In this document: positions 1 through 64,000 of the stretch, piece after piece
Layout: each line of letters opens with the position of its first letter
Numbering within the stretch: position 1 is the stretch's first letter
Translations under genes and position numbers: made by a program
From: Flavonifractor sp. An10
GTDB taxonomy: Bacteria; Bacillota; Clostridia; Oscillospirales; Oscillospiraceae
DNA length: 64,000 nt
Assembly (NCBI RefSeq): GCF_002161215.1
Contig: NZ_NFMB01000002.1
Coordinates: 62,001 to 126,000 of the forward strand
Direction of reading: 5' to 3'
Notes under the pieces: model-generated
What the model saw: only the letters and a program-made list of their open reading frames with translations
Database searches by the model: none
What the model was told of the DNA's origin: nothing

Positions 1-163
1 ACCGGGCGTGGGGGAGAAGCGGCGGGCCGACCTGCTGAAGCACTTCAAGAGCGTGAAAAATATCAAGGCCGCCTCCCTGGCGGAGCTGGAGGAGGCCGTG
101 CCCAAAAACACCGCCCGGGCGGTGTACGAATATTTCAATCAGAAAACGGAGGAACCGTCATGA
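1..163 (+). CDS. uvrC: Excinuclease ABC subunit C, 3' end only
   Basis: Partial gene entering from the left edge, read in frame 2 to the TGA at 161-163. The visible ~53 residues begin PGVGEKRRADLLKHF and form the helix-hairpin-helix DNA-binding motif that closes UvrC, the nuclease subunit of nucleotide excision repair. The catalytic domains lie outside the window. The stop overlaps the rsmD start (ATGA), so the two genes are translationally coupled. Assignment rests on the HhH motif alone, but the wording of the motif is typical of UvrC. Confidence 0.82.
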   Translation, partial: PGVGEKRRADLLKHFKSVKNIKAASLAELEEAVPKNTARAVYEYFNQKTEEPS

Positions 164-705
164 GAGTGATTACCGGCATTGCCCGGGGGCGGAAGCTCAA
201 GGAGCTGCCCGGCCTGGAGACCCGTCCCACCACCGACAAGGTGAAGGAGTCGGTGTTCAACATCGTCCAGTTTGACATCGAGGGCCGGAGGGTGCTGGAT
301 CTCTTCGGCGGCACCGGCCAGATGGGCATCGAGGCCCTGTCCCGTGGGGCGGCGGCCTGTACCTTTGTGGACGTGCGGAAGGAGGCCGCCGGGGTGATCC
401 GGGCCAACCTGGAGCACACCGGCCTGGCGGGCCTGGCAAAGGTGGTGCAGGGGGACTATCTGGCCTTCCTCACCGGCTGCCGGGAGAAATTTGACCTGAT
501 TTTCCTGGATCCCCCCTACGGCACCGGCATGCTGGAAAAGGCCCTGGAGATGATTGCCAAGATTGACATCGTCACGGAACATGGTATAATAGTGTGCGAA
601 AGTGCCGCGGAGGCGGCGCTGCCGGAGCTGGCGCCCCCCTATCAGAAGGGCCGGGACTACCGCTACGGCAAGATCAAGATCACGCTTTACCACCGTGCGG
701 TCTGA
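160..705 (+). CDS. rsmD: 16S rRNA (guanine-N2) methyltransferase RsmD
   Basis: 181 aa, the usual length. It methylates the 16S rRNA base equivalent to G966 using S-adenosylmethionine. The Rossmann SAM-binding segment VLDLFGGTGQMGIEALSRGA is at residues ~45-64, and the catalytic DPPY motif (IFLDPPYGTG) is at ~125-134. The ATG overlaps the uvrC stop by 4 bp. coaD follows after 31 bp; an rsmD-coaD pair is very common in Bacillota. Confidence 0.95.
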   Translation: MRVITGIARGRKLKELPGLETRPTTDKVKESVFNIVQFDIEGRRVLDLFGGTGQMGIEALSRGAAACTFVDVRKEAAGVIRANLEHTGLAGLAKVVQGDYLAFLTGCREKFDLIFLDPPYGTGMLEKALEMIAKIDIVTEHGIIVCESAAEAALPELAPPYQKGRDYRYGKIKITLYHRAV

Positions 706-736
706 GGGCTGTGCGAACATAAGGGAGTGAGCCCCC

Positions 737-1234
737 ATGAAAACCGCCATCTACCCGGGCAGCTTTGACCCCATTACCCTGGGGCATCTGAACATCATCA
801 AGCGGGCCGCCGTGTGCTTTGACAAGCTGATCGTGTGCGTCATGGTCAACTCGGAGAAGGTGAACCGGGGCCTGTTCACCGAGGCGGAGCGGGTGGAGCT
901 CATCCGCCGGGTGGTGGCCAAGCTGCCCAATGTGGAGGTGGACAGCTCCTCCACCCTCATTGCCGAGTACGCCCGGCAGAAGAAGGCGTGTACCCTGGTG
1001 AAGGGGCTGCGGGCGGTGTCCGACTATGAGAACGAGCTGCAGATGGCCCTCATCAACCGGAAGCTCAACCCCCGGCTGGAGACCATGTTCCTCCCCTCCA
1101 GCACCAAGTACACCTATGTCAGCTCCAGCATGGTGAAGGAGATGGCCCGCTACGGGGCGGATCTGTCCGACTTCGTGCCGCGGGAGATCATCGCGGACAT
1201 TCAGGAAAAAATGAACGGCAGGAGGGATGGCTGA
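737..1234 (+). CDS. coaD: Phosphopantetheine adenylyltransferase
   Basis: 165 aa. Converts 4'-phosphopantetheine and ATP to dephospho-CoA, the penultimate step of coenzyme A synthesis. The nucleotidyltransferase signature GSFDPITLGH is at residues 8-17, and the C-terminal SSTKYTYVSSSMVKE matches the second conserved block of the family. A strong ribosome site (AAGGGAG) precedes the ATG. The TGA overlaps the next gene's ATG by one base. Confidence 0.97.
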   Translation: MKTAIYPGSFDPITLGHLNIIKRAAVCFDKLIVCVMVNSEKVNRGLFTEAERVELIRRVVAKLPNVEVDSSSTLIAEYARQKKACTLVKGLRAVSDYENELQMALINRKLNPRLETMFLPSSTKYTYVSSSMVKEMARYGADLSDFVPREIIADIQEKMNGRRDG

Positions 1235-1740
1235 TGGCCACCGGCGTGGAAGAATTACTGGACATGCTCTTTGAGATGATCGACGAGGCCAAGAGCATGC
1301 CTCTGAGCAGCGACAAGTGCATTCTGGAGCGGGACAAGGCCCTGGATCTGCTGGACGAGATCCGCGCCCAGTTCCCCATGGAGCTGGCCGAGGCCAAGAA
1401 GCTCATCGCCGCCCGCACGGAGTATATCGCCTCCGCCAAGCGGGAGGGGGAGCTCATCCGCAAGCAGGCGGAGGACAAGGCCAAGCAGATCGTGTCGGAG
1501 GACGAGCTGCTGGCCCAGGCCAAGCAGAAGGCCAACGAGCTGATGCGCACCGCCGAGGAGCGCAGCCGGGATCTCCGCAAGGCCGCCAACGACTACTGCG
1601 AGGACGCCCTGCGCCGCACCGAGGAGGCGGTGGCCGAGGCCTACGACGAGATCAAGAAGTCCCGGGCCCGGTTCCGCGCCCTGGCGGGGGGCGCGGCCCA
1701 GGCCGGCCGCCAGCCCTACGACGTGGAGGCCGAGGAGTGA
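1234..1740 (+). CDS. Coiled-coil protein of unknown function following coaD
   Basis: 168 aa, highly charged and rich in Ala, Glu, Lys and Arg. Residues ~35-150 are almost all heptad-like helix (e.g. AKKLIAARTEYIASAKREGE), with no membrane segment. Genes of this kind follow coaD in many Clostridia and are often annotated as ATPase or V-type ATPase subunit H-like because of the coiled coil; I see no catalytic motif, so that name should not be taken as function. It is the last gene of the uvrC-rsmD-coaD run, is coupled to coaD by a TGATG overlap, and is followed by a terminator. Confidence 0.8.
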   Translation: MATGVEELLDMLFEMIDEAKSMPLSSDKCILERDKALDLLDEIRAQFPMELAEAKKLIAARTEYIASAKREGELIRKQAEDKAKQIVSEDELLAQAKQKANELMRTAEERSRDLRKAANDYCEDALRRTEEAVAEAYDEIKKSRARFRALAGGAAQAGRQPYDVEAEE

Positions 1741-1748
1741 CAAGACAG

Positions 1749-1786
1749 AACAGCCGGAGGGGAACCCCCTCCGGCTGTTTTCTTTT
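1749..1786 (+). terminator. Intrinsic terminator after the coaD operon
   Basis: Hairpin ACAGCCGGAGGGG / CCCCTCCGGCTGT with a short AA-containing loop, followed directly by TTTTCTTTT. It separates the coaD operon from the surface-protein gene. Confidence 0.9.
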
Positions 1787-1790
1787 CATG

Positions 1791-1831
1791 GAAACCGGCT
1801 GGCAAAAGGTGTACTTATTGACAAATGTGGG
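1791..1831 (+). repeat. Upstream copy of a 41-bp imperfect direct repeat
   Basis: Matches 1928-1968: both begin GAAACCGGCTGGCAAAA and end AAATGTGGG. This copy has a broken palindrome in the middle, whereas the second copy has a perfect one. The two lie either side of the promoter of the LRR/SLH gene. Confidence 0.7.
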
Positions 1832-1890
1832 TGCGGCGGAGGACGGTAATGAAAATAAAAATTATGTGCGCAAAATAAAGGCTAAAGTTA

Positions 1891-1919
1891 TTGATATTAC
1901 TGAACTAACGTGCTACAAT
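1891..1919 (+). promoter_or_regulatory. Sigma-A promoter of the LRR/SLH surface protein gene
   Basis: TTGATA, 17-bp spacer, TACAAT. The predicted start near 1926 gives a leader of about 67 nt that begins with the second copy of the 41-bp repeat. Confidence 0.8.
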
Positions 1920-1927
1920 GGAGCCAA

Positions 1928-1968
1928 GAAACCGGCTGGCAAAAAGTACACTTTTTGCAAAATGTGGG
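1928..1968 (+). promoter_or_regulatory. Second repeat copy with a perfect 20-bp palindrome (candidate operator or leader hairpin)
   Basis: Positions 1939-1958 read GCAAAAAGT-AC-ACTTTTTGC, a perfect inverted repeat just downstream of the predicted transcription start. It could be a repressor site or a weak hairpin at the 5' end of the mRNA. No known regulator family is recognised. Confidence 0.55.
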
Positions 1969-1992
1969 TCGGAAAGATGAGGAGGAAAACAA

Positions 1993-4900
1993 ATGAAAAA
2001 GCGATTATTGGCAGGACTGATGGCGATGTGTCTTGTTTTGACGCTGCTTCCTGCCTCCGCACTGGCCGCCGAACCGGGAGGAGAAGGCACAAAGGATAAT
2101 CCCTGGAATGTCTCCGCAGATAGCGACGGAAATAACGTCTATGCATATTTGACAAGCAATGGCAAAATCGAAGCAACATATGGCGAGAAAATCAATCTGT
2201 CAGTACCACTTTCGATGACCTATACGCTGCATATCGAGGGCACCGGGGCGATGAAGGACTTTGACCATCCAACTCTGACAGAGAGCACCGACTTTGCCCC
2301 CTGGTATTCGGTATTAAAACAAGAAGGTGTTGACACAATTCCGATTACCAACATTTCTATCGGTGATAATATTACCTATCTTGGAGATTATGCTTTTGCA
2401 TTTACCGATGTGACAGAAGCTGTGTTTGGAAATATTACCGACTGCGGAAAGTCAGTCTATGCAGAGTGTGATAACCTAACCATGCTGGATTGGGATAGTT
2501 ACCCGCTTACTGCAATTCCAATCGGTTTGCTAGACGGATGTGATAATTATAAGGGCAATGGCGAAAATAACACCCTTGTTTTACCGGACAAAATTACATC
2601 TGTCGGGCAAGCCGCATTTCGTCATACCAGTATCGGCGGAGAACTTGTTTTAGGAGAAAATATTAACAGTCTAACAGATGGCCATATGTTTTATGCCACA
2701 GATATTACATCTGTGAAATTTGAAAATCCAAATTGTACGATTACGGGAGGCGCCACATTTAGAGCTTGCTCCAATCTAACGAGCGTCGATCTTCCTGCTA
2801 GCATCAAGGAAATTCCTGCGGACACATTCAGAGAATGTACTAGCCTTGAGTCCTATACCGTACCGAGTAGTGTAGAAACGATTGGAGATCGTGCATTTTT
2901 AGACTGCTCTTCCCTCAAAAAAATTAGTTTTGAAGAAAGCAGCAATCTCCAATCTATAGGGACACAGGCGTTTGAAGATACTGTTTTGGAAGAGTTCGAT
3001 ATGCCGGACACGGTCACTTCTGTCGGCAGCTATGTTTTCAATCATGTCGAAGAACTGAAAAAGCTGTCTCTATCGAATAGCCTGACCTCCATTCATGATC
3101 GTGCATTTGAGGATGCTACCGGCCTGGAAGAAGTTGAGATAGATTTAGACGAGTCTAAGTTGGAATCCGTTGGTGCCTACGCATTCAAGAACACCAATTT
3201 AAAGTTCATTGCGTTTCCTGCTGGGGTGACCAGTATTGGTGTCCAAGCTCTGCATAGCTGCTTTAATCTGGCCAAGATTGATTTGACACGAGTTGACCCT
3301 GAAAAGATTACAGTTGGGGACTCTTGGGCCACGTGCTTGTCTGCAGAAGGCACTCCAAAGGCACACATCATTTATGTCGCTGATGAGGATATGCTTGAAA
3401 AATTAAAGAACGGATCGAATACATATTTTGGCCACCAGATGGCAATTGCAGTTACTAATGAGGGAACTCTTGAAAACAGCGAAAGTGGTGAAGAGGATTC
3501 TCTACTTACACCTACTCGAGCTGGATGGAAGTTTGATGGTTGGTACACAAATAAAGAATTTAATGGCACCCCAGTAACCGAAGTGAGCAAAAACGGCAAT
3601 AATTATCCGACATATTATGCAAAGTGGGATCTGGCAACAGATTCTGCGGACGAAATTACGACGGATATTGTCGACGGCGATATGATCGTTTCTGAACCTG
3701 TAGAGGAAGTCGTAGAATCCACCGAAACTTCTAAAGAAGAAGTTCCTCCAGAGACAGAGCCCGCCAATAAGCTGGATCTCACGGGCACGAACCTGCCCAC
3801 CGCAGGCGCGGCCCCGGCCCCGCTGGCGGGCGGCGATACCGCTACGTTCTACTATGGTGATGTCAAACTTGGCGATGGAACCTCCAACAGCGACGGCACT
3901 TACAGCCTGAGCTATGACACCACGCAGAAGGGACTTCCCATCGGGACGAGCACCGTTACTGTGAAGCAGGGTGACACCGTGCTGGGCACCATCACCGTCA
4001 CCCTGAACCCCAAGGCCCTGACCGTCACCGGCCTGAGCGCCGTGGATCGCCGGTACAACGGCTCCACCGCCGTCTCCCTGACCGGCGGCACGCTGACCGG
4101 CGTGGTTGACAGCGACGACGTGTCCTTCACCGCCTCCGGTACGGTCTCTGACGCAGGCGCGGGCACCAATAAGCCCGTCCATGTCTCTGTCACCCTGACC
4201 GGCACCGATGCCGGGTGGTACACCGTCACCGCACCCACCGGCATCACGGTGGACATCACCAAGAACTCCTCCGGCAGCTCCGGCAGTTCCTCCGGCAGCT
4301 CCAGCAGTTCCGGTTCCTCCTCCTCCAGCCGGTATGACGTGGACGTGGAGCAGGAGTCCCACGGCAGTGTGGAGACGGACTCCAGCCGCGCCCGGAAGGG
4401 GGAGCGGGTTATCCTCACTCCGGAGCCTGAGGAGGGCTTTGTACTGGCCAGCATCACCGTTACCGACGAGGACGGCAACGAGGTGGAACTGACCCGCCGC
4501 AGCGACGGCAGCTACCTGTTCTATATGCCGGGGGACGATGTGACCGTTGAGGCCGTGTTTGTCCCCGCCGAGTCCGAGACCCCCGCCCTGCCCTTCACCG
4601 ACGTGGCCGAGGGCGACTGGTACTACGACGCGGTGGCGTACTGCTGGGAGAACGGCATCATGGACGGCACCAGCGGCACCGCGTTTGCGCCCAACATGAT
4701 CCTCACCCGGGCCATGATGGCCCAGGTGCTCTATAACCTGGCCGACGGCACGGCCTCCACCGCGGCGGGCTTCCCCGACGTGGCGGCTTCCGCCTGGTAC
4801 GCCGACGCGGTGAACTGGGCCGCGGCCAACGGCTACGTCACCGGCTATGACAACGGCAGCTACGGCCCCGAGGACAACCTGACCCGGGAGCAGATGGCGG

Positions 4901-5112
4901 CGATCCTGTACCGCTATGCCGGCTCCCCCGCGCCCGCCGGTACCCTGGATGGCTTCGCGGACGCCGCGTCCGCGTCCGACTACGCGGTGGACGCCCTCCG
5001 CTGGGCGGTGGGCGAGGGCCTGCTGACCGGCAAGGACGGCGGACGGCTGGATCCCACCGGCACCGCCTCCCGCGCCGAGCTGGCCCAGATCCTGGCCCGC
5101 TTCACCGGGTAG
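1993..5112 (+). CDS. Secreted LRR (BspA-type) surface protein with three S-layer homology domains
   Basis: 1039 aa. Residues 1-26 are a Sec signal peptide (MKKRLLAGLMAMCLVLTLLP, ending ALAA). About 85-470 are BspA-type leucine-rich repeats with recurring SVGxxAF / LKKISF units. About 500-545 is an InlB-like repeat (GWKFDGWYTNKEFNG ... YYAKW); ~660-757 resembles a YDG/MBG-type beta domain; 757-776 is a Ser/Gly linker; ~777-860 is another beta repeat; and from ~866 there are three SLH domains (FTDVAEGDWYYDAV, FPDVAASAWYADAV, FADAASASDYAVDAL) that anchor proteins to secondary cell-wall polymer. It is probably displayed on the envelope for adhesion. Base composition changes sharply near 3770-3790: the LRR half is AT-rich, while the second half matches the chromosome. 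The stop codon lies inside a hairpin repeat. Confidence 0.9.
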   Translation: MKKRLLAGLMAMCLVLTLLPASALAAEPGGEGTKDNPWNVSADSDGNNVYAYLTSNGKIEATYGEKINLSVPLSMTYTLHIEGTGAMKDFDHPTLTESTDFAPWYSVLKQEGVDTIPITNISIGDNITYLGDYAFAFTDVTEAVFGNITDCGKSVYAECDNLTMLDWDSYPLTAIPIGLLDGCDNYKGNGENNTLVLPDKITSVGQAAFRHTSIGGELVLGENINSLTDGHMFYATDITSVKFENPNCTITGGATFRACSNLTSVDLPASIKEIPADTFRECTSLESYTVPSSVETIGDRAFLDCSSLKKISFEESSNLQSIGTQAFEDTVLEEFDMPDTVTSVGSYVFNHVEELKKLSLSNSLTSIHDRAFEDATGLEEVEIDLDESKLESVGAYAFKNTNLKFIAFPAGVTSIGVQALHSCFNLAKIDLTRVDPEKITVGDSWATCLSAEGTPKAHIIYVADEDMLEKLKNGSNTYFGHQMAIAVTNEGTLENSESGEEDSLLTPTRAGWKFDGWYTNKEFNGTPVTEVSKNGNNYPTYYAKWDLATDSADEITTDIVDGDMIVSEPVEEVVESTETSKEEVPPETEPANKLDLTGTNLPTAGAAPAPLAGGDTATFYYGDVKLGDGTSNSDGTYSLSYDTTQKGLPIGTSTVTVKQGDTVLGTITVTLNPKALTVTGLSAVDRRYNGSTAVSLTGGTLTGVVDSDDVSFTASGTVSDAGAGTNKPVHVSVTLTGTDAGWYTVTAPTGITVDITKNSSGSSGSSSGSSSSSGSSSSSRYDVDVEQESHGSVETDSSRARKGERVILTPEPEEGFVLASITVTDEDGNEVELTRRSDGSYLFYMPGDDVTVEAVFVPAESETPALPFTDVAEGDWYYDAVAYCWENGIMDGTSGTAFAPNMILTRAMMAQVLYNLADGTASTAAGFPDVAASAWYADAVNWAAANGYVTGYDNGSYGPEDNLTREQMAAILYRYAGSPAPAGTLDGFADAASASDYAVDALRWAVGEGLLTGKDGGRLDPTGTASRAELAQILARFTG

Positions 5113-5132
5113 GGGCGGATAGGATCCGCCCG
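5109..5132 (+). repeat. GTAGGGG-type hairpin repeat, copy a
   Basis: Reads GTAGGGGCGGAT, AGG? centre, ATCCGCCCG: a short stem (GGGCGGAT/ATCCGCCC) preceded by TA. The TAG is the stop codon of the SLH gene. Related copies with different but still paired stems are at 13940-13963 and 14084-14110. Confidence 0.65.
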
Positions 5133-5170
5133 GCGGCCCGGTTTCCATAACAACACAAAATACAGGGCAA

Positions 5171-5204
5171 AAAGCCGCCAGACCACAAGGTCTGGCGGTT
5201 TTTT
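5171..5204 (+). terminator. Intrinsic terminator after the SLH gene
   Basis: Stem CCGCCAGACC / GGTCTGGCGG (5175-5184 and 5189-5198), ACAA loop, then six T. Confidence 0.93.
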
Positions 5205-5311
5205 GATACCATTTGTAACGGATCGGATCGAACAAATGTTTTTCGTTCCGAAAAGAAAGGATTTCCGTTGGAATCCCGGTATTTTTCCCGGCAAAAAAGA
5301 AGAAAAAACTA

Positions 5312-5340
5312 TTGCAATTCTGTTACAAAGCATTTATACT
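5312..5340 (+). promoter_or_regulatory. Promoter of the division (dcw) cluster
   Basis: TTGCAA, 17-bp spacer, TATACT. Predicted transcription starts around 5347, inside the MraZ-box array. Confidence 0.85.
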
Positions 5341-5347
5341 AAAGAGG

Positions 5348-5395
5348 AAAGTGGGGCAAAGTGGAGGGAAAGACCGCTGATAGACAGTAAAGTGG
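5348..5395 (+). promoter_or_regulatory. MraZ operator boxes
   Basis: AAAGTGG occurs at 5348-5354, 5358-5364 and 5389-5395, with a degenerate AAAGACC at 5369. The first two are spaced 10 bp, one helical turn, as in described MraZ operators (AAAGTG repeats with 3-bp spacers). They overlap the transcription start, consistent with repression of the cluster by MraZ; the last box overlaps the mraZ ribosome site. Confidence 0.75.
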
Positions 5396-5402
5396 AGGGA
5401 GA

Positions 5403-5828
5403 GTGAGCAGCGTGACCGGCACCTACGAGCACAGCATCGACGCCAAGGGCCGCCTGTTCATCCCCGCCAAGCTCCGGGAGGAGCTGGGCGTCTCCTTCTA
5501 TCTGGCCATGGGCGTGGACGCCTGCCTGGCCATCTATCCCCAGTCCACCTGGGATCGGTTTACAGAAAAATTCGCCTCCCTGCCCATGAGCCAGTCCAAG
5601 GCCATGCGCCCCCTGTTCGCCAACGCCGCCAAGTGCGAGCTGGACAGTCAGGGCCGCATCGTCATCCCCCAGAAGCTGCGCAGGTACGCCGGGCTGGACA
5701 AGGACGTGGTGATCATCGGCGTCCACGACCGGGCCGAGATCTGGAGCGCCGACGCCTGGGCCGCCCAAGAGGAGGAAGAGATGACGCCGGAGAAGATGTC
5801 CGCGTGCATGGAGGCGCTGGGATTCTGA
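5403..5828 (+). CDS. mraZ: Transcriptional regulator MraZ
   Basis: 141 aa with the two SpoVT/AbrB-like halves of MraZ: GTYEHSIDAKGRLFIPAKLR (residues ~6-25) and CELDSQGRIVIPQKLR (~78-93), each with the DxKGR/DxQGR signature. It forms a ring and represses the dcw operon through the upstream AAAGTGG boxes. The GTG at 5403 has GGAGG four bases upstream; GTG 5412 is an alternative start. The stop overlaps the rsmH start (TGATG). Confidence 0.93.
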   Translation: MSSVTGTYEHSIDAKGRLFIPAKLREELGVSFYLAMGVDACLAIYPQSTWDRFTEKFASLPMSQSKAMRPLFANAAKCELDSQGRIVIPQKLRRYAGLDKDVVIIGVHDRAEIWSADAWAAQEEEEMTPEKMSACMEALGF

Positions 5829-6769
5829 TGAGTGAGCAGGTATTTTCCCACAAGCCGGTGCTGCTGCGCGAGTGCCTGGAGGCCCTGAACATCCGCCCCG
5901 ACGGGGTGTATCTGGACGGCACCCTGGGCCGGGCGGGCCACAGCCGGGAGATCGCGGCGCGGCTGATCACCGGCCGGCTCATCTGCGTGGATCGGGATCA
6001 GGCGGCCCTGGACGCGGCAGAGGAGCGCCTCGCCCCCTGGCGGGAACGGGTGACGCTGGTACACAACAACTTCTGCGAGCTGGACGCCATCCTGGACGGC
6101 CTGGGGCTGGAGCGGGTGGACGGCATGCTCTTTGACCTGGGGGTGTCCTCCCCCCAGCTGGACGACCCGTCCCGGGGCTTCTCCTACATGGCGGACGCGC
6201 CCCTGGACATGCGCATGGATCAGACCGATACCCTGACCGCCCGGGCGGTGGTCAACGAGTGGCCCCAGGAGGAGCTGCGGCGCATCCTCTGGCAGTACGG
6301 GGAGGAGCGGTACGCCCCCGCAGTTGCGGGCGCCATCGTCCGGGCAAGGGACAAGCAGCCCATCGAGACCACCCTGGCGCTGGTGGACGTGATCAAGAGC
6401 GCCCTGCCCCCCGCGGCCCTGCGGGAGAAGCAGCACCCGGCCAAGCGCACCTTCCAGGCCATCCGCATCGCCGTCAACGACGAACTGGGCGCGGTGGACA
6501 AGATGGTGCAGCGGGCGGTGCCCCGGCTCAACCCCGGTGGACGGCTGGCGGTGATCTCCTTCCACTCCCTGGAAGACCGCATCGTCAAAAACGGCCTGGC
6601 CGCCTTTGCCAAGGGCTGCACCTGCCCGCCCGACTTCCCGGTCTGTGTGTGCGGGAAGAAGCCGCAGATCAGGCTGATTACCAGAAAGCCCATCGTCTCC
6701 GGCCCTGAGGAGCTGGAGGAAAACCCCCGCGCCCGCAGCGCCAAGCTGCGCGCGGCGGAGAAGCTGTAA
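5828..6769 (+). CDS. rsmH: 16S rRNA (cytosine-N4) methyltransferase RsmH
   Basis: 313 aa. Methylates N4 of 16S rRNA C1402 (E. coli numbering). FSHKPVLLREC at the N-terminus, the SAM-binding segment YLDGTLGRAGHS (~26-37), LFDLGVSSPQLD (~101-112) and VISFHSLEDRIVK near residue 240 are all family hallmarks. The ATG at 5828, coupled to the mraZ stop, gives the normal length; an upstream in-frame extension is just mraZ sequence in another frame. Confidence 0.95.
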   Translation: MSEQVFSHKPVLLRECLEALNIRPDGVYLDGTLGRAGHSREIAARLITGRLICVDRDQAALDAAEERLAPWRERVTLVHNNFCELDAILDGLGLERVDGMLFDLGVSSPQLDDPSRGFSYMADAPLDMRMDQTDTLTARAVVNEWPQEELRRILWQYGEERYAPAVAGAIVRARDKQPIETTLALVDVIKSALPPAALREKQHPAKRTFQAIRIAVNDELGAVDKMVQRAVPRLNPGGRLAVISFHSLEDRIVKNGLAAFAKGCTCPPDFPVCVCGKKPQIRLITRKPIVSGPEELEENPRARSAKLRAAEKL

Positions 6770-6812
6770 GGCCGGAGCACATTCTACACGAGAGATTGGA
6801 GTGGACACACCC

Positions 6813-7370
6813 ATGGCAACTGCCGTCAGACGCAGAAACATCAGGTATTCCAAGTATGACACCGTGCCCTATGAGGCCTATGACGGCTCTGCCGCCCGCC
6901 AGCTGGAGCGGGAGGAGGTGCTCCAGCCCCGCCCGGTGGTGCGTCCCCGGGAACGGGCGGTGGTGCGCCCCCGGGTGCGCGTGCGGGAGGCCGGCGCCGT
7001 GTCCCCCTTCGCCGTGGTGGGCTTCCTGGCGGTGGGCGTGTTCGCCGTGCTGCTGCTGTTCAGCTACGCCCGGCTGATGACCATCTCCCAGCAGGTGGTG
7101 GCCCTCAACAGCGAGATGACCACCCTCCAGTCCGAGGAGGCCAAGCTGCGGGCCCAGTATGAGCTGGCCTACGATCTGGATGCCATTCAGGAGTCCCTGA
7201 CCACCAGCGGAACCATGGTGGAGCCCCAGAACGGACAGACGGTGTATGTGGATCTGTCCGAGCCCAACACCGTGAAGGTCTTCCAGCAGGAGGAGGGCAC
7301 CTCCGGCCTGGAGGGCATGTTCCAGAGCGTCAAATCCATTGCGGAGGAAATCGTGACATATTTCCGGTGA
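6813..7370 (+). CDS. ftsL: FtsL-like cell division membrane protein
   Basis: 185 aa. A basic, disordered cytoplasmic N-terminus (~1-60) is followed by a single membrane segment (around FAVVGFLAVGVFAVLLLFSY) and an extracytoplasmic heptad coiled coil (ISQQVVALNSEMTTLQSEEA), the topology of FtsL/DivIC. Sequence identity in this family is poor, so the call rests on topology plus position between rsmH and the transpeptidase gene. I prefer ATG 6813, 11 nt after TTGGAG; a GTG at 6801 overlaps that ribosome site. Confidence 0.75.
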   Translation: MATAVRRRNIRYSKYDTVPYEAYDGSAARQLEREEVLQPRPVVRPRERAVVRPRVRVREAGAVSPFAVVGFLAVGVFAVLLLFSYARLMTISQQVVALNSEMTTLQSEEAKLRAQYELAYDLDAIQESLTTSGTMVEPQNGQTVYVDLSEPNTVKVFQQEEGTSGLEGMFQSVKSIAEEIVTYFR

Positions 7371-7448
7371 GTGCGGCCATATCATGATTTGGAGGCCCCA
7401 GAAAGAGAGACGGGCTGCCCGGCGGCCCTGATACACAGAAAGATGAGA

Positions 7449-7478
7449 GGGTGTAAGAAAAGGAATTTTCTTACACCC
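7449..7478 (+). repeat. Perfect 13-bp-stem hairpin between ftsL and the transpeptidase gene
   Basis: GGGTGTAAGAAAA, GGAA loop, TTTTCTTACACCC, followed by only TTTCC. It resembles a terminator or RNA-processing hairpin but lacks a clear T tract. Confidence 0.7.
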
Positions 7479-7517
7479 TTTCCGGTACTTCCATCCCCGA
7501 AAGGCGCGAGGTGAATC

Positions 7518-9944
7518 ATGGCAGAGAGAAAGCACAGACGAGTCGTCCAGCAGCCCGACCACCGGGCCAACCGCACCATCCTGGTGCGCACCCTGATCCT
7601 GCTGGCCGTCTTTGGCGTGGCGGTATTCATTCCGCTGTTTGTCCGGCTCTGGCAGATCCAGATCCGGGATTACGACCGCTTTCAGGAGCTGGCGGTGGAG
7701 CAGCAGACCGGCGACTCCGTCGTGGCCGCCCAGCGGGGCGTGATCTACGACCGCAACGGCGAGGTGCTGGCCATGAGCGCCACGGTGTACAACATCCAGC
7801 TCTCCCCCAAGGAGATCCTGGCCTGCCAGGAGGCGTACGCCGACGACGTGAAAAACGGGAAGGAGCCGGACTACCCGGAGCCCACCGACGAGTTCATCGC
7901 CTCCAACCTGGCCCAGATCCTGGGCCTGGAGGAGGAGGACATCCTGAAACGGCTGGAAAAGACCTACTCCATGTACGAGATTATCGCCCAGCGGGTGGAC
8001 GAGGACACCCGCAACGAGGTGCTGGCCTTCACCACCGAGAACCACATCACCGGCATCTTCACCCCGCCCACCACCATGCGCATCTACCCCAAGGGAAGCC
8101 TGGCCGCCCAGGTGATCGGCTGGGTGAACCCCAACACGGAGAACACCGGCGCCTACGGCATCGAGGCCCAGTACGAGAGCGTCCTGGCCGGCGAGACCGG
8201 GCGCATCGTCACCGCCAAGAACGCCGACGGCACCCAGATGCTCTATCAGTACGAAAACTACTACGACGGGATGGACGGCTGCGATCTGGAGCTCACCCTG
8301 GACTCCAAGATCCAGAGCTTCTGCGAGAACATCCTGGCCAAGGGCATCGAGCAGTTCGAGGTGCAGGACGGCGGCTTCTGCATCGCCATGGATCCCAACA
8401 CCGGGGAGATCCTGGCCTGGGCCAACTCCCCCACCTTTGATGCCAACGACCCCTGGGCGGTGAGCGACCCGGTGCTCCTCCAGTATCTGGCGGATATCGA
8501 GAGCGGGGAGTACACCAAGGAGGAGGCCTATCAGAAGGCCCTGGCCGAGGGCGCCACCACCGAGGAGGCCAGAGACACGGCCATCTCGGCGGCGGAGAGC
8601 GAGGTGCTGTACAAACAGTGGGCCAACCGCTCCATCAGCAGCACCTATGAGCCCGGCTCCACCTTCAAGTCCATCGTCCTGGCCGCCGCCCTGGAGGAGG
8701 GCGTGGTCAGCGAGAGCAGCACCTTCTACTGCTCCGGCGTGGCCCAGGTGGACGGCTGGAGCGGCCCCCCCATCCAGTGCTCCGACCGGGACGGCCACGG
8801 CACCCAGACTCTGGCCAAGGCGGTGGCCAACTCCTGCAACCCGGCCTTCATCGCCATCGGCCAGGCACTGGGGGCGGAGAAGTTCTACAACTATCTGGAG
8901 GACTTCGGCTTCCTGGAGAAGACCGGCATCGACGTGCTGGGCGAGTCGAACATCAATCCCGTCAGCGCCGGCCTGATCTGGGATCGGGATAAGTTCACCA
9001 ACGTGGATCTGGCGGTGGCCTCCTTCGGCCAGCGCTTCCAGGTCACCCCCCTCCAGCTCATCACCGCCGCGGCGGCGGTGATCAACGGCGGCCACCTGAT
9101 GCAGCCCTATGTGGTCAGCCAGGTCACCGACACCGACGGCAACGTGGTGCAGCACACCGAGCCCACCGAGGTGCGCCAGGTGATCAGCGAGCAGACCAGC
9201 GAGCGCTGCCGCACCATTCTGGAGGGCGTGGTCAACGGCGGCACCGGCCACAACGCCGCCGTGGAGGGCTACCGCATCGGCGGCAAGACCGGCTCCTCCC
9301 AGACCCTGTACGGCAGCGACTACACCATCGTCTCCTTCCTGGGCTTTGCCCCGGCGGACGACCCCCAGGTGATCATCCTGCTGGCCTACAACAGCCCCAA
9401 GCCCGCCGCCCCCGGCGCCAACACCACCGCCGGCGGCTGGTACATCAGCGGCGGCAACATGGCCGCCCCCATGGCCGGCGAGCTGCTGGAGGACATCCTG
9501 GGCTACCTGGGCGTGGAGAAGACCTACACCGCCAGCGCCGACGTGCTGGTGCCCAATCTGGTGGGCCTGGATCTGGCCTCCGCCACCGCCAGTCTGGAAA
9601 AGAACGGCCTGTCCCTGCGCACCGTGGGCGACGGGGCCGCCGTCACCGGGCAGATCCCGGCGGCGGGCGCCTCCATCCCCGGCGGCAGCCAGGTGGTGCT
9701 CTACATGGGCGAGGAGGTGCCCACCGACCAGGTGACGGTGCCCAGCGTGGTGGGCCTCACCGCCGCCCAGGCGGAGGAGAAGCTGGCCGCCCAGGGCCTG
9801 TACATGCGGGCCACCGGGGCCTCCGACTACAGCTCCGGCGTGGTGGCCTACGAGCAGAGCGTGGCCGCCGGCACCAGCGTAGACCGGGGCACCACCGTCG
9901 AGGTGCGCTTCAGCGACAGCAGCGCCAGCGGCGAGGGCCTGTAG
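7518..9944 (+). CDS. Class B penicillin-binding protein (FtsI/SpoVD type) with two PASTA domains
   Basis: 808 aa. One N-terminal membrane anchor (~24-46), a PBP dimerisation domain, then a transpeptidase domain with all three motifs: SxxK as STFK (within YEPGSTFKSI, ~380), SxN as SCN (ANSCNPAF, ~437) and KTGS (IGGKTGSSQT, ~593). Two C-terminal PASTA domains (VPNLVGLDLASATASLEKNG and VPSVVGLTAAQAEEKLAAQG) bind muropeptides or glycan strands. It cross-links septal peptidoglycan, and PASTA plus position argue for the division or sporulation (SpoVD) paralogue rather than PBP2. Only one class B PBP gene is present here, so vegetative versus sporulation use cannot be decided. Confidence 0.93.
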   Translation: MAERKHRRVVQQPDHRANRTILVRTLILLAVFGVAVFIPLFVRLWQIQIRDYDRFQELAVEQQTGDSVVAAQRGVIYDRNGEVLAMSATVYNIQLSPKEILACQEAYADDVKNGKEPDYPEPTDEFIASNLAQILGLEEEDILKRLEKTYSMYEIIAQRVDEDTRNEVLAFTTENHITGIFTPPTTMRIYPKGSLAAQVIGWVNPNTENTGAYGIEAQYESVLAGETGRIVTAKNADGTQMLYQYENYYDGMDGCDLELTLDSKIQSFCENILAKGIEQFEVQDGGFCIAMDPNTGEILAWANSPTFDANDPWAVSDPVLLQYLADIESGEYTKEEAYQKALAEGATTEEARDTAISAAESEVLYKQWANRSISSTYEPGSTFKSIVLAAALEEGVVSESSTFYCSGVAQVDGWSGPPIQCSDRDGHGTQTLAKAVANSCNPAFIAIGQALGAEKFYNYLEDFGFLEKTGIDVLGESNINPVSAGLIWDRDKFTNVDLAVASFGQRFQVTPLQLITAAAAVINGGHLMQPYVVSQVTDTDGNVVQHTEPTEVRQVISEQTSERCRTILEGVVNGGTGHNAAVEGYRIGGKTGSSQTLYGSDYTIVSFLGFAPADDPQVIILLAYNSPKPAAPGANTTAGGWYISGGNMAAPMAGELLEDILGYLGVEKTYTASADVLVPNLVGLDLASATASLEKNGLSLRTVGDGAAVTGQIPAAGASIPGGSQVVLYMGEEVPTDQVTVPSVVGLTAAQAEEKLAAQGLYMRATGASDYSSGVVAYEQSVAAGTSVDRGTTVEVRFSDSSASGEGL

Positions 9945-9975
9945 CCGCATCCATTTTCAAGATCGGGGGGAGAGC

Positions 9976-11415
9976 ATGAGACTGAACCAGCTGCTGGCCG
10001 GCGTGGCGCTGACGGAGCGCCGCGCCGGGGACGTGGAATGTTCCGGAATCTGCTATGACACCCGAACCATGGAGCCCGGTTGCCTCTTCGTGGCCCTGCC
10101 GGGCTACAAGACCGACGGACATAAGTATATCGCACAGGCCCTGGAGCAGGGGGCGGCGGCGGTGCTCTGCCAGCATCCGCCGGAGGGGGAGGGCCCCTGG
10201 CTGGTCACCCCGGACGCCCGGGCCGCCCTGGCGGCGGTTTCCGCCAACTGGTTCGGGCACCCCGCCCGGGATCTGACCCTGCTGGCCGTCACCGGCACCA
10301 ACGGCAAGACCACCACCACCTACCTGCTCAAGGCCATGCTGGAGGGGGTGCTGGGGGCCAGGGTGGGCCTCATCGGCACCAACCAGAACATGGTGGGGGA
10401 CGAGGTGCTCCCCGCCCACCGCACCACCCCCGAGTCCTACGAGGTGCAGCAGCTCCTGCGGGAGATGGCGGACGCCGGCTGCACCCATGTGGTGATGGAG
10501 GCCTCCTCCCACGCCCTGGTGCTCCACCGGCTGGACGGCCTGCGCTTCCGGGCGGGCATCTTCACCAACCTGACCCAGGATCACCTGGACTTCCACGGCA
10601 CCATGGAGGCCTACCGGGACGCCAAGGGCCTGCTCTTCCGCCAGAGCGACACCGCCGTCCTCAACCTGGACGACGAGGCGGGCCGCTACTTTGCCCGCAC
10701 GGTGGCCGTCCCCAGACTCACCTATTCCGAGCGGCGGGACGAGGCGGATCTTACCGCCAAGAACCTGCGGCTCTTCCCCGACCGGGTGGAGTTTGAGGCG
10801 GTGGCCGAGGGGGCCATTTCCCGGGTGAGGCTGCCCATACCCGGCGGCTTCACCGTCTACAACGCCCTGGGGGTGCTGACCTGCGGCCTGGCCCTGGGCC
10901 TGCCCCTGGCGGACTGCGCCGACGCCCTGGCCAAGGCCCCTGGGGTGAAGGGGCGCATCGAGGTGGTGCCCGTCTCGGCGGACTTTGCGGTGATCATCGA
11001 CTACGCCCACACCCCCGACGCCCTGGAGAACATCCTCACCACCGTCCGGGATTTCACGGCGGGGCGGGTGATCTGCCTCTTCGGCTGCGGCGGCGACCGG
11101 GATCGCACCAAGCGGCCCCAGATGGGGGCCATCGCCGGCAGCCTGGCCGATGTGGCGGTGGTCACCTCCGACAACCCACGCACAGAGGAGCCGGAGGCCA
11201 TCATCCGCGACATCCTGCCCGGCCTGGAGGGGACGGCGGCGGAGGTGGTGGTGGAGCCCGACCGCCGCGCCGCCATCCGGAGAGCCCTGTCCCTGGCGAA
11301 GCCCGGCGACACGGTGGTGCTGGCGGGCAAGGGGCACGAGACCTACCAGGAGGTGGGCACGCGGGTGCTCCACCTGGACGAGCGGGAGGAAGTGGCCGCC
11401 TATTTCGCCTCCTGA
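9976..11415 (+). CDS. murE: UDP-MurNAc-tripeptide synthetase (meso-diaminopimelate-adding)
   Basis: 479 aa. Adds the third residue of the stem peptide in the cytoplasm. The ATP-binding P-loop TGTNGKTTTT is at ~109-118, the DHLDFHGTMEAYRDAK block carries the carbamylated-Lys region, and SDNPRTEEP near residue 398 contains the DNPR motif that selects meso-diaminopimelate over lysine. This predicts A1-gamma (DAP-type) peptidoglycan. Confidence 0.96.
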   Translation: MRLNQLLAGVALTERRAGDVECSGICYDTRTMEPGCLFVALPGYKTDGHKYIAQALEQGAAAVLCQHPPEGEGPWLVTPDARAALAAVSANWFGHPARDLTLLAVTGTNGKTTTTYLLKAMLEGVLGARVGLIGTNQNMVGDEVLPAHRTTPESYEVQQLLREMADAGCTHVVMEASSHALVLHRLDGLRFRAGIFTNLTQDHLDFHGTMEAYRDAKGLLFRQSDTAVLNLDDEAGRYFARTVAVPRLTYSERRDEADLTAKNLRLFPDRVEFEAVAEGAISRVRLPIPGGFTVYNALGVLTCGLALGLPLADCADALAKAPGVKGRIEVVPVSADFAVIIDYAHTPDALENILTTVRDFTAGRVICLFGCGGDRDRTKRPQMGAIAGSLADVAVVTSDNPRTEEPEAIIRDILPGLEGTAAEVVVEPDRRAAIRRALSLAKPGDTVVLAGKGHETYQEVGTRVLHLDEREEVAAYFAS

Positions 11416-11441
11416 GCCGGAAATTTGTTGCTTTTTTGGAG

Positions 11442-11470
11442 TGGAAACCCGCAGAGGATTGTGATACAAT
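11442..11470 (+). promoter_or_regulatory. Possible internal extended -10 promoter upstream of mraY
   Basis: TGA-TACAAT at 11462-11470 with a weak TGGAAA 17 bp upstream. It would let mraY and later genes be transcribed separately from the mraZ promoter. Confidence 0.5.
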
Positions 11471-11534
11471 AGATGGCCGGCCCGCCGGGCGGGCAAAAAT
11501 CGAGCTTTGAGAGGCTTTGGAGGTTGCAAAAGAC

Positions 11535-12515
11535 ATGCTGAGGATCGTCATCGGTGTGATATTGGGCTTTGCGGCGGCCGCCCTGGGGGGCAAGGTGCTC
11601 ATCCCCTTCCTGCGGCGGATGAAGGCCGGCCAGTCCATCAAGGAGATCGGCCCCACCTGGCATATGTCCAAACAGGGCACCCCAACCATGGGCGGCCTGA
11701 TGTTCATCATCGCCGCCGCGGCTGTGACGGCCGTGCTGGGCTGGCCTGACTTTATGGCCGGGCGCTTCGGCGGGGCCTTCGTGCTCCTGTTCGCCCTGGT
11801 ATTCGGCATCATCGGCTATATCGACGACTACATGAAGGTGAAGCACCACCAGAACACCGGCCTGACCGCCCCCCAGAAGTTCCTGCTCCAGCTGGCGGCG
11901 GCCATCCTGTTCACCGTGCTCATGCGGGGCCACGGGTACCTGAGCCCGGTGCTCTACCTCCCCTTCTTCGACGTGAACCTGGCCCTGCCCTGGCCGGTGT
12001 ACATGGTGTTCGCCGCCTTCGTCATGGTGGGCACGGTGAACGCCGTCAACATCACCGACGGCATCGACGGCCTGGCCGCCGGGGTCACCATCCCGGTGAT
12101 GGCCTTTTTCACGGTGCTGGCCTGGTACTGGCAGCACCTGGAGATCGGCCTGTTCTCCGGCGCCCTGATGGGGGGGCTGTTCGGCTTCCTGCTCTACAAC
12201 TTCCACCCGGCCAAGGTGTTCATGGGGGACACCGGCTCCCTGTTCCTGGGGGGCGCGGTGTGCGGCCTGGCCTTCGCCCTGGACGTTCCCCTGGTGCTCA
12301 TCCCGGTGGGGATCATCTACATTGCGGAAACTCTGTCTGACATTATACAGGTTGGATACTTCAAGCTCACCCACGGCAAGCGGATTTTCCGCATGGCGCC
12401 CCTCCACCACCATCTGGAGATGGGGGGCTGGAGCGAAGTAAAGCTCTTCTGTGTCTTTTCCGGCATCACCCTGGTGATGTGTGTGCTCACCTTCCTGGGG
12501 GTCATGAACCGGTAA
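11535..12515 (+). CDS. mraY: Phospho-MurNAc-pentapeptide translocase MraY
   Basis: 326 aa, about ten membrane segments. Transfers phospho-MurNAc-pentapeptide to undecaprenyl phosphate to make lipid I. It shows the family motifs QGTPTMGGLMF (~43-53), YIDDYMKV (Asp pair), NITDGIDGLAAG (~177-188) and the C-terminal FRMAPLHHHLE with the HHH active-site cluster. ATG 11535 is 11 nt after GGAGG; an upstream TTG (11517) overlaps that ribosome site. Confidence 0.96.
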   Translation: MLRIVIGVILGFAAAALGGKVLIPFLRRMKAGQSIKEIGPTWHMSKQGTPTMGGLMFIIAAAAVTAVLGWPDFMAGRFGGAFVLLFALVFGIIGYIDDYMKVKHHQNTGLTAPQKFLLQLAAAILFTVLMRGHGYLSPVLYLPFFDVNLALPWPVYMVFAAFVMVGTVNAVNITDGIDGLAAGVTIPVMAFFTVLAWYWQHLEIGLFSGALMGGLFGFLLYNFHPAKVFMGDTGSLFLGGAVCGLAFALDVPLVLIPVGIIYIAETLSDIIQVGYFKLTHGKRIFRMAPLHHHLEMGGWSEVKLFCVFSGITLVMCVLTFLGVMNR

Positions 12516-12549
12516 GGAACCCCTGCGGGGGAGAAAGGAGGGGAGACCC

Positions 12550-13749
12550 CTGGCAAAACGCAAGCGCGATCTGACCATGGAGGAACAGCTGGCCCGGGGG
12601 CCCATGGATCTGCCCTTCCTGATGCTGGTGGTGCTGCTCACCGGCATCGGGGTGATCATGGTGTTCTCCGCCTCCTACGCCACGGCCTATTATGAGGGAC
12701 GGGATCCCACATTTTACTTCTTCCGCCAGGGCCTGTTTGCCGTGGCCGGCCTGGCTATCATGTACGTCGTCTCCAAGATCAACTACCAGACCTTCCGCTG
12801 GCTGTCGGTGTTCGCCCTGATCCTGGCCATCCTGCTGCTCATCGCGGTGCTGATCCCCGGCATCCACACCGACCGCAGCGACAATGTGAAGCGGTGGATC
12901 GCCGTGCCCGGCCTCGGCACCTTCCAGCCGTCGGAGATTGCCAAGGTGGCGGTGATCATGTACTTCTCATCCCGGCTGTCCAAGCGGAACACGGAGAAGC
13001 CTGTCCGCCTGTCCCCCCGCAGTCCCCTCAGCGGGGTGGTGGGCGTCCTGGATCGCATCGGCCTTCTGGAGCTGGTGCCCTACGGGTTGATCCTGCTGCT
13101 GATTGTGTTCCTTATGAGCAGGGAGCCGCACATGTCGGGCACCCTGCTGATCCTGGCCGGCGCGGCTGCGGTGCTTTTTGCCGCCGGGATTAAGCTGCGC
13201 TGGTTTGCATTGGGCGCCTCGGCTCTGGCTGGGCTGCTGCTCCTGGTCATGCAGGACTATCAGTCCACCCGTATCCTGGTGTGGCAGGATCCCTGGTCTT
13301 ACAAACAGGACGGCGGGTGGCAGATCATCCAGTCCCTCTACGCCATCGGCTCCGGCGGCCTGCTGGGCCTGGGCCTGGGCAAGAGCCGCCAGAAGTTCCT
13401 CTATCTGCCCGAGCCGGAGAACGACTTCATCTTCGCCATCGTCTGCGAGGAGCTGGGCCTCATTGGGGCGGCGGTGATCCTCATCCTGTTTGCCCTGCTG
13501 GTGATCCGGGGCTACTGGATCGCCATCCACGCCCGGGATCGGTTCGGCGCCCTGCTGGTGGTGGGCATCACCACCCTGACGGCGGTGCAGGTGTTCCTCA
13601 ACATCGCCGTGGTCACCAACCTGATCCCCACCACCGGCATTTCCCTGCCCTTTTTCAGCTACGGCGGCACGGCCCTGATGATCCAGCTGGCCGAGATGGG
13701 CGTTGTGCTGTCGGTGTCGAGACAGATTCCGCCGACGAAACAGGAGTGA
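12550..13749 (+). CDS. ftsW: FtsW/RodA-family lipid II polymerase, apparent CUG start
   Basis: SEDS glycosyltransferase that polymerises lipid II with its partner class B PBP. About nine or ten membrane segments; FTSWxx-type motifs VFSASYATAYYEG near the N-terminus, a periplasmic loop with QPSEIAKVAV, and the C-terminal GISLPFFSYGGTALM block. The first ATG (12577) lies 35 nt from the only ribosome site, whereas AAAGGAGGGG at 12534-12543 is spaced 8 nt from an in-frame CTG at 12550, giving N-terminus (M)AKRKRDLTMEEQLARG and 399 aa. I therefore annotate CUG initiation, which is inferred. FtsW rather than RodA is inferred from the dcw location. Confidence 0.85.
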   Translation: MAKRKRDLTMEEQLARGPMDLPFLMLVVLLTGIGVIMVFSASYATAYYEGRDPTFYFFRQGLFAVAGLAIMYVVSKINYQTFRWLSVFALILAILLLIAVLIPGIHTDRSDNVKRWIAVPGLGTFQPSEIAKVAVIMYFSSRLSKRNTEKPVRLSPRSPLSGVVGVLDRIGLLELVPYGLILLLIVFLMSREPHMSGTLLILAGAAAVLFAAGIKLRWFALGASALAGLLLLVMQDYQSTRILVWQDPWSYKQDGGWQIIQSLYAIGSGGLLGLGLGKSRQKFLYLPEPENDFIFAIVCEELGLIGAAVILILFALLVIRGYWIAIHARDRFGALLVVGITTLTAVQVFLNIAVVTNLIPTTGISLPFFSYGGTALMIQLAEMGVVLSVSRQIPPTKQE

Positions 13750-14145
13750 AACGGTCTAGGGGGCATCCAATGCCCCCTAGATACGAGCCTGCGTGCCGGC
13801 GAAACGCCGGCGACTTGGCTCGATACCCCCGGTTTCGCGCACCGTGGCGCGGGTCGGGGTGTCTTTCCGAGAAATGAATTCCCGGAAAGACTGATTTTCA
13901 ATTCTTTTCCCCGCAAAGCGGGGAAAACTCTGCGAGGCTGTAGGGGCGGCCTGTGGCCGCCCGCGGGCCCTGTCCAGGCCGTGGCGCGCGACGACCCCGG
14001 CGCGCGTCCGTCCTGCGGGCGTGGTGCCCCCCTTGCGGGGAAAACTCTGCGAGGCCGTCCCCTGCGGGGGTATCGATTTGCCTGTAGGGGCCGCCGCCCT
14101 CGGCGGCCCGTCCCCGGTCATTTTTTACGAGGAGGAGAAAAGCGC
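13750..14145 (+). repeat. Gene-free hairpin-rich repeat cluster between ftsW and murG
   Basis: 396 bp without a credible gene. Contents: a hairpin with 11-bp stem at 13756-13780; a TCTTTCCG...CGGAAAGA hairpin near 13863-13890 whose loop holds AAATGAATT; a 21-nt exact direct repeat at 13918-13938 and 14035-14055 (GCGGGGAAAACT... GCGAGGC); and two GTAGGGG-type hairpins at 13940-13963 and 14084-14110. It interrupts an otherwise tight gene cluster. Confidence 0.7.
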
Positions 14146-15273
14146 ATGAAGATCCTCTTTACCTGCGGCGGCACGGCGGGCCACGTAAACCCGGCCGTGG
14201 CCCTGGCCCAGATGTTCCAGGAGCGGAACCCGGGCTGTGAGGTGCTCTTTGTGGGGGCCGACGGCGGCATGGAGACCCGGCTGGTGCCCAAGGAGGGCTA
14301 TGAGATCCAGACGGTGACCATCACCAACTTCCGCCGCTCCATGGCTCCGGCGGCCATCGGCCACAACGTCAAAACCCTGCTGAACATGAACAAGTCCAAG
14401 AAGCAGGCCAACGCCATTCTGGACGCCTTCCAGCCCGACCTGGTGGTGGGCACCGGCGGCTACGCCTCCTTCCCGGTGGTGAGCGCCGCGGCTAAGCGGG
14501 GCATCCCCACCGCCGTCCACGAGTCCAACGCCGTCCCCGGCCTGACCACCAAGGCCCTGTCCAAGGTGGTGGACGTGGTGATGGTGGGCTTTGAGGAGAG
14601 CCGCAGCCACTACGACACCCCGGAGAAAGTGGTGGTCACCGGCACGCCGGTGCGGGGGGACTTCTTCCGCTATACCCGGAAGGAGGCCAGGGAGAAGCTG
14701 GGCTTTGCCGACGACAAGCCCCTGGTGCTCTCCGTGTGGGGCAGCCTGGGGGCGGAGGTGATGAACCGCCAGATGGCCCAGTGCATCGCCCTGGAGTGCC
14801 GGGACGGCGCCCCCTTCCGCCACATCCACGGCGCGGGCCGGGATTACCACGCGGTGGTGGAGGAGCTCCGGGACAGCGGCGTGGAGAAATTCCCGGAAAT
14901 CGACGTGCGGGAATACATCTACGACATGCCCCTGGTGATGGCGGCGGCCGACCTGGTGCTGTGCCGGGCAGGGGCGTCCACCATCGCGGAGCTCACCGCC
15001 ATCGCCAGACCGGCGGTGCTGGTGCCCTCCCCCAATGTGGTGGCCGACCACCAGACCAAGAACGCCCGGGTGCTGGCTAACGCCGGCGGGGCGGTGCTCC
15101 TGCCCGAGGGCGAGTCCAGCGGGGAGAAGCTGTACAGCCTCATCACCAAGCTGCTGGGCGACGGCGCCCGGCGGGAGACCATGAGCCGCGCCCTGCGGGA
15201 CATGGGCGTGCCCGACGCGGCGGAGCAGATCTACAAAACCCTGACCGGTTTGCTGGAAAAACCGGCCCATTGA
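14146..15273 (+). CDS. murG: UDP-GlcNAc transferase MurG
   Basis: 375 aa, GT-B fold. Adds GlcNAc to lipid I to form lipid II on the inner membrane face. The glycine-rich N-terminal loop CGGTAGHVNPAVAL (~6-19), GTGGYASFPVVSAA (~105-118), LSVWGSLGAEVMN and the donor-binding LCRAGASTIAELTAIARPAVL with DHQTKNA downstream are the expected blocks. Start ATG 14146 follows GGAGGAG; the longer upstream frame is repeat sequence. Confidence 0.96.
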   Translation: MKILFTCGGTAGHVNPAVALAQMFQERNPGCEVLFVGADGGMETRLVPKEGYEIQTVTITNFRRSMAPAAIGHNVKTLLNMNKSKKQANAILDAFQPDLVVGTGGYASFPVVSAAAKRGIPTAVHESNAVPGLTTKALSKVVDVVMVGFEESRSHYDTPEKVVVTGTPVRGDFFRYTRKEAREKLGFADDKPLVLSVWGSLGAEVMNRQMAQCIALECRDGAPFRHIHGAGRDYHAVVEELRDSGVEKFPEIDVREYIYDMPLVMAAADLVLCRAGASTIAELTAIARPAVLVPSPNVVADHQTKNARVLANAGGAVLLPEGESSGEKLYSLITKLLGDGARRETMSRALRDMGVPDAAEQIYKTLTGLLEKPAH

Positions 15274-15331
15274 ACCCGTGCGTTCCCCTCCGCATAGGAT
15301 GGCGTACCAAACCACTTGCGGAGGCTGGAGC

Positions 15332-16579
15332 ATGAGTACTTACATCGTCGAGGGGGGCCGCCCCCTGGAGGGCTCCGTGCGGGTGCACGGGGCGAAGAAC
15401 AGTGTCCTGCCGATCCTGGCGGCCTGCCTGCTTGCGCCGGGGGAGTGCGTCATCCACAACTGCCCGGAGCTGTCCGACGTGCGGGCCTCCCTGGACATCC
15501 TGCGCCGCCTGGGCTGCCGGGCGGAGCGGCAGGGGGAGGCGGTGGTGGTGGACGCCTCCGCCCCCACGGGGTGGGAGGTGCCCGACGCCCTCATGCGGGA
15601 GATGCGCTCCTCAGTGATCTTCCTGGGGGCCATCCTGGGCCGCATGGGACAGGCGCAGCTGTGCGCCCCCGGCGGGTGCGAGCTGGGCCCACGGCCCATC
15701 GACCTCCACCTGGCCGCCATCCGCGCCCTGGGGGGCGCGGTGGAGGAGGCGGAGGGCGGCCTGCGCTGCTCGGGCAGGCTCCGCGGGGCGGACATCGTCC
15801 TCTCCCTGCCCAGCGTGGGGGCCACGGAGAACGCCATGCTGGCGGCGGTGAGCGCCCACGGAGACACCACCATCACCAACGCCGCCCGGGAGCCGGAGAT
15901 CGTGGATCTCCAGAACTTCCTCAACACCCTGGGAGCGGATGTGCGGGGGGCGGGCAGCTCCGTCATCACCGTCCGGGGGGGCGCGCCCCTCCACGGCGGG
16001 GAGTACACCGTCATGGGCGACCGGATCGTGGCGGCCACCTACCTGGCCGCGGCGGCCTCCGCCGGGGGAGAGGTGGAGCTGACGGGGGTGGACTGGCGGC
16101 ACCTGTCCACCGTCACCGCCGTCCTGCGGGAGGCGGGCTGCGCCGTGGAGAGCCGGGCCGCCTCCATCCGGCTGGGGTGCCGCGGCCCGCTGAGGGGGGT
16201 GCCGCCGGTGCGCACCGCCCCCTATCCCGGCTTTCCCACCGACGCCCAGGCCCCCCTCATGGCCGTCATGGCCCGGAGCAGCGGCTGCACCGTCTTTGTG
16301 GAGAACATCTTCGAGAGCCGGTACCGCCACGTGGATGAGCTGACCCGCATGGGGGCGGACATCCGGGTGGAGGGCCGGGTGGCGGTGGTGTACGGCGTGC
16401 CCCGGCTCCACGGGGCAAAGGTGCAGGCCGCGGATCTCCGGGGCGGGGCCGCCCTGGTGGTGGCCGCCCTGGGGGCGGAGGGGCGCACGGCGGTGTCCGG
16501 CGTCCGCCATATCGACCGGGGATACCAGTCCCTGGAGGGGGATCTGTCCGCCCTGGGGGCCTCCATCCGGCGAATTTAA
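15332..16579 (+). CDS. murA: UDP-GlcNAc 1-carboxyvinyltransferase MurA
   Basis: 415 aa. First committed step of peptidoglycan synthesis (enolpyruvyl transfer from PEP). N-terminal GAKNSVLPILAACLL carries the substrate-binding Lys, and the flexible-loop cysteine attacked by fosfomycin is present in CAPGGCELGPRP (~118-129). GCG-GAGG lies 7 nt before ATG 15332. A murA between murG and ftsQ is found in several Clostridia; a second copy elsewhere is possible. Confidence 0.93.
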   Translation: MSTYIVEGGRPLEGSVRVHGAKNSVLPILAACLLAPGECVIHNCPELSDVRASLDILRRLGCRAERQGEAVVVDASAPTGWEVPDALMREMRSSVIFLGAILGRMGQAQLCAPGGCELGPRPIDLHLAAIRALGGAVEEAEGGLRCSGRLRGADIVLSLPSVGATENAMLAAVSAHGDTTITNAAREPEIVDLQNFLNTLGADVRGAGSSVITVRGGAPLHGGEYTVMGDRIVAATYLAAAASAGGEVELTGVDWRHLSTVTAVLREAGCAVESRAASIRLGCRGPLRGVPPVRTAPYPGFPTDAQAPLMAVMARSSGCTVFVENIFESRYRHVDELTRMGADIRVEGRVAVVYGVPRLHGAKVQAADLRGGAALVVAALGAEGRTAVSGVRHIDRGYQSLEGDLSALGASIRRI

Positions 16580-16664
16580 GGTTTTTCTTAGGATGCGTTC
16601 ACAAATCCGCAACCTTTGGATGGGATACTGAGAGAAAACGACTAGAACAGGAGACCGGTGCATC

Positions 16665-17573
16665 ATGGCGGCGAGAAGGAACAGACGGGGACGGCGGAAC
16701 CGGGGGCGCTTCGGCGCCCTCTATAAGCTGCTGTCCGCGGTGCTGATTCTCGCCGCCATTGTGCTGGGCTGCGTGGTCTTTTTCCGGGTGAACACCGTGG
16801 AGGTGGTGGGGGACTCCCCCTACACGGCGGAGGAGATCATCGCCGTCTCCGGCGTGGAGCAGGGGGACAACCTCTTCGCCCTGAACAAGTACCAGATCAG
16901 CAGCCGCATCTATACCCAGCTGCCCTACATCGACACGGTGAACTTCGTCCGGCGGTACCCGGACACCCTGGTGATCCATGTGACGGCGGGCACCCCGGCG
17001 GCCTGGTTTGAGAGCGGCGGGAGCTGCTGGCTGGTGGACAGCCGGGGCAAGATCCTGGAGAGCGGGGACGAGAGCCTGGCATCAGGCCGGGCCCAGCTCC
17101 TGGGGCTGGAGCCGGTGAACCCCACGGTGGGAAACACCATCACCGTCCGGGAAGAGGAGCAGACCCGGCTGGAGCGGCTGACGGCCTTCCTGTCGGCCAT
17201 CCAGGCGCGGCAGATGACGGGCAGCCTCACCAGCTTCATTGATCTGACCGCGGATTACGAGCTCCGCTTCGGCTATGGCGACAACCTGACTGTCCTCTTC
17301 CCCATGAACGGGGACTTTACCCAGAGCACCTATTATCTTCAGCAGACCCTGTGGACTATGGATGAGCGGGGCATCCCCCGCAACGGCACCCTGGATCTGA
17401 CCTACGGGGACAGCGAGGCCCATCTGCTGCCTGAGCGGTGGCTGCCGGACGGCGCTGCGGATGTGGAGGAGACCCAGGAGCCCGGGATTGTGGAACCCAC
17501 CCAGGCTCCGGATCCGGAAAACACGACGGCACAAGGAGAGAGCGATGAAACGGATACGACCCATGCAGAATAG
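16665..17573 (+). CDS. ftsQ: Cell division protein FtsQ/DivIB
   Basis: 302 aa. Basic cytoplasmic N-terminus (ARRNRRGRRNRGRFG), one membrane segment (~23-45), a POTRA domain beginning FRVNTVEVVGDSPYTAEEI, and a beta domain. It assembles with FtsL and FtsB/DivIC at the septum. The acidic Pro/Glu/Thr-rich tail (~267-302) is typical of DivIB in Bacillota. Its 3' end overlaps the next gene by 29 bp. Confidence 0.88.
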   Translation: MAARRNRRGRRNRGRFGALYKLLSAVLILAAIVLGCVVFFRVNTVEVVGDSPYTAEEIIAVSGVEQGDNLFALNKYQISSRIYTQLPYIDTVNFVRRYPDTLVIHVTAGTPAAWFESGGSCWLVDSRGKILESGDESLASGRAQLLGLEPVNPTVGNTITVREEEQTRLERLTAFLSAIQARQMTGSLTSFIDLTADYELRFGYGDNLTVLFPMNGDFTQSTYYLQQTLWTMDERGIPRNGTLDLTYGDSEAHLLPERWLPDGAADVEETQEPGIVEPTQAPDPENTTAQGESDETDTTHAE

Positions 17574-18306
17574 GGGCGAGCTGGCCGTGATGGCGGTGTG
17601 CGTGGTGGTGGGCTTCCTGCTGGCGGCCCAGCTGCGGGGTGTCCAGCTGGCCGGGGCGGCGGACGCCACCAACGCCAGCCGGCTGGAGACCCTCCAGAGC
17701 CTCTACAACGACGTGGTGGAGGAGCGGGACGGCCTGACCGAGCAGGTGGGCCAGCTCCAGAGCGAGCTGGAGCTCTACCGCCAGCAGGCGGCCTCCGGCG
17801 ATGAGGGCAGCGAGGCCCTCAAGACGGAGCTGGAGCAGATGGAGATCACCGCCGGCCTCACCGACGTGGAGGGCCCCGGCGTCACCGTGGTGCTGGAGGA
17901 CTCCACCCAGGCCAATGTCACCGGGGACGAGGCCGACTACCTCATCCACGACAACGACATCCTCTCGGTGATCAATGAGCTGCGCTCCGCCGGGGCGGAG
18001 GCCATCTCCCTCAACGGGGAGCGGATCCTGGCCACCAGCGAGGTGCGCTGCACCGGCGCGGTGGTGACGGTGAACGGCCGGCGCTATGCCGCGCCCTACG
18101 TGATCTTCGCCATCGGCGATCCGGACACCCTCTATTCCGCCCTGACCATGCGCAACGGTGTGGTGGACATACTCAGCCAGTGGGGCATCACCGTCCGGGT
18201 CACCGCCAGCGACCAGCTGCTCATTCCCGCCTACAGCGGCACCGTGGACTACCAGTACGCCAAGCCCGCCGCCCCGGACGAGGACGGCGGAGAGGGGGTG
18301 GGCTGA
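17545..18306 (+). CDS. DUF881 (YlxW/YlxX-type) division-cluster membrane protein
   Basis: 253 aa. Short basic N-terminus, one membrane segment (~10-30), a coiled coil (~45-85, LQSLYNDVVEERDGLTEQVG), then the DUF881 domain with GLTDVEGPGVTVVLEDS, YLIHDNDILSVINELRSAGA and CTGAVVTVNGRR. Function unknown; the family sits between ftsQ/divIB and sbp in B. subtilis too. ATG 17545 follows AAGGAGAG inside the end of ftsQ. Confidence 0.88.
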   Translation: MKRIRPMQNRGELAVMAVCVVVGFLLAAQLRGVQLAGAADATNASRLETLQSLYNDVVEERDGLTEQVGQLQSELELYRQQAASGDEGSEALKTELEQMEITAGLTDVEGPGVTVVLEDSTQANVTGDEADYLIHDNDILSVINELRSAGAEAISLNGERILATSEVRCTGAVVTVNGRRYAAPYVIFAIGDPDTLYSALTMRNGVVDILSQWGITVRVTASDQLLIPAYSGTVDYQYAKPAAPDEDGGEGVG

Positions 18307-18692
18307 TGCTGGAGCTGATCGGACTGATTATCGGCCTGGTGATCGGGCTCATCTCCCCCTGGACGATCCCCGTCCAGTGGTCTCTCTACGCCGCCTGCGG
18401 CCTGCTGGCCGCCCTGGACTCGGCCCTGGGAGGCTTCCGGGCCCGCATCAAGGGGGAATTCAAGCTGGGGGTGTTCCTCTCGGGCACCATCGGCAATGCG
18501 TTTATCGCCGTGTTCCTGGCCTGGCTGGGCCAGAAGCTGGGCCTGCCCCTCTACCTGGCCGCCGTGGTGGTGTTCGGCACAAGGATGTTCCAAAACTTTG
18601 CGGAAATCCGGCGGGAACTCTTGACCTCCAGGCAAAAGAGCGATAAAATAAGGCAAGATGTAGTTACGCCCGGGGAGGACACCACAAAATAA
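18306..18692 (+). CDS. sbp: Small basic membrane protein (Sbp, DUF1290)
   Basis: 128 aa with three or four membrane helices and a basic C-terminal tail; the segment [20 protein letters not shown] followed by [15 protein letters not shown] is the DUF1290 signature. Function unknown. TGATG overlap with the previous gene. In B. subtilis sbp precedes ftsA-ftsZ; here ftsZ follows directly after 61 bp. Confidence 0.88.
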
Positions 18693-18753
18693 GTCCTTTT
18701 CCGGCAGAACCTGCGCATATTTTACGAATTGGTTTCACATAGGAGGAGCAGTT

Positions 18754-19854
18754 ATGGCGTTTGGACTGGATACCGGCCCGGATACGGTCGTTACCATCAA
18801 GGTCATTGGCGTCGGCGGCGGCGGCAACAATGTGGTCAACCGGATGGTGAAGTCCGGCACCAAGGGTGTGGATTTCATCGCGGTCAATACGGACAAGCAG
18901 GCGTTGGCCGTCTCCAGCGCCACCCAGAAGATCCAGATCGGTGAAAAGCTCACCGGCGGCCAGGGTGCGGGCAGCGATCCGGAGGTGGGGCGCAAGTCCG
19001 CCGAGGAGAGCCGCAGCGCCGTGTCCAAGGCCCTGGAGGACGCGGACATGGTGTTCATCACCGCCGGCATGGGCGGCGGCACCGGCACCGGCGCGGCCCC
19101 CATTGTGGCCGACATCGCCAAGGAGATGGGCATACTCACCGTGGGCGTGGTCACCAAGCCCTTCAACTTTGAGGGCCGCCGCCGCATGCTCCAGGCCGAG
19201 AAGGGCATCGAGGAGCTGCGCACCCGGGTGGACTCCCTGGTGATCATCCCCAACGAGCGGCTGAAGTTCGCCACCGATCAGAAGATCACCTTTGCCAACG
19301 CCTTCGAGATCGCCGACGACGTGCTCCGCCAGGCGGTGCAGTCCATCTCGGATCTGATCAAGAACACCGGCTTCATCAACCTGGACTTTGCCGACGTCAC
19401 CGCCGTCATGCAGAACGCGGGCATGGCCCACATGGGCGTGGGCCGGGCCGCCGGCAAGAACAAGGCCGAGGAGGCCGCCAAGATGGCTATCTCCAGCCCC
19501 CTGCTGGAGACCTCCATCAACGGCGCCAAGGGCGTGCTGGTCAACGTCACCGGCTCCATGGACATCGGCCTGGAGGAGGTGGAGACCGCCGCCAACCTGG
19601 TGCAGCAGGCCGCCCACCCCGACGCCCTCATCATCTTCGGCGCCGCCTTCGACGACACGCTGGAGGACGAGATCCGCGTCACCGTCATCGCCACCGGCTT
19701 TGAGGAGCGGGAGGGCGCCATGCCCAGCAAGCCCTTCACCGCCGCCGGGGAGAAGAAGGCCGAGGCCCAGCCCCAGGACAAGGCCGAGCCCGCCGCCTCC
19801 GCGGAGGACGACCCCTTTGAGGACATCTTCAAGATCTTCAACCGGGGGAAATAA
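18754..19854 (+). CDS. ftsZ: Cell division GTPase FtsZ
   Basis: 366 aa tubulin homologue that forms the Z-ring. [14 protein letters not shown] (~19-32), the GTP-binding tubulin signature [10 protein letters not shown] (~106-115), the T7 loop NLDFADV (~209-215) and a C-terminal partner-binding peptide [11 protein letters not shown]. The disordered linker before that peptide is short and Glu/Ala-rich. A good ribosome site (AGGAGGAG) precedes the ATG. Confidence 0.97.
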
Positions 19855-19867
19855 GAGAGAAAACCGA

Positions 19868-19905
19868 TCCCGGCCCCGAAGCAGAGCTTCGGGGCCGGGA
19901 TTTTT
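19868..19905 (+). terminator. Terminator of the dcw cluster
   Basis: 15-bp stem (TCCCGGCCCCGAAGC / GCTTCGGGGCCGGGA), AGA loop, five T. Confidence 0.95.
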
Positions 19906-19938
19906 GCGCCGGACTGAGGCTGTCCGCCGTCCCTCCGG

Positions 19939-19970
19939 CAAAAAAGCGCCCCCGCCGGCCGGCGGGGGCG
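19939..19970 (-). terminator. Terminator after rubrerythrin (leftward)
   Basis: Read leftward: 24-bp self-complementary CGCCCCCGCCGG / CCGGCGGGGGCG followed by CTTTTTT. It converges with the ftsZ terminator. Confidence 0.85.
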
Positions 19971-19979
19971 GATGTATGC

Positions 19980-20513
19980 TCAATAATTCTTGGCCTGGAG
20001 CTCAAAATAGGCCTGGGGATGGGCGCACACGGGGCAGACCTGGGGCGCGGTGCGGCCGAAGTGGATGTGGCCGCAGTTGCGGCACTTCCAGACGTACTCG
20101 CCGTCCTTCTCGAACACCTTGCCCTCCTCCAGGTTCTTCAGGAGGGTCAGGTAGCGCTCCTCGTGCTCCTTCTCGATCTTGCCCACGCCCTCGAACAGGA
20201 AGGCCAGCTTCTCAAAGCCCTCGGCCTTGGCGGTCTCAGCCATCTCCTTGTACATCTGAGTCCATTCCTCGTTCTCGCCGGCGGCGGCGGCCTTCAGGTT
20301 GGCGGCGGTGTCGCCGATGCCGCCCAGCTCCTTAAACCACAGCTTGGCGTGCTCCTTCTCGTTGCCGGCGGTCTCCTCAAAGATGGCCGCGATCTGCTCA
20401 AAGCCCTCTTTCTTGGCCTTGCTGGCGAAATAGGTGTACTTGTTGCGGGCCATGCTCTCCCCGGCAAACGCCTTCCAGAGATTGGCCTCGGTCTTGCTGC
20501 CCTTCAGTTCCAT
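19980..20513 (-). CDS. rbr: Rubrerythrin
   Basis: 177 aa. NAD(P)H-linked peroxide reductase of anaerobes. An N-terminal ferritin-like diiron domain with the two ExxH-type ligand sets ([14 protein letters not shown] near 47-60 and [12 protein letters not shown] near 108-119) and a C-terminal rubredoxin-like centre CRNCGH ... CPVCAH. It lies 47 bp downstream of the superoxide reductase gene and behind a Fur/PerR-type regulator, so it forms part of a peroxide/superoxide defence unit. Confidence 0.96.
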
Positions 20514-20560
20514 GTGACTCAGCCTTCCTTTCTCAATCAGATTTTATCAGGTGAGAGCCC

Positions 20561-20947
20561 TCAGCCCTCGCCCTTCCAGTAGCCGTGGAGGTTGCAGATC
20601 TCGTAGGCCTCCACCTTGTCGCCCCGCACGAAGGTCTTCAGCTCGGGCTTGTCGCCGGGCTTGGGGAACTTCATGGTGACGGTGTCGCCGTCCACCGCGG
20701 CGATGAAGGAGATGTAGTGCTCGGGGAGCATGGGGTGCTCCACGCTGCCCACCTTCACGGTGACGGAGCTGCCGCTGCCGTGGGGGGTCTTCTCCATCAC
20801 GGGCACGTGCTTCTCCTGGGCCGCGTCGGTGGTGTTGGGAACCAGCTCCTCCATCTTCTGGCCGCAGCACATGACGGGCACGCCCTTGTCCACAACCTTG
20901 AAGATGATGTTGCCGCAGTGGGTGCAGTAATACAGCTTGAACTCCAT
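20561..20947 (-). CDS. Superoxide reductase (desulfoferrodoxin, class I type)
   Basis: 128 aa. N-terminal desulforedoxin iron site CTHCGN ... VMCCGQ, then the catalytic centre II ligands: EKHVP (His), EHPMLPEHYI (two His) and CNLHGYW (Cys plus His). Reduces superoxide to peroxide without releasing oxygen. I start at the MEFKLYY methionine (20947) because the longer frame begins inside the promoter. Confidence 0.94.
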   Translation of the reverse strand: MEFKLYYCTHCGNIIFKVVDKGVPVMCCGQKMEELVPNTTDAAQEKHVPVMEKTPHGSGSSVTVKVGSVEHPMLPEHYISFIAAVDGDTVTMKFPKPGDKPELKTFVRGDKVEAYEICNLHGYWKGEG

Positions 20948-20983
20948 GAAAATCAACGTCCTTTCCTGAAGCATTCGTGCTTC

Positions 20984-20996
20984 TGTTATTATAACA
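20984..20996. promoter_or_regulatory. Candidate Fur/PerR-type operator over the superoxide reductase -10 box
   Basis: Perfect 13-bp palindrome TGTTATTATAACA overlapping the -10 hexamer on the minus strand. AT-rich and PerR-like, beside a Fur-family gene. Confidence 0.55.
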
Positions 20997-21016
20997 CTCT
21001 TTGGTTTGGTTTTCAA
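20988..21016 (-). promoter_or_regulatory. Promoter of superoxide reductase-rubrerythrin
   Basis: On the minus strand: TTGAAA (21011-21016), 17-bp spacer, TATAAT (20988-20993). A small hairpin GAAGCA-CGAA-TGCTTC follows at 20968-20983. Confidence 0.88.
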
Positions 21017-21040
21017 GCGGCGGTATGCCGGGGGCAGGGC

Positions 21041-21424
21041 TCAGTGCAGCGGCTTGCATTTTCTGCAAAGGCCGTGGAAGGTGAGCTCGTGCCCCGTCAC
21101 ATCATGCCCGCTGGAGAGCAGCGCCTGGCGATCCAGCTCCGGGTCGTAGGGCAGCTCCAGATCGTACACCCCGCCGCACTGGTCGCAGCAGAAGTGGGGA
21201 TGGGGCGCGGTTTTGGCATCGTACCGCTCCACGGGAAAGGCCATCCGTCGGATCACACCCTCGTCCGCCAGCAGGTTCAGATTTCGGTAAACCGTGCCGA
21301 GGCTCAGGGCGGGATTCTCCGGCTTCAGCCAGCGGTACACCATCTCAGCCGTGGGGTGCTCGTCCGTCTGGCACAGGGCCTGGTAGATCAGCTCCCGCTG
21401 ACGGGAGTATCGCTTGCCGTTCAT
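21041..21424 (-). CDS. perR: Fur-family metalloregulator, PerR type likely
   Basis: 127 aa. N-terminal winged helix (RQRELIYQALCQTDEHPTAE, SLGTVYRNLNLLADEGVI) and a C-terminal metal domain with the His-rich HPHFCCDQCGG and CRKC zinc cysteines. PerR rather than Fur or Zur is inferred from its position immediately upstream of superoxide reductase and rubrerythrin. A symmetric operator covers its own start point, suggesting autoregulation. Confidence 0.85.
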   Translation of the reverse strand: MNGKRYSRQRELIYQALCQTDEHPTAEMVYRWLKPENPALSLGTVYRNLNLLADEGVIRRMAFPVERYDAKTAPHPHFCCDQCGGVYDLELPYDPELDRQALLSSGHDVTGHELTFHGLCRKCKPLH

Positions 21425-21449
21425 AGGCCACCTCTTTTCAACGGAGATA

Positions 21450-21468
21450 AACAGTAACTATTACTGTT
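21450..21468. promoter_or_regulatory. Candidate autoregulatory operator of the Fur/PerR gene
   Basis: Perfect 19-bp inverted repeat AACAGTAA-CTA-TTACTGTT, lying at the predicted transcription start of the regulator. Confidence 0.7.
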
Positions 21469-21474
21469 ATTGAT

Positions 21475-21503
21475 ATGATAGCACAGCTGTTAGGAAAATG
21501 CAA
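21475..21503 (-). promoter_or_regulatory. Promoter of the Fur/PerR-type regulator
   Basis: Minus strand: TTGCAT (21498-21503), 17-bp spacer, TATCAT (21475-21480). Confidence 0.8.
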
Positions 21504-21619
21504 CCCCTTTTTTCCAAAACATTTCTTGCCGGGGCTAAATCCGCCGCCGCGGCACATACTAGCTGCGGGTGAAGCCATTTGTGACAGACCCCTTTGTAAA
21601 TCATGGAGGAGGAACACAC

Positions 21620-21973
21620 ATGAAACGCATTGGAATTGCTCTGGCGCTGGGGGCGGCCCTGCTGCTGCCCCTGGCGGCCTGCGCCCGGGAGGACGCCCCC
21701 GCCGTCACGCCTACCCACACCCCGGCGGCCCCCGCCAGCCCTCACGTCAGCCCCGAGGCCACGCCGCCGGTGACCGCCACCGATACGCCGGTTCCCGACG
21801 GCACGGCGGAGCCGGGAAGCGTGGGCGACGATCTGAAGGACGCGGCCAAAAACGCCGGCGACGCCGTCAAGGATGCGGCGGAGGGCGTGGGCGACGCGGT
21901 CAGGGGCGCGGCGGACAAGGCCAAAAACGCCGCCGACGACATGCTCCGGGACGGCCGGACAGCCGTCCACTGA
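21620..21973 (+). CDS. Small lipoprotein with amphipathic Ala/Asp/Lys-rich C-terminus
   Basis: 117 aa. Type II signal peptide with lipobox LAAC (cysteine ~21), a Pro/Thr/Ala-rich spacer (~25-65), and an 11-residue-like amphipathic repeat (DDLKDAAKNAGDAVKDAAEG ...) resembling LEA or YtxH-type helices. Likely tethered to the outer face of the membrane; function unknown. GGAGGAGG precedes ATG 21620. Confidence 0.85.
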   Translation: MKRIGIALALGAALLLPLAACAREDAPAVTPTHTPAAPASPHVSPEATPPVTATDTPVPDGTAEPGSVGDDLKDAAKNAGDAVKDAAEGVGDAVRGAADKAKNAADDMLRDGRTAVH

Positions 21974-21978
21974 CGGCA

Positions 21979-22010
21979 AAAAGCGGTATGGGGGAACCCA
22001 TACCGCTTTT
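21979..22010 (+). terminator. Terminator after the lipoprotein gene
   Basis: 14-bp stem AAAAGCGGTATGGG / CCCATACCGCTTTT with GGAA loop; the T run is within the stem. Confidence 0.88.
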
Positions 22011-22121
22011 CTGCGTCCAAAATTCGGAGAAAAATTTCCGCCCCGGTGAGATATTTCCGCCCTGACGGGGGTATTCACAGTGAAAGGCCTTTCCAAGACG
22101 ACCGAAAGAAGGGGGATGCCC

Positions 22122-22622
22122 ATGACAGAGGAGACGTTCGAGCAGGTGGTGCGGCGCTACGGGGACATGCTCTACCGGGTGGCATTCCACGCCCTCCGGA
22201 ACCGGGCGGACGCGGAGGATGTGACACAGACCGTGCTGCTCAGACTCTATCAGCAGGGCGGGCGGTTTGACAGCGAGGAGCACCGGAAGCACTGGCTGCT
22301 GCGGGTGGCGGTGAATGAGAGCCGGCGGCTGCTCCGCTCGGCCTGGCGGCGCCGCTCCGTGCCCCTGGAGGAGTGGACGGAGCGGCCGGCTGAGGAGGAT
22401 CCGGCCAAAGCCGAGCTGTTCCAGGCCGTCATGGCCCTGGAGCCCAAGTACCGCCTGACCATCTATCTCTACTACTACGAGGGCTGCTCCGTCAAGGAGG
22501 TCGCCGCGGCCCTCCGCGCCAAGGAGTCCACGGTGCAGACCTGGCTGCAGCGGGCCCGGGATCGGCTGCGCCGCACCCTGTCCGGGGACGGGGAAGAAGA
22601 GGAGGGATCCAGTTATGTTTGA
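22122..22622 (+). CDS. ECF-type RNA polymerase sigma factor
   Basis: 166 aa from ATG 22122 (ATG 22116 is equally close). Region 2 includes VVRRYGDMLYRVAFHALRN and AEDVTQTVLLRLYQQ; region 4 includes LEPKYRLTIYLYYYEGCSVK EVAAAL ... TVQTWLQRARDRLRR. It overlaps the membrane-anchored partner gene by 8 bp, the usual sigma/anti-sigma layout. Target genes are unknown. Confidence 0.92.
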   Translation: MTEETFEQVVRRYGDMLYRVAFHALRNRADAEDVTQTVLLRLYQQGGRFDSEEHRKHWLLRVAVNESRRLLRSAWRRRSVPLEEWTERPAEEDPAKAELFQAVMALEPKYRLTIYLYYYEGCSVKEVAAALRAKESTVQTWLQRARDRLRRTLSGDGEEEEGSSYV

Positions 22623-23178
22623 TCCAAAGCTCTATCACGAGGCCTGCTCGGAGATGCATGTCTCCGAGGAGAAATTACAGGAGGTCATTCATATGACAGA
22701 ACAGAACAAGAAGCGCGCCATCCGCCGCCCCCTGCGGGTGGGGCTGGCGGCGGCCGCCCTGTGCGCGCTGACCGTAGTAGGTGCCAGCGCCGCAAACCCG
22801 GAGTTCCTGGAGGAGATCGTGCTGTCCATACGCTCGACCGTGGTGGTGAGCGACTATCAGGAGGAGCTGATCATGGAGGACGGCTCCCAGATCACCGCCC
22901 TGCGCTACCCCGACGTGTCCGTGGAGGAGCGGGACGGCCGCACCATCCTCACCGTGGACGGGGCGGAGACCGACATCACCGACGCGCTGTCTGAGGACGG
23001 CCGGTATGTCTGGGAGGCCACCGACAACGGCAGCCAGGCCCAGGTAATCGTCACCCTGGACGAGGACGGGAAACCCGTGTGGGTAGCCAACGTGGCCGCC
23101 GCCGGGGAAGAGCTTGAGGACTCGGAGGTGTCCCTGGTGTCTGAGCCGTCCGGCAAAAGAACCCATATTGTGGATTAG
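22615..23178 (+). CDS. Probable membrane-anchored anti-sigma or sensor protein
   Basis: 187 aa. Cytoplasmic N-terminus (~1-42) with CSEMHVSEEKLQEVIHM, one membrane segment (~43-60, VGLAAAALCALTVVGASAA), and an extracytoplasmic domain of ~125 residues with alternating beta-like strands. The short acidic cytoplasmic head and overlap with the ECF sigma gene suggest it holds the sigma factor inactive. No zinc-finger motif is present, so the anti-sigma role is inferred from context. Confidence 0.75.
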   Translation: MFDPKLYHEACSEMHVSEEKLQEVIHMTEQNKKRAIRRPLRVGLAAAALCALTVVGASAANPEFLEEIVLSIRSTVVVSDYQEELIMEDGSQITALRYPDVSVEERDGRTILTVDGAETDITDALSEDGRYVWEATDNGSQAQVIVTLDEDGKPVWVANVAAAGEELEDSEVSLVSEPSGKRTHIVD

Positions 23179-23198
23179 AAACCCAAGAGCAAGAGATA

Positions 23199-23265
23199 AG
23201 CGTGGGCCCGATGGTATCGGGCCCACGCTCATCGTGTCGAAAAGGCGGCTTTGCCGCTTTTTCGA
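23199..23265 (+). terminator. Two tandem hairpins ending the sigma/anti-sigma operon
   Basis: First stem AGCGTGGGCCCGAT / ATCGGGCCCACGCT (23199-23229) has no T run. The second, TCGAAAAGGCGGC / GCCGCTTTTTCGA (23237-23265), carries T-rich sequence in its 3' arm and may act in both directions. Confidence 0.75.
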
Positions 23266-23298
23266 TACAGGGCCGGCCACTATGTGTAAAAATTTATC

Positions 23299-23327
23299 TT
23301 GACAGCGGGCTTTGCTTCTGCTATACT
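23299..23327 (+). promoter_or_regulatory. Promoter of infC-rpmI-rplT
   Basis: TTGACA, 17-bp spacer, TATACT; near-consensus. Confidence 0.92.
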
Positions 23328-23334
23328 ATCAGAG

Positions 23335-23469
23335 CAAAATAAAGCAGGAACGGTACCCCCGTCCTCACCTCCCGCCCACGGCAAAGAGGTCAATCGGACT
23401 GTGCGCACACGGAATTTCTCCGGGTGTGCTTGGCTGTGATGCGGGTGCCGTTCTGGCAGCCGTTTTTTT
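23335..23469 (+). promoter_or_regulatory. Leader RNA with attenuator upstream of infC (L20-type autoregulation)
   Basis: About 165 nt of untranslated leader. A hairpin GCACAC ... GTGTGC (23405-23429) is followed by a terminator-like stem CGGGTGCC / GGCAGCCG (23442-23462) with seven T. In Bacillota ribosomal protein L20 represses this operon through such a leader; that mechanism is by analogy. Confidence 0.72.
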
Positions 23470-23500
23470 GTGTTCATTTGAGAATTGGAGGTGCTTTCGT

Positions 23501-24034
23501 ATCAGCAAACAGGGTCATCAAATCAACGAGGAGATCCGTGACAAAGAGGTCCGGCTGGTCTCTGAGACCGGCGAGCAGCTGGGCATCATGTCCGCCCGGG
23601 ACGCGCTGGAGCGCGCTGCGGAGGCCAACCTGGATCTGGTGAAGATCTCCCCCACCGCCAATCCCCCCGTGTGCAAGCTCATGGACTACGGCAAGTACAA
23701 GTTCGAGCAGACCAAGCGGGAGAAGGAGGCGCGGAAGAACCAGCACATTGTGGAGATCAAGGAAGTGCGCATGTCCCCCAGCATCGACGTGAACGACTTC
23801 AACGTGAAGCTGCGCAATGCCCAGAAGTTCCTGGCCGAAGGCAACCGGGTGAAGGTCACCGTCCGATTCCGGGGCCGCGAGATGGCGCACACGGACATCG
23901 GAAAGGGCCTGCTGCTCAAGTTCGCGGAGCAGTGCGCCGAGGTCGCCGCGTTGGACAAGGAGCCCAAGCTGGACGGACGGCACATGTCCATCTTCCTCTC
24001 CCCCAAGGTTGCCAAGGAAGCCAAGAAGAACTGA
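23501..24034 (+). CDS. infC: Translation initiation factor IF-3, AUC start
   Basis: 177 aa. Prevents premature joining of ribosomal subunits and checks the initiator tRNA. N-domain INEEIRDKEVRLVSETGEQLGI, linker KYKFEQTKREKEARKNQ, C-domain KEVRMSPSIDVNDFNVKLRN and VTVRFRGREMAHTDIG. The reading frame has no ATG/GTG/TTG at the right place; ATC 23501 is 9 nt after GGAGG. infC is the classic gene with a rare AUU/AUC/AUA start that IF-3 itself discriminates against. The upstream in-frame extension is leader RNA. Confidence 0.95.
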   Translation: MSKQGHQINEEIRDKEVRLVSETGEQLGIMSARDALERAAEANLDLVKISPTANPPVCKLMDYGKYKFEQTKREKEARKNQHIVEIKEVRMSPSIDVNDFNVKLRNAQKFLAEGNRVKVTVRFRGREMAHTDIGKGLLLKFAEQCAEVAALDKEPKLDGRHMSIFLSPKVAKEAKKN

Positions 24035-24079
24035 GCGCGAGCCCGCACTTTGAATTGAACAGAAAAGGAGTTTACCACC

Positions 24080-24283
24080 ATGCCTAAGCTGAAAACCCAC
24101 AGCGGCGCGAAGAAGAGATTCAACCTGACCAAGTCCGGCAAGGTTAAGCGCGCCCATGCCAACAAGCGCCACCTGCTCAACGGCCACGGAAAGGACACCA
24201 AGCGCAAGAGAGGCCTCCGCGCCGGCGCGTATGCGGACAAGACCAACGCGCCCGCCATCAAGCGCATGATCCCCTACAAATAA
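24080..24283 (+). CDS. rpmI: 50S ribosomal protein L35
   Basis: 67 aa, strongly basic. [20 protein letters not shown] and the [19 protein letters not shown] segment are diagnostic. Second gene of the infC operon, 45 bp after infC. Confidence 0.97.
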
Positions 24284-24313
24284 TCTTTACCTGAATATAG
24301 GAGGCTTTTTACA

Positions 24314-24670
24314 ATGGCTAGAGTTAAAGGCGCGATGATGACGCGCAAGAGAAGAAATAAGATCCTCAAGCTGGCCAAGGGCTACTGGGGCGCCAAGAGC
24401 AAGCACTTCAAGATGGCCAACGAGCAGGTCATGAAGTCCCTGAGCTACGCCTACACCGGCCGCCGGCTGAAGAAGCGCGACTTCCGCTCCCTGTGGATCA
24501 CCCGCATCTCCGCCGCCTGCAAGATGAACGGCATGAACTACTCCACCTTTATGAACGGCCTGAAGAAGGCCGGCGTGGAGATCAACCGCAAGATGCTGGC
24601 GGAGCTGGCTGTCAACGACAAGGCCGCGTTCACCGCCCTCACCGAGATGGCCAAGGCCAAGCTGGCCTGA
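24314..24670 (+). CDS. rplT: 50S ribosomal protein L20
   Basis: 118 aa, basic. [20 protein letters not shown] and [20 protein letters not shown] are family blocks. Binds 23S rRNA early in assembly and is expected to autoregulate the operon. Followed by a strong terminator. Confidence 0.97.
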
Positions 24671-24691
24671 GCCTGTATCCAGCAAACTCTT

Positions 24692-24724
24692 AAACCGCCG
24701 CGGCAGAGCCGCGGCGGTTTTTTT
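24692..24724 (+). terminator. Terminator of infC-rpmI-rplT
   Basis: 13-bp stem AAACCGCCGCGGC / GCCGCGGCGGTTT, AGA loop, seven T. Confidence 0.95.
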
Positions 24725-25184
24725 CGTCCCCGCCTCCGGGCAGCGCGGCACGGGGCAATACCCTCTGTATAATCCTTTGCCCCATGGCGGAAGAACTGCA
24801 AATTCCCCGCTCGCAGGCCGGGTGTGTCCCTCCATCGTCCCAGGGAGCCCGGCGGTCTGGGGCAGAGGAAAGTGCCGGAATTTCTCTTCCACGGCCGGTT
24901 TTCCGCACTTTCCGGATGCCGCCATTTTTGCTCTCTGCTTGACATAATTTTTACAATGTAACCTCTCTACAGAGCGTTATGCACATTGTCCACCTTGTTT
25001 TCCACACCCCTTCCCCCTTAGGCCCCCGCGGTTTTATCCACTTATCCACCGGATTTTCCACCCGCTCCAATCGAAGTCCGGGGTCTTTCCGCGCCGGTCA
25101 GTTTAGTAGACATAACGCATTTTTTCTGCTTCGCTGCACCTCCGGGACGCCGCGCCTTCATATCCGCCCGGCCCATTTTTCCAC
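24725..25184 (+). other. Gene-free region with a cluster of DnaA-box-like sequences
   Basis: 460 bp with no credible gene. Seven 9-mers in the same orientation resemble the DnaA box TTATNCACA: TTATGCACA (24977, exact consensus), TTGTCCACC (24986), TTTTCCACA (24998), TTATCCACT (25034), TTATCCACC (25042), TTTTCCACC (25054) and TTTTCCACA (25177). No dnaA, dnaN or rnpA is nearby, so a titration or modulatory cluster is more likely than oriC. Confidence 0.6.
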
Positions 25185-25212
25185 AAAAAAAGCATCCGCC
25201 AGAGCGGATGCT
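25185..25212 (-). terminator. Terminator of the polA-tsaD operon (leftward)
   Basis: Read leftward: GCATCCGC, loop, GCGGATGC, then seven T. Confidence 0.9.
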
Positions 25213-25228
25213 TTTCCTTATTCAGCAT

Positions 25229-26239
25229 TCAGCCCAGCTCGATGGAGCGGGTGGCGTAGGCGTTGAGTTCCAGGCCGCCGCGCCTGCCCGCCAGGTACTC
25301 ATAGTAGGCCTGGCAGCCGATCATGGCCCCGTTGTCCCCGCACAGGGACAGCTGGGGCAGGTAGAGCTTGTCGCCGCTCCGGCGGCAGGCCCGCTCCAAG
25401 TCCGCCCGGATGCGGGTGTTGGCCGCCACGCCGCCGGCCACGGCCACCTTGCCGTAGCCCAGCTGTTTGGCGGCCTCCATGGTGCGGGGCACCAGGGTGT
25501 CGCTGACGGCGGCGGCGAAGGAGGCCGCCAGGCCGGGCAGATCCAGCGTCTCCCCCTTCTGCCCGGCGTTGTGCACCAGATTGAGCACCGCGGTCTTGAG
25601 CCCGGAGAAGGACATGTCCAGGGGTGCTCCGGCCACGTGGGCCCGGGGCAGCTCATAGCGGGTGTCGTCCCCGCCCTGGGCCAGCCGATCCATGGGAGCC
25701 CCGCCGGGGTAGCCGATGCCCAGCACCCGGGCCACCTTGTCGAAGCACTCACCGGCGGCGTCGTCCCGGGTGGCCCCCAGGATCCTCATGCGGGTGTAGT
25801 CCTGCACGTCCACGATCATGGTGTTGCCGCCGGAGACGCACAGGCAGACAAAGGGGGGCTCCAGCTCGGGGTGGGTGATGTAGTTGGCGGCGATGTGCCC
25901 CCGGGTGTGGTGGACGGGGATCAGCGGCACCCCCAGGGCGTAGGCCGCCGACTTGGCGAAGTTCACCCCCACCAGCAGGGCGCCGATGAGGCCGGGGGCG
26001 TAGGTGACGGCCACCGCGTCGATGTCCGCCCGGGTGAGGCCCGCCTGCTCCAGGGCCAGCTCCGTCAGGCCGGCGATGGCCTCCACGTGCTTGCGGGAGG
26101 CGATCTCGGGCACCACGCCGCCGTAGGTGGCGTGCATGTCCGCCTGGGAGGCGATGGCGTCGGACAGGACGGTGCGGCCGTCCCGCACCACCGCGGCGGC
26201 GGTCTCGTCGCACGAAGATTCAAAGGCCAGAATGTTTAT
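25229..26239 (-). CDS. tsaD: tRNA N6-threonylcarbamoyladenosine transferase TsaD, apparent AUA start
   Basis: 336 aa when read from 26239. Transfers threonylcarbamoyl to A37 of ANN-decoding tRNAs, with TsaB/TsaE. HHTRGHIAANYI supplies metal-ligand histidines; CVSGGNTMI and FSGLKTAVLNL are ASKHA-fold blocks. The first ordinary start codon (GTG 26191) would delete the conserved N-terminus, but the frame continues upstream as NILAFESSCDETAAAVVRDG, exactly the family opening. The codon in the expected place is ATA (26237-26239), 9 nt after AAAGGA and 5 nt after the stop of the preceding gene. AUA initiation is therefore inferred; a point mutation or sequencing error is the alternative. Confidence 0.9.
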   Translation of the reverse strand: MNILAFESSCDETAAAVVRDGRTVLSDAIASQADMHATYGGVVPEIASRKHVEAIAGLTELALEQAGLTRADIDAVAVTYAPGLIGALLVGVNFAKSAAYALGVPLIPVHHTRGHIAANYITHPELEPPFVCLCVSGGNTMIVDVQDYTRMRILGATRDDAAGECFDKVARVLGIGYPGGAPMDRLAQGGDDTRYELPRAHVAGAPLDMSFSGLKTAVLNLVHNAGQKGETLDLPGLAASFAAAVSDTLVPRTMEAAKQLGYGKVAVAGGVAANTRIRADLERACRRSGDKLYLPQLSLCGDNGAMIGCQAYYEYLAGRRGGLELNAYATRSIELG

Positions 26240-26244
26240 GGAAA

Positions 26245-26838
26245 TCAGTCCTTTCTTGCTGGGGCGGGCTCCTCCGCCGGAATATGGATCACCCGGCGGA
26301 AGAGCAGGGGCGACACCTCGCTCTGGTAGAGGGCCCGGTGGGAGGCCTGGAGCCGTTCCCCCTCCTGAGAGTCCACGGCGGGCCAGGAGAGCATGGCGTA
26401 GCGCACGCCGAACAGGACGGCCTGATAGCCCAGCGGGACAAACCCGGCCCGCTCGTAAAAATGCAGCCGCCGTTGGCGCAGGGCGTTCTCCCCCGGCGGC
26501 GCGCTCTCCTCCGGGGCCTCCACCTCCGCCAGCAGGGGCATGGGGCCGTACTGCCCCTTAACCAGCTCCAGGGCGCGGGTGCCGTACCCCTGCCCTCGCG
26601 CGTCCCGGCACACGGCCAGGTAGTCCAGCAGGGCGCAGCCCGCCCCCCGCCACAGGAAGGCATAGGCCTCCAGGGCGTCCCCGTCAAACACGCCCCAGGT
26701 GTCGTAGTCCCCCCGCCGCCGCAGGCGGAGGATGGCGGAGAGGGGCCGCCGCTCCGCAGGCGGGAAGTCCTCCGCCACATGCTCCCGGTAGAGCCGCCGC
26801 AGCCGGGGCTCGGTCAGCGGGCGCAGCTCAGGCGTCAT
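26245..26838 (-). CDS. GNAT-family acetyltransferase, paralogue 1
   Basis: 197 aa. Acetyl-CoA-binding motif A is visible as YLAVCRDARGQGYGTRALEL (~93-112), with the motif B-like HFYERAGFVPLGY near 152-164. Substrate unknown. It is clearly related to the GNAT gene at 27529-28116: both have the PLxxIL ... LLDYLxV ... RRLxFY ... HRAxY order. It overlaps rimI by 11 bp and ends 5 nt before the tsaD start. Confidence 0.83.
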   Translation of the reverse strand: MTPELRPLTEPRLRRLYREHVAEDFPPAERRPLSAILRLRRRGDYDTWGVFDGDALEAYAFLWRGAGCALLDYLAVCRDARGQGYGTRALELVKGQYGPMPLLAEVEAPEESAPPGENALRQRRLHFYERAGFVPLGYQAVLFGVRYAMLSWPAVDSQEGERLQASHRALYQSEVSPLLFRRVIHIPAEEPAPARKD

Positions 26839-27280
26839 GCCGGAGCACCACCGTCATCAGCAGGGCGTCCTCGCCCTCCTCCCGGTAGTAGTTCCTACGG
26901 CGGCCCACCACCTCAAACCCCAGCTTCTCGTACAGGCCGATGGCCGGGGCATTGCCCGCCCGCACCTCCAGGGTGAGGAAGGCCAGCTTCTCCCTGCCAT
27001 CGTCCAGAAAACGGCGCAGGAGGGCCTCCGCCGCCCCATGGCGGCGGAACTGCGGCGCGACGGCAATGCGCTCCAGGGTGCCCTCGTCCAGCACGGTGCG
27101 CATCTCCCCGTAGCCCAGCAGGGTTCCGTCCTCCCCCACCGCGGCCAGCAGGGTGAGCAGCTCATTGTCCAGATCCTCCGCCAGGGCCTTCTCCGTCCAG
27201 GGGTGAGAGAAGCAGGCCCGCTCCAGCGCCGCCGCCTGGGGGAGCTGGGCGGGCGTCATGGGGATGATTTGATACTCCAT
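26828..27280 (-). CDS. rimI: Ribosomal protein alanine N-acetyltransferase RimI
   Basis: 150 aa. GNAT fold with LERIAVAPQFRRHGAAEALL (~70-89, acetyl-CoA loop) and LEVRAGNAPAIGLYEKLGFE VVGRRRNYY (~104-132), the RimI signature. Acetylates ribosomal protein S18 or, in some Bacillota, other N-termini. The rimI-tsaD neighbourhood is widely conserved; the usual tsaE and tsaB partners are not in this window. Confidence 0.92.
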   Translation of the reverse strand: MEYQIIPMTPAQLPQAAALERACFSHPWTEKALAEDLDNELLTLLAAVGEDGTLLGYGEMRTVLDEGTLERIAVAPQFRRHGAAEALLRRFLDDGREKLAFLTLEVRAGNAPAIGLYEKLGFEVVGRRRNYYREEGEDALLMTVVLRHDA

Positions 27281-27290
27281 GGGCGCCCCC

Positions 27291-27518
27291 TCAGCCGAAC
27301 AGGGCGTTCACCAGCAGGCCCACCAGCTGCACCACAAAGAGGACGGTGCCCACCAGCAGGGCGGCCATGCCGGCCAGCCGAGTCCAGGCCAGACGCCGGC
27401 GCACCATGGCGTTGAGCCTCCACTGGAGGCGCTTGAACCGGGCGGGGAAGAGAAGCATGTACGCGCCCAGGGCCGCCAGGGCCAGCCCCAGCAGGCAGAG
27501 CAGAACTTGTGCAATCAT
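27291..27518 (-). CDS. Small two-helix membrane protein
   Basis: 75 aa with membrane segments at ~2-23 (VLLCLLGLALAALGAYMLLF) and ~48-73, separated by a basic loop (RFKRLQWRLNAMVRRR). No family recognised. It lies between rimI and the second GNAT gene in the same operon. Confidence 0.75.
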   Translation of the reverse strand: MIAQVLLCLLGLALAALGAYMLLFPARFKRLQWRLNAMVRRRLAWTRLAGMAALLVGTVLFVVQLVGLLVNALFG

Positions 27519-27528
27519 AGGTCTAACC

Positions 27529-28116
27529 TCATTTCATCCAGTAGGGGGCCTCCGGCACCTGGCCGGGGGCGGGGTCGATGACGGTGTCGGGTCGGCCCGG
27601 GCCGTAGATGGCCCGGTGGGCGGCCTTCACCGGCTCCAGATCCTCCGGGGCGGGGCCCAGCACAAAGACCTGGCACACCAGCCCGCAGTTGAAGCTCCTG
27701 TACACCGGGGTGCAGCCGTTCCTGCGGTAGAAGTCCAGCCGGCGCAGGCGGATGGGCCGCTCCTCCTCCGGGCCGCCGGAGTCCTCCGCCTCCGCCTCGA
27801 TAATCAGCACTGCCTGTCCCGCCAGCCGCGCCGAGAGCAGCGCCAGCAGCCGGCCGCCCAGTCCGCTGTTCCGGCGGGCGGCGGTGACACCCAGATAGTC
27901 CAGCAGCACACAGCCCGGCCAGTCCGGGGCGCTCCACAGGGCCGCATAGCCCAGCAGATCAGGGCCGTCATACAGGCCCAGCACCTCATACCGCCCGGCC
28001 TCCGCCAGGGACAGGATATCCGCCAGGGGCTTGCACTCGCAGTCGGGGAAGGTGGTGCACAGCTCGTTTTCATACCAGTCCGCCCAATCGGCGGCGGGAA
28101 TGGGGCGCAGTTCCAT
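27529..28116 (-). CDS. GNAT-family acetyltransferase, paralogue 2
   Basis: 195 aa. Motif A-like LLDYLGVTAARRNSGLGGRL (~86-105), then RRLDFYRRNGCTPVYRS (~140-156). Paralogous to the gene at 26245-26838. The glycine pattern of motif A (NSGLGG) is slightly divergent. Substrate unknown. Confidence 0.8.
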   Translation of the reverse strand: MELRPIPAADWADWYENELCTTFPDCECKPLADILSLAEAGRYEVLGLYDGPDLLGYAALWSAPDWPGCVLLDYLGVTAARRNSGLGGRLLALLSARLAGQAVLIIEAEAEDSGGPEEERPIRLRRLDFYRRNGCTPVYRSFNCGLVCQVFVLGPAPEDLEPVKAAHRAIYGPGRPDTVIDPAPGQVPEAPYWMK

Positions 28117-28134
28117 GCAGCTCCTCCTTTGCCT

Positions 28135-28374
28135 CTATCCCAGGCCCGCGGCCTCCAGAACCAGGGAGATGACAGAGACCAGGATCACCACCGCCGGGAT
28201 GATGATCATGGCCGTCCCCAGCACCGTTACGGCCGCCAGATAGTGCCTGGACGGCTCGCCCCCCTCCGTATCCAGAGCGTGCTTCAGCTTCCAGCACAGC
28301 TCCGGCTTGCGCACCATGAAAATGCCCACGGCAATGACGGCAACCGAAACCAGGCAGATTTCGAGATAATCCAT
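28135..28374 (-). CDS. Small membrane protein, possibly DUF6199-like
   Basis: 79 aa from ATG 28374, preceded by AGGGGG. Two membrane helices (~2-18 and ~47-75) flank a KPELCWKLKHALDTEGGEPS segment; the W-K-L ... GEPS pattern recalls the DUF6199 family, a tentative resemblance. It is co-directional with polA, 17 bp downstream of it. Confidence 0.68.
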   Translation of the reverse strand: MDYLEICLVSVAVIAVGIFMVRKPELCWKLKHALDTEGGEPSRHYLAAVTVLGTAMIIIPAVVILVSVISLVLEAAGLG

Positions 28375-28391
28375 GTGTGCCCCCTTCTCTG

Positions 28392-31055
28392 TCAGCCCTT
28401 GGCCTCCGCCCAGCTCCGGCCCGCATGGGCCTCGGCGGTAAGGGGGAGAGCCAGCTCCACCACGTGCTCCATCTCCCCCTCCAGCAGTTCCTTCACCCGC
28501 TCGGTTTCCCCCTCCGGGCACTCCACGATCAGCTCGTCGTGAACCTGGAGCACCAGCCGGGCCTCCAGCCCCTCGGACAGCAGCCTGTCCCGCACCTTGA
28601 TCATGGCCAGCTTGATGATGTCGGCGGCGGTGCCCTGGATGGGCATGTTCAGGGCCACCCGCTCCCCGAAGGAGCGCAGGTTGAAGTTGGAGGATTTCAG
28701 CTCCGGCAGCCACCGGCGGCGGCCCATGAGGGTGGATACCCAGCCGTTCTCCTTGGCCTGCTCCACCACACGGGTCATATAGGCGTGGACGCCGGAGTAC
28801 TTCTCAAAATACTTCTCCATATACTCCCTGGCCTCGGCCCGGGTGACCCCGATGTCCTGGGACAGGGAGAAGTCGGAGATGCCGTAGACGATGCCGAAGT
28901 TCACCGCTTTGGCCCGGCGGCGCATCTCGTGGGTGACGGACTCCGGGGGCACGCCGAACACCTGAGAGGCGGTGACGGTGTGGATGTCCTCCCCGGAGCG
29001 GAAGGCGGCGATCATGTGCTCGTCCCCGGCGATGTGGGCCAGCAGGCGCAGCTCGATCTGGGAGTAGTCCGCGTCCACCAGCACCTTCCCCTCCGGGGCC
29101 ACGAACATCTTGCGCAGCTCCGCCCCCAGCTCGGTGCGCACCGGGATATTCTGGAGGTTGGGCTCGGTGGAGGAGAGCCGCCCGGTGGCGGTGACGGTGT
29201 TCTGGAAGGAGGTGTGGATCCGCCCGTCGGGGGCGATCACCTTCATCAGCCCGTCCACATAGGTGGATTTCAGCTTGGCCAGCTGCCGGTAGTCCAGCAC
29301 CGCCTCCACGATGGGGTGCTTACCCCGCAGCTTCTCCAGCACCTCGGCGCTGGTGGAGTAGCCCGTCTTGGTCTTTTTCACCGGGGGCAGGCCCAGCTTG
29401 TCAAAGAGGATGTGGCCGAACTGCTGGGTGGAGTTGATGTTGAAGGTCTCCCCGGCCAGCTCGTAGATGAGGGCCTCGTCGGCCCGGATGCGCTCGTCCA
29501 GCAGGGCGCCGAAGGCGGCCAGGGCCTGCCGATCCACCAGCATGCCCAGGTGCTCCATCTCGGCCAGCACCGGGCAGAGGGGGAGCTCCACGCCGTAGTA
29601 GAGGTCGTGCATGCCCAGCTCCTCCAGACGGGGGGCCAGAACCTGTTTCAGCGCCCCGATCAGGGCGGTGTGGCTCATGAGGGCCCCCAGCACCGCCCCC
29701 TGGTCGGCCAGGGGGGTGAAGGCGTCGGCGGCCAGATAGGTGTCTTTGGCCTTGGGGAACTCCTGGTTGAAGTAGGTCATGCCCAGCTTCTCCAGCTCGT
29801 AGCTGCCGTCGGTGGGGGCCAGGAGATAGGCGGCCAGGGCGGTGTCGAACACAAAGCCCTCCCCGGCGATGCCCTCGTCCAGCAGCCGGGACAGGAGGGT
29901 CTTCACGTCGTGGGCGTTCTTTTTGATGTCGACGGCAAAGAGGGCCTTCAATCCCTCGTTATACCCCTCCAGGGCGTCGGCGCGGAGAACGGCGGCATGG
30001 GAGACCGCTTCGCTCTCCCACCATTCCACGCACACCACATTCAGATCCGGGGTGGCCAGCACATCCACGCTGTCCAGCCCCCGCCACAGGGCCAGCAGCT
30101 CCTCCAGCCGGGCGGAATCCGCCACCACCTCGCTCTCACAGGCGCCGGAGAAGGCTGCCTCCCCCGCCGGGGCGTCCCCCTGGACGGCCTTGAGGCCCAG
30201 CTTGTCGATGAGCTTGGCAAACTCCAGCTTCAAAAGCAGCTCGTACAGGGCGGGGCCGTCGGGCTCCTTCCGCCTGGCATCCTCGGGGGTGAAGTCGATG
30301 GGCGCGTCGGTGTGGATGGTGGCCAGCTCGTAGGACAATTTCGCCTGCTCCGCTCCCTCGGCCAGCTTTTTGAGCACCGCCGGCTTGGCCTCCAAAGTGT
30401 CCAGACCGGCATAGATGGCCGACACGCTCTGGTAGCGCTGGATTAAGTCCATGGCGGTCTTTTCTCCGATGCCCTTCACGCCGGGGATGTTGTCGCTGGC
30501 GTCCCCCATGAGGGCCTTGAGATCGATGATGTGGATGGGGTCGAAGCCGTACTGCTCCCGGAAGCTGTCGGGGGTCATCTCCTTGGTGGTGGTCTGCCCC
30601 ATGCGGGTGGACACCAGCTTCACCCGGGTGGACTCGGTGACCAGCTGCAGGGAGTCCTTGTCGCCGGTGACGATGACGGTGTCCCACCCGGCGGCGGTGT
30701 CCCGGGCGGCGATGGTGCCGATGAGATCGTCGGCCTCCCACCCGTCCAGCTCGTACCGGGGGATGTTCATGGCGTCCAGCACGTCCTTGATCACCGGCAG
30801 CTGGGCGGCCAGCTCGTCGGGCATGCCCTTGCGCTGGGCCTTGTACCCCTCGTAGGCCAGGTGGCGGAAGGTGGGGGCCTTCCGGTCAAAGGTGACGCAC
30901 AGGGCGTCGGGCTTCTCCTCGTCCGTCAGCTTGAGCAGGATGTTGAGGAACCCGTACACCGCGTTGGTGGGCAGCCCGTCCTTGGTGGTGAGCAGCTTGA
31001 TGCCGTAGAACGCCCGGTTGAGGATGGAGTTGCCGTCGATGACCATCAGCTTCAT
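28392..31055 (-). CDS. polA: DNA polymerase I
   Basis: 887 aa. N-terminal 5'-3' exonuclease/flap domain (VIDGNSILNRAFYG, GWEADDLIGT, TGDKDSLQLV, DNIPGVKGIGEKTA), a middle 3'-5' exonuclease-like domain, and a family A polymerase with motif A DYSQIELRLLAHIAGD, motif B RRRAKAVNFGIVYG and motif C VHDELIVE. The DxE metal-binding motif expected in the proofreading domain is not visible, so that activity is probably lost, as in Bacillus. Start MKLMVIDG at 31055 follows GGGAGG; the upstream in-frame codons lie over the promoter. Confidence 0.96.
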   Translation of the reverse strand: MKLMVIDGNSILNRAFYGIKLLTTKDGLPTNAVYGFLNILLKLTDEEKPDALCVTFDRKAPTFRHLAYEGYKAQRKGMPDELAAQLPVIKDVLDAMNIPRYELDGWEADDLIGTIAARDTAAGWDTVIVTGDKDSLQLVTESTRVKLVSTRMGQTTTKEMTPDSFREQYGFDPIHIIDLKALMGDASDNIPGVKGIGEKTAMDLIQRYQSVSAIYAGLDTLEAKPAVLKKLAEGAEQAKLSYELATIHTDAPIDFTPEDARRKEPDGPALYELLLKLEFAKLIDKLGLKAVQGDAPAGEAAFSGACESEVVADSARLEELLALWRGLDSVDVLATPDLNVVCVEWWESEAVSHAAVLRADALEGYNEGLKALFAVDIKKNAHDVKTLLSRLLDEGIAGEGFVFDTALAAYLLAPTDGSYELEKLGMTYFNQEFPKAKDTYLAADAFTPLADQGAVLGALMSHTALIGALKQVLAPRLEELGMHDLYYGVELPLCPVLAEMEHLGMLVDRQALAAFGALLDERIRADEALIYELAGETFNINSTQQFGHILFDKLGLPPVKKTKTGYSTSAEVLEKLRGKHPIVEAVLDYRQLAKLKSTYVDGLMKVIAPDGRIHTSFQNTVTATGRLSSTEPNLQNIPVRTELGAELRKMFVAPEGKVLVDADYSQIELRLLAHIAGDEHMIAAFRSGEDIHTVTASQVFGVPPESVTHEMRRRAKAVNFGIVYGISDFSLSQDIGVTRAEAREYMEKYFEKYSGVHAYMTRVVEQAKENGWVSTLMGRRRWLPELKSSNFNLRSFGERVALNMPIQGTAADIIKLAMIKVRDRLLSEGLEARLVLQVHDELIVECPEGETERVKELLEGEMEHVVELALPLTAEAHAGRSWAEAKG

Positions 31056-31095
31056 GGAAGTGCCTCCCGTTTGTGAATCGGACATAAGTAATAAT

Positions 31096-31124
31096 ATTAT
31101 ACCATATAACATTATTTTAGGCAA
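31096..31124 (-). promoter_or_regulatory. Promoter of the polA operon
   Basis: Minus strand: TTGCCT (31119-31124), 17-bp spacer, TATAAT (31096-31101), in an AT-rich patch. Probably drives all leftward genes to tsaD. Confidence 0.85.
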
Positions 31125-31275
31125 TAAAGCGTGGGCCGGCAGATACCTGCAATTTTCATGCCCGCCGACCGGCCCGAACCGGGCAGAAATCCCTTGACAG
31201 GGGAGCGGGTATGGGATACCTTATACATAAACCGGGCGGCCCCGCCGGGCCGCCGTGTACAGAGGAGGAAGCGCC

Positions 31276-31749
31276 ATGATCTTTTCCAAGCTGAACGGGG
31301 GAGACGACCTGTCCGCCTACCCTGCCGCCATCCAGCGCGCCCTGGCCTACCTGCGGGACACGGACATCATGTCCCTGGAGCTGGGCCGCCATGAGCTGGA
31401 GGGGGACGACATGTTCGTCAACGTGATGGATATGACCACCCACCCCATGGAGGGCTCCCATCCGGAGGTTCACAAGAAGTATATCGACCTGATGTACTGG
31501 CCCGAGGGGGGCGAGCGCATCGGGGTGGCCCCCTATCTGGGCACCGAGCCGGTGTTTGAGGCCCGGCCGGAGAACGACATCTCCCTGCTGGAGGATGTGG
31601 CCAACGAGTGCATGCTGGTGGCCACCCCCGGCTGCTTCGGCATCTTCTTCCCCTGGGATGCCCACCGGCCCGCCCTCATGCTGGGGGACGCGCCGGCCAC
31701 CAGCCGCAAGGTGGTGGTGAAAATCAGCATGGCCCTGCTGGCCCGCTGA
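31276..31749 (+). CDS. YhcH/YjgK/YiaL-family (DUF386) protein
   Basis: 157 aa cupin-like protein. HPEVHKKYIDLMYWPEGGERIGV and FFPWDAHRPALM carry the conserved His/Glu metal-site residues of the family, linked elsewhere to sialic-acid or sugar-anomer metabolism. No sugar genes lie nearby. ATG 31276 follows AGAGGAGG. A TTGACA at 31194 is a likely -35, but the matching -10 is weak. Confidence 0.88.
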   Translation: MIFSKLNGGDDLSAYPAAIQRALAYLRDTDIMSLELGRHELEGDDMFVNVMDMTTHPMEGSHPEVHKKYIDLMYWPEGGERIGVAPYLGTEPVFEARPENDISLLEDVANECMLVATPGCFGIFFPWDAHRPALMLGDAPATSRKVVVKISMALLAR

Positions 31750-31858
31750 GGACAGCTCTTTTTGAAGGATTTCTTATCGGACTTGCATAAAAATGCCCGG
31801 GGAGATCCGCCGCAACTCTTCCGCTTCCCACGAAAAGAAGGAAAAGGAAGAAAAAGGG

Positions 31859-31887
31859 TTGACAAAATACCCTGAAAACACTATACT
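31859..31887 (+). promoter_or_regulatory. Promoter of glnA
   Basis: TTGACA, 17-bp spacer, TATACT. Confidence 0.92.
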
Positions 31888-31900
31888 GTTCCCATAGCTA

Positions 31901-31950
31901 AGGACGAAGGTGTTCTAACCCGCAGGGGGGAGAGCGCCTTCGCCCTTTTT
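31901..31950 (+). promoter_or_regulatory. glnA leader: hexaloop hairpin overlapping an intrinsic terminator
   Basis: A stem AGGAC / GTTCT (31901-31905, 31912-31916) closes a six-base loop GAAGGT. The same bases can instead form the 5' arm of a longer terminator stem (31902-31915 with 31932-31945) followed by TTTTTGTTTT. Mutually exclusive hexaloop and terminator structures are what ANTAR-domain antiterminators recognise; an ANTAR gene follows glnA. Confidence 0.68.
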
Positions 31951-31985
31951 GTTTTAATTTGAAGGGACAAAAGGAGATGCTTGCA

Positions 31986-33317
31986 ATGTCGACCAGAAAG
32001 GAAGATATTATCCGCATGGTGCGGGACGAGGACATTGAGTTTATCCGCCTCCAGTTTACCGACATCTTCGGACAGCTCAAGAACGTGGCCATCACGGCCT
32101 CCCAGATCGAGAAGGCGGTGAACAACCAGATCATGTTCGACGGTTCCTCCATCGAGGGCTTCGTCCGCATTGACGAGTCCGACCAGTACCTCTATCCCGA
32201 TCTGGACTCCTTCGCCATCTTCCCCTGGCGGCCCAGCCACGGCAAGGTAGCCCGGCTCATCTGCGACGTGTACAACCCCGACGGCACCCCCTTTGTGGGC
32301 GATCCCCGCTACGTGCTGAAAAAGGTGCTCCAGAAGGCCAGGGACATGGGCTACGACGCCTTTAACGTGGGCCCTGAGGCGGAGTTCTTCCTGTTCCAGA
32401 CCGACGACGAGGGCAAGCCCACCACCAAGACCAACGACGAGGCGGGCTACTTCGATCTGGGCCCCCTGGATCACGGCGAGGGCACCCGGCGGGAGATCTG
32501 CCTGGCCCTGGAGCAGATGGGCTTCGAGATCGAGGCCAGCCACCACGAGGTGGCCGAGGGCCAGCACGAGATCGACTTCAAATACGCCGGCGCCCTCCAC
32601 ACCGCCGACAACATCATGACCTTCAAGCTGGCGGTGAAGACCCTGGCCCAGAAGAACGGCCTCCACGCCACCTTCATGCCCAAGCCCATCTTCGGCATCA
32701 ACGGCTCCGGCATGCACACCAACATGTCCCTGTTCAAGAACGGGAAGAACGCCTTCTATGACCCCGACGATCCCAAGGGCCTGTCCAGGGAGGCGTACAG
32801 CTTCATCGCCGGCCTGCTGGCCCATGTGAAGGGCATGGCGGCGGTGACCAACCCGCTGGTCAACTCCTACAAGCGGCTGGTGCCGGGCTATGAGGCCCCC
32901 TGCTACCTGGCCTGGTCGGCCTCCAACCGCTCCGCCCTCATCCGCATCCCGGCGGCCCGGGGCCAGTCCACCCGGGTGGAGCTGCGCTCCCCCGACCCGT
33001 CCTGCAACCCTTATCTGGAGCTGGCGGTCTGCCTGGCCGCCGGCCTGGACGGCATCGAGAAGGGCATGACCCCTCCCGACGAGGTCACCGAGAACATCTT
33101 CGTCATGGACGAGGCCGCCCGGAAGGCCCACGGCATCGACAGCCTGCCCGGCTCCCTGGAGGAGGCCATCCACGCCATGGAGGCCGACCAGCTGATCCTG
33201 GACACCCTGGGGGAGCACGTGGTGACCAACTACCTGGACGGCAAGCGCCGGGAGTGGGACGAGTACAGAACCCGTGTCAGCTCCTGGGAGCGGGAGAAGT
33301 ATATCATCAATTACTAA
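31986..33317 (+). CDS. glnA: Glutamine synthetase, type I
   Basis: 443 aa, GSI-alpha length. Ammonia assimilation: glutamate + NH3 + ATP to glutamine. [17 protein letters not shown], the metal-site block [22 protein letters not shown], and the ATP-binding [20 protein letters not shown] are present. No adenylylation-site tyrosine context of the beta type is seen. ATG 31986 is 9 nt after GGAG. The last codons (EKYIINY, stop) recur 140 bp downstream. Confidence 0.97.
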
Positions 33318-33431
33318 GCTCTCGTCCCCCGCGGGAGCGCGTGGGGGGCCTCCGGGGGGAATCGATTCCCCCCGGAAGGGGCGGCCTTGGGCGCGAAGCG
33401 CCGCGCTTTCCGCAGAAAGCGCCCGCCCCGT
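33318..33431 (+). repeat. Hairpin cluster inserted between two copies of the glnA 3' end
   Basis: 114 bp, very GC-rich. Contains CCCGCGGG, a perfect 26-bp palindrome at 33351-33376 centred on ATCGAT, GGCGC-GAA-GCGCC and GCTTTC-CGCA-GAAAGC. No ORF. It sits inside the glnA-gltBD unit between glnA and the ANTAR gene. Confidence 0.8.
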
Positions 33432-33455
33432 GGGAGAAGTATATCATCAATTACT
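33432..33455 (+). repeat. Displaced copy of the glnA 3' end
   Basis: 24 bases identical to 33292-33315, encoding EKYIINY plus the first stop base; the stop is TGA here and TAA in the working gene. Confidence 0.9.
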
Positions 33456-33493
33456 GAGCAGAAAAACGAGCCGCCCGGCGGGAGGTGGATACG

Positions 33494-34036
33494 ATGGAAA
33501 CCGTGATTGTCGCCTTTGAAAACAGCAAGACCGCCTGGCGGGTGAAGGAGATCCTGGAGGGGGGCGGCGTGGCCTCCTGCGTGGTGTGCCGCTCCGCCGA
33601 CCAGGTGCGGCGCACCCTTCACAAGCTCCACGTGCCGGCGGTGGTGTGCGGCTACAAGCTGGGGGATCAGACGGCGGAGCTGATCTTCGACGATCTCCCC
33701 CTGTCCTGCGCCATGCTGGTGCTGGCCTCCCAGAGCATGCTGGAGCTGATGCAGAACGACGACATTTTCCGCCTGCCCACCCCGGTGTCCAGGGGGGATC
33801 TGGCGGCGTCGGTGCGGATGCTGCTGCAGATCGGCCGGCGGCTGGAGCGGTATGTGCGCCCCCGCCGCAGCCGGGAGGAGCAGAGCCTTATCGACCAGGC
33901 CAAGCGCCTGCTGATGGATCGGAACGACATGACAGAGGAGCAGGCCCACCGATATTTACAGAAAAAAAGCATGGACAGCGGGGCAAAATTAGTGCAGACG
34001 GCCCAGCTGGTGCTGGACAGCACAGAACCGGAATAG
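33494..34036 (+). CDS. ANTAR-domain RNA-binding regulator with a degenerate receiver domain
   Basis: 180 aa. Residues ~125-172 form an ANTAR three-helix domain (EEQSLIDQAKRLLMDRNDMT EEQAHRYLQKKSMD), which binds hairpin pairs in leader RNAs and blocks terminator formation. The N-terminal ~110 residues look like a response-regulator fold but lack the acidic pocket: VIVAFEN replaces the DD-containing strand and VVCGYKL the phospho-acceptor strand, so phosphorylation is unlikely. Position between glnA and gltB, both with terminator-containing leaders, suggests it controls nitrogen assimilation. ATG 33494 is 8 nt after GGAGG. Confidence 0.88.
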   Translation: METVIVAFENSKTAWRVKEILEGGGVASCVVCRSADQVRRTLHKLHVPAVVCGYKLGDQTAELIFDDLPLSCAMLVLASQSMLELMQNDDIFRLPTPVSRGDLAASVRMLLQIGRRLERYVRPRRSREEQSLIDQAKRLLMDRNDMTEEQAHRYLQKKSMDSGAKLVQTAQLVLDSTEPE

Positions 34037-34041
34037 CAGGA

Positions 34042-34093
34042 GGGACAAGGCGGTCTCACGGCGGCAGTCGGGAGCGCGGCTGCCGCCGTTTTT
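34042..34093 (+). promoter_or_regulatory. gltB leader: AnnGnn hexaloop hairpin followed by intrinsic terminator
   Basis: Stem GGGAC / GTCTC (34042-34046, 34053-34057) closes hexaloop AAGGCG, with A1 and G4 as in ANTAR targets. Immediately after comes ACGGCGGCAG / CTGCCGCCGT (34058-34067, 34080-34089) and five T. This terminator separates the ANTAR gene from gltB. Confidence 0.68.
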
Positions 34094-34113
34094 ATCGGAA
34101 AGGGGAACGGACT

Positions 34114-37100
34114 ATGACAACACAGGAGCGCCCGCGGGGGCTTTACCGCCCGGAATTTGAGCACGACGCCTGCGGCATCGGCGCCGTGGTGGACATACAC
34201 GGCCGACCCAGCCACCGGACGGTGGACGACGCGCTGAAAATCGTGGAGAAGCTGGAGCACCGGGCGGGCAAGGACGCCGAGGGGGAGACCGGCGACGGCG
34301 TGGGCATCCTGGTGCAGCTCTCCCACCGCTTTTTCGCCAAGGCGGCGGAGGAGGCGGGCTTTGCCCTGCCCGGTGCCCGGGACTACGGCGTGGGCATGTT
34401 CTTCTTCCCCCAGGACACCCTGAAGCGGAGTCAGGCCAAGAAGATGTTCGAGGTGATTGTGGAAAAGGAGGGCATGGTCTTCCTGGGCTGGCGGGCGGTG
34501 CCCGTCTGCCCGGAGATTCTGGGCCGGAAGGCCCGGGACAGGATGCCCTTCATCGAGCAGGCCTTCGTGGCCCGGCCCGGGGGGGTGGAGCCCGGCCTGC
34601 CCTTCGACCGGAAGCTCTATGTGGCCCGGCGGGTGTTCGAGCAGTCCAACGACAACACCTACGTGGTCTCCCTGTCCAGCCGCACCATCGTCTACAAGGG
34701 CATGTTCCTGGTGGATCAGCTGCGCCGGTTTTACCCGGATCTCCAGAGCCCGGACTACCAGTCCGCCATCGCCATGGTTCACTCCCGGTTCTCCACCAAC
34801 ACCAACCCCTCCTGGGAGCGGGCCCACCCCAACCGCCTCATGGCACACAACGGCGAGATCAACACCATCCGGGGCAATGTGGATCGCATGCTGGCCCGGG
34901 AGGAGACCATGTCCTCGCCGCTGCTGGACGCGGACATGGACAAGGTGCTGCCGGTGGTGAACGAGGCCGGCTCCGACTCCGCCATGCTGGACAACACCCT
35001 GGAGTTCCTCATGATGGGCGGCATGGATCTGCCCCTGGCGGTCATGGCCTGCATCCCGGAGCCCTGGCGGGGGGACAAGACCATCTCCCGCACCCGGCGG
35101 GATCTCTACCACTACTACGCCACGCTGATGGAGCCCTGGGACGGCCCGGCCTCCATCCTGTTCTCCGACGGGGACGTGGTGGGGGCGGTGCTGGACCGCA
35201 ACGGCCTGCGCCCCTCCCGGTACTATGTCACATCCGACGGCCGCCTGATCCTCTCCTCCGAGGTGGGGGTGCTGGATGTGCCCGCCGGGGAGATTGTGGA
35301 GAAGTCCCGGCTCCAGCCGGGGCGGATGCTGCTGGTAGACACCGTCCAGGGCCGCATCATCGGCGACGACGAGCTGAAGGAGCACTACGCCGCCCGGCAG
35401 CCCTACGGCGAGTGGCTGGATGCCAACCTGCTCCACCTGCGGGATCTGCCCATCCCCAACAAGCGGGTGGAGCGGCACAGCCGGGAGGAGCTCCACCGGC
35501 TCCAGAAGGCATTTGGCTACACCTATGAGGACGTGCGCAGCACCATCCTCCCCATGGCCCGCACCGGGGCGGAGCCCACCGCCGCCATGGGCACCGACAT
35601 CCCCCTGGCGGTGCTGGACAGCAGGGAGCAGCCCCTGTTCCACTACTTCAAGCAGCTCTTCGCACAGGTGACCAACCCGCCCATCGACGCCATCCGGGAG
35701 GAGATTGTCACCGACACCACCGTCTACGTGGGGGACGACGGCAACCTGCTCCAGGAGAAGGCGGAGAACTGCCGGGTGCTCCAGATCCACAACCCCATCC
35801 TCACCTCCACCGACCTGATGAAGATCCGGGCCATGAACCAGCCCGGCTTCCGGGTGGCCACCGTGTCCATGCTCTACTATAAGAACACCCCCCTGGATCG
35901 GGCCCTGAACCACCTGGCCCTGGCGGTGGACAGGGCCTGGCGGGAGGGGGCCAACATCATCATCCTGTCCGACCGGGGGGTGGACGAGAACCACGTGGCC
36001 ATCCCGTCCCTGCTGGCGGTGTCCCATATCGAGCAGCACCTGATCCGCACCAAGAAGCGCACGGCGGTGTCCATCCTGCTGGAGTCCGCCGAACCCCGGG
36101 ACGTACACCACTTCGCCACCCTGCTGGGCTACGGCGCCCGGGCCATCAACCCCTACCTGGCGGAGGAGACCATCGTCTCCCTCATCGAGGAGGGGGTGCT
36201 GGACAAGGACTTCCACACCGCCGTGGCCGACTACGACGCCGCCATCCTCCACGGCATCGTGAAGATCGCCTCCAAGATGGGCATTTCCACCCTCCAGTCC
36301 TACCAGTCCGCCCAGATCTTTGAGGCCATCGGCATCAGCCGGGACGTGATCGACCAGTACTTCACCAATACCGTCTCCCGGGTGGGGGGCATCGGCCTGA
36401 AGGAGATCGCGGCCATGGTAGACCGCAATCACTCCAAAGCCTTTGACCCCCTGGGCCTGGACACCAATCTGGAGCTGGACAGCCTGGGTGAGCACAAGGC
36501 CCGCGCCGGCGGGGAGGATCACATGTACAACCCCCGCACCATCCACCTGCTCCAGGAGGCCACCCGCCGGGGGGACTACAGCCTGTTTCAGGAGTACACC
36601 GCCCTGGTGGACGACGAGACCAGCCCCCACACCCTCCGGGGCCTGCTGGACATGAAGTACGCCGACACGCCTATCCCCCTGGACGAGGTGGAGAGCGTGG
36701 ACTCCATCGTCAGGCGCTTCAAGACCGGGGCCATGAGCTACGGCTCCATCTCGAGGGAGGCCCACGAGTGCCTGGCCCAGGCCATGAATCTGCTGGGGGG
36801 CAAGTCCAACTCCGGCGAGGGTGGCGAGGAGCCCGACCGGCTCCAGGATCCCGCCCGGTGCTCCGCCATCAAGCAGGTGGCCTCCGGCCGCTTCGGCGTC
36901 ACCAGCGAGTACCTGGTCTCCGCCAAGGAGATCCAGATCAAGATGGCCCAGGGGGCCAAGCCCGGCGAGGGCGGCCACCTGCCCGCCGGCAAGGTGTACC
37001 CCTGGATCGCCAGGTGCCGCCACTCCACCCCCGGCGTCACTCTGATCTCCCCGCCGCCCCACCATGACATCTACTCCATTGAGGATCTGGCCCAGCTCAT

Positions 37101-38652
37101 CTACGACCTGAAAAACGCCAACCGGCAGGCCCGCATCTCCGTCAAGCTGGTCAGCGAGGCGGGTGTGGGCACCATCGCCGCCGGCGTGGCCAAGGCCGGG
37201 GCCCAGGTGGTGCTCATCTCCGGCTATGACGGCGGCACCGGCGCCGCCCCCCGCACCTCCATCCACAACGCCGGCCTGCCCTGGGAGCTGGGCCTGGCGG
37301 AGACCCACCAGACCCTGATCCAGAACGGCCTGCGCTCCCGGGTGGTGGTGGAGACCGACGGCAAGCTGATGAGCGGCCGGGACGTGGCCATCGCCTGCAT
37401 GCTGGGGGCGGAGGAGTTCGGCTTTGCCACCGCCCCCCTGGTGACCATGGGCTGCGTCATGATGCGGGTGTGCAACCTGGACACCTGCCCCGTGGGGGTG
37501 GCCACCCAGAACCCGGAGCTGCGCAAGCGCTTCCAGGGCAAGCCGGAGTACGTGGTCAACTTCATGCGCTTCATCGCCCAGGAGCTGCGGGAGCACATGG
37601 CACGCCTGGGCGTGCGCACGGTGGAGGAGCTGGTGGGCCGCACCGACCTGCTCCGGGTGCGCCGGCCCGCCGTCAACGAGCGGGCGGCCACGGTGGATCT
37701 GTCCGCCATCCTGAACAACCCCTACGTGGGCACCGGCGCCAAGACCCACTTCGACCCCGCCGACGTGTACGACTTCCGCCTGGAGGACACGGTGGATCTG
37801 AAGGTGCTGGAGAAGAAGCTGGGCAAGTCCCTCCAGAAGGGGGAGCCCAAACAGCTGGAGCTGGCGGTGTCCTCCACCGACCGGGCGGTGGGCACCATCC
37901 TGGGCTCCGACATCACCCGCCTCCACGGCAGTGAGCTCACCGACGACACCTTCACCGTCAAGTGCACCGGCGGCGGCGGCCAGTCCTTCGGCGCGTTCCT
38001 CCCCAAGGGCCTGACCCTGGAGCTGGAGGGGGACGCCAACGACTACCTGGGCAAGGGCCTGTCCGGCGGCAAGATTGTGGTCTATCCGCCTAAAAACAGC
38101 GCCTTTGTGCCCGAGGACAACATCCTGGTGGGCAACGTGGCCCTCTACGGGGCCACCAGCGGCACGGCCTTCCTCAACGGCGTGGCCGGGGAGCGGTTCT
38201 GTGTCCGCAACTCCGGCGCCACCGCGGTGGTGGAGGGCGTGGGCGACCACGGCTGCGAGTATATGACCGGCGGCCGGGTGGTGGTGCTGGGCCCCACGGG
38301 CCGCAACTTCGCCGCGGGCATGAGCGGCGGCGTGGCCTATGTGCTGGACGAGGGCCGGGACTTCTACCTGCGGCTCAACAAGGCCCTGGTGTCCATGGAG
38401 CTGGTCACCGAGCAGCACGACATTGCCGAGCTCAGGGGCCTGATCCAGGCCCACGCGGACGCCACCGGCTCGCCCAAGGCCAAACGGATCCTGGACGACT
38501 TCGACGCCTGGCTGCCCAAGTTCAAGAAGATCCTGCCCCACGACTATGACCGGATGCTGCGCACCATCGCCCGGTATGAGGAGCGGGGCATGAGCCGGGA
38601 GCAGGCCCAGGTGGAGGCGTTCTACGCCAACACCCGGGGAAAGGGGGAATAA
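34114..38652 (+). CDS. gltB: Glutamate synthase, large (alpha) subunit
   Basis: 1512 aa. Class II amidotransferase domain whose catalytic Cys, after propeptide removal, is in HDACGIGAVVDIHG (~17-30); central domain; FMN-binding synthase domain with PGEGGHLPAGKV and SGYDGGTGAAPRTS; the 3Fe-4S cluster cysteines in CVMMRVCNLDTCPVG; and the C-terminal GXGXG beta-helix (NDYLGKGLSGGKIVVYPP). Makes two glutamates from glutamine and 2-oxoglutarate. ATG 34114 gives the normal length; a much longer frame upstream is the ANTAR gene in another frame. Confidence 0.97.
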   Translation: MTTQERPRGLYRPEFEHDACGIGAVVDIHGRPSHRTVDDALKIVEKLEHRAGKDAEGETGDGVGILVQLSHRFFAKAAEEAGFALPGARDYGVGMFFFPQDTLKRSQAKKMFEVIVEKEGMVFLGWRAVPVCPEILGRKARDRMPFIEQAFVARPGGVEPGLPFDRKLYVARRVFEQSNDNTYVVSLSSRTIVYKGMFLVDQLRRFYPDLQSPDYQSAIAMVHSRFSTNTNPSWERAHPNRLMAHNGEINTIRGNVDRMLAREETMSSPLLDADMDKVLPVVNEAGSDSAMLDNTLEFLMMGGMDLPLAVMACIPEPWRGDKTISRTRRDLYHYYATLMEPWDGPASILFSDGDVVGAVLDRNGLRPSRYYVTSDGRLILSSEVGVLDVPAGEIVEKSRLQPGRMLLVDTVQGRIIGDDELKEHYAARQPYGEWLDANLLHLRDLPIPNKRVERHSREELHRLQKAFGYTYEDVRSTILPMARTGAEPTAAMGTDIPLAVLDSREQPLFHYFKQLFAQVTNPPIDAIREEIVTDTTVYVGDDGNLLQEKAENCRVLQIHNPILTSTDLMKIRAMNQPGFRVATVSMLYYKNTPLDRALNHLALAVDRAWREGANIIILSDRGVDENHVAIPSLLAVSHIEQHLIRTKKRTAVSILLESAEPRDVHHFATLLGYGARAINPYLAEETIVSLIEEGVLDKDFHTAVADYDAAILHGIVKIASKMGISTLQSYQSAQIFEAIGISRDVIDQYFTNTVSRVGGIGLKEIAAMVDRNHSKAFDPLGLDTNLELDSLGEHKARAGGEDHMYNPRTIHLLQEATRRGDYSLFQEYTALVDDETSPHTLRGLLDMKYADTPIPLDEVESVDSIVRRFKTGAMSYGSISREAHECLAQAMNLLGGKSNSGEGGEEPDRLQDPARCSAIKQVASGRFGVTSEYLVSAKEIQIKMAQGAKPGEGGHLPAGKVYPWIARCRHSTPGVTLISPPPHHDIYSIEDLAQLIYDLKNANRQARISVKLVSEAGVGTIAAGVAKAGAQVVLISGYDGGTGAAPRTSIHNAGLPWELGLAETHQTLIQNGLRSRVVVETDGKLMSGRDVAIACMLGAEEFGFATAPLVTMGCVMMRVCNLDTCPVGVATQNPELRKRFQGKPEYVVNFMRFIAQELREHMARLGVRTVEELVGRTDLLRVRRPAVNERAATVDLSAILNNPYVGTGAKTHFDPADVYDFRLEDTVDLKVLEKKLGKSLQKGEPKQLELAVSSTDRAVGTILGSDITRLHGSELTDDTFTVKCTGGGGQSFGAFLPKGLTLELEGDANDYLGKGLSGGKIVVYPPKNSAFVPEDNILVGNVALYGATSGTAFLNGVAGERFCVRNSGATAVVEGVGDHGCEYMTGGRVVVLGPTGRNFAAGMSGGVAYVLDEGRDFYLRLNKALVSMELVTEQHDIAELRGLIQAHADATGSPKAKRILDDFDAWLPKFKKILPHDYDRMLRTIARYEERGMSREQAQVEAFYANTRGKGE

Positions 38653-38654
38653 CC

Positions 38655-40115
38655 ATGGGTAAACCCACTGGATTTTTGGAATACACCCGCCAGGGCAATC
38701 CCAGCGAAGCCCCGCTGGCCCGCATCAGGCACTACAACGAGTTCCACCCACGGCTGGGCCGGGAGGAGCGGATGCGGCAGGGGGCCCGGTGCATGGAGTG
38801 CGGCGTGCCCTTCTGCCAGTCCGGCGCGGTGCTGAACGGCATGGTGTCCGGCTGCCCCCTTCACAACCTGGTGCCCGAGTGGAACGACCTGGTGTACCAC
38901 GGCAGCTTCGGACACGCCCTGGAGCGGCTGCTCAAGACCAACAACTTCCCGGAGTTCACAGGAAGGGTGTGCCCCGCCCTGTGTGAGGCGGCCTGCACCT
39001 GCGGCCTCCACGGGGAGCCGGTCACCGTCAGGGACAACGAGCTGGGCATCATCGAGGACGCCTGGGAGCGGGGACTTATGAAGCCCCGGCCCCCAAAAAA
39101 TCGCACCGGAAAGCGGATTGCGGTGGTGGGCTCCGGCCCCTCCGGCCTGGCCTGCGCCGACCAGCTCAACAGTCGGGGCCACTCCGTCACCGTGTTCGAG
39201 CGGGAAGACCGCCCCGGCGGCCTGCTGATGTACGGCATCCCCAACATGAAGCTGGAGAAGTCCATCGTCCAGCGGCGGCTGGAGCTCATGGCCGCCCAGG
39301 GGGTGGAGTTCCGCACCGGCGTGGACGTGGGCAGGGACATCAGCGCCCAGGAGCTGCGCCGGGACTATGACGCGGTGGTGCTGTGCTGCGGCGCGGCCAA
39401 TCCCCGGGATCTCTCCGTCCCCGGCCGGGAGGGGGAGGGGGTCTGGTTCGCGGTGGACTTTTTGAAGGAGACCACCCGGGCCCTGCTGGACAACGGCCTG
39501 CAGGAGGGCACCTCCCCCTCCGCCAGGGGGAAGCACGTGGTGATCGTAGGCGGCGGCGACACGGGCAACGACTGCGTGGGCACCTGCATCCGCCACGGCT
39601 GCGAGAGCGTCACCCAGCTGGAGATGATGCCCAAGGCCCCGGACAGCCGCGGGGAGAACAACCCCTGGCCCGAGTGGCCCAGGGTGTGCAAAACCGACTA
39701 CGGCCAGGAGGAGGCCATCGCCGTCTTTGGCCATGACCCGAGGATCTACGAGACCACCGTATCCAGGCTGATCCGGGACGAGGAAGGGGCCCTCACCGGT
39801 GTGGAGACCGTCCGCCTGGGGCCGGATCACAAGCCCCTGCCCGGCACGGAGCAGGCCCTGCCCTGCGAGCTGCTGCTCATCGCCGCCGGGTTCCTGGGCC
39901 CCCAGGACTATGTGCCCGAGGCGTTTGGTTTGGAACGAACCGCCCGCTCCAATGTCCAGACAGCCGAGGGGGGCTATGACACCGGCGTGGCGGGCGTGTT
40001 CGCCGCCGGAGACATGCGCCGGGGCCAGTCCCTGGTGGTGTGGGCCATCCAGGAGGGCCGCGCCGCCGCCCGCCAGGTGGACGAGTACCTGATGGGCTAC
40101 ACCAACCTGGAATAG
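38655..40115 (+). CDS. gltD: Glutamate synthase, small (beta) subunit
   Basis: 486 aa. NAD(P)H-dependent FAD flavoprotein feeding electrons to the large subunit. N-terminal 4Fe-4S cysteines in CMECGVPFC and [15 protein letters not shown]-binding [16 protein letters not shown] (~155-170); NADPH-binding [20 protein letters not shown] (~295-314). It begins 3 bp after gltB. Confidence 0.96.
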
Positions 40116-40126
40116 CGACAAAAGGT

Positions 40127-40155
40127 GCGCGCCGCAAACTGCGGCGCGCCCTTTT
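40127..40155 (+). terminator. Terminator after gltD
   Basis: 10-bp stem GCGCGCCGCA / TGCGGCGCGC, AAC loop, then CCTTTT. Confidence 0.88.
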
Positions 40156-40231
40156 CTGCCTGAATTTCGGAAGACACCAGGAGATGTCGGCGGCGGCCTG
40201 ATGTGGAACCCGCCGTGCGGCTGAAAGAGAG

Positions 40232-40259
40232 GGGACAGGGCAGCCCGGTGTGCTATAAT
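40232..40259 (+). promoter_or_regulatory. Extended -10 promoter of the class II aldolase gene
   Basis: TGC-TATAAT at 40251-40259 with a weak GGGACA 16 bp upstream. Confidence 0.65.
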
Positions 40260-40293
40260 GAAGTCAATCTTGGACGAAAGAGGAAGTGTGCAT

Positions 40294-40935
40294 ATGCAGT
40301 ATGAGGAGATCCGCCGGCAGGTGCTGGGCGCCATCCGGGAGGCCCAGGCGCGGGGCCTGATCCACGGCACCTCGGGGAACATCGCCGTGCGGCAGCCCGG
40401 CGGGGATGTGGTGGCCATCACCCCCAGCGGCCGCCCCTACGACACCATGCAGCCGGAGGACATCGCCATCGTCACCCTGTCCGGGGAGTGGATCGACGGG
40501 CCCTACAGGCCCTCCTCCGAGACCCCCATGCACACGGCGGTGTACCGGGCCCGGCCCGACGTGGGGGCCACGGTGCACACCCACGCCCTCTACTCCACCG
40601 TCATGGCCATGGGTCTGGACGAGCTGCCCCCCTCCACCCCGCCCCAGGCGGAGTTTGCCCCCATGCGGGTGATTCCCTTCGCGGTGCCCGGCTCCCAGAA
40701 GCTGGCCGACTATGTGACCGGGGCCCTGGGGGCGGACGGGCTGGCGGTGCTGCTGCGCAACCACGGCAACTTCTGCTGCGGCAGAGATATCGGCGCCGCC
40801 ATGACCGCCGCCGTCTACGTGGAGGAGGCCGCTCAGGTGGCCTACCACGCCGCGCTCCTGGGGCAGTTCCACCCCCTGGCGGCGGAGGACGTGCAGGCCT
40901 GCAAGGACATGCTGGCGGCGGGCAGGGCCGTGTGA
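40294..40935 (+). CDS. Class II aldolase/adducin-family protein (fuculose- or ribulose-phosphate aldolase-like)
   Basis: 213 aa. Zinc ligands in HTHALYS (~91-97) and NHGNFCCG (~149-156), preceded by GLIHGTSGNIAVRQ and TPSGRPYDTM phosphate-binding loops. Resembles L-fuculose-1-phosphate aldolase or L-ribulose-5-phosphate 4-epimerase; the exact substrate cannot be read from sequence and no sugar operon is present. ATG 40294 follows AGAGGAAG. Confidence 0.85.
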   Translation: MQYEEIRRQVLGAIREAQARGLIHGTSGNIAVRQPGGDVVAITPSGRPYDTMQPEDIAIVTLSGEWIDGPYRPSSETPMHTAVYRARPDVGATVHTHALYSTVMAMGLDELPPSTPPQAEFAPMRVIPFAVPGSQKLADYVTGALGADGLAVLLRNHGNFCCGRDIGAAMTAAVYVEEAAQVAYHAALLGQFHPLAAEDVQACKDMLAAGRAV

Positions 40936-40952
40936 CAGGACACAAAAACAGA

Positions 40953-40989
40953 CCGGGCGGTGCGTACGCACCGCCCGGCCTGTTTTTTT
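40953..40989. terminator. Bidirectional terminator between the aldolase gene and clpB
   Basis: 26-bp palindrome (40953-40978) centred on GTAC with CTGTTTTTTT on the right and AAAAACAG on the left, serving both converging genes. Confidence 0.92.
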
Positions 40990-41011
40990 ATGATGCGGTT
41001 ATGGGGCTGTG

Positions 41012-43645
<2,634 letters not shown>

Positions 43646-44127
43646 AAATCGCGTCACATCCTTTCTCGTCGGCAGACCCGCCAAAGGCTGGGCTCTGCCG
43701 GGGGTGGGCGGCCTATTAGGCCGCCCGCAGGTTGGCAAAAACTTTATGGTATTTCAGGGGCATGGCACCGACGGCGGCCCGGCGGGCCAAGCCGGTACAA
43801 CGCAACGACTTTCAGAGCTTGCAGGGTAATCCCGATGCGTGCCGCCCAAGGCGCGGCAGCGCCTGTAACAAAATCGCCAGGAAAACGGGCGGCAATGCAC
43901 GCCCGGTTTTTGCCCTGTTTGTACAGCCCACCGCCGCCATGAGCCCCCGTTTTGGGGGGCGCCGGGGGAACTCCCCCGGCCCCTTCTTTCCCCCATTTCT
44001 TTGGGAAGAAATGGGGCCCTGGCCGGGCAGGCCCGCCCCCGGGGGCCCCGCCGGAGGCCGGGCCTCCACTGGGCGGAACACGAACAGGAGCCGGTCAGCC
44101 GCAGCTGACCGGCTCCCGCGTTCCCGA
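43646..44127. repeat. Gene-free hairpin-rich stretch between clpB and hsp20
   Basis: 482 bp, no credible gene. Hairpins include GGGCGGCC...GGCCGCCC near 43707-43729, CCCCCGTTTTGGGGG near 43945-43960, CCGGGGGAACTCCCCCGG near 43968-43985 and CCCATTTCTTTGGGAAGAAATGGGG near 43993-44017. GAGCCGGTCAGC / GCTGACCGGCTC (44088-44115) lies just after the hsp20 stop and may end its transcript, though there is no T run. Confidence 0.65.
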
Positions 44128-44562
44128 TCAATCGATGGCGATCCGGCGGCTCTCGGGCACCACCGGCACGGCCTTGGGCAGGTTCAGCTCCAGGATGCCG
44201 TTGTTGTAGGCGGCGGTGATCCCGGCCTCGTTGATGCCGGTGATGTCAAAGGAGCGGCTGAAGGAGCCGTAGCGGCGCTCGCGGCGGATGTAGGTGCCCT
44301 TGTCGTCCTTCTGATCCTGGTTCTCACTGTGCTCGGCGGTGATGGTCAGGATGCCGTCCTTCACATCCAGCTTGATGTCGCCCTTGTCAAAGCCGGGGAG
44401 CTCGGCTTCTAAAATGAACTTGTCGCCGGCGTCCCGAATGTCGGTGCGGAAGGCGGGCAGATTGGTGTTGCTGCTGCGGAAGAAGTTCCGGGCAAAGTTA
44501 TCAAAGGTATCGAACACGTTGTCTTCGCTGCGCTCAAAGGGAAGCATGCCAAACATAATCAA
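44128..44562 (-). CDS. Hsp20/alpha-crystallin family small heat-shock protein
   Basis: 144 aa. Alpha-crystallin domain ~40-140 with FILEAELPGFDKGDIKLDVK and the closing AAYNNGILELNLPKAVPV (the A-x-x-x-n-G-v-L motif). ATP-independent holdase chaperone. A perfect CIRCE lies about 190 bp upstream, so HrcA control is plausible. Confidence 0.95.
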   Translation of the reverse strand: MIMFGMLPFERSEDNVFDTFDNFARNFFRSSNTNLPAFRTDIRDAGDKFILEAELPGFDKGDIKLDVKDGILTITAEHSENQDQKDDKGTYIRRERRYGSFSRSFDITGINEAGITAAYNNGILELNLPKAVPVVPESRRIAID

Positions 44563-44747
44563 TCTCTCCTTTTTCCTGAAAGCGGATGGTTAGCAATGAT
44601 GGGTTCTGCGTGCTAAAATCTTGGGTTTTTCACGGCTGTCATCCTCTTTCTGGGGCCCTCGCGGGCCCTCCTATCTCGTTTTCTGAACCTAAGTATAGAG
44701 GGATTCTGTGAACAAATATACATGAAATTATGTCCAAATTGTAAATA

Positions 44748-44774
44748 TTAGCACTCTTATATATGGAGTGCTAA
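44748..44774. promoter_or_regulatory. CIRCE element (HrcA operator)
   Basis: Exact consensus TTAGCACTC-N9-GAGTGCTAA. It sits between hsp20 (leftward) and the MATE gene (rightward); a heat-shock target such as hsp20 is the natural client. Confidence 0.93.
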
Positions 44775-44786
44775 AACAACTGACCC

Positions 44787-44815
44787 TTTACGGAGTGGGA
44801 AAAAAGAGGTATAAT
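44787..44815 (+). promoter_or_regulatory. Promoter of the MATE transporter gene
   Basis: TTTACG, 17-bp spacer, TATAAT; begins 12 bp downstream of the CIRCE. Confidence 0.7.
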
Positions 44816-44845
44816 ACCCTCCGCTTGTGCGGAAGGGAGAGAACT

Positions 44846-46231
44846 ATGAAACGTACCAACGACCTGGGCCGCGACCCGGTTTTCAAGCTGGTGTGCCGGC
44901 TGGCTATCCCCACCATGCTGGCCCAGCTGGTCAGCGTGCTCTACAGCATCGTGGATCGCATTTACATCGGCAACATCCAGGGCATCGGCGACCTGGCTCT
45001 GGCGGGGGTGGGGGTGTGCGGCCCCATCGTCACCCTGCTGTCCTCCTTTGCCTCCCTGGTGGGCCTGGGAGGCTCCCCCATCATGGCCATGCGCATGGGG
45101 GAGGGGAGGAAGAAGGAGGCGGGCCGGGTTCTGTCCAACTGTTTCCTCATGCTGCTGGTGCTGTCGGTGGCGCTGACGGCGGTGTTCCTGCTGTCCAAGG
45201 GGCAGCTGCTCCGCTGGTTCGGCGCCAGTGAGGCCACTTTCGGCTATGCCGACACCTATCTGACCATCTACACCGCCGGCACCTTTTTCGCCCTCATGGC
45301 CACCGGCATGAACAGCTTCCTCATCGCCCAGGGCTACTCCGGCCTGGGCATGGCCACGGTGATGCTGGGGGCGGTGCTCAACATCGTGTTGGATCCCGTC
45401 TTTATCTTCGCCCTCCACATGGACGTGGCCGGGGCGGCCATCGCCACGGTGATCTCCCAGATGGCCTCCTGCGCCTTCGTGCTGACCATGCTGCTGCGCA
45501 AATCCATGCCGGTGCCCCTGCGGTGGGGCAGGCCGGACTGGGCCGTCATGCGGCGGGTGCTGGCTTTCGGCCTGTCCCCCTTTCTGATCATCGCCACCGA
45601 CAGCATCCTGCTCATCGTGCTCAACACAGTGCTCCAGCGGTACGGCGGCCCCGAGCAGGGGGACGCCCTGGTCACCTGCGCCACCATCGTGCAGAGCTAC
45701 CTGCTCCTCATCACCATGCCCATGGGCGGCCTCACCCTGGGCACCCAGCCGGTGGTCAGCTTCAACTACGGCGCCGGCAACCTGGAGCGCATCAAAAAGG
45801 CCATCCAATGTATTGTGGGCCTGTGCCTCACCTTCTGCGCGGGGATGATGGTGTTCACCCACACCCTGTCCCCGGTGTTTGTGGGCCTGTTCACCCGCAA
45901 TCCGGAGCTGGCGGAGCAGTCGGTGGGCTATATTAAGGTGTTCACCGCCATGATCCTCCCCCTGGCCGTCCAGTACCCCCTGGTGGACGAGACCACCGCC
46001 CTGGGCCACGTGCGGCTGGCCCTGTTCTGCTCCCTGTTCCGCAAGAGCGTGTTCCTGGCCTGCCTGCTCCTGCTGCCCGCCCTGGTGTCCGCCCCGGCCA
46101 CCTTCCTGTCCGAGCCCATCGCCGACGCGGTGGCCGCCACGGTGACCACCTGCCTGTTCCTCCACTTCTTCCCCAAAATCCTGGCCAAACGGGCCAGGCA
46201 GGAGGAGGGTCAACCCAAAGTTGCGGAATAG
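44846..46231 (+). CDS. MATE-family multidrug/Na+ antiporter
   Basis: 461 aa, 12 predicted membrane helices in two halves. LAIPTMLAQLVSVLYSIVDRIYIG at the N-terminus (first helix and the IVDRIYIG motif) and QPVVSFNYGAGNLERIKKAI in the second half are typical of MepA/NorM-like exporters. Substrate unknown. Start ATG 44846 after GGGAGAG. Confidence 0.92.
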   Translation: MKRTNDLGRDPVFKLVCRLAIPTMLAQLVSVLYSIVDRIYIGNIQGIGDLALAGVGVCGPIVTLLSSFASLVGLGGSPIMAMRMGEGRKKEAGRVLSNCFLMLLVLSVALTAVFLLSKGQLLRWFGASEATFGYADTYLTIYTAGTFFALMATGMNSFLIAQGYSGLGMATVMLGAVLNIVLDPVFIFALHMDVAGAAIATVISQMASCAFVLTMLLRKSMPVPLRWGRPDWAVMRRVLAFGLSPFLIIATDSILLIVLNTVLQRYGGPEQGDALVTCATIVQSYLLLITMPMGGLTLGTQPVVSFNYGAGNLERIKKAIQCIVGLCLTFCAGMMVFTHTLSPVFVGLFTRNPELAEQSVGYIKVFTAMILPLAVQYPLVDETTALGHVRLALFCSLFRKSVFLACLLLLPALVSAPATFLSEPIADAVAATVTTCLFLHFFPKILAKRARQEEGQPKVAE

Positions 46232-46291
46232 CTGGTGGACGCAACCGGGGAGATCCGGTATTCTGGAGCCATCCAGAAAGGAGTGTTTTCT

Positions 46292-46681
46292 ATGTATCCG
46301 ACAACTGAAACAACGGCAGGCTCCGGCGCGGCTGCAATGTTGATCCCCATGTTGATCGGCCTGGTGATCTGGCTGGCCATCCTGGGCGTGGTCATCTACC
46401 TGGTGGTGCTGCTCATTAAGGCCCTGCGCAAGTATCTGCGCTCCGGCCCCGTCCGGCAGGAGAAGGCAGAGATGGCCAGGAGTCTGGGGGAGACCCTCAG
46501 GTACCACCGCACCCGCTGCAAGATGACCCAGGAGTTTGTGGCGGAGGCCATCGGCGTCAGCCGTCAGGCGGTGAGCAAGTGGGAGAGCGGCGCCGCCGAC
46601 CCCAGCACCTCCAATCTCCTGGCTCTGGCCAAGCTGTACGGCGTGTCGCCGGAGGAGCTTCTGAAAAGCGCGGAAGAGTAA
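46292..46681 (+). CDS. Membrane-anchored XRE-type HTH protein with N-terminal membrane helix
   Basis: 129 aa. Residues ~14-45 form one or two membrane helices (AMLIPMLIGLVIWLAILGVV IYLVVLLI), and ~66-125 a Cro/C1 helix-turn-helix domain (RYHRTRCKMTQEFVAEAIGV SRQAVSKWESGAADPS). Here the DNA-binding domain is at the C-terminus, the reverse of the more common HTH-then-membrane order. Possibly a membrane-tethered regulator; target unknown. Confidence 0.87.
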   Translation: MYPTTETTAGSGAAAMLIPMLIGLVIWLAILGVVIYLVVLLIKALRKYLRSGPVRQEKAEMARSLGETLRYHRTRCKMTQEFVAEAIGVSRQAVSKWESGAADPSTSNLLALAKLYGVSPEELLKSAEE

Positions 46682-46721
46682 AACAGGCAGGGCCCGTCCA
46701 AACGGACGGGCCCTGCCTGTT
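46682..46721. terminator. Strong hairpin terminator after the membrane HTH gene
   Basis: 18-bp stem from AACAGGCAGGGCCCGTCC to its complement, AAAC loop. Few T follow; it may stop transcription from both sides, including leftward from ilvC. Confidence 0.75.
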
Positions 46722-46753
46722 CAAATACCTGTAAAATTTCCGGTTCAGCGCGC

Positions 46754-46802
46754 CCGGGTTTTGCTCAGTTGGACGCGGTGTCCAGATCCTTGTCGCCGCC
46801 CC
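46754..46802 (-). repeat. Displaced copy of the ilvC 3' end
   Basis: 49 bp matching 46945-46993 with one difference (GCG versus GCC, both Ala). In the ilvC sense it encodes [11 protein letters not shown], the stop and a few following bases. Confidence 0.9.
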
Positions 46803-46944
46803 GCGTCGCCACAAGCTCCGCATTGTTCGCTTCCGCCCCTCGTCGGCGCAAAGTCCGCTCTGCTCGGGACGCCCTGGCGGACATCCCTCGCTGCGCTCCC
46901 TTGCGCCTCCTCTCCGGACGCGACCCGCTCCGCTGGGCTCGCGT
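46803..46944 (-). repeat. Hairpin element between the two ilvC 3' ends
   Basis: 142 bp. In the ilvC sense it holds GGACGCGA ... TCGCGTCC and GTCCGC ... GCGGAC stems and the words GAGCGCAGCGAG and GAGGGATGTCC, which are also found, almost unchanged, in the ilvN elements. No ORF of its own. Confidence 0.75.
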
Positions 46945-46955
46945 CCGGGTTTTGC

Positions 46956-47975
46956 TCAGTTGGAGGCGGTGTCCAGATCCTTGTCGCCGCCCCAGATCAT
47001 GTTCTTGCGCAGCTCCTCGCCCACGATCTCCATCTGGTGCTTCTTGAGCTGCTGGCGCTTGGAGTTGAAGAAGGTGCGGCCGTTCTTGTTCTCGGCGATC
47101 CACTTGCCGGCGAAGGTGCCGTCCTGGATGTCGGAGAGGACGGCGCGCATGCGGGCCTTGGTCTCCTCGTGGGGGATGACCCGGGGGCCGGAGACGTACT
47201 CGCCGAACTCGGCGGTGTCGGAGATGGAGTAGTTCATGGCCGCCACGCCGCCCTTGTTGATCAGGTCGATGATCAGCTTCATCTCGTGGATGCACTCGAA
47301 GTAGGCGTTCTCCGGCTCGTAACCGGCCTCCACCAGCACCTCGAAGCCGCAGCGCATCAGATCCACCACGCCGCCGCACAGCACGGTCTGCTCGCCGAAC
47401 AGGTCGGTCTCGGTCTCGTCGTGGAAGGTGGTCTCCATCACGCCGGCCCGGGCGCCGCCGATGCCGGCGATGTAGGCCAGGGCGATCTTATAGGCGTTGC
47501 CGGTGGCGTTCTGCTCCACGGCCACCAGGCAGGGCACGCCCTTGCCGTTGACGTAGGTGGAGCGGACGGTGTGGCCGGGGCCCTTGGGGGCCGCCATGAA
47601 CACGTCCACGCCGGCGGGGGGGACGATCTGCTGGTAGCGGATGTTGAAGCCGTGGGCGAAGGCCAGGGCCTTGCCCTCGGTCATGTAGGGGGCGATGTCC
47701 TTCTTGTAGACCTCGGCCTGCACCTCGTCGTTGATGAGCATCATGACGATGTCGCCCCACTGGGCGGCCTCGGGAATGGTCTTGACGGTCAGGCCGGCCT
47801 TCTCCGCCTCAGCCCAGTTCTTGGAGCCCTGGCGCAGGCCCACGCACACGTCGCAGCCGGAGTCCTTCAGGTTGAGAGCATGGGCGTGGCCCTGGGAGCC
47901 GTAGCCGATGATGGCGATCTTCTTGCCGTTGAGGTAGGAGAGCTCGCAGTCCTTCTCGTAGTACATCTTAGCCAT
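46956..47975 (-). CDS. ilvC: Ketol-acid reductoisomerase (NADP+), class I
   Basis: 339 aa. Second step of valine/isoleucine synthesis. NADPH-binding [17 protein letters not shown] (~24-40); [13 protein letters not shown]; and the knotted C-domain metal ligands in [16 protein letters not shown] and [14 protein letters not shown]. Start MAKMYYEKD at 47975 after AAAGGAG. Confidence 0.97.
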
Positions 47976-48018
47976 GGTAATACACTCCTTTTTATCCAGT
48001 GGTGGCTGTTGATAGCTT

Positions 48019-48047
48019 ATCATAGCACAGGCGGGAACGAAAGAATG
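48019..48047 (-). promoter_or_regulatory. Possible own promoter of ilvC
   Basis: Minus strand extended -10 TGC-TATGAT (48019-48027) with no convincing -35. Confidence 0.45.
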
Positions 48048-48100
48048 ATAACTGTGTTACAATCTCAAAAAAGATTTGGGTAGCATCCCCGGCGGGGAGC

Positions 48101-48553
48101 TCAATCGAGCACCCGTTCCAGCTCGATCTCATCCTCGTCCGCCCGGCCGGTGGCAGAGAAGTGCAGGGTCTGGTACAAGTGACAGGCAACGGAATTTTCC
48201 GGGCTGACGGTCAGCCGGACGATGCTGGAATCCCCAAAGGGCCTGGAGCGGATATAGGCGAGCGCCGCCTCCATGGCGGCCCGCCCGTAGCCCCTGCCCT
48301 GGTGCCGGGCGTCGATCATCAGATGCCAGATGAAATAGGCTTCTTCGTCATAGTCATAGATGACCATCAGATATCCGACCACTTCACCGGCGCGGCAGAC
48401 CGCGAAGGGGGTGCACTGCCCGCGGTACACATACGCCTGGGCCAGGCTTCGGATGGGGTGGGATACAAACTTTTCCTGCTGGGCGTCCAATTCCAGGGAA
48501 AAGCAGGCGAGAAAATTGGATTCATCCACGTTCTGCAAGGTAATACAGTCCAT
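48101..48553 (-). CDS. GNAT-family acetyltransferase (BltD/PaiA-like)
   Basis: 150 aa. YFIWHLMIDARHQGRGYGRA AMEAAL (~72-97) is the acetyl-CoA motif A, with the W-x-L-M-I-D-x-x-x-Q-x-x-G-Y-G form seen in spermidine/spermine acetyltransferase-like proteins; VSPENSVACHLYQTLHF is motif B. Located between ilvN and ilvC but no obvious role in that pathway. Confidence 0.85.
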   Translation of the reverse strand: MDCITLQNVDESNFLACFSLELDAQQEKFVSHPIRSLAQAYVYRGQCTPFAVCRAGEVVGYLMVIYDYDEEAYFIWHLMIDARHQGRGYGRAAMEAALAYIRSRPFGDSSIVRLTVSPENSVACHLYQTLHFSATGRADEDEIELERVLD

Positions 48554-48576
48554 ACTTCCTCCTTTAATGCGGAGGG

Positions 48577-48633
48577 CTAACGGATGAAAACCCTCCTTCT
48601 GGCTGACAGGAACCTGTTTTCATACAGCTTCAT
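48577..48633 (-). CDS. Possible 18-codon upstream ORF before the GNAT gene
   Basis: Reads MKLYENRFLSARRRVFIR then TAG, preceded by AGGGGGAGAG. Its 3' end forms one arm of a GGAGGG / CCCTCC hairpin just ahead of the GNAT ribosome site. Could be a leader peptide or chance. Confidence 0.35.
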   Translation of the reverse strand: MKLYENRFLSARRRVFIR

Positions 48634-48677
48634 ATCTGCTCTCCCCCTTTCTCTGGGAAAAATATTTATATAATAAA

Positions 48678-48744
48678 AGGTTTCGCTGCGCGAAACACTT
48701 GTACGCCGCAGAGCGGCGGGCCGCCGTTGGCGGCCTGGTGGCCC
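48678..48744 (-). repeat. ilvN hairpin element, truncated distal unit
   Basis: 67 bp nearly identical to the right part of the unit at 49021-49169 (GTTTCGC-TGC-GCGAAAC, GCCGCAGAGCGGC and GGCCGCCGTTGGCGGCC hairpins). It ends in AT-rich sequence with no further tail. Confidence 0.8.
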
Positions 48745-48780
48745 TTACAGGAAATTCTTGCCCAAATTAAATTCCGTCTG
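48745..48780 (-). repeat. Displaced ilvN 3' end, copy C
   Basis: 36 nt encoding QTEFNLGKNFL and stop TAA. It differs from the working gene at three positions, all synonymous (TTT/TTC, AAT/AAC, TTG/CTG). Confidence 0.88.
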
Positions 48781-48938
48781 CATATCCCAAACGCGCGGGG
48801 CGCGTTTGGGAGCCCTCCGGGCGGATTTCACATCCTCGGCGGAAATGAATTCCGCCTGCGGCAAGGTTTCGCTGTGCGAAACGCTTGGACGCCGCAAAAC
48901 GGCGGCTCGCTGCGCTCGCAAGAGCAGACCGGCGAAAG
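48781..48938 (-). repeat. ilvN hairpin element, middle unit
   Basis: 158 bp. Plus-strand order of hairpins: CCAAACGCGC-GGG-GCGCGTTTGG, GCCC-TCC-GGGC, GGCGGAA-ATGAA-TTCCGCC, GTTTCGC-TGT-GCGAAAC, GCCGCAAAACGGC. Homologous throughout most of its length to the unit at 49021-49169. Confidence 0.85.
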
Positions 48939-49020
48939 TCACAGGAAATTCTTGCCCAGGTTGAACTCGGTCTGCTCTTTGGTCTCGTCACCGATGTTGT
49001 AGGCGCCGCGCTCCAGGGCC
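48939..49020 (-). repeat. Displaced ilvN 3' end, copy B
   Basis: 82 nt encoding ALERGAYNIGDETKEQTEFN and then LGKNFL, stop TGA. Against the working 3' end (49170-49251) most differences are silent, with one Thr/Asn replacement, the pattern of a once-functional allele. Confidence 0.9.
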
Positions 49021-49169
49021 GTTTCCCAAACGCGCGGGGCGCGTTTGGGAGCCCTCCGGGCGGATTGGACATCCTCGGGGCAAGTGAATTGCCCCTGTGG
49101 CAAGGTTTCGCTGCGCGAAACGCTTGGACGCCGCAGAGCGGCGGGCCGCCGTTGGCGGCCTGGTGGCCC
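49021..49169 (-). repeat. ilvN hairpin element, proximal unit
   Basis: 149 bp directly after the working ilvN stop. Same hairpin order as the middle unit, but the third hairpin has swapped base pairs (GGGGCAA-GTGAA-TTGCCCC instead of GGCGGAA-ATGAA-TTCCGCC) and an extra GGCCGCC-GTT-GGCGGCC. Confidence 0.87.
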
Positions 49170-49727
49170 TTACAGGAAATTCTTGCCCAGGTTGAATTCC
49201 GTCTGCTCTTTGGTCTCATCGCCGATGGTGTAGGCGCCTCTTTCGAGGGCCACCATGCCGGTGCGCACCAGCTCCAGGATGCCGAAGGCCTCCAGCAGCT
49301 TCTGCATGGCGTCGGCCTTGGACTCGTCGCCGATGAGGGCCAGGGTGAGGGACTTGAGGGACACGTCGATGATGGAGGCCCGGAAGATGTTGGCGATCTG
49401 GATGACCTCGTTGCGGATGTCGGGGGTTTCGGCCCTGACCTTGAACATGACCAGCTCCCGGCGGATGGAGCGCTCCGGCTTGAGCTCCTGGACGGAGTAG
49501 ACGGGGAACTGCTTGCGCAGCTGGTTCATGATCTGCTCGGTCATGGCCTCGTCGGCCATGACTTCGATGGTGATACGGGAGACGGCGGGGTCGTCGGTGG
49601 TGCCCACCGCCAGGGATTCGATGTTGTAGCCCTTCCGGGAGAACAGCCGGGAGACCTGGGACAGGACGCCGGCGGCGTTTTCCACCAGCACCGAGAGGGT
49701 GCGGCGGGTCACGGTTGCTTCACTCAT
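49170..49727 (-). CDS. ilvN: Acetolactate synthase, small (regulatory) subunit
   Basis: 185 aa. ACT domain at the N-terminus (TLSVLVENAAGVLSQVSRLF SRKGYNIESLAVG) that senses valine, then a C-terminal ALS_ss domain (RELVMFKVRA ... FRASIIDVS ... ELVRTGMVALERG). Supports and feedback-regulates IlvB. Start MSEATV at 49727, 16 bp after the ilvB stop. Its 3' end is the first of three tandem versions. Confidence 0.95.
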   Translation of the reverse strand: MSEATVTRRTLSVLVENAAGVLSQVSRLFSRKGYNIESLAVGTTDDPAVSRITIEVMADEAMTEQIMNQLRKQFPVYSVQELKPERSIRRELVMFKVRAETPDIRNEVIQIANIFRASIIDVSLKSLTLALIGDESKADAMQKLLEAFGILELVRTGMVALERGAYTIGDETKEQTEFNLGKNFL

Positions 49728-49743
49728 TTCCACGCCCTCCTTA

Positions 49744-51453
49744 TCAATCCAGAATGAAATCGGTGACCGGCGCGCCGGCGGAGACCATGGGGTGAACCAT
49801 GGCGTCCTTGTCGATGGCGCACTCGATGACGTAGGGCCTGCCGGCGGCCACGGCCCGGCGGAAGGCCGCCTCAAACTCCGGCTGGGTGGCGGCCCGCTCC
49901 CCCTGGATGCCGTAGGCCTCCGCCAGCTTGACGAAGTCGGGGCCGCGATCCAGGTCGGTCTGGGAGAACCGCTTGTTGTAGATCAGGTTCTGCCACTGGC
50001 GCACCATGCCCAGGGTGCGGTTGTTGAAGATCACGGTGATCACCGGGATGTTGTAGTGCTCGGCGGTGCACAGCTCGTGGCAGTTCATGCGGAAGCAGCC
50101 GTCGCCGGTGCACTGCACCACCACCTTGCCCGGGTTGCCCACGGCGGCGCCCATGGCGGCCCCCAGGCCGAAGCCCATGGTGCCGAAGCCGCCGGAGGTG
50201 ATGAACTGCCCCGGCCGGGAGAAGTGGTAGTACTGGGCGCACCACATCTGGTGCTGGCCCACGTCGGTGGCGATGATGGCGTCCCCGCCGGTGACGGCCT
50301 GGATGGTCTCCAGGATCTCGTGGGGGTGGAGGATGCCGTCCTTCTTCAGGGGCACCTCCGGGTGGGAGAACACCCACCCCTTCCACTCGGGGTAGTCGTG
50401 GACGGGCAGCTTTTCGTTGAGCAGTTCCAGCACCCGCCTGGCGTCGCCGATGATGTGATGGTCGGTCTTGACGTTCTTGTCGATCTCCGCCCGGTCGATG
50501 TCGATGTGGACAATTCTGGCGTTGGGGGCGAAGGTGGCCGGATCGGTGGCCACCCGGTCGGAGAAGCGGCAGCCCACGGCGATGAGCAGATCGCACTGGT
50601 CGCTGGCCAGGTTGGAGGCGTGGGAGCCGTGCATGCCGATCATGCCGGTAAACAGCGGGTGGTTGCCCGGGCAGGCGCCGCCGCCCATGATGGTGGAGGC
50701 CACCGGGGCGTTGAGCCGCTCGATGAACTTCCGGAACTCGGGCACCGCCCCCTTGGAGCGGATCACGCCGCCGCCCACCAGCACCAGGGGCTTTTTGGCC
50801 TCCTCGATCATGTCCAGCAGGGTCTGGATGTCGCCGGCGTCGGGCTCGGGGGCCTTGAGCTCGTGGCTGGCCCGGCGGAGCATGGCGGCCAGGCGGCCGT
50901 GGTTGGGGTGCTCGGCCAGGGGGAGGGGCTCATAGTCGGCCTCGGCGGCGGTGACGTTCTTGGCGATGTCCACCAGCACCGGGCCGGGCCGGCCGGTGCG
51001 GGCGATGGCGAAGGCTTCCCGCAGCACGTCGGCCAGCTGGCTGGGATCCTTCACCAGGTAGTTGCACTTGGTGATGGGCATGGTGATGCCGGTGATGTCC
51101 ACCTCCTGGAAGGAGTCCTTGCCGATGAGGTTCTCACTGACGTTGCAGGTGATGAACACCACGGGGGAGGAGTCGTAGTAGGCGGTGGCGATGCCGGTGG
51201 TCAGGTTGGTGGCCCCGGGGCCGGAGGTGGCGAAGCACACCCCCACCTTTCCGGTGGCCCGGGCGTACCCGTCGGCGGCGTGGGAGGCCCCCTGCTCGTG
51301 GGCCGTCAGGATGTGGCGGATCTTCTCCTTATATCCGTGCAGCTCAAACTCGTCATATACATTCAGAATGGTGCCGCCGGGGTAGCCGAAGACCGTGTCT
51401 ACCCCCTGCTCCAGCAGGCACTCCATCAAAATCTGAGCGGTTTTCATTCTCAT
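49744..51453 (-). CDS. ilvB: Acetolactate synthase, large (catalytic) subunit
   Basis: 569 aa, ThDP enzyme joining two pyruvates (or pyruvate + 2-ketobutyrate). GYPGGTILNVYDEF with catalytic-region Glu in LTAHEQGASHAADGYARATG (~50-69); ThDP/Mg motif GDGCFRMNCHELCTAEHYNI PVITVIFNN; FAD-binding middle domain. ATG 51453 is ~10 nt after GGAGG; ATG 51447 is possible. Confidence 0.96.
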   Translation of the reverse strand: MRMKTAQILMECLLEQGVDTVFGYPGGTILNVYDEFELHGYKEKIRHILTAHEQGASHAADGYARATGKVGVCFATSGPGATNLTTGIATAYYDSSPVVFITCNVSENLIGKDSFQEVDITGITMPITKCNYLVKDPSQLADVLREAFAIARTGRPGPVLVDIAKNVTAAEADYEPLPLAEHPNHGRLAAMLRRASHELKAPEPDAGDIQTLLDMIEEAKKPLVLVGGGVIRSKGAVPEFRKFIERLNAPVASTIMGGGACPGNHPLFTGMIGMHGSHASNLASDQCDLLIAVGCRFSDRVATDPATFAPNARIVHIDIDRAEIDKNVKTDHHIIGDARRVLELLNEKLPVHDYPEWKGWVFSHPEVPLKKDGILHPHEILETIQAVTGGDAIIATDVGQHQMWCAQYYHFSRPGQFITSGGFGTMGFGLGAAMGAAVGNPGKVVVQCTGDGCFRMNCHELCTAEHYNIPVITVIFNNRTLGMVRQWQNLIYNKRFSQTDLDRGPDFVKLAEAYGIQGERAATQPEFEAAFRRAVAAGRPYVIECAIDKDAMVHPMVSAGAPVTDFILD

Positions 51454-51495
51454 GGGTCGTATACCTCCTTTGGCGGAACTCTCATATCAAAAACA

Positions 51496-51765
51496 CATGG
51501 CGGCTTCGTCCCATAGGACGAAGCCGCCATGACTCCGTGGTACCACCTAATTTCGCGGGCAGGCCCGCGCACTCGTTGCCCCGATAACGGAGGGGAAACC
51601 CGTCTCCGCCTAGCCCTCTGGTTCAGCGGAGCTGCTCTCGGGTGAGCGCCCGGACGGCCTCACGGGAGCTTACACCAGCCGCTCCCTCTCTGCGCTTGCG
51701 CGCCGTCCGTATGAATCCGGTCATCGCTTTTGGCGCCGCCGGATATGCCCGGCGGAGTTTAATTA
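51496..51765 (-). ncRNA. T-box riboswitch leader of ilvB-ilvN
   Basis: Minus strand. The T-box sequence AGGTGGTACCACGGAG lies at about 51534-51549, followed by a 16-bp terminator stem (51516-51531 with 51496-51511) and TTTTT. Upstream Stem I features AGAGAGGGAGCGGCTGGTG (AG-rich box plus GNUG) are visible near 51672-51693. Binds uncharged tRNA to prevent termination; by context tRNA-Leu, -Ile or -Val, but I could not assign the specifier codon with confidence. Confidence 0.9.
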
Positions 51766-51771
51766 CTGATT

Positions 51772-51800
51772 ATCTTACCGTTTCGGCCGGCGTTTGTCAA
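51772..51800 (-). promoter_or_regulatory. Promoter of the ilvB T-box transcript
   Basis: Minus strand TTGACA (51795-51800), 17-bp spacer, TAAGAT (51772-51777). Confidence 0.82.
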
Positions 51801-51952
51801 TCTGCTCAGTTTGATTTTTTGAACTTCTCCCTTTTTCACAACGTTGGCGGAAGCGGAGCGATGGCGGCAATTCATCTTGACGAAAAATAAACTACACGGT
51901 GCAAATGCGCAGAAACAGGGCGAAACAGCGCGCTTTTCGGCTTTTGAGATAA

Positions 51953-52029
51953 AACTGCCCAGTTCAGCGCAAAAAATGAATAAAATTTGAACATTTTAAC
52001 TGGACAATTCAGCGTCTTTGCGCTATGAT
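51953..52029 (+). promoter_or_regulatory. rnf promoter with an upstream 17-nt imperfect direct repeat
   Basis: TGGACA (52001-52006), 17-bp spacer, TATGAT (52024-52029). The words AACTGCCCAGTTCAGCG (51953-51969) and AACTGGACAATTCAGCG (51998-52014) match at 14 of 17 positions; the second covers the -35 box. Possible operator, unknown regulator. Confidence 0.65.
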
Positions 52030-52103
52030 AATTCTGTTTGAGATACCGGTCAAACAACTCAGAAAAATGGCCCGTGTGTGGGTCAGATTTGCGAGGTGGA
52101 CCT

Positions 52104-53450
52104 ATGAAGCAAAGCTTTTACGGCGGCGTGCATCCCCATGACCGGAAGGAGTTGGCACGCCACAAGGAGATTGTGCCTCTCAGCGCGGCTCCCAAAGAGG
52201 TCGTCATCGCCATGGCGATGCACGTCGGCGCGCCCTGCAAGCCCATCGTCTCTGTGGGCGACCAGGTGAAGGTGGGCCAGAAGATCGGCGAGATCGCCGG
52301 CCTGGGCGCCCCCATTCACGCGTCGGTGTCCGGCACGGTCAAGGCGGTGGAGCCCCGTCCCTACGTGGGCGGCGGCAAGTGCATGTCCGTGGTCATCGAG
52401 AATGATTTCCAGGACACCTGGGGCTCTGAGCTCACCCCCCATCCCGACTACACCAAGCTGACGACCAACGAGATCGTGGAGATCGTCAAGGAGGCCGGTA
52501 TCACCGGTATGGGCGGCGCCGGCTTCCCCACCCACGTGAAGATCAGCTCCGGCCTGGGCAAGGTGGACACGCTGATCCTCAACGGTGCGGAGTGCGAGCC
52601 GTACATCACCGCCGACCACCGGCTGATGCTGGAGCAGGGCGAGAAGGTCATCGGCGGCGTGCGCATCCTGATGCAGGCCTTCGGCCTCAAGAGCGCCGTC
52701 ATCGGCGTGGAGGCCAACAAGGAGGACGCCATCGAGCACCTGAAGGCCCTGGTGGGCGGCAAGAACGACGTGACGGTGGAGTCTCTGCGCACCCGGTACC
52801 CCCAGGGCGCTGAGAAGCAGCTGATCCAGCGCATCACCGGCCGCGAGGTGCCCCCCGGCGGGCTGCCCGCCCACGTGGGCTGCGCGGTGTTCAACGTGGG
52901 CACCGCCGCCGCCGTGTACGACGCCGTGGTGGAGGGCAAGCCCCTGACCCACCGCATCGTCACCGTCACCGGCGACGCCATCAAGGAGCCCAAGAACCTG
53001 CGGGTTCCCCTGGGCACCTCCTTCCAGCAGATCATCGACGAGGGCAAGGGCTTCAAGGAGACCCCCGACCGGGTGCTCACCGGCGGCCCCATGATGGGCA
53101 TCGCCCAGTACACCCTTGACGTCACCTGCATCAAGGGCACCAACGCCGTGCTCTGCCTGACCAAGAAGGAAGCCGCCCCCGTGGTGGAGGAGGAGACCTG
53201 CCTGCGCTGCGCCCGCTGCGTCAACGTCTGTCCCATGCACCTGACCCCGGTGTACATGCACCTGTACGCCGAAAAGGGCATGTGGAAGGAGGCCGAGGCC
53301 CTCAACGTCATGGACTGCATCGAGTGCGGCTCCTGCAACTACATCTGCCCCGCCCGTATCCACTTGGTTCAGTCCTTCCGTGTGACCAAGGGTGAGCTGC
53401 GGGCTCTGGCGGCCAAGGAAAAAGCGGCGAAGGAGGCGGCCAAAGCATGA
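52104..53450 (+). CDS. rnfC: Rnf complex subunit C
   Basis: 448 aa peripheral subunit carrying the NADH/FMN site and two 4Fe-4S clusters. N-terminal GGVHPHDRKELARHKEIVPL; GxGGAGFPTHVK loop (GITGMGGAGFPTHVKISSG); clusters CLRCARCVNVCP and CIECGSCNYICP. The Rnf complex couples ferredoxin oxidation by NAD+ to Na+ or H+ export. ATG 52104 follows GAGGTGG. Confidence 0.96.
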   Translation: MKQSFYGGVHPHDRKELARHKEIVPLSAAPKEVVIAMAMHVGAPCKPIVSVGDQVKVGQKIGEIAGLGAPIHASVSGTVKAVEPRPYVGGGKCMSVVIENDFQDTWGSELTPHPDYTKLTTNEIVEIVKEAGITGMGGAGFPTHVKISSGLGKVDTLILNGAECEPYITADHRLMLEQGEKVIGGVRILMQAFGLKSAVIGVEANKEDAIEHLKALVGGKNDVTVESLRTRYPQGAEKQLIQRITGREVPPGGLPAHVGCAVFNVGTAAAVYDAVVEGKPLTHRIVTVTGDAIKEPKNLRVPLGTSFQQIIDEGKGFKETPDRVLTGGPMMGIAQYTLDVTCIKGTNAVLCLTKKEAAPVVEEETCLRCARCVNVCPMHLTPVYMHLYAEKGMWKEAEALNVMDCIECGSCNYICPARIHLVQSFRVTKGELRALAAKEKAAKEAAKA

Positions 53451-54556
53451 ACGAGGAAAAGAACCTGAGACTCACGGTGGCTTCGTCCCCCCACGTGGCC
53501 TCTCCCATTGACACCCAGAACCTGATGCGGGACGTGCTCATCGCCCTGGTGCCCGCCATGGTCATGGGCGTGGTGTTCTTCGGCCCCCGGGCCCTGGTCG
53601 CCACCATCATCTCCGTGGTGGCCTGCGAGTTCTTTGAGTGGGCCTACCGCAAGCTCATGAAGAAATCCTGCGCCAACAAGGATCTGTCCGCCGCCGTCAC
53701 CGGCGTGCTGCTGGCCTTCGTGTGCGCGCCCACCCTGCCCTACTGGATGCTGATCATCGGCGACTTCTTCGCCATCGTGGTGGTCAAGCAGCTCTTCGGC
53801 GGCCTGGGCCAGAACTTCCTCAACCCCGCCCTGGCGGGCCGCGCCTTCCTGATGCTGTGCTACCCCGTGGCCATGACCACCTGGATTGTGCCCGGCATCG
53901 GCGCGGACAAGTGGGCCAATGTGCTGGGCAACACCACCACCATGGCCGGCGCCGACATTGTTACCGGCGCCACTCCCCTGAGCACCGATCTGATGCACTC
54001 CGGCCTGCTGCCCACCCTGGAGAACTTCCAGGCCGGCCTGCTGCCCGAGTCCATCACCTCCCCCACCACCCTGCTGGACGTCTTCGTGGGCAACGTGGGC
54101 GGCTGTATCGGTGAGATTTCCGCCCTGGCCCTGCTGCTGGGCGGGGTGTACCTGATCGCCCGGGGCGTGATCCGCGCCCGCATCCCCGTGGCCTACATCG
54201 CCACCGTGGCGGTGCTCACCTTCATCTTCCCCAAGGGCGACGCTGACCGTCTGGCCTGGATGCTGTATCAGCTGTTCACCGGCGGCCTGTTCCTGGGCGC
54301 CTTCTTCATGGCCACCGACTATGTCACCAGCCCCGTCACCAAGAAGGGCGAGATCATCTACGGCATCGGCTGCGGCCTGCTGACCGTGTTCATCCGCTAC
54401 TTCGGCGGCTACCCCGAGGGCGTGAGCTACTCCATCCTGATCATGAACTGCTGTGTGTGGCTCATCGACAAGGTGGGCAAGCCCAACCGCTACGGCGTGA
54501 CCAAGGAAATGCGCGCCGCCGAGAAGGCGGCCAAGAAAGCCGGGAAGGAGGGTTAA
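53447..54556 (+). CDS. rnfD: Rnf complex subunit D
   Basis: 369 aa, about nine or ten membrane helices. Covalent FMN attachment is expected at the Thr of GATPLST (~180). NPALAGRAFLMLCYPVAMTTW is a family block. Overlaps rnfC by 4 bp. Confidence 0.95.
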   Translation: MNEEKNLRLTVASSPHVASPIDTQNLMRDVLIALVPAMVMGVVFFGPRALVATIISVVACEFFEWAYRKLMKKSCANKDLSAAVTGVLLAFVCAPTLPYWMLIIGDFFAIVVVKQLFGGLGQNFLNPALAGRAFLMLCYPVAMTTWIVPGIGADKWANVLGNTTTMAGADIVTGATPLSTDLMHSGLLPTLENFQAGLLPESITSPTTLLDVFVGNVGGCIGEISALALLLGGVYLIARGVIRARIPVAYIATVAVLTFIFPKGDADRLAWMLYQLFTGGLFLGAFFMATDYVTSPVTKKGEIIYGIGCGLLTVFIRYFGGYPEGVSYSILIMNCCVWLIDKVGKPNRYGVTKEMRAAEKAAKKAGKEG

Positions 54557-54558
54557 CC

Positions 54559-55107
54559 ATGACTGAGACGAAAAAAGATCCCGGCACTGCCACTCTCGTG
54601 GTGGTACTGTTCCTCATCTGCCTGGTGACCTCTCTGCTGCTGGGCCTGACCAACGAGGTGACCGCCCCCTTTATCAAGGCGAATAACTGGAAGACCACCC
54701 AGGAGGCCATGAACGCTGTTCTGCCCGCCGACGAGTACACCGACGTGACCGCCGACTACGCCGGCGGCGACGCCACCGTGGAGGCCGTCTATCAGGCCGG
54801 CGACGCCGGCTATGTGGTGCAGGTCTCCCCGCCCACCTCCTTCAGCGGCAACCTGACCATCATGGTGGGTGTGGACTCCAGCTACGCCTGCACCGGCATT
54901 TCCGTCACCAGCACCGGTGAGACCTCCGGTCTGGGCTCCAATGCCAGCCGGCCCTCCTTCGCCGATCAGTTCATCGGCAAGACCGGCACCGTGGCCGTCA
55001 CCAAGGACGGCGGCGACATCAACGCCATCACCGGCGCCACCATCACCTCCCGCGGCGTGTGCGAGGCGGTCAACTCCGCCATCGCCGTGGCCGAGAGCAT
55101 GGGTTAA
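54559..55107 (+). CDS. rnfG: Rnf complex subunit G
   Basis: 182 aa. One N-terminal membrane helix (~12-34) and an extracytoplasmic FMN-binding domain whose flavinylation motif is NAITGATITSRGV (S/TGATxxS/T, ~157-165). ATG 54559 starts 2 bp after rnfD. Confidence 0.95.
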   Translation: MTETKKDPGTATLVVVLFLICLVTSLLLGLTNEVTAPFIKANNWKTTQEAMNAVLPADEYTDVTADYAGGDATVEAVYQAGDAGYVVQVSPPTSFSGNLTIMVGVDSSYACTGISVTSTGETSGLGSNASRPSFADQFIGKTGTVAVTKDGGDINAITGATITSRGVCEAVNSAIAVAESMG

Positions 55108-55119
55108 GGAGGTAAGAAC

Positions 55120-55800
55120 GTGAATCCGAAAAAGCAATTGATGGACGGCCTGTTCTTCCAGAACCCGGTTACCGTCCAGCTGCTGGGCATGTGCTCCACC
55201 ATGGCCATCACTACCACCCTGTTCAACGGCCTTGGCATGGGCGTGTCCGTGCTGATTATCCTGACCCTGTCCAACATCCTGATCGCCGCGCTGCGGAAGA
55301 TCATCCCCAACAACATCCGTATCGCCTGCTTCATCGTGGTGATCGCCGGCTTCGTGACCATCGTGGATCTGATGCTTCAGGCCTTCATCCCGGCCCTGTC
55401 CAAGAGCCTGGGCCTGTTCATCCCCCTGATCGTGGTGAACTGTATCATCCTGGGCCGCGCCGAGGCCTTCTCCTATAAGAACACCATCGCCGCCTCCACC
55501 CTGGACGGTATCTTCCAGGGCCTGGGCTACACCATCATCCTGGTGATCATGTGCGTCATCCGTGAGTTCCTGGGCGCCGGCACCATCATGGGCGGCCTGC
55601 TGGAGATCGGCGAGAACGGCCAGCTGGTCTTCGGCCTGGGCACTGCCGCCGGCATCCGCATCCTGCCTGAGGCCTTCCCCGCCCTGGGCATGATCCTGCC
55701 AGTGGGCGGCTTCCTCACCCTGGCCTGCCTGATCGCCGCCATGCAGTACATCCTGAACAAGCCCAAGAAGGACAAAAAGACTGAGGAGGTGGCCAAGTAA
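55120..55800 (+). CDS. rnfE: Rnf complex subunit E
   Basis: 226 aa, six membrane helices, homologous to RnfA and NqrD. GLFFQNPVTVQLLGMCSTMA and VNCIILGRAEAFSYKN are diagnostic. GTG start with AAGGAGG 7 nt upstream. Stop overlaps the rnfA ATG. Confidence 0.95.
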   Translation: MNPKKQLMDGLFFQNPVTVQLLGMCSTMAITTTLFNGLGMGVSVLIILTLSNILIAALRKIIPNNIRIACFIVVIAGFVTIVDLMLQAFIPALSKSLGLFIPLIVVNCIILGRAEAFSYKNTIAASTLDGIFQGLGYTIILVIMCVIREFLGAGTIMGGLLEIGENGQLVFGLGTAAGIRILPEAFPALGMILPVGGFLTLACLIAAMQYILNKPKKDKKTEEVAK

Positions 55801-56417
55801 TGGGATTTGATCTTGCCAACCTGTTCAGCGTGGCCCTGGGCGCCATTCTGGTCAACAACTTCATTTTCTCCCAGTTCCTGGGCATCTGCCCCTTCATGGG
55901 CGTGTCCAAGAAGATCGACACCGCCGCCGGCATGGGCATCGCCGTGACCTTCGTCATGGGCCTGGCCTCCGCCATCTGCTGGCCCATCAACCAGTTCCTG
56001 CTGGTGAACCCCGCCATCTACGGCGAGGGCGGCCCCAATCTGGCCTTCATGCAGACCGTGGTCTTCATCCTGGTCATCGCCGCCCTGGTGCAGTTCATCG
56101 AGATGTTCCTGAAGAAGTCCATGCCCTCCCTGTATGAGGCCCTGGGCATCTACCTGCCCCTGATCACCACCAACTGCGCGGTGCTGGGCGTGGTGCTCCA
56201 GAACACCCAGAACGGCTACGACTTCATCACCAGCGTGGTGTACGGCATCACCGGCGGCCTGGGCTTCATGCTGGCCATCGTGATCTTCGCCAGCATCCGG
56301 GAGCGGCTGACCTTCTCCGAGTGCCCCAAGGCCTTCGAGGGCTTCCCCATCGCTCTGATGACCGCCGGCCTGGTGGCTCTGTCCTTCATGGGCTTCTCCG
56401 GCCTGAAGGTCTTTTAA
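55800..56417 (+). CDS. rnfA: Rnf complex subunit A
   Basis: 205 aa, six membrane helices. ILVNNFIFSQFLGICPFMGV contains the conserved membrane Cys that, with one in RnfE, binds an intramembrane iron-sulfur centre; ITTNCAVLGVVLQNTQ is the second block. Confidence 0.96.
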   Translation: MGFDLANLFSVALGAILVNNFIFSQFLGICPFMGVSKKIDTAAGMGIAVTFVMGLASAICWPINQFLLVNPAIYGEGGPNLAFMQTVVFILVIAALVQFIEMFLKKSMPSLYEALGIYLPLITTNCAVLGVVLQNTQNGYDFITSVVYGITGGLGFMLAIVIFASIRERLTFSECPKAFEGFPIALMTAGLVALSFMGFSGLKVF

Positions 56418-56432
56418 GGAGGGCGGAAGAAT

Positions 56433-57365
56433 ATGAATTTTCAGATTGTTATCATCGCGGTGGTGATCCTGGCTGCCCTGGGCGCCCTGTTCGGACTGGT
56501 GCTGGGCTTCGCCGCCAAGGTCTTCGCCGTTGAGGTGGATCCCAAGGAAGAGGCCGTGCTGGGCTGCCTGCCCGGTGCCAACTGCGGCGGCTGCGGCTTC
56601 GCCGGCTGCTCCGGCTATGCCGCCGCCGTGGCCAAGGGCGCTGCCCCGGTCAACGCCTGCGCCGCCGGCGGCGAGGCGGTTGCCGCCCAGATCGCCGAGA
56701 TCATGGGCGTGTCCGCCGGCGCCATGGTCAAGCAGCTGGCCCAGGTGCACTGCACCGGCTGCGGCCAGAACTACAAGCAGTATGAGTACGTGGGCCTCCA
56801 CGACTGCGTGGCGGCCTCCAAGGTGCCCGGCGGCGGCGCGCTGTCCTGCGCCTACGGCTGCCTGGGCCTGGGCTCCTGTGAGAAGGCCTGCCCCTTCGAC
56901 GCCATCCACGTCATCGACGGCGTGGCCAAGGTGGACGAGGAGAAGTGCAAGGCCTGCGGCAAGTGCGTGGACATCTGCCCCCGCCACATCATCGCCCTGG
57001 AGCCCTACAAGACCAAGCGCCACGTCACCATTCCCTGCTCCTCCCACGACAAGGGTGTGGACGCCCGGAAGGTGTGCGACAACGGCTGCATCGGCTGCTC
57101 CCTGTGCGCCAAGAGCTGCCCCAAGGAAGCCATCACCATGGTCAACAACCTGGCCGTCATCGACTACGAGAAGTGCATCGGCTGCGGCATCTGCGCCCAG
57201 AAGTGCCCCCGCAAGCTGATCACCGTGGACGGCAAGGTGCCCGAGGTGAAGCCTGCGGCCCCCAAGGCGGCCCCTGCCGCCGCCAAGCCCGCGGCCCCCG
57301 CCGCAGAGGCCCCCAAGGCCGAGCCCGCCGCCAAGGCGGAGGGCACCTCCGAGACCAAGGAGTAA
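56433..57365 (+). CDS. rnfB: Rnf complex subunit B (ferredoxin-like)
   Basis: 310 aa. N-terminal membrane helix, a Cys cluster GCLPGANCGGCGFAGCSGYA (~43-62), then multiple CxxCxxCxxxC ferredoxin clusters (CKACGKCVDICP, CIGCSLCAKSCP, CIGCGICAQKCP). Entry point for ferredoxin electrons. The C-terminal ~40 residues are an Ala/Pro/Lys-rich tail of low complexity. Last gene of the operon, followed by a terminator. Confidence 0.96.
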   Translation: MNFQIVIIAVVILAALGALFGLVLGFAAKVFAVEVDPKEEAVLGCLPGANCGGCGFAGCSGYAAAVAKGAAPVNACAAGGEAVAAQIAEIMGVSAGAMVKQLAQVHCTGCGQNYKQYEYVGLHDCVAASKVPGGGALSCAYGCLGLGSCEKACPFDAIHVIDGVAKVDEEKCKACGKCVDICPRHIIALEPYKTKRHVTIPCSSHDKGVDARKVCDNGCIGCSLCAKSCPKEAITMVNNLAVIDYEKCIGCGICAQKCPRKLITVDGKVPEVKPAAPKAAPAAAKPAAPAAEAPKAEPAAKAEGTSETKE

Positions 57366-57377
57366 AAACGGCATCAG

Positions 57378-57411
57378 AAAGCGCGCGTTCCGTTTGGAAC
57401 GCGCGCTTTTT
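57378..57411. terminator. Terminator of the rnf operon, probably bidirectional
   Basis: 14-bp stem AAAGCGCGCGTTCC / GGAACGCGCGCTTT, GTTT loop, T run on the right and A run on the left, serving also the leftward DUF1540 gene. Confidence 0.93.
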
Positions 57412-57428
57412 GCCGTCTGTACGGGGCC

Positions 57429-57602
57429 TTACTGCTTGGTGCCCAGCTGGAAGGACGCGCACTCGGTGTTGGCGCAGTTGGTCACGTTGGCGTCGCAGCA
57501 GCCCACCTTGATCTCGTTCAGGGTGCAGTAGTTCTGCTCGCCGCAGTGATAGGCGCAGCGGTTGACGGAGCAGCGGATGCTGTTGTTGGGGGTCTTGTTC
57601 AT
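57429..57602 (-). CDS. Small cysteine-rich DUF1540 protein
   Basis: 57 aa from ATG 57602, after AAGGAGG. CSVNRCAYHCGEQNYC and GCCDANVTNCANTEC give nine cysteines in the spacing of the DUF1540 family, thought to bind metal. Function unknown. Confidence 0.88.
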   Translation of the reverse strand: MNKTPNNSIRCSVNRCAYHCGEQNYCTLNEIKVGCCDANVTNCANTECASFQLGTKQ

Positions 57603-57636
57603 GGTTCGATTCCTCCTTGATTCCTGGCTCGCGCAA

Positions 57637-57676
57637 GGGAAGCACCGCCCTCCGCGGGGCGGAGGAGGTGCTTCCC
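57637..57676 (-). terminator. Hairpin after the 57708-58565 gene
   Basis: Outer 10-bp stem GGGAAGCACC / GGTGCTTCCC with inner CCTCCGC / GCGGAGG. Only TT follows in the leftward direction. Confidence 0.6.
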
Positions 57677-57707
57677 TAGTATGCGCCGTCAGGGGCGGAA
57701 TATACAT

Positions 57708-58565
57708 CTACGGTTTGCCGGCGGTCTGGTCCTCCGGCTCCGTCTCATCCGGCCAGAGGGTGGGGATGAACCGGCGGGCGAACCAGCCCCGGCCCCGGTT
57801 TTTCACATAGAAATAGCCGATGAAGGAGAACACCACCGCGCCGATGAAGTTGACGAACAGATCCTTCATGGTGTCCAGAATGCCGATGTCCAGATAGCCG
57901 CCCAGGCCCAGGGCGTGCTGGGCGCCGTCGGCGGTGACCACAATCACGTCGGTGATGTCCTCGATGGACACCGGGGTGTTGCCGCCGCTGGGATCCAGCA
58001 TCACCGAGCCGATGGAGTGGACGATGGTGTCCTTCTGCATGTCCAGCAGGAAGAGCTGATCCATCAGGCACTCGAAGAACTCCCACAGCACCCCGATGGT
58101 CATGGAGAAGCAGAAGGCCACCACAGCCAGATACACCGGCGACAGGGTGAAGGCCAGCTTCTCGTTGCGGTTGAGGATGTCCAGGAGGGAGAAGCCGATG
58201 GCGGCGCACAGGAAGCCGTTGAGGGTGTGCAGCATGGTGTCCCAGTAGGGGAACTGGACATAGTAGGCCTGGATCTCCCCCAGAATCTCCGCCGCGAAGA
58301 TGAACAGGAGGATGATGACCTCCAGGGTGTCGGGGATCTCGATGCGGATGGTGCGTTCAATGAAGCTGGGCAGGGTGAAGAGGAACAGGGTGAGCACGCA
58401 CAGGAACACGTTTTCGAAGTTCCCGTTGAAGAACTGGGCCACCAGCGCCACAAGTACCAGGGCGCGGAGGGTGATATACACCGCCGTCAGCCCCGGCTTT
58501 GCCTTGATCTGCTCCCGCAGGGTGGGGCGGCCCGGCAGAGGGGCGGGCTTTTTGTGCTTCCGCAT
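57708..58565 (-). CDS. Polytopic membrane protein, YjdF/DUF2238-like pattern
   Basis: 285 aa with about seven membrane helices. The motifs DTMLHTLNGFLCAAIGFSLL, GVLWEFFECLMDQ and DTMKDLFVNFIGA follow the H ... G, WExxE/D and D-x-x-x-D-L-x-x-N order of the DUF2238 (YjdF) family; the resemblance is in pattern only. Start ATG 58565. It is coupled to the upstream carbonic anhydrase gene (1-bp gap). Confidence 0.75.
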   Translation of the reverse strand: MRKHKKPAPLPGRPTLREQIKAKPGLTAVYITLRALVLVALVAQFFNGNFENVFLCVLTLFLFTLPSFIERTIRIEIPDTLEVIILLFIFAAEILGEIQAYYVQFPYWDTMLHTLNGFLCAAIGFSLLDILNRNEKLAFTLSPVYLAVVAFCFSMTIGVLWEFFECLMDQLFLLDMQKDTIVHSIGSVMLDPSGGNTPVSIEDITDVIVVTADGAQHALGLGGYLDIGILDTMKDLFVNFIGAVVFSFIGYFYVKNRGRGWFARRFIPTLWPDETEPEDQTAGKP

Positions 58566-58566
58566 G

Positions 58567-59094
58567 TCACAGGCCCTCCGCGTCACCGGCCAGGGGCAGC
58601 AGCTCCGCCGACAGGCGCAGGTATTTCCCCGCATCCTGGGCCAGCCCGGCCAGCTCATCAGGGCGCAGGGGCCGCTTGACCCTGGCGGGTGAGCCCACCA
58701 CCAGGCTGCCCGGCGGGATTACCGCACCCTGGGTCACCAGGGCGCCGGCGGCCACCAGGCTGTCCGCCCCGATCACACAGCCGTTGAGAAGCACCGCCCC
58801 CATGCCGATGAGGGCTCCGTCCTCCACCGTGCAGCCGTGGAGGATGGCGCCGTGCCCCACCGTGACCCCGCGGCCCACGGTCATGGGGAAATCCTCGTCG
58901 CAGTGGAGCACGGCGTTGTCCTGGATGTTGGAGTCCCGTCCGACCCGGATGGGGGCCTCATCCCCCCGGAGCACCGCGCCATACCAGAGGCTGGCGCCGG
59001 CCTCCACGGACACCTCTCCCACCACAACAGCGGTCTCCGCCACCCGGGCGTCGGGATCCACCTGAGGATGGTGCTTGCCATACGACTGTGTCAT
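58567..59094 (-). CDS. Gamma-class carbonic anhydrase / hexapeptide-repeat protein
   Basis: 175 aa left-handed beta-helix with hexapeptide repeats. Zinc histidines are in NAVLHCDEDFP, TVGHGAILHGC (VGHGAILHGC, the GHGAxLHGC motif), and RGDEAPIRVGRDSNIQDN is the family loop. Either a carbonic anhydrase or an acyl-carrier-like relative (YrdA/PaaY); activity cannot be assured. Start MTQSYGKH at 59094. Confidence 0.88.
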   Translation of the reverse strand: MTQSYGKHHPQVDPDARVAETAVVVGEVSVEAGASLWYGAVLRGDEAPIRVGRDSNIQDNAVLHCDEDFPMTVGRGVTVGHGAILHGCTVEDGALIGMGAVLLNGCVIGADSLVAAGALVTQGAVIPPGSLVVGSPARVKRPLRPDELAGLAQDAGKYLRLSAELLPLAGDAEGL

Positions 59095-59207
59095 CAGATC
59101 GTCTCCCTTCGTGTTTTTCAGATAAGAACCATTATACCGATCCACGCCCCGCCTGGCAAGTCAAATCTGGCGAGGCGACCGCATAGGATAGCGGGGAGGT
59201 GAATCCG

Positions 59208-59420
59208 ATGGATCTGAAAAACAACAAGGTGACGGTGGGGGAGCTGATGGAGCATCCCGGCGCCCGGGCGGTGCTCCAGCGACGGTTCCCCATGCTGATG
59301 AAGCACCCCGTGATGGGGGCGGCCCGCACCATTACCCTGGAGCAGATCCTGGCCGTGGCCAGGGAGTACGTGCCCCAGAAGAAGCTGGACGAGGCCCTCA
59401 GCGACCTGCGCCGGGCCTGA
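59208..59420 (+). CDS. Small helical protein of unknown function
   Basis: 70 aa from ATG 59208 after GGGGAGG (an upstream GTG at 59199 is possible). TVGELMEHPGARAVLQRRFP ... GAARTITLEQILAVAREYVP resembles a small helical domain also found fused to some clostridial enzymes. Cytosolic, no cysteine. Function unknown. Confidence 0.75.
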   Translation: MDLKNNKVTVGELMEHPGARAVLQRRFPMLMKHPVMGAARTITLEQILAVAREYVPQKKLDEALSDLRRA

Positions 59421-59428
59421 GCCGGCGC

Positions 59429-59971
59429 TCAGGCGGCCCGGCGGCGTGGAAGGCCGGCGTACCACCGCAGCACGGCGGGGTCGCCGCTGCGCCGCAGCAG
59501 CCGGGCGGTGAGGAGGGTGTCCGCCCCCAGCAGCACTGCGGCGGGGGGCAGGGCCCAGAGGGGGATCCGGGCGGCCAGCCAGGCCGCCGCCGGGTGAATG
59601 AGGTAGAGCACCGCCAGGGCCAGGATGCCCCAGAACAGGGCGAACAGGGGGCACACCCGCCCGCCCAGGTTTCCCGGCAGGTGGGAGTAGTCCCAGAAGG
59701 ACACCCGGAACACCTTTTCATAGAACAGGCTGGTCAGGTACTCCACCGCCGTGCACGCCGCGCCGGCGGCGGGGAGGAGGAGCAGGGGGCGCGCCTGCAC
59801 AAAGGGGGGCAGGGCCAGGACGGCCAGGGCCCCCAGCCCGTACACCGGGCAGATGGGCAGGAGGAGCCGGCACTTCCGATCCCGCTTGGCGCCGCCCACC
59901 ACCCGCACATAGACCACTTCCACCAGAAAGCCCAGAAAGCTGTAGATCAGAAAATACCAGAACCAAACCAT
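59429..59971 (-). CDS. Putative ABC_trans_CmpB-family membrane protein
   Basis: 180 aa, five or six membrane helices. FLIYSFLGFLVEVVYVRVVG at the N-terminus and VFRVSFWDYSHLPGNLGGRV CPLFALFWG in the middle are the signature of the clostridial family named ABC_trans_CmpB. Despite the name there is no sign of a transporter partner here. It converges with the small helical gene. Confidence 0.85.
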   Translation of the reverse strand: MVWFWYFLIYSFLGFLVEVVYVRVVGGAKRDRKCRLLLPICPVYGLGALAVLALPPFVQARPLLLLPAAGAACTAVEYLTSLFYEKVFRVSFWDYSHLPGNLGGRVCPLFALFWGILALAVLYLIHPAAAWLAARIPLWALPPAAVLLGADTLLTARLLRRSGDPAVLRWYAGLPRRRAA

Positions 59972-60105
59972 GCAACCGCCCCGCTTCGTCCATTTTTCTC
60001 TAGCATGGACGGGACGGGGCGGGCTTATGAGATGCAGTTTTTAGCAGGGGCGGGCGGCGCACAAGGCGGGGCGCGAAAAAGGTTGGAAATTTGTCCATTC
60101 CGCTC

Positions 60106-60135
60106 TTGCCGTAGAGGGGGGAAATATGATACGAT
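60106..60135 (+). promoter_or_regulatory. Probable promoter of pyrB
   Basis: TTGCCG, 18-bp spacer, TACGAT; an overlapping TATGAT (60125) is an alternative -10. No PyrR-type attenuator is seen in the short leader. Confidence 0.6.
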
Positions 60136-60166
60136 AGAAAAAATTCTAAAGGGGTAATGAAGGGTC

Positions 60167-61225
60167 ATGCGGCATTTGATCGACTTTGGAGACCTGACGC
60201 GGGCGGAGTGGGATTCCCTGTACCAGCGGTGCAGCGAGATTATGGACCACCCCGCTGATTTTATGGACGCCTGCAGGGGGCGGGTGATGGCCAGCCTGTT
60301 CTACGAGCCGTCCACCCGCACCAACTTTTCCTTCCAGACCGCCATGCTGCGGGTGGGGGGCACGGTGTTCGGCTTTGCCGATCCCAAATCCACCTCCACC
60401 GCCAAGGGGGAGACCCTGAAGGACACCATCAAGATGGTATCCGGCTACGCCGATGTGGTGGTCATGCGCAACCCCAAGGAGGGGGCGGCCAAGGCGGCCT
60501 CCCTGTACTCCGATGTGCCGGTGATCAACGCCGGCGACGGCGGGCACATGCACCCCACCCAGACCACCGCAGATCTCACCACCATCACCCGCCTGCGGGG
60601 CAAGGTGGACGGGCTGTCCGTGGGCCTGTGCGGCGATCTGAAAAACGGCCGCACCGTCCACTCCCTCATCAAGGCCCTGGCCAAGTTTGAGGGCATCAAG
60701 TTCTTCCTCATCGCCCCCCGGGAGCTGGCGGTGCCCGAGTACATGCGGGCCTTCATGCGGGAGAACGACATGTGGTTCACCGAGGTCACCGGCCTGGAGG
60801 CGGTCATCCCCCAGCTGGACGTGCTCTACATGACCCGCATACAGCGGGAGCGGTTTGTGGATCCCCTGGAGTACGAGCGGAACCGTGGCATCTACATCCT
60901 CACCCGCCGCAAGCTTGACCGGGCCAAGAAGGATCTGCTGGTGATGCACCCCCTGCCGAGGGTGGACGAGATTGCCATCGACGTGGACGACGACCCCCGG
61001 GCGGTGTACTTCGACCAGGCCCGGTACGGCATGTTCGCCCGCATGGCCCTGCTCACCGACCTGGCCAACCAGGAGCGGTACAGGCCCGAGCCGGTGGCCA
61101 TCGGCACCAAGCCAGTGTGCTCCAACCCCAACTGCATCACCCAGACCGAGCTCTACCTGCCCCCGCTGGTGAAGCAGAACGGCGGCGTGGACTGCTGCGC
61201 TTACTGCGACAAGGAGCTGCGGTAA
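60167..61225 (+). CDS. pyrB: Aspartate carbamoyltransferase with PyrI-like zinc motif at the C-terminus
   Basis: 352 aa, ~45 longer than a plain PyrB. Carbamoyl-phosphate site FYEPSTRTNFSFQTA (~46-60), GDGGHMHPTQTTADL with the HPTQ motif (~125-139), and MHPLPR. Residues ~318-350 add CSNPNCITQ ... CAYCDKEL, i.e. C-x4-C-x20-C-x2-C, the pattern of the zinc domain of the regulatory chain PyrI, but with no room for PyrI's nucleotide-binding domain. Catalyses the committed step of pyrimidine synthesis. No pyrI or other pyr gene follows. Confidence 0.95.
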   Translation: MRHLIDFGDLTRAEWDSLYQRCSEIMDHPADFMDACRGRVMASLFYEPSTRTNFSFQTAMLRVGGTVFGFADPKSTSTAKGETLKDTIKMVSGYADVVVMRNPKEGAAKAASLYSDVPVINAGDGGHMHPTQTTADLTTITRLRGKVDGLSVGLCGDLKNGRTVHSLIKALAKFEGIKFFLIAPRELAVPEYMRAFMRENDMWFTEVTGLEAVIPQLDVLYMTRIQRERFVDPLEYERNRGIYILTRRKLDRAKKDLLVMHPLPRVDEIAIDVDDDPRAVYFDQARYGMFARMALLTDLANQERYRPEPVAIGTKPVCSNPNCITQTELYLPPLVKQNGGVDCCAYCDKELR

Positions 61226-61268
61226 ATTCGCGGCCCTGCGGGCAAAAAATTTCTCATATTGTGCGACC

Positions 61269-61309
61269 AAAGGCCCTCTCTGCCGCTCTATATAGGCAGA
61301 AGGGCCTTT
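61269..61309 (+). terminator. Terminator after pyrB
   Basis: Stem AAAGGCCCT ... AGGGCCTTT with an inner CTGCC / GGCAG, followed by CATTTCATC. Confidence 0.7.
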
Positions 61310-61336
61310 CATTTCATCGGGAGAGGAGGCGGGATC

Positions 61337-62055
61337 ATGACGGACAGTGAGCTCATCGCCCTCTATCAGGCCCGGGATCCCCGGGCGGTGGAGGAGACCC
61401 GGGCCCAATACGGGGCCTGGTGCGCTGCCATTGCCCGCCGCCGGCTGACAGACAGCCGGGATGTGGAGGAGTGCCTCAATGACTGCGCCCTGGCGGTGTG
61501 GAATGCCATCCCGCCGGCGGAGCCGAAGCACTTCCGGGGCTGGCTTGGGGCCATCGTCCGCCACCGGGCCTTAGGGCTTGTTTGAAACATGTCAACATGC
61601 CCAATCGGCGGGCCTTTTGCCCCCTGGACGGCGCAATTTTTCCTTGAAATCCGTCAGGATTCCTGCGAAAAAATTGCTTGCCAGCGGCCCAAAATCCCTC
61701 GCCGCTGGACACATCGCCAATTTTCAAACAAGCCCTAGCCATCGGGAAGGCCAATGACCGCCGGCCGTCCACAGTGGAGGAGAGCGCCCTGGAGCTGGCC
61801 GCGTCTCTGCCGGCGGCGGACACGCCCCACGGACAGGCAGAGGCGGAGGAGCTGGGTCGGGCCATCTCCCGGTTTCTCCGGGCGCAGAAGGAGCCGGCAC
61901 GGGTGGTGTTCCTCCGGCGGTACTGGTATGCCGACTCGGTGGAGCAGGCGGCGGCCCATATGGGCTGGAGCATCAGCAAGACCAAGACCGTCCTCTACCG
62001 TACCCGAAACCGGCTGCGGGACTTTTTGGAACAGGAGGGACTCTGGAATGGATAA
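61337..62055 (+). pseudogene. ECF-like sigma factor gene split by a MITE
   Basis: 61337-61573 encodes the region 2 half (ALYQARDPRAVEETRAQYGA, DVEECLNDCALAVWNAIPP, ending IVRHRAL). 61738-62055 encodes the region 4 half (AIGKANDRRP ... FLRRYWYADSVEQAAAHMGW SISKTKTVLYRTRNRLRD). Removing 61574-61737 joins them in frame into a 184-aa protein. As it stands the first half terminates at 61585 after GLV. The second half has no obvious start and ribosome site, so the factor is probably inactive. The downstream partner gene remains intact. Confidence 0.92.
61574..61735. mobile_element. 162-bp MITE with TA target duplication
   Basis: Perfect 14-bp terminal inverted repeats GGGCTTGTTTGAAA (61574-61587) and TTTCAAACAAGCCC (61722-61735), flanked by TA on both sides (61572-61573, 61736-61737). 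TA duplication and size suggest a non-autonomous IS630/Tc1-mariner-type element. Internal GCAATTTTT ... AAAAAATTGC arms make it largely foldable. No coding capacity. Confidence 0.93.
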
Positions 62056-62638
62056 AGAGATCCTGTTGGATGCGTTGAATGACCTGGATCCGGAGCTGGT
62101 GGAGGAGGGAGCCGCTCCGCGGAGGCGGCCCGGCCGGCGGGCCCTGATTCTGGCGGCGGCCCTGGCCGCAGCCGTGTGCATCATGGGGGCCACCGGGGTT
62201 CTGGAGCGGGCTCTGCTGATGACGGGGGTGGACATCGTCCGCACCCCCCATAGGGCCTGGGTGAGTTTTCGTTTCGCCGAAGCCCCTTACACCGTGGAGG
62301 GGGAGCGGGTATATTTCACCGCCGACGGCCAGCACACCGATATTACCGCTCAGATCGACGAAAACATCCCCTATATCTATGAGACGGAGCACGAAGGCCG
62401 CCCCACATGGCTCATGGTGGGGGGTGCGCCAGGGGCTCTGGGCTGGGCCGAGGTGTGGGCTGGCCGGGAGGCGGTGGAAGTGGCCTTTCAAGCCGGTGGT
62501 GGCAGCGGCGTGCTCAATCTGGACGCCCAGAGGCTCCGGGAGCGGATCTGGCGGGAACTGCTGGGGGATGTCTCCTGGCTGTCCGCCGGCCTGGACGCCA
62601 TCCAGGGCGAGCTGGAGGCCCTGCTGCCGGAGCCGTGA
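62048..62638 (+). CDS. Probable anti-sigma or membrane sensor partner of the split sigma gene
   Basis: 196 aa. Cytoplasmic head (MDKEILLDALNDLDPELVEE) followed by a membrane helix (~32-50, ALILAAALAAAVCIMGATGV) and a ~145-residue extracytoplasmic domain. The ATG overlaps the sigma stop by 8 bp. Layout matches the sigma/partner pair at 22122-23178, though the sequences differ. Confidence 0.75.
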   Translation: MDKEILLDALNDLDPELVEEGAAPRRRPGRRALILAAALAAAVCIMGATGVLERALLMTGVDIVRTPHRAWVSFRFAEAPYTVEGERVYFTADGQHTDITAQIDENIPYIYETEHEGRPTWLMVGGAPGALGWAEVWAGREAVEVAFQAGGGSGVLNLDAQRLRERIWRELLGDVSWLSAGLDAIQGELEALLPEP

Positions 62639-62706
62639 GACCCTCTGCCGTTTTGACGAAGAGAGGCTTGCCTTTTTGATTGCGGCGCAGTGCAGCGGGC
62701 ATATCG

Positions 62707-63216
62707 TCAAGGGACTGTCTCTGCCATATCCGGATATATCGGTTTGTTCAATACGGCTTTATATCCATTTGTCTGATCACCGGTGATGGTAATAAAATAT
62801 GATTCACCAAAGTGTGCCTCCCATGAGACAGGCTCCATATATTTCGTGATGTCATCCGGATATACGTTTTCATAATTGGGAGCCACGTATTCGGTTATGA
62901 TTCGGAACTGCATGGACAGCTCAAAAGGCTCAGAGGGGTTATTCAGTTCCTCCTGATTCCACACCACAATGTTATCAGAATCGCGGCTGATCAGCGATCC
63001 ATCCGCATTTGATATGCCTCCACTGTATTCATGGCTGCCTGCACGATAATCAAAAACCAGCAGCCCGATATCCTCTTCCGCATCTAATCGTATATGCAGG
63101 GCGATTTCATCATCAGCAGGCGCATATTCGTTAGGAATCATCTGATTGTAGACGACGAGGCTCAGTCCCAGCACAATCACAACCGCAGCAATCATTCCAA
63201 TTGTCTTTTTCTTCAT
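62707..63216 (-). CDS. Hypothetical membrane-anchored extracytoplasmic protein
   Basis: 169 aa from ATG 63216 (after AGGAG). KKKTIGMIAAVVIVLGLSLV is a signal anchor; the rest is an acidic, beta-rich domain (IALHIRLDAEEDIGLLVFDY, YFITITGDQTNGYKAVLN). Notably more AT-rich than its neighbours, suggesting recent acquisition. No family recognised. Confidence 0.7.
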   Translation of the reverse strand: MKKKTIGMIAAVVIVLGLSLVVYNQMIPNEYAPADDEIALHIRLDAEEDIGLLVFDYRAGSHEYSGGISNADGSLISRDSDNIVVWNQEELNNPSEPFELSMQFRIITEYVAPNYENVYPDDITKYMEPVSWEAHFGESYFITITGDQTNGYKAVLNKPIYPDMAETVP

Positions 63217-63606
63217 TTTAGAAGCACTCCTATTGATCGAATCATTTTTGCCTTCATGGAAAGAACATTTCCATGATCGCAGCAGCAAGATCATCGGTGC
63301 TGCCCTGGCAAACAGCCGTTCAAATAAGTGAAAAGCCACTTCGGGAACGGCGGTTTCAGATTTACTATAACATCCACCCCAATGGGGACTATTCATATTC
63401 CTGTTTTTAGGGATGCCCCCTCTCTATCCCTCGCTGCCATGATTGTAGGCGGAATTGCCCGTTGCCGCAAGCAACGAATCTTAACATCATTGGGTTGGCG
63501 GTAATTAGGGGCTATTGGCTTCTGGAAGGTTATCTTCCTCTCCCGATTTCTTCCTTTAAGAAAGGGCCGCCTGACACGGATCGGGAGGGCATATTGTGTA
63601 GAAGTA
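63217..63606. other. Gene-free stretch before guaA
   Basis: 390 bp, mixed composition. No convincing ORF, repeat or RNA recognised. It may be remnant sequence from the arrival of the neighbouring AT-rich gene. Confidence 0.5.
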
Positions 63607-63635
63607 TTGCGCGCCGGGGGAAAGTATGATATTCT
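63607..63635 (+). promoter_or_regulatory. Promoter of guaA
   Basis: TTGCGC, 17-bp spacer, TATTCT, with an extended TGA before the -10. No purine riboswitch is recognised in the 55-nt leader. Confidence 0.7.
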
Positions 63636-63696
63636 AAGATATCAATTGCTGCCTGCTTCAAGGGCGGCATACAATCCATAGAAAGAAGGTACCTGA

Positions 63697-64000
63697 ATGT
63701 CCCATCAGACCGTGATTGTCCTGGACTTTGGCGGCCAGTACAACCAGCTAATCGCCCGCCGGGTGCGCGAGTGCGGCGTCTACTGCGAGGTCAAGCCCTA
63801 CACCACCCCGCTGGAGCAGCTCCGCGCCATGGAGCCCATCGGCTTCATTTTCACCGGCGGCCCCAACTCCGTCTATGTGGCGGGCGCCCCCAAGGCCGAC
63901 CCGGCCATTTTTGAGATGGGGGTGCCGGTGCTGGGCATCTGCTACGGCTGCCAGTTCATGGCCCACACCCTGGGCGGACAGGTCACCGAGGCCCAGGAGG
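63697..64000 (+). CDS. guaA: GMP synthase (glutamine-hydrolysing), 5' end
   Basis: First 101 residues; continues beyond the window. The class I glutamine amidotransferase domain is clear: [31 protein letters not shown], and the nucleophile Cys in [16 protein letters not shown]. Converts XMP to GMP. ATG 63697 follows AGAAGG. Confidence 0.95.

Follow-up and report, generated by a model that had tools for sequence, protein, structure and literature searches.

Gut bacteria related to Flavonifractor carry dozens of short elements lodged in the final or opening codons of genes, which supply the working ends of the genes they occupy and mostly bear about 13 nt complementary to their own insertion site; the arrangement resembles a natural programmable-insertion system. 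Sequence comparison reveals a recurrent anatomy: a replacement gene end (T1), a short spacer, a guide of about 13 nt and a structured hairpin core. A unit is typically about 220 nt long, which leaves no room for an ordinary protein to be encoded. Our window is a 64,000-nt stretch of the genome of Flavonifractor sp. An10, for which the first-pass annotation had claimed that the ends of glnA, ilvC and ilvN are repeated downstream. These repeats are present at all three loci, with spacings of 140, 191 and 231 nt, respectively, and Pfam confirms the genes beside them.

The canonical case among the three is ilvN, whose locus consists of two stacked units and the remnant of a third (Table 1). Its 80-nt repeat copies differ at nine positions, and a third, shorter copy (T3) lies further downstream. 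By our reading by eye, seven of the eight differing codons in the 80-nt copies are synonymous and the stop codons differ (TAA/TGA), in keeping with the earlier claim that the differences are almost only silent. T3, with the guide-A copy and truncated core that follow it, we read as what is probably left of a third, still older unit. Among relatives, 11 of 16 orthologous ilvN genes lack the repeat (locus L252 was not readable, and for L244 the downstream flank is just 57 nt long); no ilvN match was found in genomes G010 and G019, and G012 and G017 hold detached ilvN-end pieces on other contigs, where units split by the assembly are possible. Site A is occupied by a unit in the window's own genome and in G004, and site B by a unit with a site-B guide in the own genome and in G006. 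Such occupied and empty sites suggest that the units are mobile, in comparisons that use one genome per species and so record presence and absence between species.

Table 1. Features of the ilvN, ilvC and glnA loci, in window positions (a slash marks an insertion point)
Feature	Position	Strand	Remarks
ilvN coding sequence	49170..49727	-	Pfam ALS_ss_C/ACT; unit A's replacement end T1 makes up its final 82 nt (49251-49170)
ilvN unit A T1, working gene end	49172..49251	-	80-nt direct repeat extending into stop codon
ilvN unit A guide AGGGCCACCAGGCCG	49156..49170	-	antisense to ilvN site CGGCATGG/TGGCCCT, one mismatch (L041)
ilvN unit A structured core P1-P4	49022..49142	-	R1 model match, 103 bits (G000:C8:111022-111142)
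ilvN unit A T2, older displaced end	48941..49020	-	by eye holds site B (CCAAAGA/GCAGACC), where unit B sits
ilvN unit B replacement gene end; shorter, reaching TGA	48939..48975	-	read from sequence; site B as in L248
ilvN unit B guide GGTCTGCTCTTG	48919..48930	-	antisense to site B, 12/13
ilvN unit B structured core	48783..48906	-	R1 model match, 107 bits (G000:C8:110783-110906)
ilvN T3, oldest end	48745..48781	-	then guide-A copy and truncated core to about 48677 (by eye)
ilvC T1, working ilvC end plus 16 nt past stop	46940..46993	-	direct repeat
ilvC insert, second element family	46803..46939	-	as query: 25 own-genome matches, several partial
ilvC T2, displaced end	46749..46802	-	direct repeat
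glnA T1, working gene's end	33292..33319	+	direct repeat
glnA insert, hairpins	33320..33431	+	R1 match and guide both sought, not found
glnA T2, displaced end	33432..33459	+	direct repeat

A model of the core (R1, hairpins P1-P4), built on 17 copies from the own genome, has 56 matches in that genome, and the core is present in all 20 searched genomes of the genus, where copy number ranges from several to dozens. We obtained 176 model matches, of which 21 were set aside for repeated surroundings or a missing flank, leaving 155 distinct copies. Covariation in the core is greater than in 500 of 500 shuffles. G-U pairs are almost absent from P2 and P3 (3 of about 1100 cells), which favours pairing at the level of DNA; this case is made less clear by one P4 position where G-U is the commonest pair (27/64) and by one pair beside P3 where it is frequent (11/66). 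With a weak skew to go by, the units gave no sign of a replication-strand bias such as the lagging-strand preference of IS200/IS605 elements: the G-rich strand holds 20 of the 42. One contig in a virus collection carries the core near its end. Inserts measure 112-193 nt in 14 loci and the three window cases; they contain no homing endonuclease reading frame, and matches to the P2 pattern add no longer form, since all 33 in the own genome coincide with short model matches (lists compared by eye). Larger autonomous copies were sought by scanning 210 sequences for 350-7500-nt direct repeats, which returned nested, tandem or unrelated cases. Two of these were inspected and rejected: L146 is a plain gene-end duplication, and L177 is an insertion sequence with IS3-type reading frames (named by eye) inside a unit.

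The cores sit between direct repeats. Repeats flank 127 of the 155 distinct copies, against 6 of 471 random positions, which bears out the expectation that gene-end repeats occur more often than chance; 28 copies have none. The own-genome figure of 35/37 is not independent, because the copies behind the model were drawn from own-genome loci most of which were already known to show repeats. Clean sets of 76-86 copies were formed by excluding offset junctions and tandem arrays. Of 76 such copies, 53 have a T1 whose end falls no more than 3 nt from a stop or start codon (random 2.9%), with the gene on the T1 side. The mirror arrangement is seen in none of the 76 at 3 nt (random 5.3%) and in four at 5 nt (random 8.2%). 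The insertion point lies some 30-150 nt within the coding region, near its stop or start. The 3' junction is precise (gap of -1 to +1 in 61/86) and the 5' junction variable, and the left flank of the insertion shows only a weak AAGGA/, with G at -2 in 75%, and no fixed short motif. Over 61 stop-type units, T1 and T2 differ by 171 synonymous and 36 non-synonymous codons. These data support the view that the upstream copy is the working gene end and that an older end has been left behind. A direct-repeat scan found no loci in 345.6 kb from two relatives lacking core matches; in 400 kb of own-genome sequence away from the core matches it found five, none of the gene-end kind (four duplicate a hairpin around another element, and one lies in repetitive coding-like sequence). 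The 20 stretches taken from the own genome were hand-picked rather than random, and they contain no model match.

The earlier proposal of a short element family at gene ends therefore stands as regards the working upstream copy and the older end behind it, but the three window cases do not form one family. At ilvC, where the 54-nt repeat has two differences, the insert belongs to a family related to, but distinct from, the R1 core family, and no recognisable guide was found in this copy. At glnA, with a 28-nt repeat and one difference, the insert has neither a match to R1 nor a guide. Likewise, many 3' ends do serve as sites, as had been proposed, but gene starts are hit as well: in 23 of 117 units by a heuristic that leaves some ambiguous, and clearly in truB, uvrC and lepA (named by eye). 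A dispersed core between direct repeats would also describe an ordinary MITE with unusually long target-site duplications. We consider this highly improbable, given repeats that range from 28 to 151 nt rather than having a fixed length, end at codons, differ as alleles do and come with a guide; ordinary target-site duplication was rejected on the codon ends and allele-like differences.

Directly 5' of the core's first hairpin lies the guide, about 13 nt antisense to positions -6 to +7 of the intact target around the insertion point, a feature absent from the first reading and found in this analysis. Guides score at least 10 at 67 of 84 clean loci (17 fall below). Mismatched pairs reach this score in 5.1% of cases, and of 82 windows placed elsewhere in these genes only one does. 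The guide matches its target at 0.87-0.97 from -3 to +6 (68 of 83 loci used), a profile somewhat flattered because the alignment was chosen for best match; the mismatched pairs passed through the same best-alignment procedure. When guides were scored independently of the repeats, a score of at least 10 was reached by 90 of the 120 copies that have repeats and 7 of the 26 that lack them, against 5% of shuffled pairs. Two of those seven (L011, L112) may be trivial, as they sit in palindromes or tandem arrays.

For targets whose sequence is not the same in two species, 42 cells could be compared: in 34 the guide matches the target of its own species, and in 2 that of the other. The units also fall into gene-specific lineages: the nearest core belongs to the same gene at another locus in 31 of 51 cases, compared with a mean of 1.2 and a maximum of 7 after label shuffling. 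Since units in the same gene share ancestry, the covariation of guide and target could reflect selection in cis. Another reading is that gene end and guide form an mRNA stem-loop around the stop or start codon that is useful to the host, with the duplicated end incidental. The guide does pair with T1 in cis and covary with it, and among copies without a repeat at score 18, 4 of 26 keep a guide scoring at least 12. A stem-loop in cis, however, would not need the complement to be centred on the junction of core and T2, as it is in 67 of the 68 guides scoring at least 9, which span the insertion point; nor is a unit found in most orthologous ilvN genes (see above), and we regard this explanation as very unlikely.

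The guide also recalls group I introns, which carry an internal guide sequence with P1 and P10. Its layout, 5'-(anti +7 to +1)(anti -1 to -6)-3', corresponds to P10 followed by P1 of such an intron, and the core is strongly structured. The element could then be intron-like and act at the level of RNA, with the guide aligning the exon ends (the left one with T2) and the stretch of T1, guide and core being spliced out and perhaps returning by reverse splicing and reverse transcription. Against this, the window units and ten loci yielded no Rfam match, group I included, at the gathering score (L003 gave a single chance-level match, at a relaxed threshold), the last base of the unit is not a fixed G (C33, G21, T17, A12 of 83), 23 of 117 units are antisense to their gene by our heuristic, and the element-bearing genomes G029 and G042 have no reverse transcriptase. 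We rejected a self-splicing intron on the first three grounds and give the broader RNA-level reading a slim probability.

Four candidate enzyme families, RVT_1, Y1_Tnp, IS110 DEDD and TnpB zinc-ribbon, were searched across 60 genomes, and none tracks the element. RVT_1, the reverse transcriptase to be expected if the element were a group II intron or otherwise mobilised by such an enzyme, occurs in 7 of 20 genus genomes, Y1_Tnp (E≤1e-5) in 7 of 20, with none in G014, G029, G042 and others, and IS110 in 9 of 20, with none in the carriers G029 and G042; the TnpB zinc-ribbon family, typical of guided-nuclease elements, is missing from the own genome, G029 and G042. As to the suggestion that carriers share a recombinase or RAYT-like protein, no RAYT-like (Y1) gene follows the element; nor was an attachment core identified. 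In G042, which belongs to another family, there are 94 core matches and none of the 29 copies read has a flanking repeat, which means that neither T1 nor guide is needed for the core to multiply. REP/BIME-type repeats are dispersed palindromes, and the dispersed, many-copy hairpin core is like them; the G042 copies read resemble REP/BIME alone. Unlike REP/BIME, many carriers here lack a RAYT (Y1) gene, and in the genus the core is joined by a guide and gene-end replacement. In IS110 elements a bridge RNA specifies the insertion target, so that a nucleic-acid guide is common to both, but several carriers here have no IS110 gene, the guide is single and contiguous, and a replacement gene end is carried.

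The lack of a tracking enzyme among the families searched and the repeat-less G042 copies would also suit a by-product of replication, in which the core stalls the fork and the new strand duplicates the gene end before folding back across the junction, T1 and the "guide" being scars, selection keeping the events that spare the gene and no dedicated enzyme taking part. In its favour, too, T1 at L018 is followed by 12 nt that repeat the start of T perfectly in inverted orientation. Against it, guide quality does not drop as T1 and T2 diverge (rho 0.02, n=83); guides follow their target between species inside gene-specific lineages; T1 and T2 cease to match at the stop codon, also in L003 and L122, where T itself is 100% identical; and the two copies differ as alleles do. 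We judge this origin unlikely.

We instead put about an even chance on guide-directed elements that carry replacement gene ends and insert at the level of DNA with an enzyme supplied in trans. Under this model, the guide of a folded strand would pair with the target, a trans-acting enzyme would cut there, and the stretch from the start of T1 to the end of the core would be joined into the cut, much as IS608 is targeted by a DNA guide, only a longer one. T1 would keep the gene whole while the displaced end, T2, remained behind the core, and units would persist as gene-specific lineages re-entering empty alleles. Three parts of this model we infer from the pattern: target choice by the guide, movement as DNA and the work of an enzyme in trans. 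In its full form, a protein-free element directed by its own guide of some 13 nt to one exact codon position of one gene, made harmless by a copy of the end it displaces, present in dozens per genome with different guides and driven by an enzyme, the proposal falls slightly short of even likelihood in our estimation.

Two further described systems are close. In fungal mitochondria, mobile ORF (mORF) elements take the place of gene C-termini, in Allomyces atp6 and in Glomus atp6, atp9, cox2 and nad3, the Glomus atp6 ends sharing 63.5% DNA and 91% protein identity (PMC3630166). As here, a working gene end is inserted and the native end left downstream, but mORF elements carry an endonuclease reading frame, for which our units have no room, and at atp6 the native end lies about 1000 bp downstream (PMC3630166). 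IS608 has a 4-nt guide for a fixed TTAC, directly 5' of the base of a terminal hairpin, and inserts immediately 3' of the recognised flank (PMC5934647). A guide at the hairpin foot that pairs with the target is thus a likeness to IS200/IS605, in our case judged from complementarity and position; the guide here is about 13 nt rather than 4, covers both sides of the site and differs from gene to gene. The present element also has no transposase, and several carriers have no Y1 gene. From the mORF elements our units further differ in using a nucleic-acid guide, in numbering dozens per genome and in having gene starts among their sites.

A system that numbers from several copies to dozens per searched genome of the genus would lend itself to direct tests for its enzyme. 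A literature search largely confined to open-access journals found no description of such an element. To our knowledge, no structured repeat that rewrites many gene ends without breaking the genes has been described, and the units would do exactly this even if the guide is a scar. If the guide selects the site, they would amount to programmable insertion as it occurs in nature, in a system a few hundred nucleotides long that itself repairs each gene it enters. Bacterial and protein-free, it would parallel the gene-end-replacing elements of fungal mitochondria, and it would offer a natural example of extended base pairing of the kind engineered into IS608.

At the ends of glnA, ilvC and ilvN, whose identities are backed by Pfam, the first-pass annotation had claimed duplicated gene ends, and these are present, with copies 140, 191 and 231 bp downstream and hairpin-rich DNA between. 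The ilvN duplication proved richer than described, containing three ends with guides and cores, the last core truncated. The three cases had also been tentatively taken as one element family, which holds for ilvN, a member of the core family, and fails for ilvC, whose insert belongs to a second family with 25 matches, several of them partial. This second family has the same plan as the core family and a different 3' part, and replacement ends and guides are present at a putative tpiA gene and at locus L215; no guide was found in the ilvC copy or in the glnA insert, which also has no match to the core model.

The anatomy of the unit is well supported: the working gene end (T1) is followed by a spacer, a guide of about 13 nt and a core of hairpins P1-P4, beyond which lies the displaced older end (T2). 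As a DNA query, the ilvN insert gave 31 matches in its own genome, and most of the 30 copies fetched are flanked by direct repeats. When 17 copies were aligned, P1-P4 covariation scored 0.386; shuffled alignments averaged 0.137 and none of 500 reached the observed value, and shifting the partner by one column brought the score down to 0.07. The covariance model R1, built on these copies, has 56 hits in the own genome. All 20 genomes searched in the genus (own included) have matches to it, as do 2 of 17 in the rest of the family and 1 of 23 in the rest of the order; a pattern scan across named genomes gave at least 111 stretches, from Flavonifractor, Pseudoflavonifractor, Intestinimonas, further Oscillospiraceae and a small number of records under other names. 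At gathering score, Rfam has no family that fits the window's units or ten further loci, and a relaxed threshold at locus L003 gave a single match at chance level. In the alignment fitted to the model, G-U pairs fill 3 of about 1100 cells in P2 and P3, 27 of 64 at one P4 position, where they are common, and 11 of 66 at one pair beside P3. Their near-absence from P2 and P3 suggests that these hairpins may pair in DNA.

Gene-end duplication recurs with the core well above chance, as had been proposed: among 155 distinct copies with flanks (from 176 R1 hits; repeat threshold score 18), direct repeats flank 127, compared with 6 of 471 positions chosen at random within the same loci. Repeats flank 35 of 37 copies in the own genome, 26 of 26 in the same genus, 64 of 89 on named contigs and two of the other three, from genomes G029, G033 and G042. 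Among the 86 clean single copies, repeat length is 28-151 nt (median 63), 61 have a 3' junction exact to within one base, and the distance from T1 to the core is variable. In 53 of 76 cases (42 stop, 11 start), T1 ends no more than 3 nt from a stop or start codon of the gene lying on that side, compared with 2.9% of random positions nearby; the mirror arrangement is absent from all 76 at 3 nt and present in 4 at 5 nt, where 8.2% would be expected. The heuristic used to sort the 117 units with a repeat assigns 84 to gene ends and 23, some of them ambiguous, to gene starts in the antisense direction, with 10 left without a class. Genes hit at ends include ilvN and, named by eye from peptides, infB, uvrB, mutL and response regulators; those hit at starts, named in the same way, include truB, uvrC and lepA. 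Tandem arrays of units stand at several sites in the own genome.

We also scanned, free of any model, 345.6 kb of two relatives and 20 stretches of 20 kb each from the own genome, chosen by hand and lacking R1 hits. The own-genome stretches contained five direct-repeat loci, none with a guide, so R1 missed no guided unit in them; the relatives gave 0 such loci. A further element type (AGCGTGTCGAAAAAG ... TTTTTCGACA or similar) is flanked on both sides by copies of a terminator-like palindromic hairpin, 28-33 nt long.

Coordinates of features in the window and at other loci
Feature	Location	Strand	Remarks
ilvN array	window 49251 down to 48677		three successive ends, each followed by a guide and a core; last core truncated
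T-box leader	window 51511-51733	minus	upstream of ilvB-like gene
Other element type	L301:2994-3217
Other element type	L312:4089-4465
Other element type	L314 7214-7480	reverse complement
Other element type	L315:16135-16405
Piece possibly related to other element type	window 13918-14055
Duplication of ~270 nt around a gene end	L146:2005-2278 and about 3496-3768		~1.2 kb with two ORFs between
IS nested in spacer of a gene-end unit	L177 about 4450-5760		IS3-type ORFs (by eye); the unit retains an 18-nt complement of its target
Core copy near end of virus-collection contig	L268:8653-8694		adjoining ORFs phage-like by eye

Lying between T1 and the core, the guide reads as the reverse complement of the uninterrupted target, with the insertion point inside the matching stretch. 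Its antisense score reaches 10 at 67 of 84 clean loci; the same score is reached by 5.1% of mismatched pairs and by 1 of 82 windows taken from other parts of these genes. Of the 68 guides scoring at least 9, 67 span the junction (median extent -6 to +7 around the insertion point). Over the 68 of 83 loci used, the match per position is 0.87-0.97 at -3 to +6; at the edges it is 0.5-0.74, and beyond -6 to +9 it falls to 0.16-0.47. As read from the listed sequences, the guide's 3' end often lies a few nt 5' of P1 or of P0, an optional extra hairpin. A repeat-independent test at score 10 identifies guides in 90 of the 120 copies with repeats and in 7 of the 26 without, versus 5% of shuffled pairs. 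The target motif is weak (AAGGA|, with G at -2 in 75%). Guide-directed insertion by a putative enzyme is the best explanation, to which we give an even chance; its main rival is that the units are scars of replication.

The working and leftover ends had been read as two alleles differing mostly at silent positions, and 61 stop-type units bear this out, with 171 synonymous and 36 non-synonymous codon differences, third positions accounting for 172 of the 225 changes. Across 56 same-gene pairs, T1 and T2 are on average 94% identical within a locus, and identity between loci is 81% for T1s, 81% for T2s and 83% for cores. We located the ilvN end in 16 relatives (G017 had too little sequence). Empty sites, suggested as a check, exist between species: 11 of the 16 lack the repeat, while G004 carries a unit at insertion point A and G006 one at insertion point B with the B guide; in G003 and G016 the sequence reads as truncated remnants, and in the own genome units A and B are stacked. 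By eye, the sequence just after ilvN at loci L240 and L249 holds apparent remnants with the guide and first hairpin and without the rest of the core or the old end. At ilvN, T2 is nearer than T1 to the native end in 14 of 16 relatives, as would be expected if T1 arrived with the unit. Across all genes the trend differs, T1s being more alike than T2s between loci in 30 pairs and less so in 18.

Among 22 same-site pairs from different loci, the target differs in 10, and of the 42 cells at the differing positions the guide agrees with its own target in 34 and with the other's in 2 (some pairs have members in common, so they are not independent). By this comparison the guide is kept matched to its target; its score does not fall with T1/T2 divergence (rho 0.02, n=83). 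Because the nearest core belongs to the same gene at another locus in 31 of 51 units, against a mean of 1.2 and a maximum of 7 when gene labels are shuffled, many units form gene-specific lineages; the other 20 of 51 lack this signal.

The core also occurs bare. Genome G042, from another family of the order, has 94 core matches, and none of the 29 copies read (L081, L374-L399, L401, L402) has a flanking repeat, so T1 and the guide are not inherent in the core, which in this genome looks like a REP-type repeat. A RAYT-like protein, which had been suggested as something to look for, did not emerge: of four enzyme families sought across 60 genomes, RVT_1, Y1_Tnp, IS110 and the TnpB zinc-ribbon, none tracks the element. 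Y1 (IS200/RAYT-type) transposases have 12 matches in the own genome and none in 41 of 60 genomes searched. According to PMC6006769, IS608 and ISDra2 use the lagging-strand template, whereas the strand of the element here is unrelated to GC skew (20 of 42, the skew being weak).

Two known systems each share one feature with these units. In fungal mitochondria (PMC3630166), endonuclease-bearing elements replace a gene end and the old end stays downstream; gene-end replacement is common to both, but the units here span a few hundred nt, with no room for an ordinary protein. IS608 (PMC5934647) chooses its target via a guide adjoining the hairpin foot, and has been engineered for longer base pairing with 12/17-nt targets; a guide beside a hairpin is again shared, but is combined here with gene-end replacement. 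By the tests made, the element is a member of neither system and combines both features.
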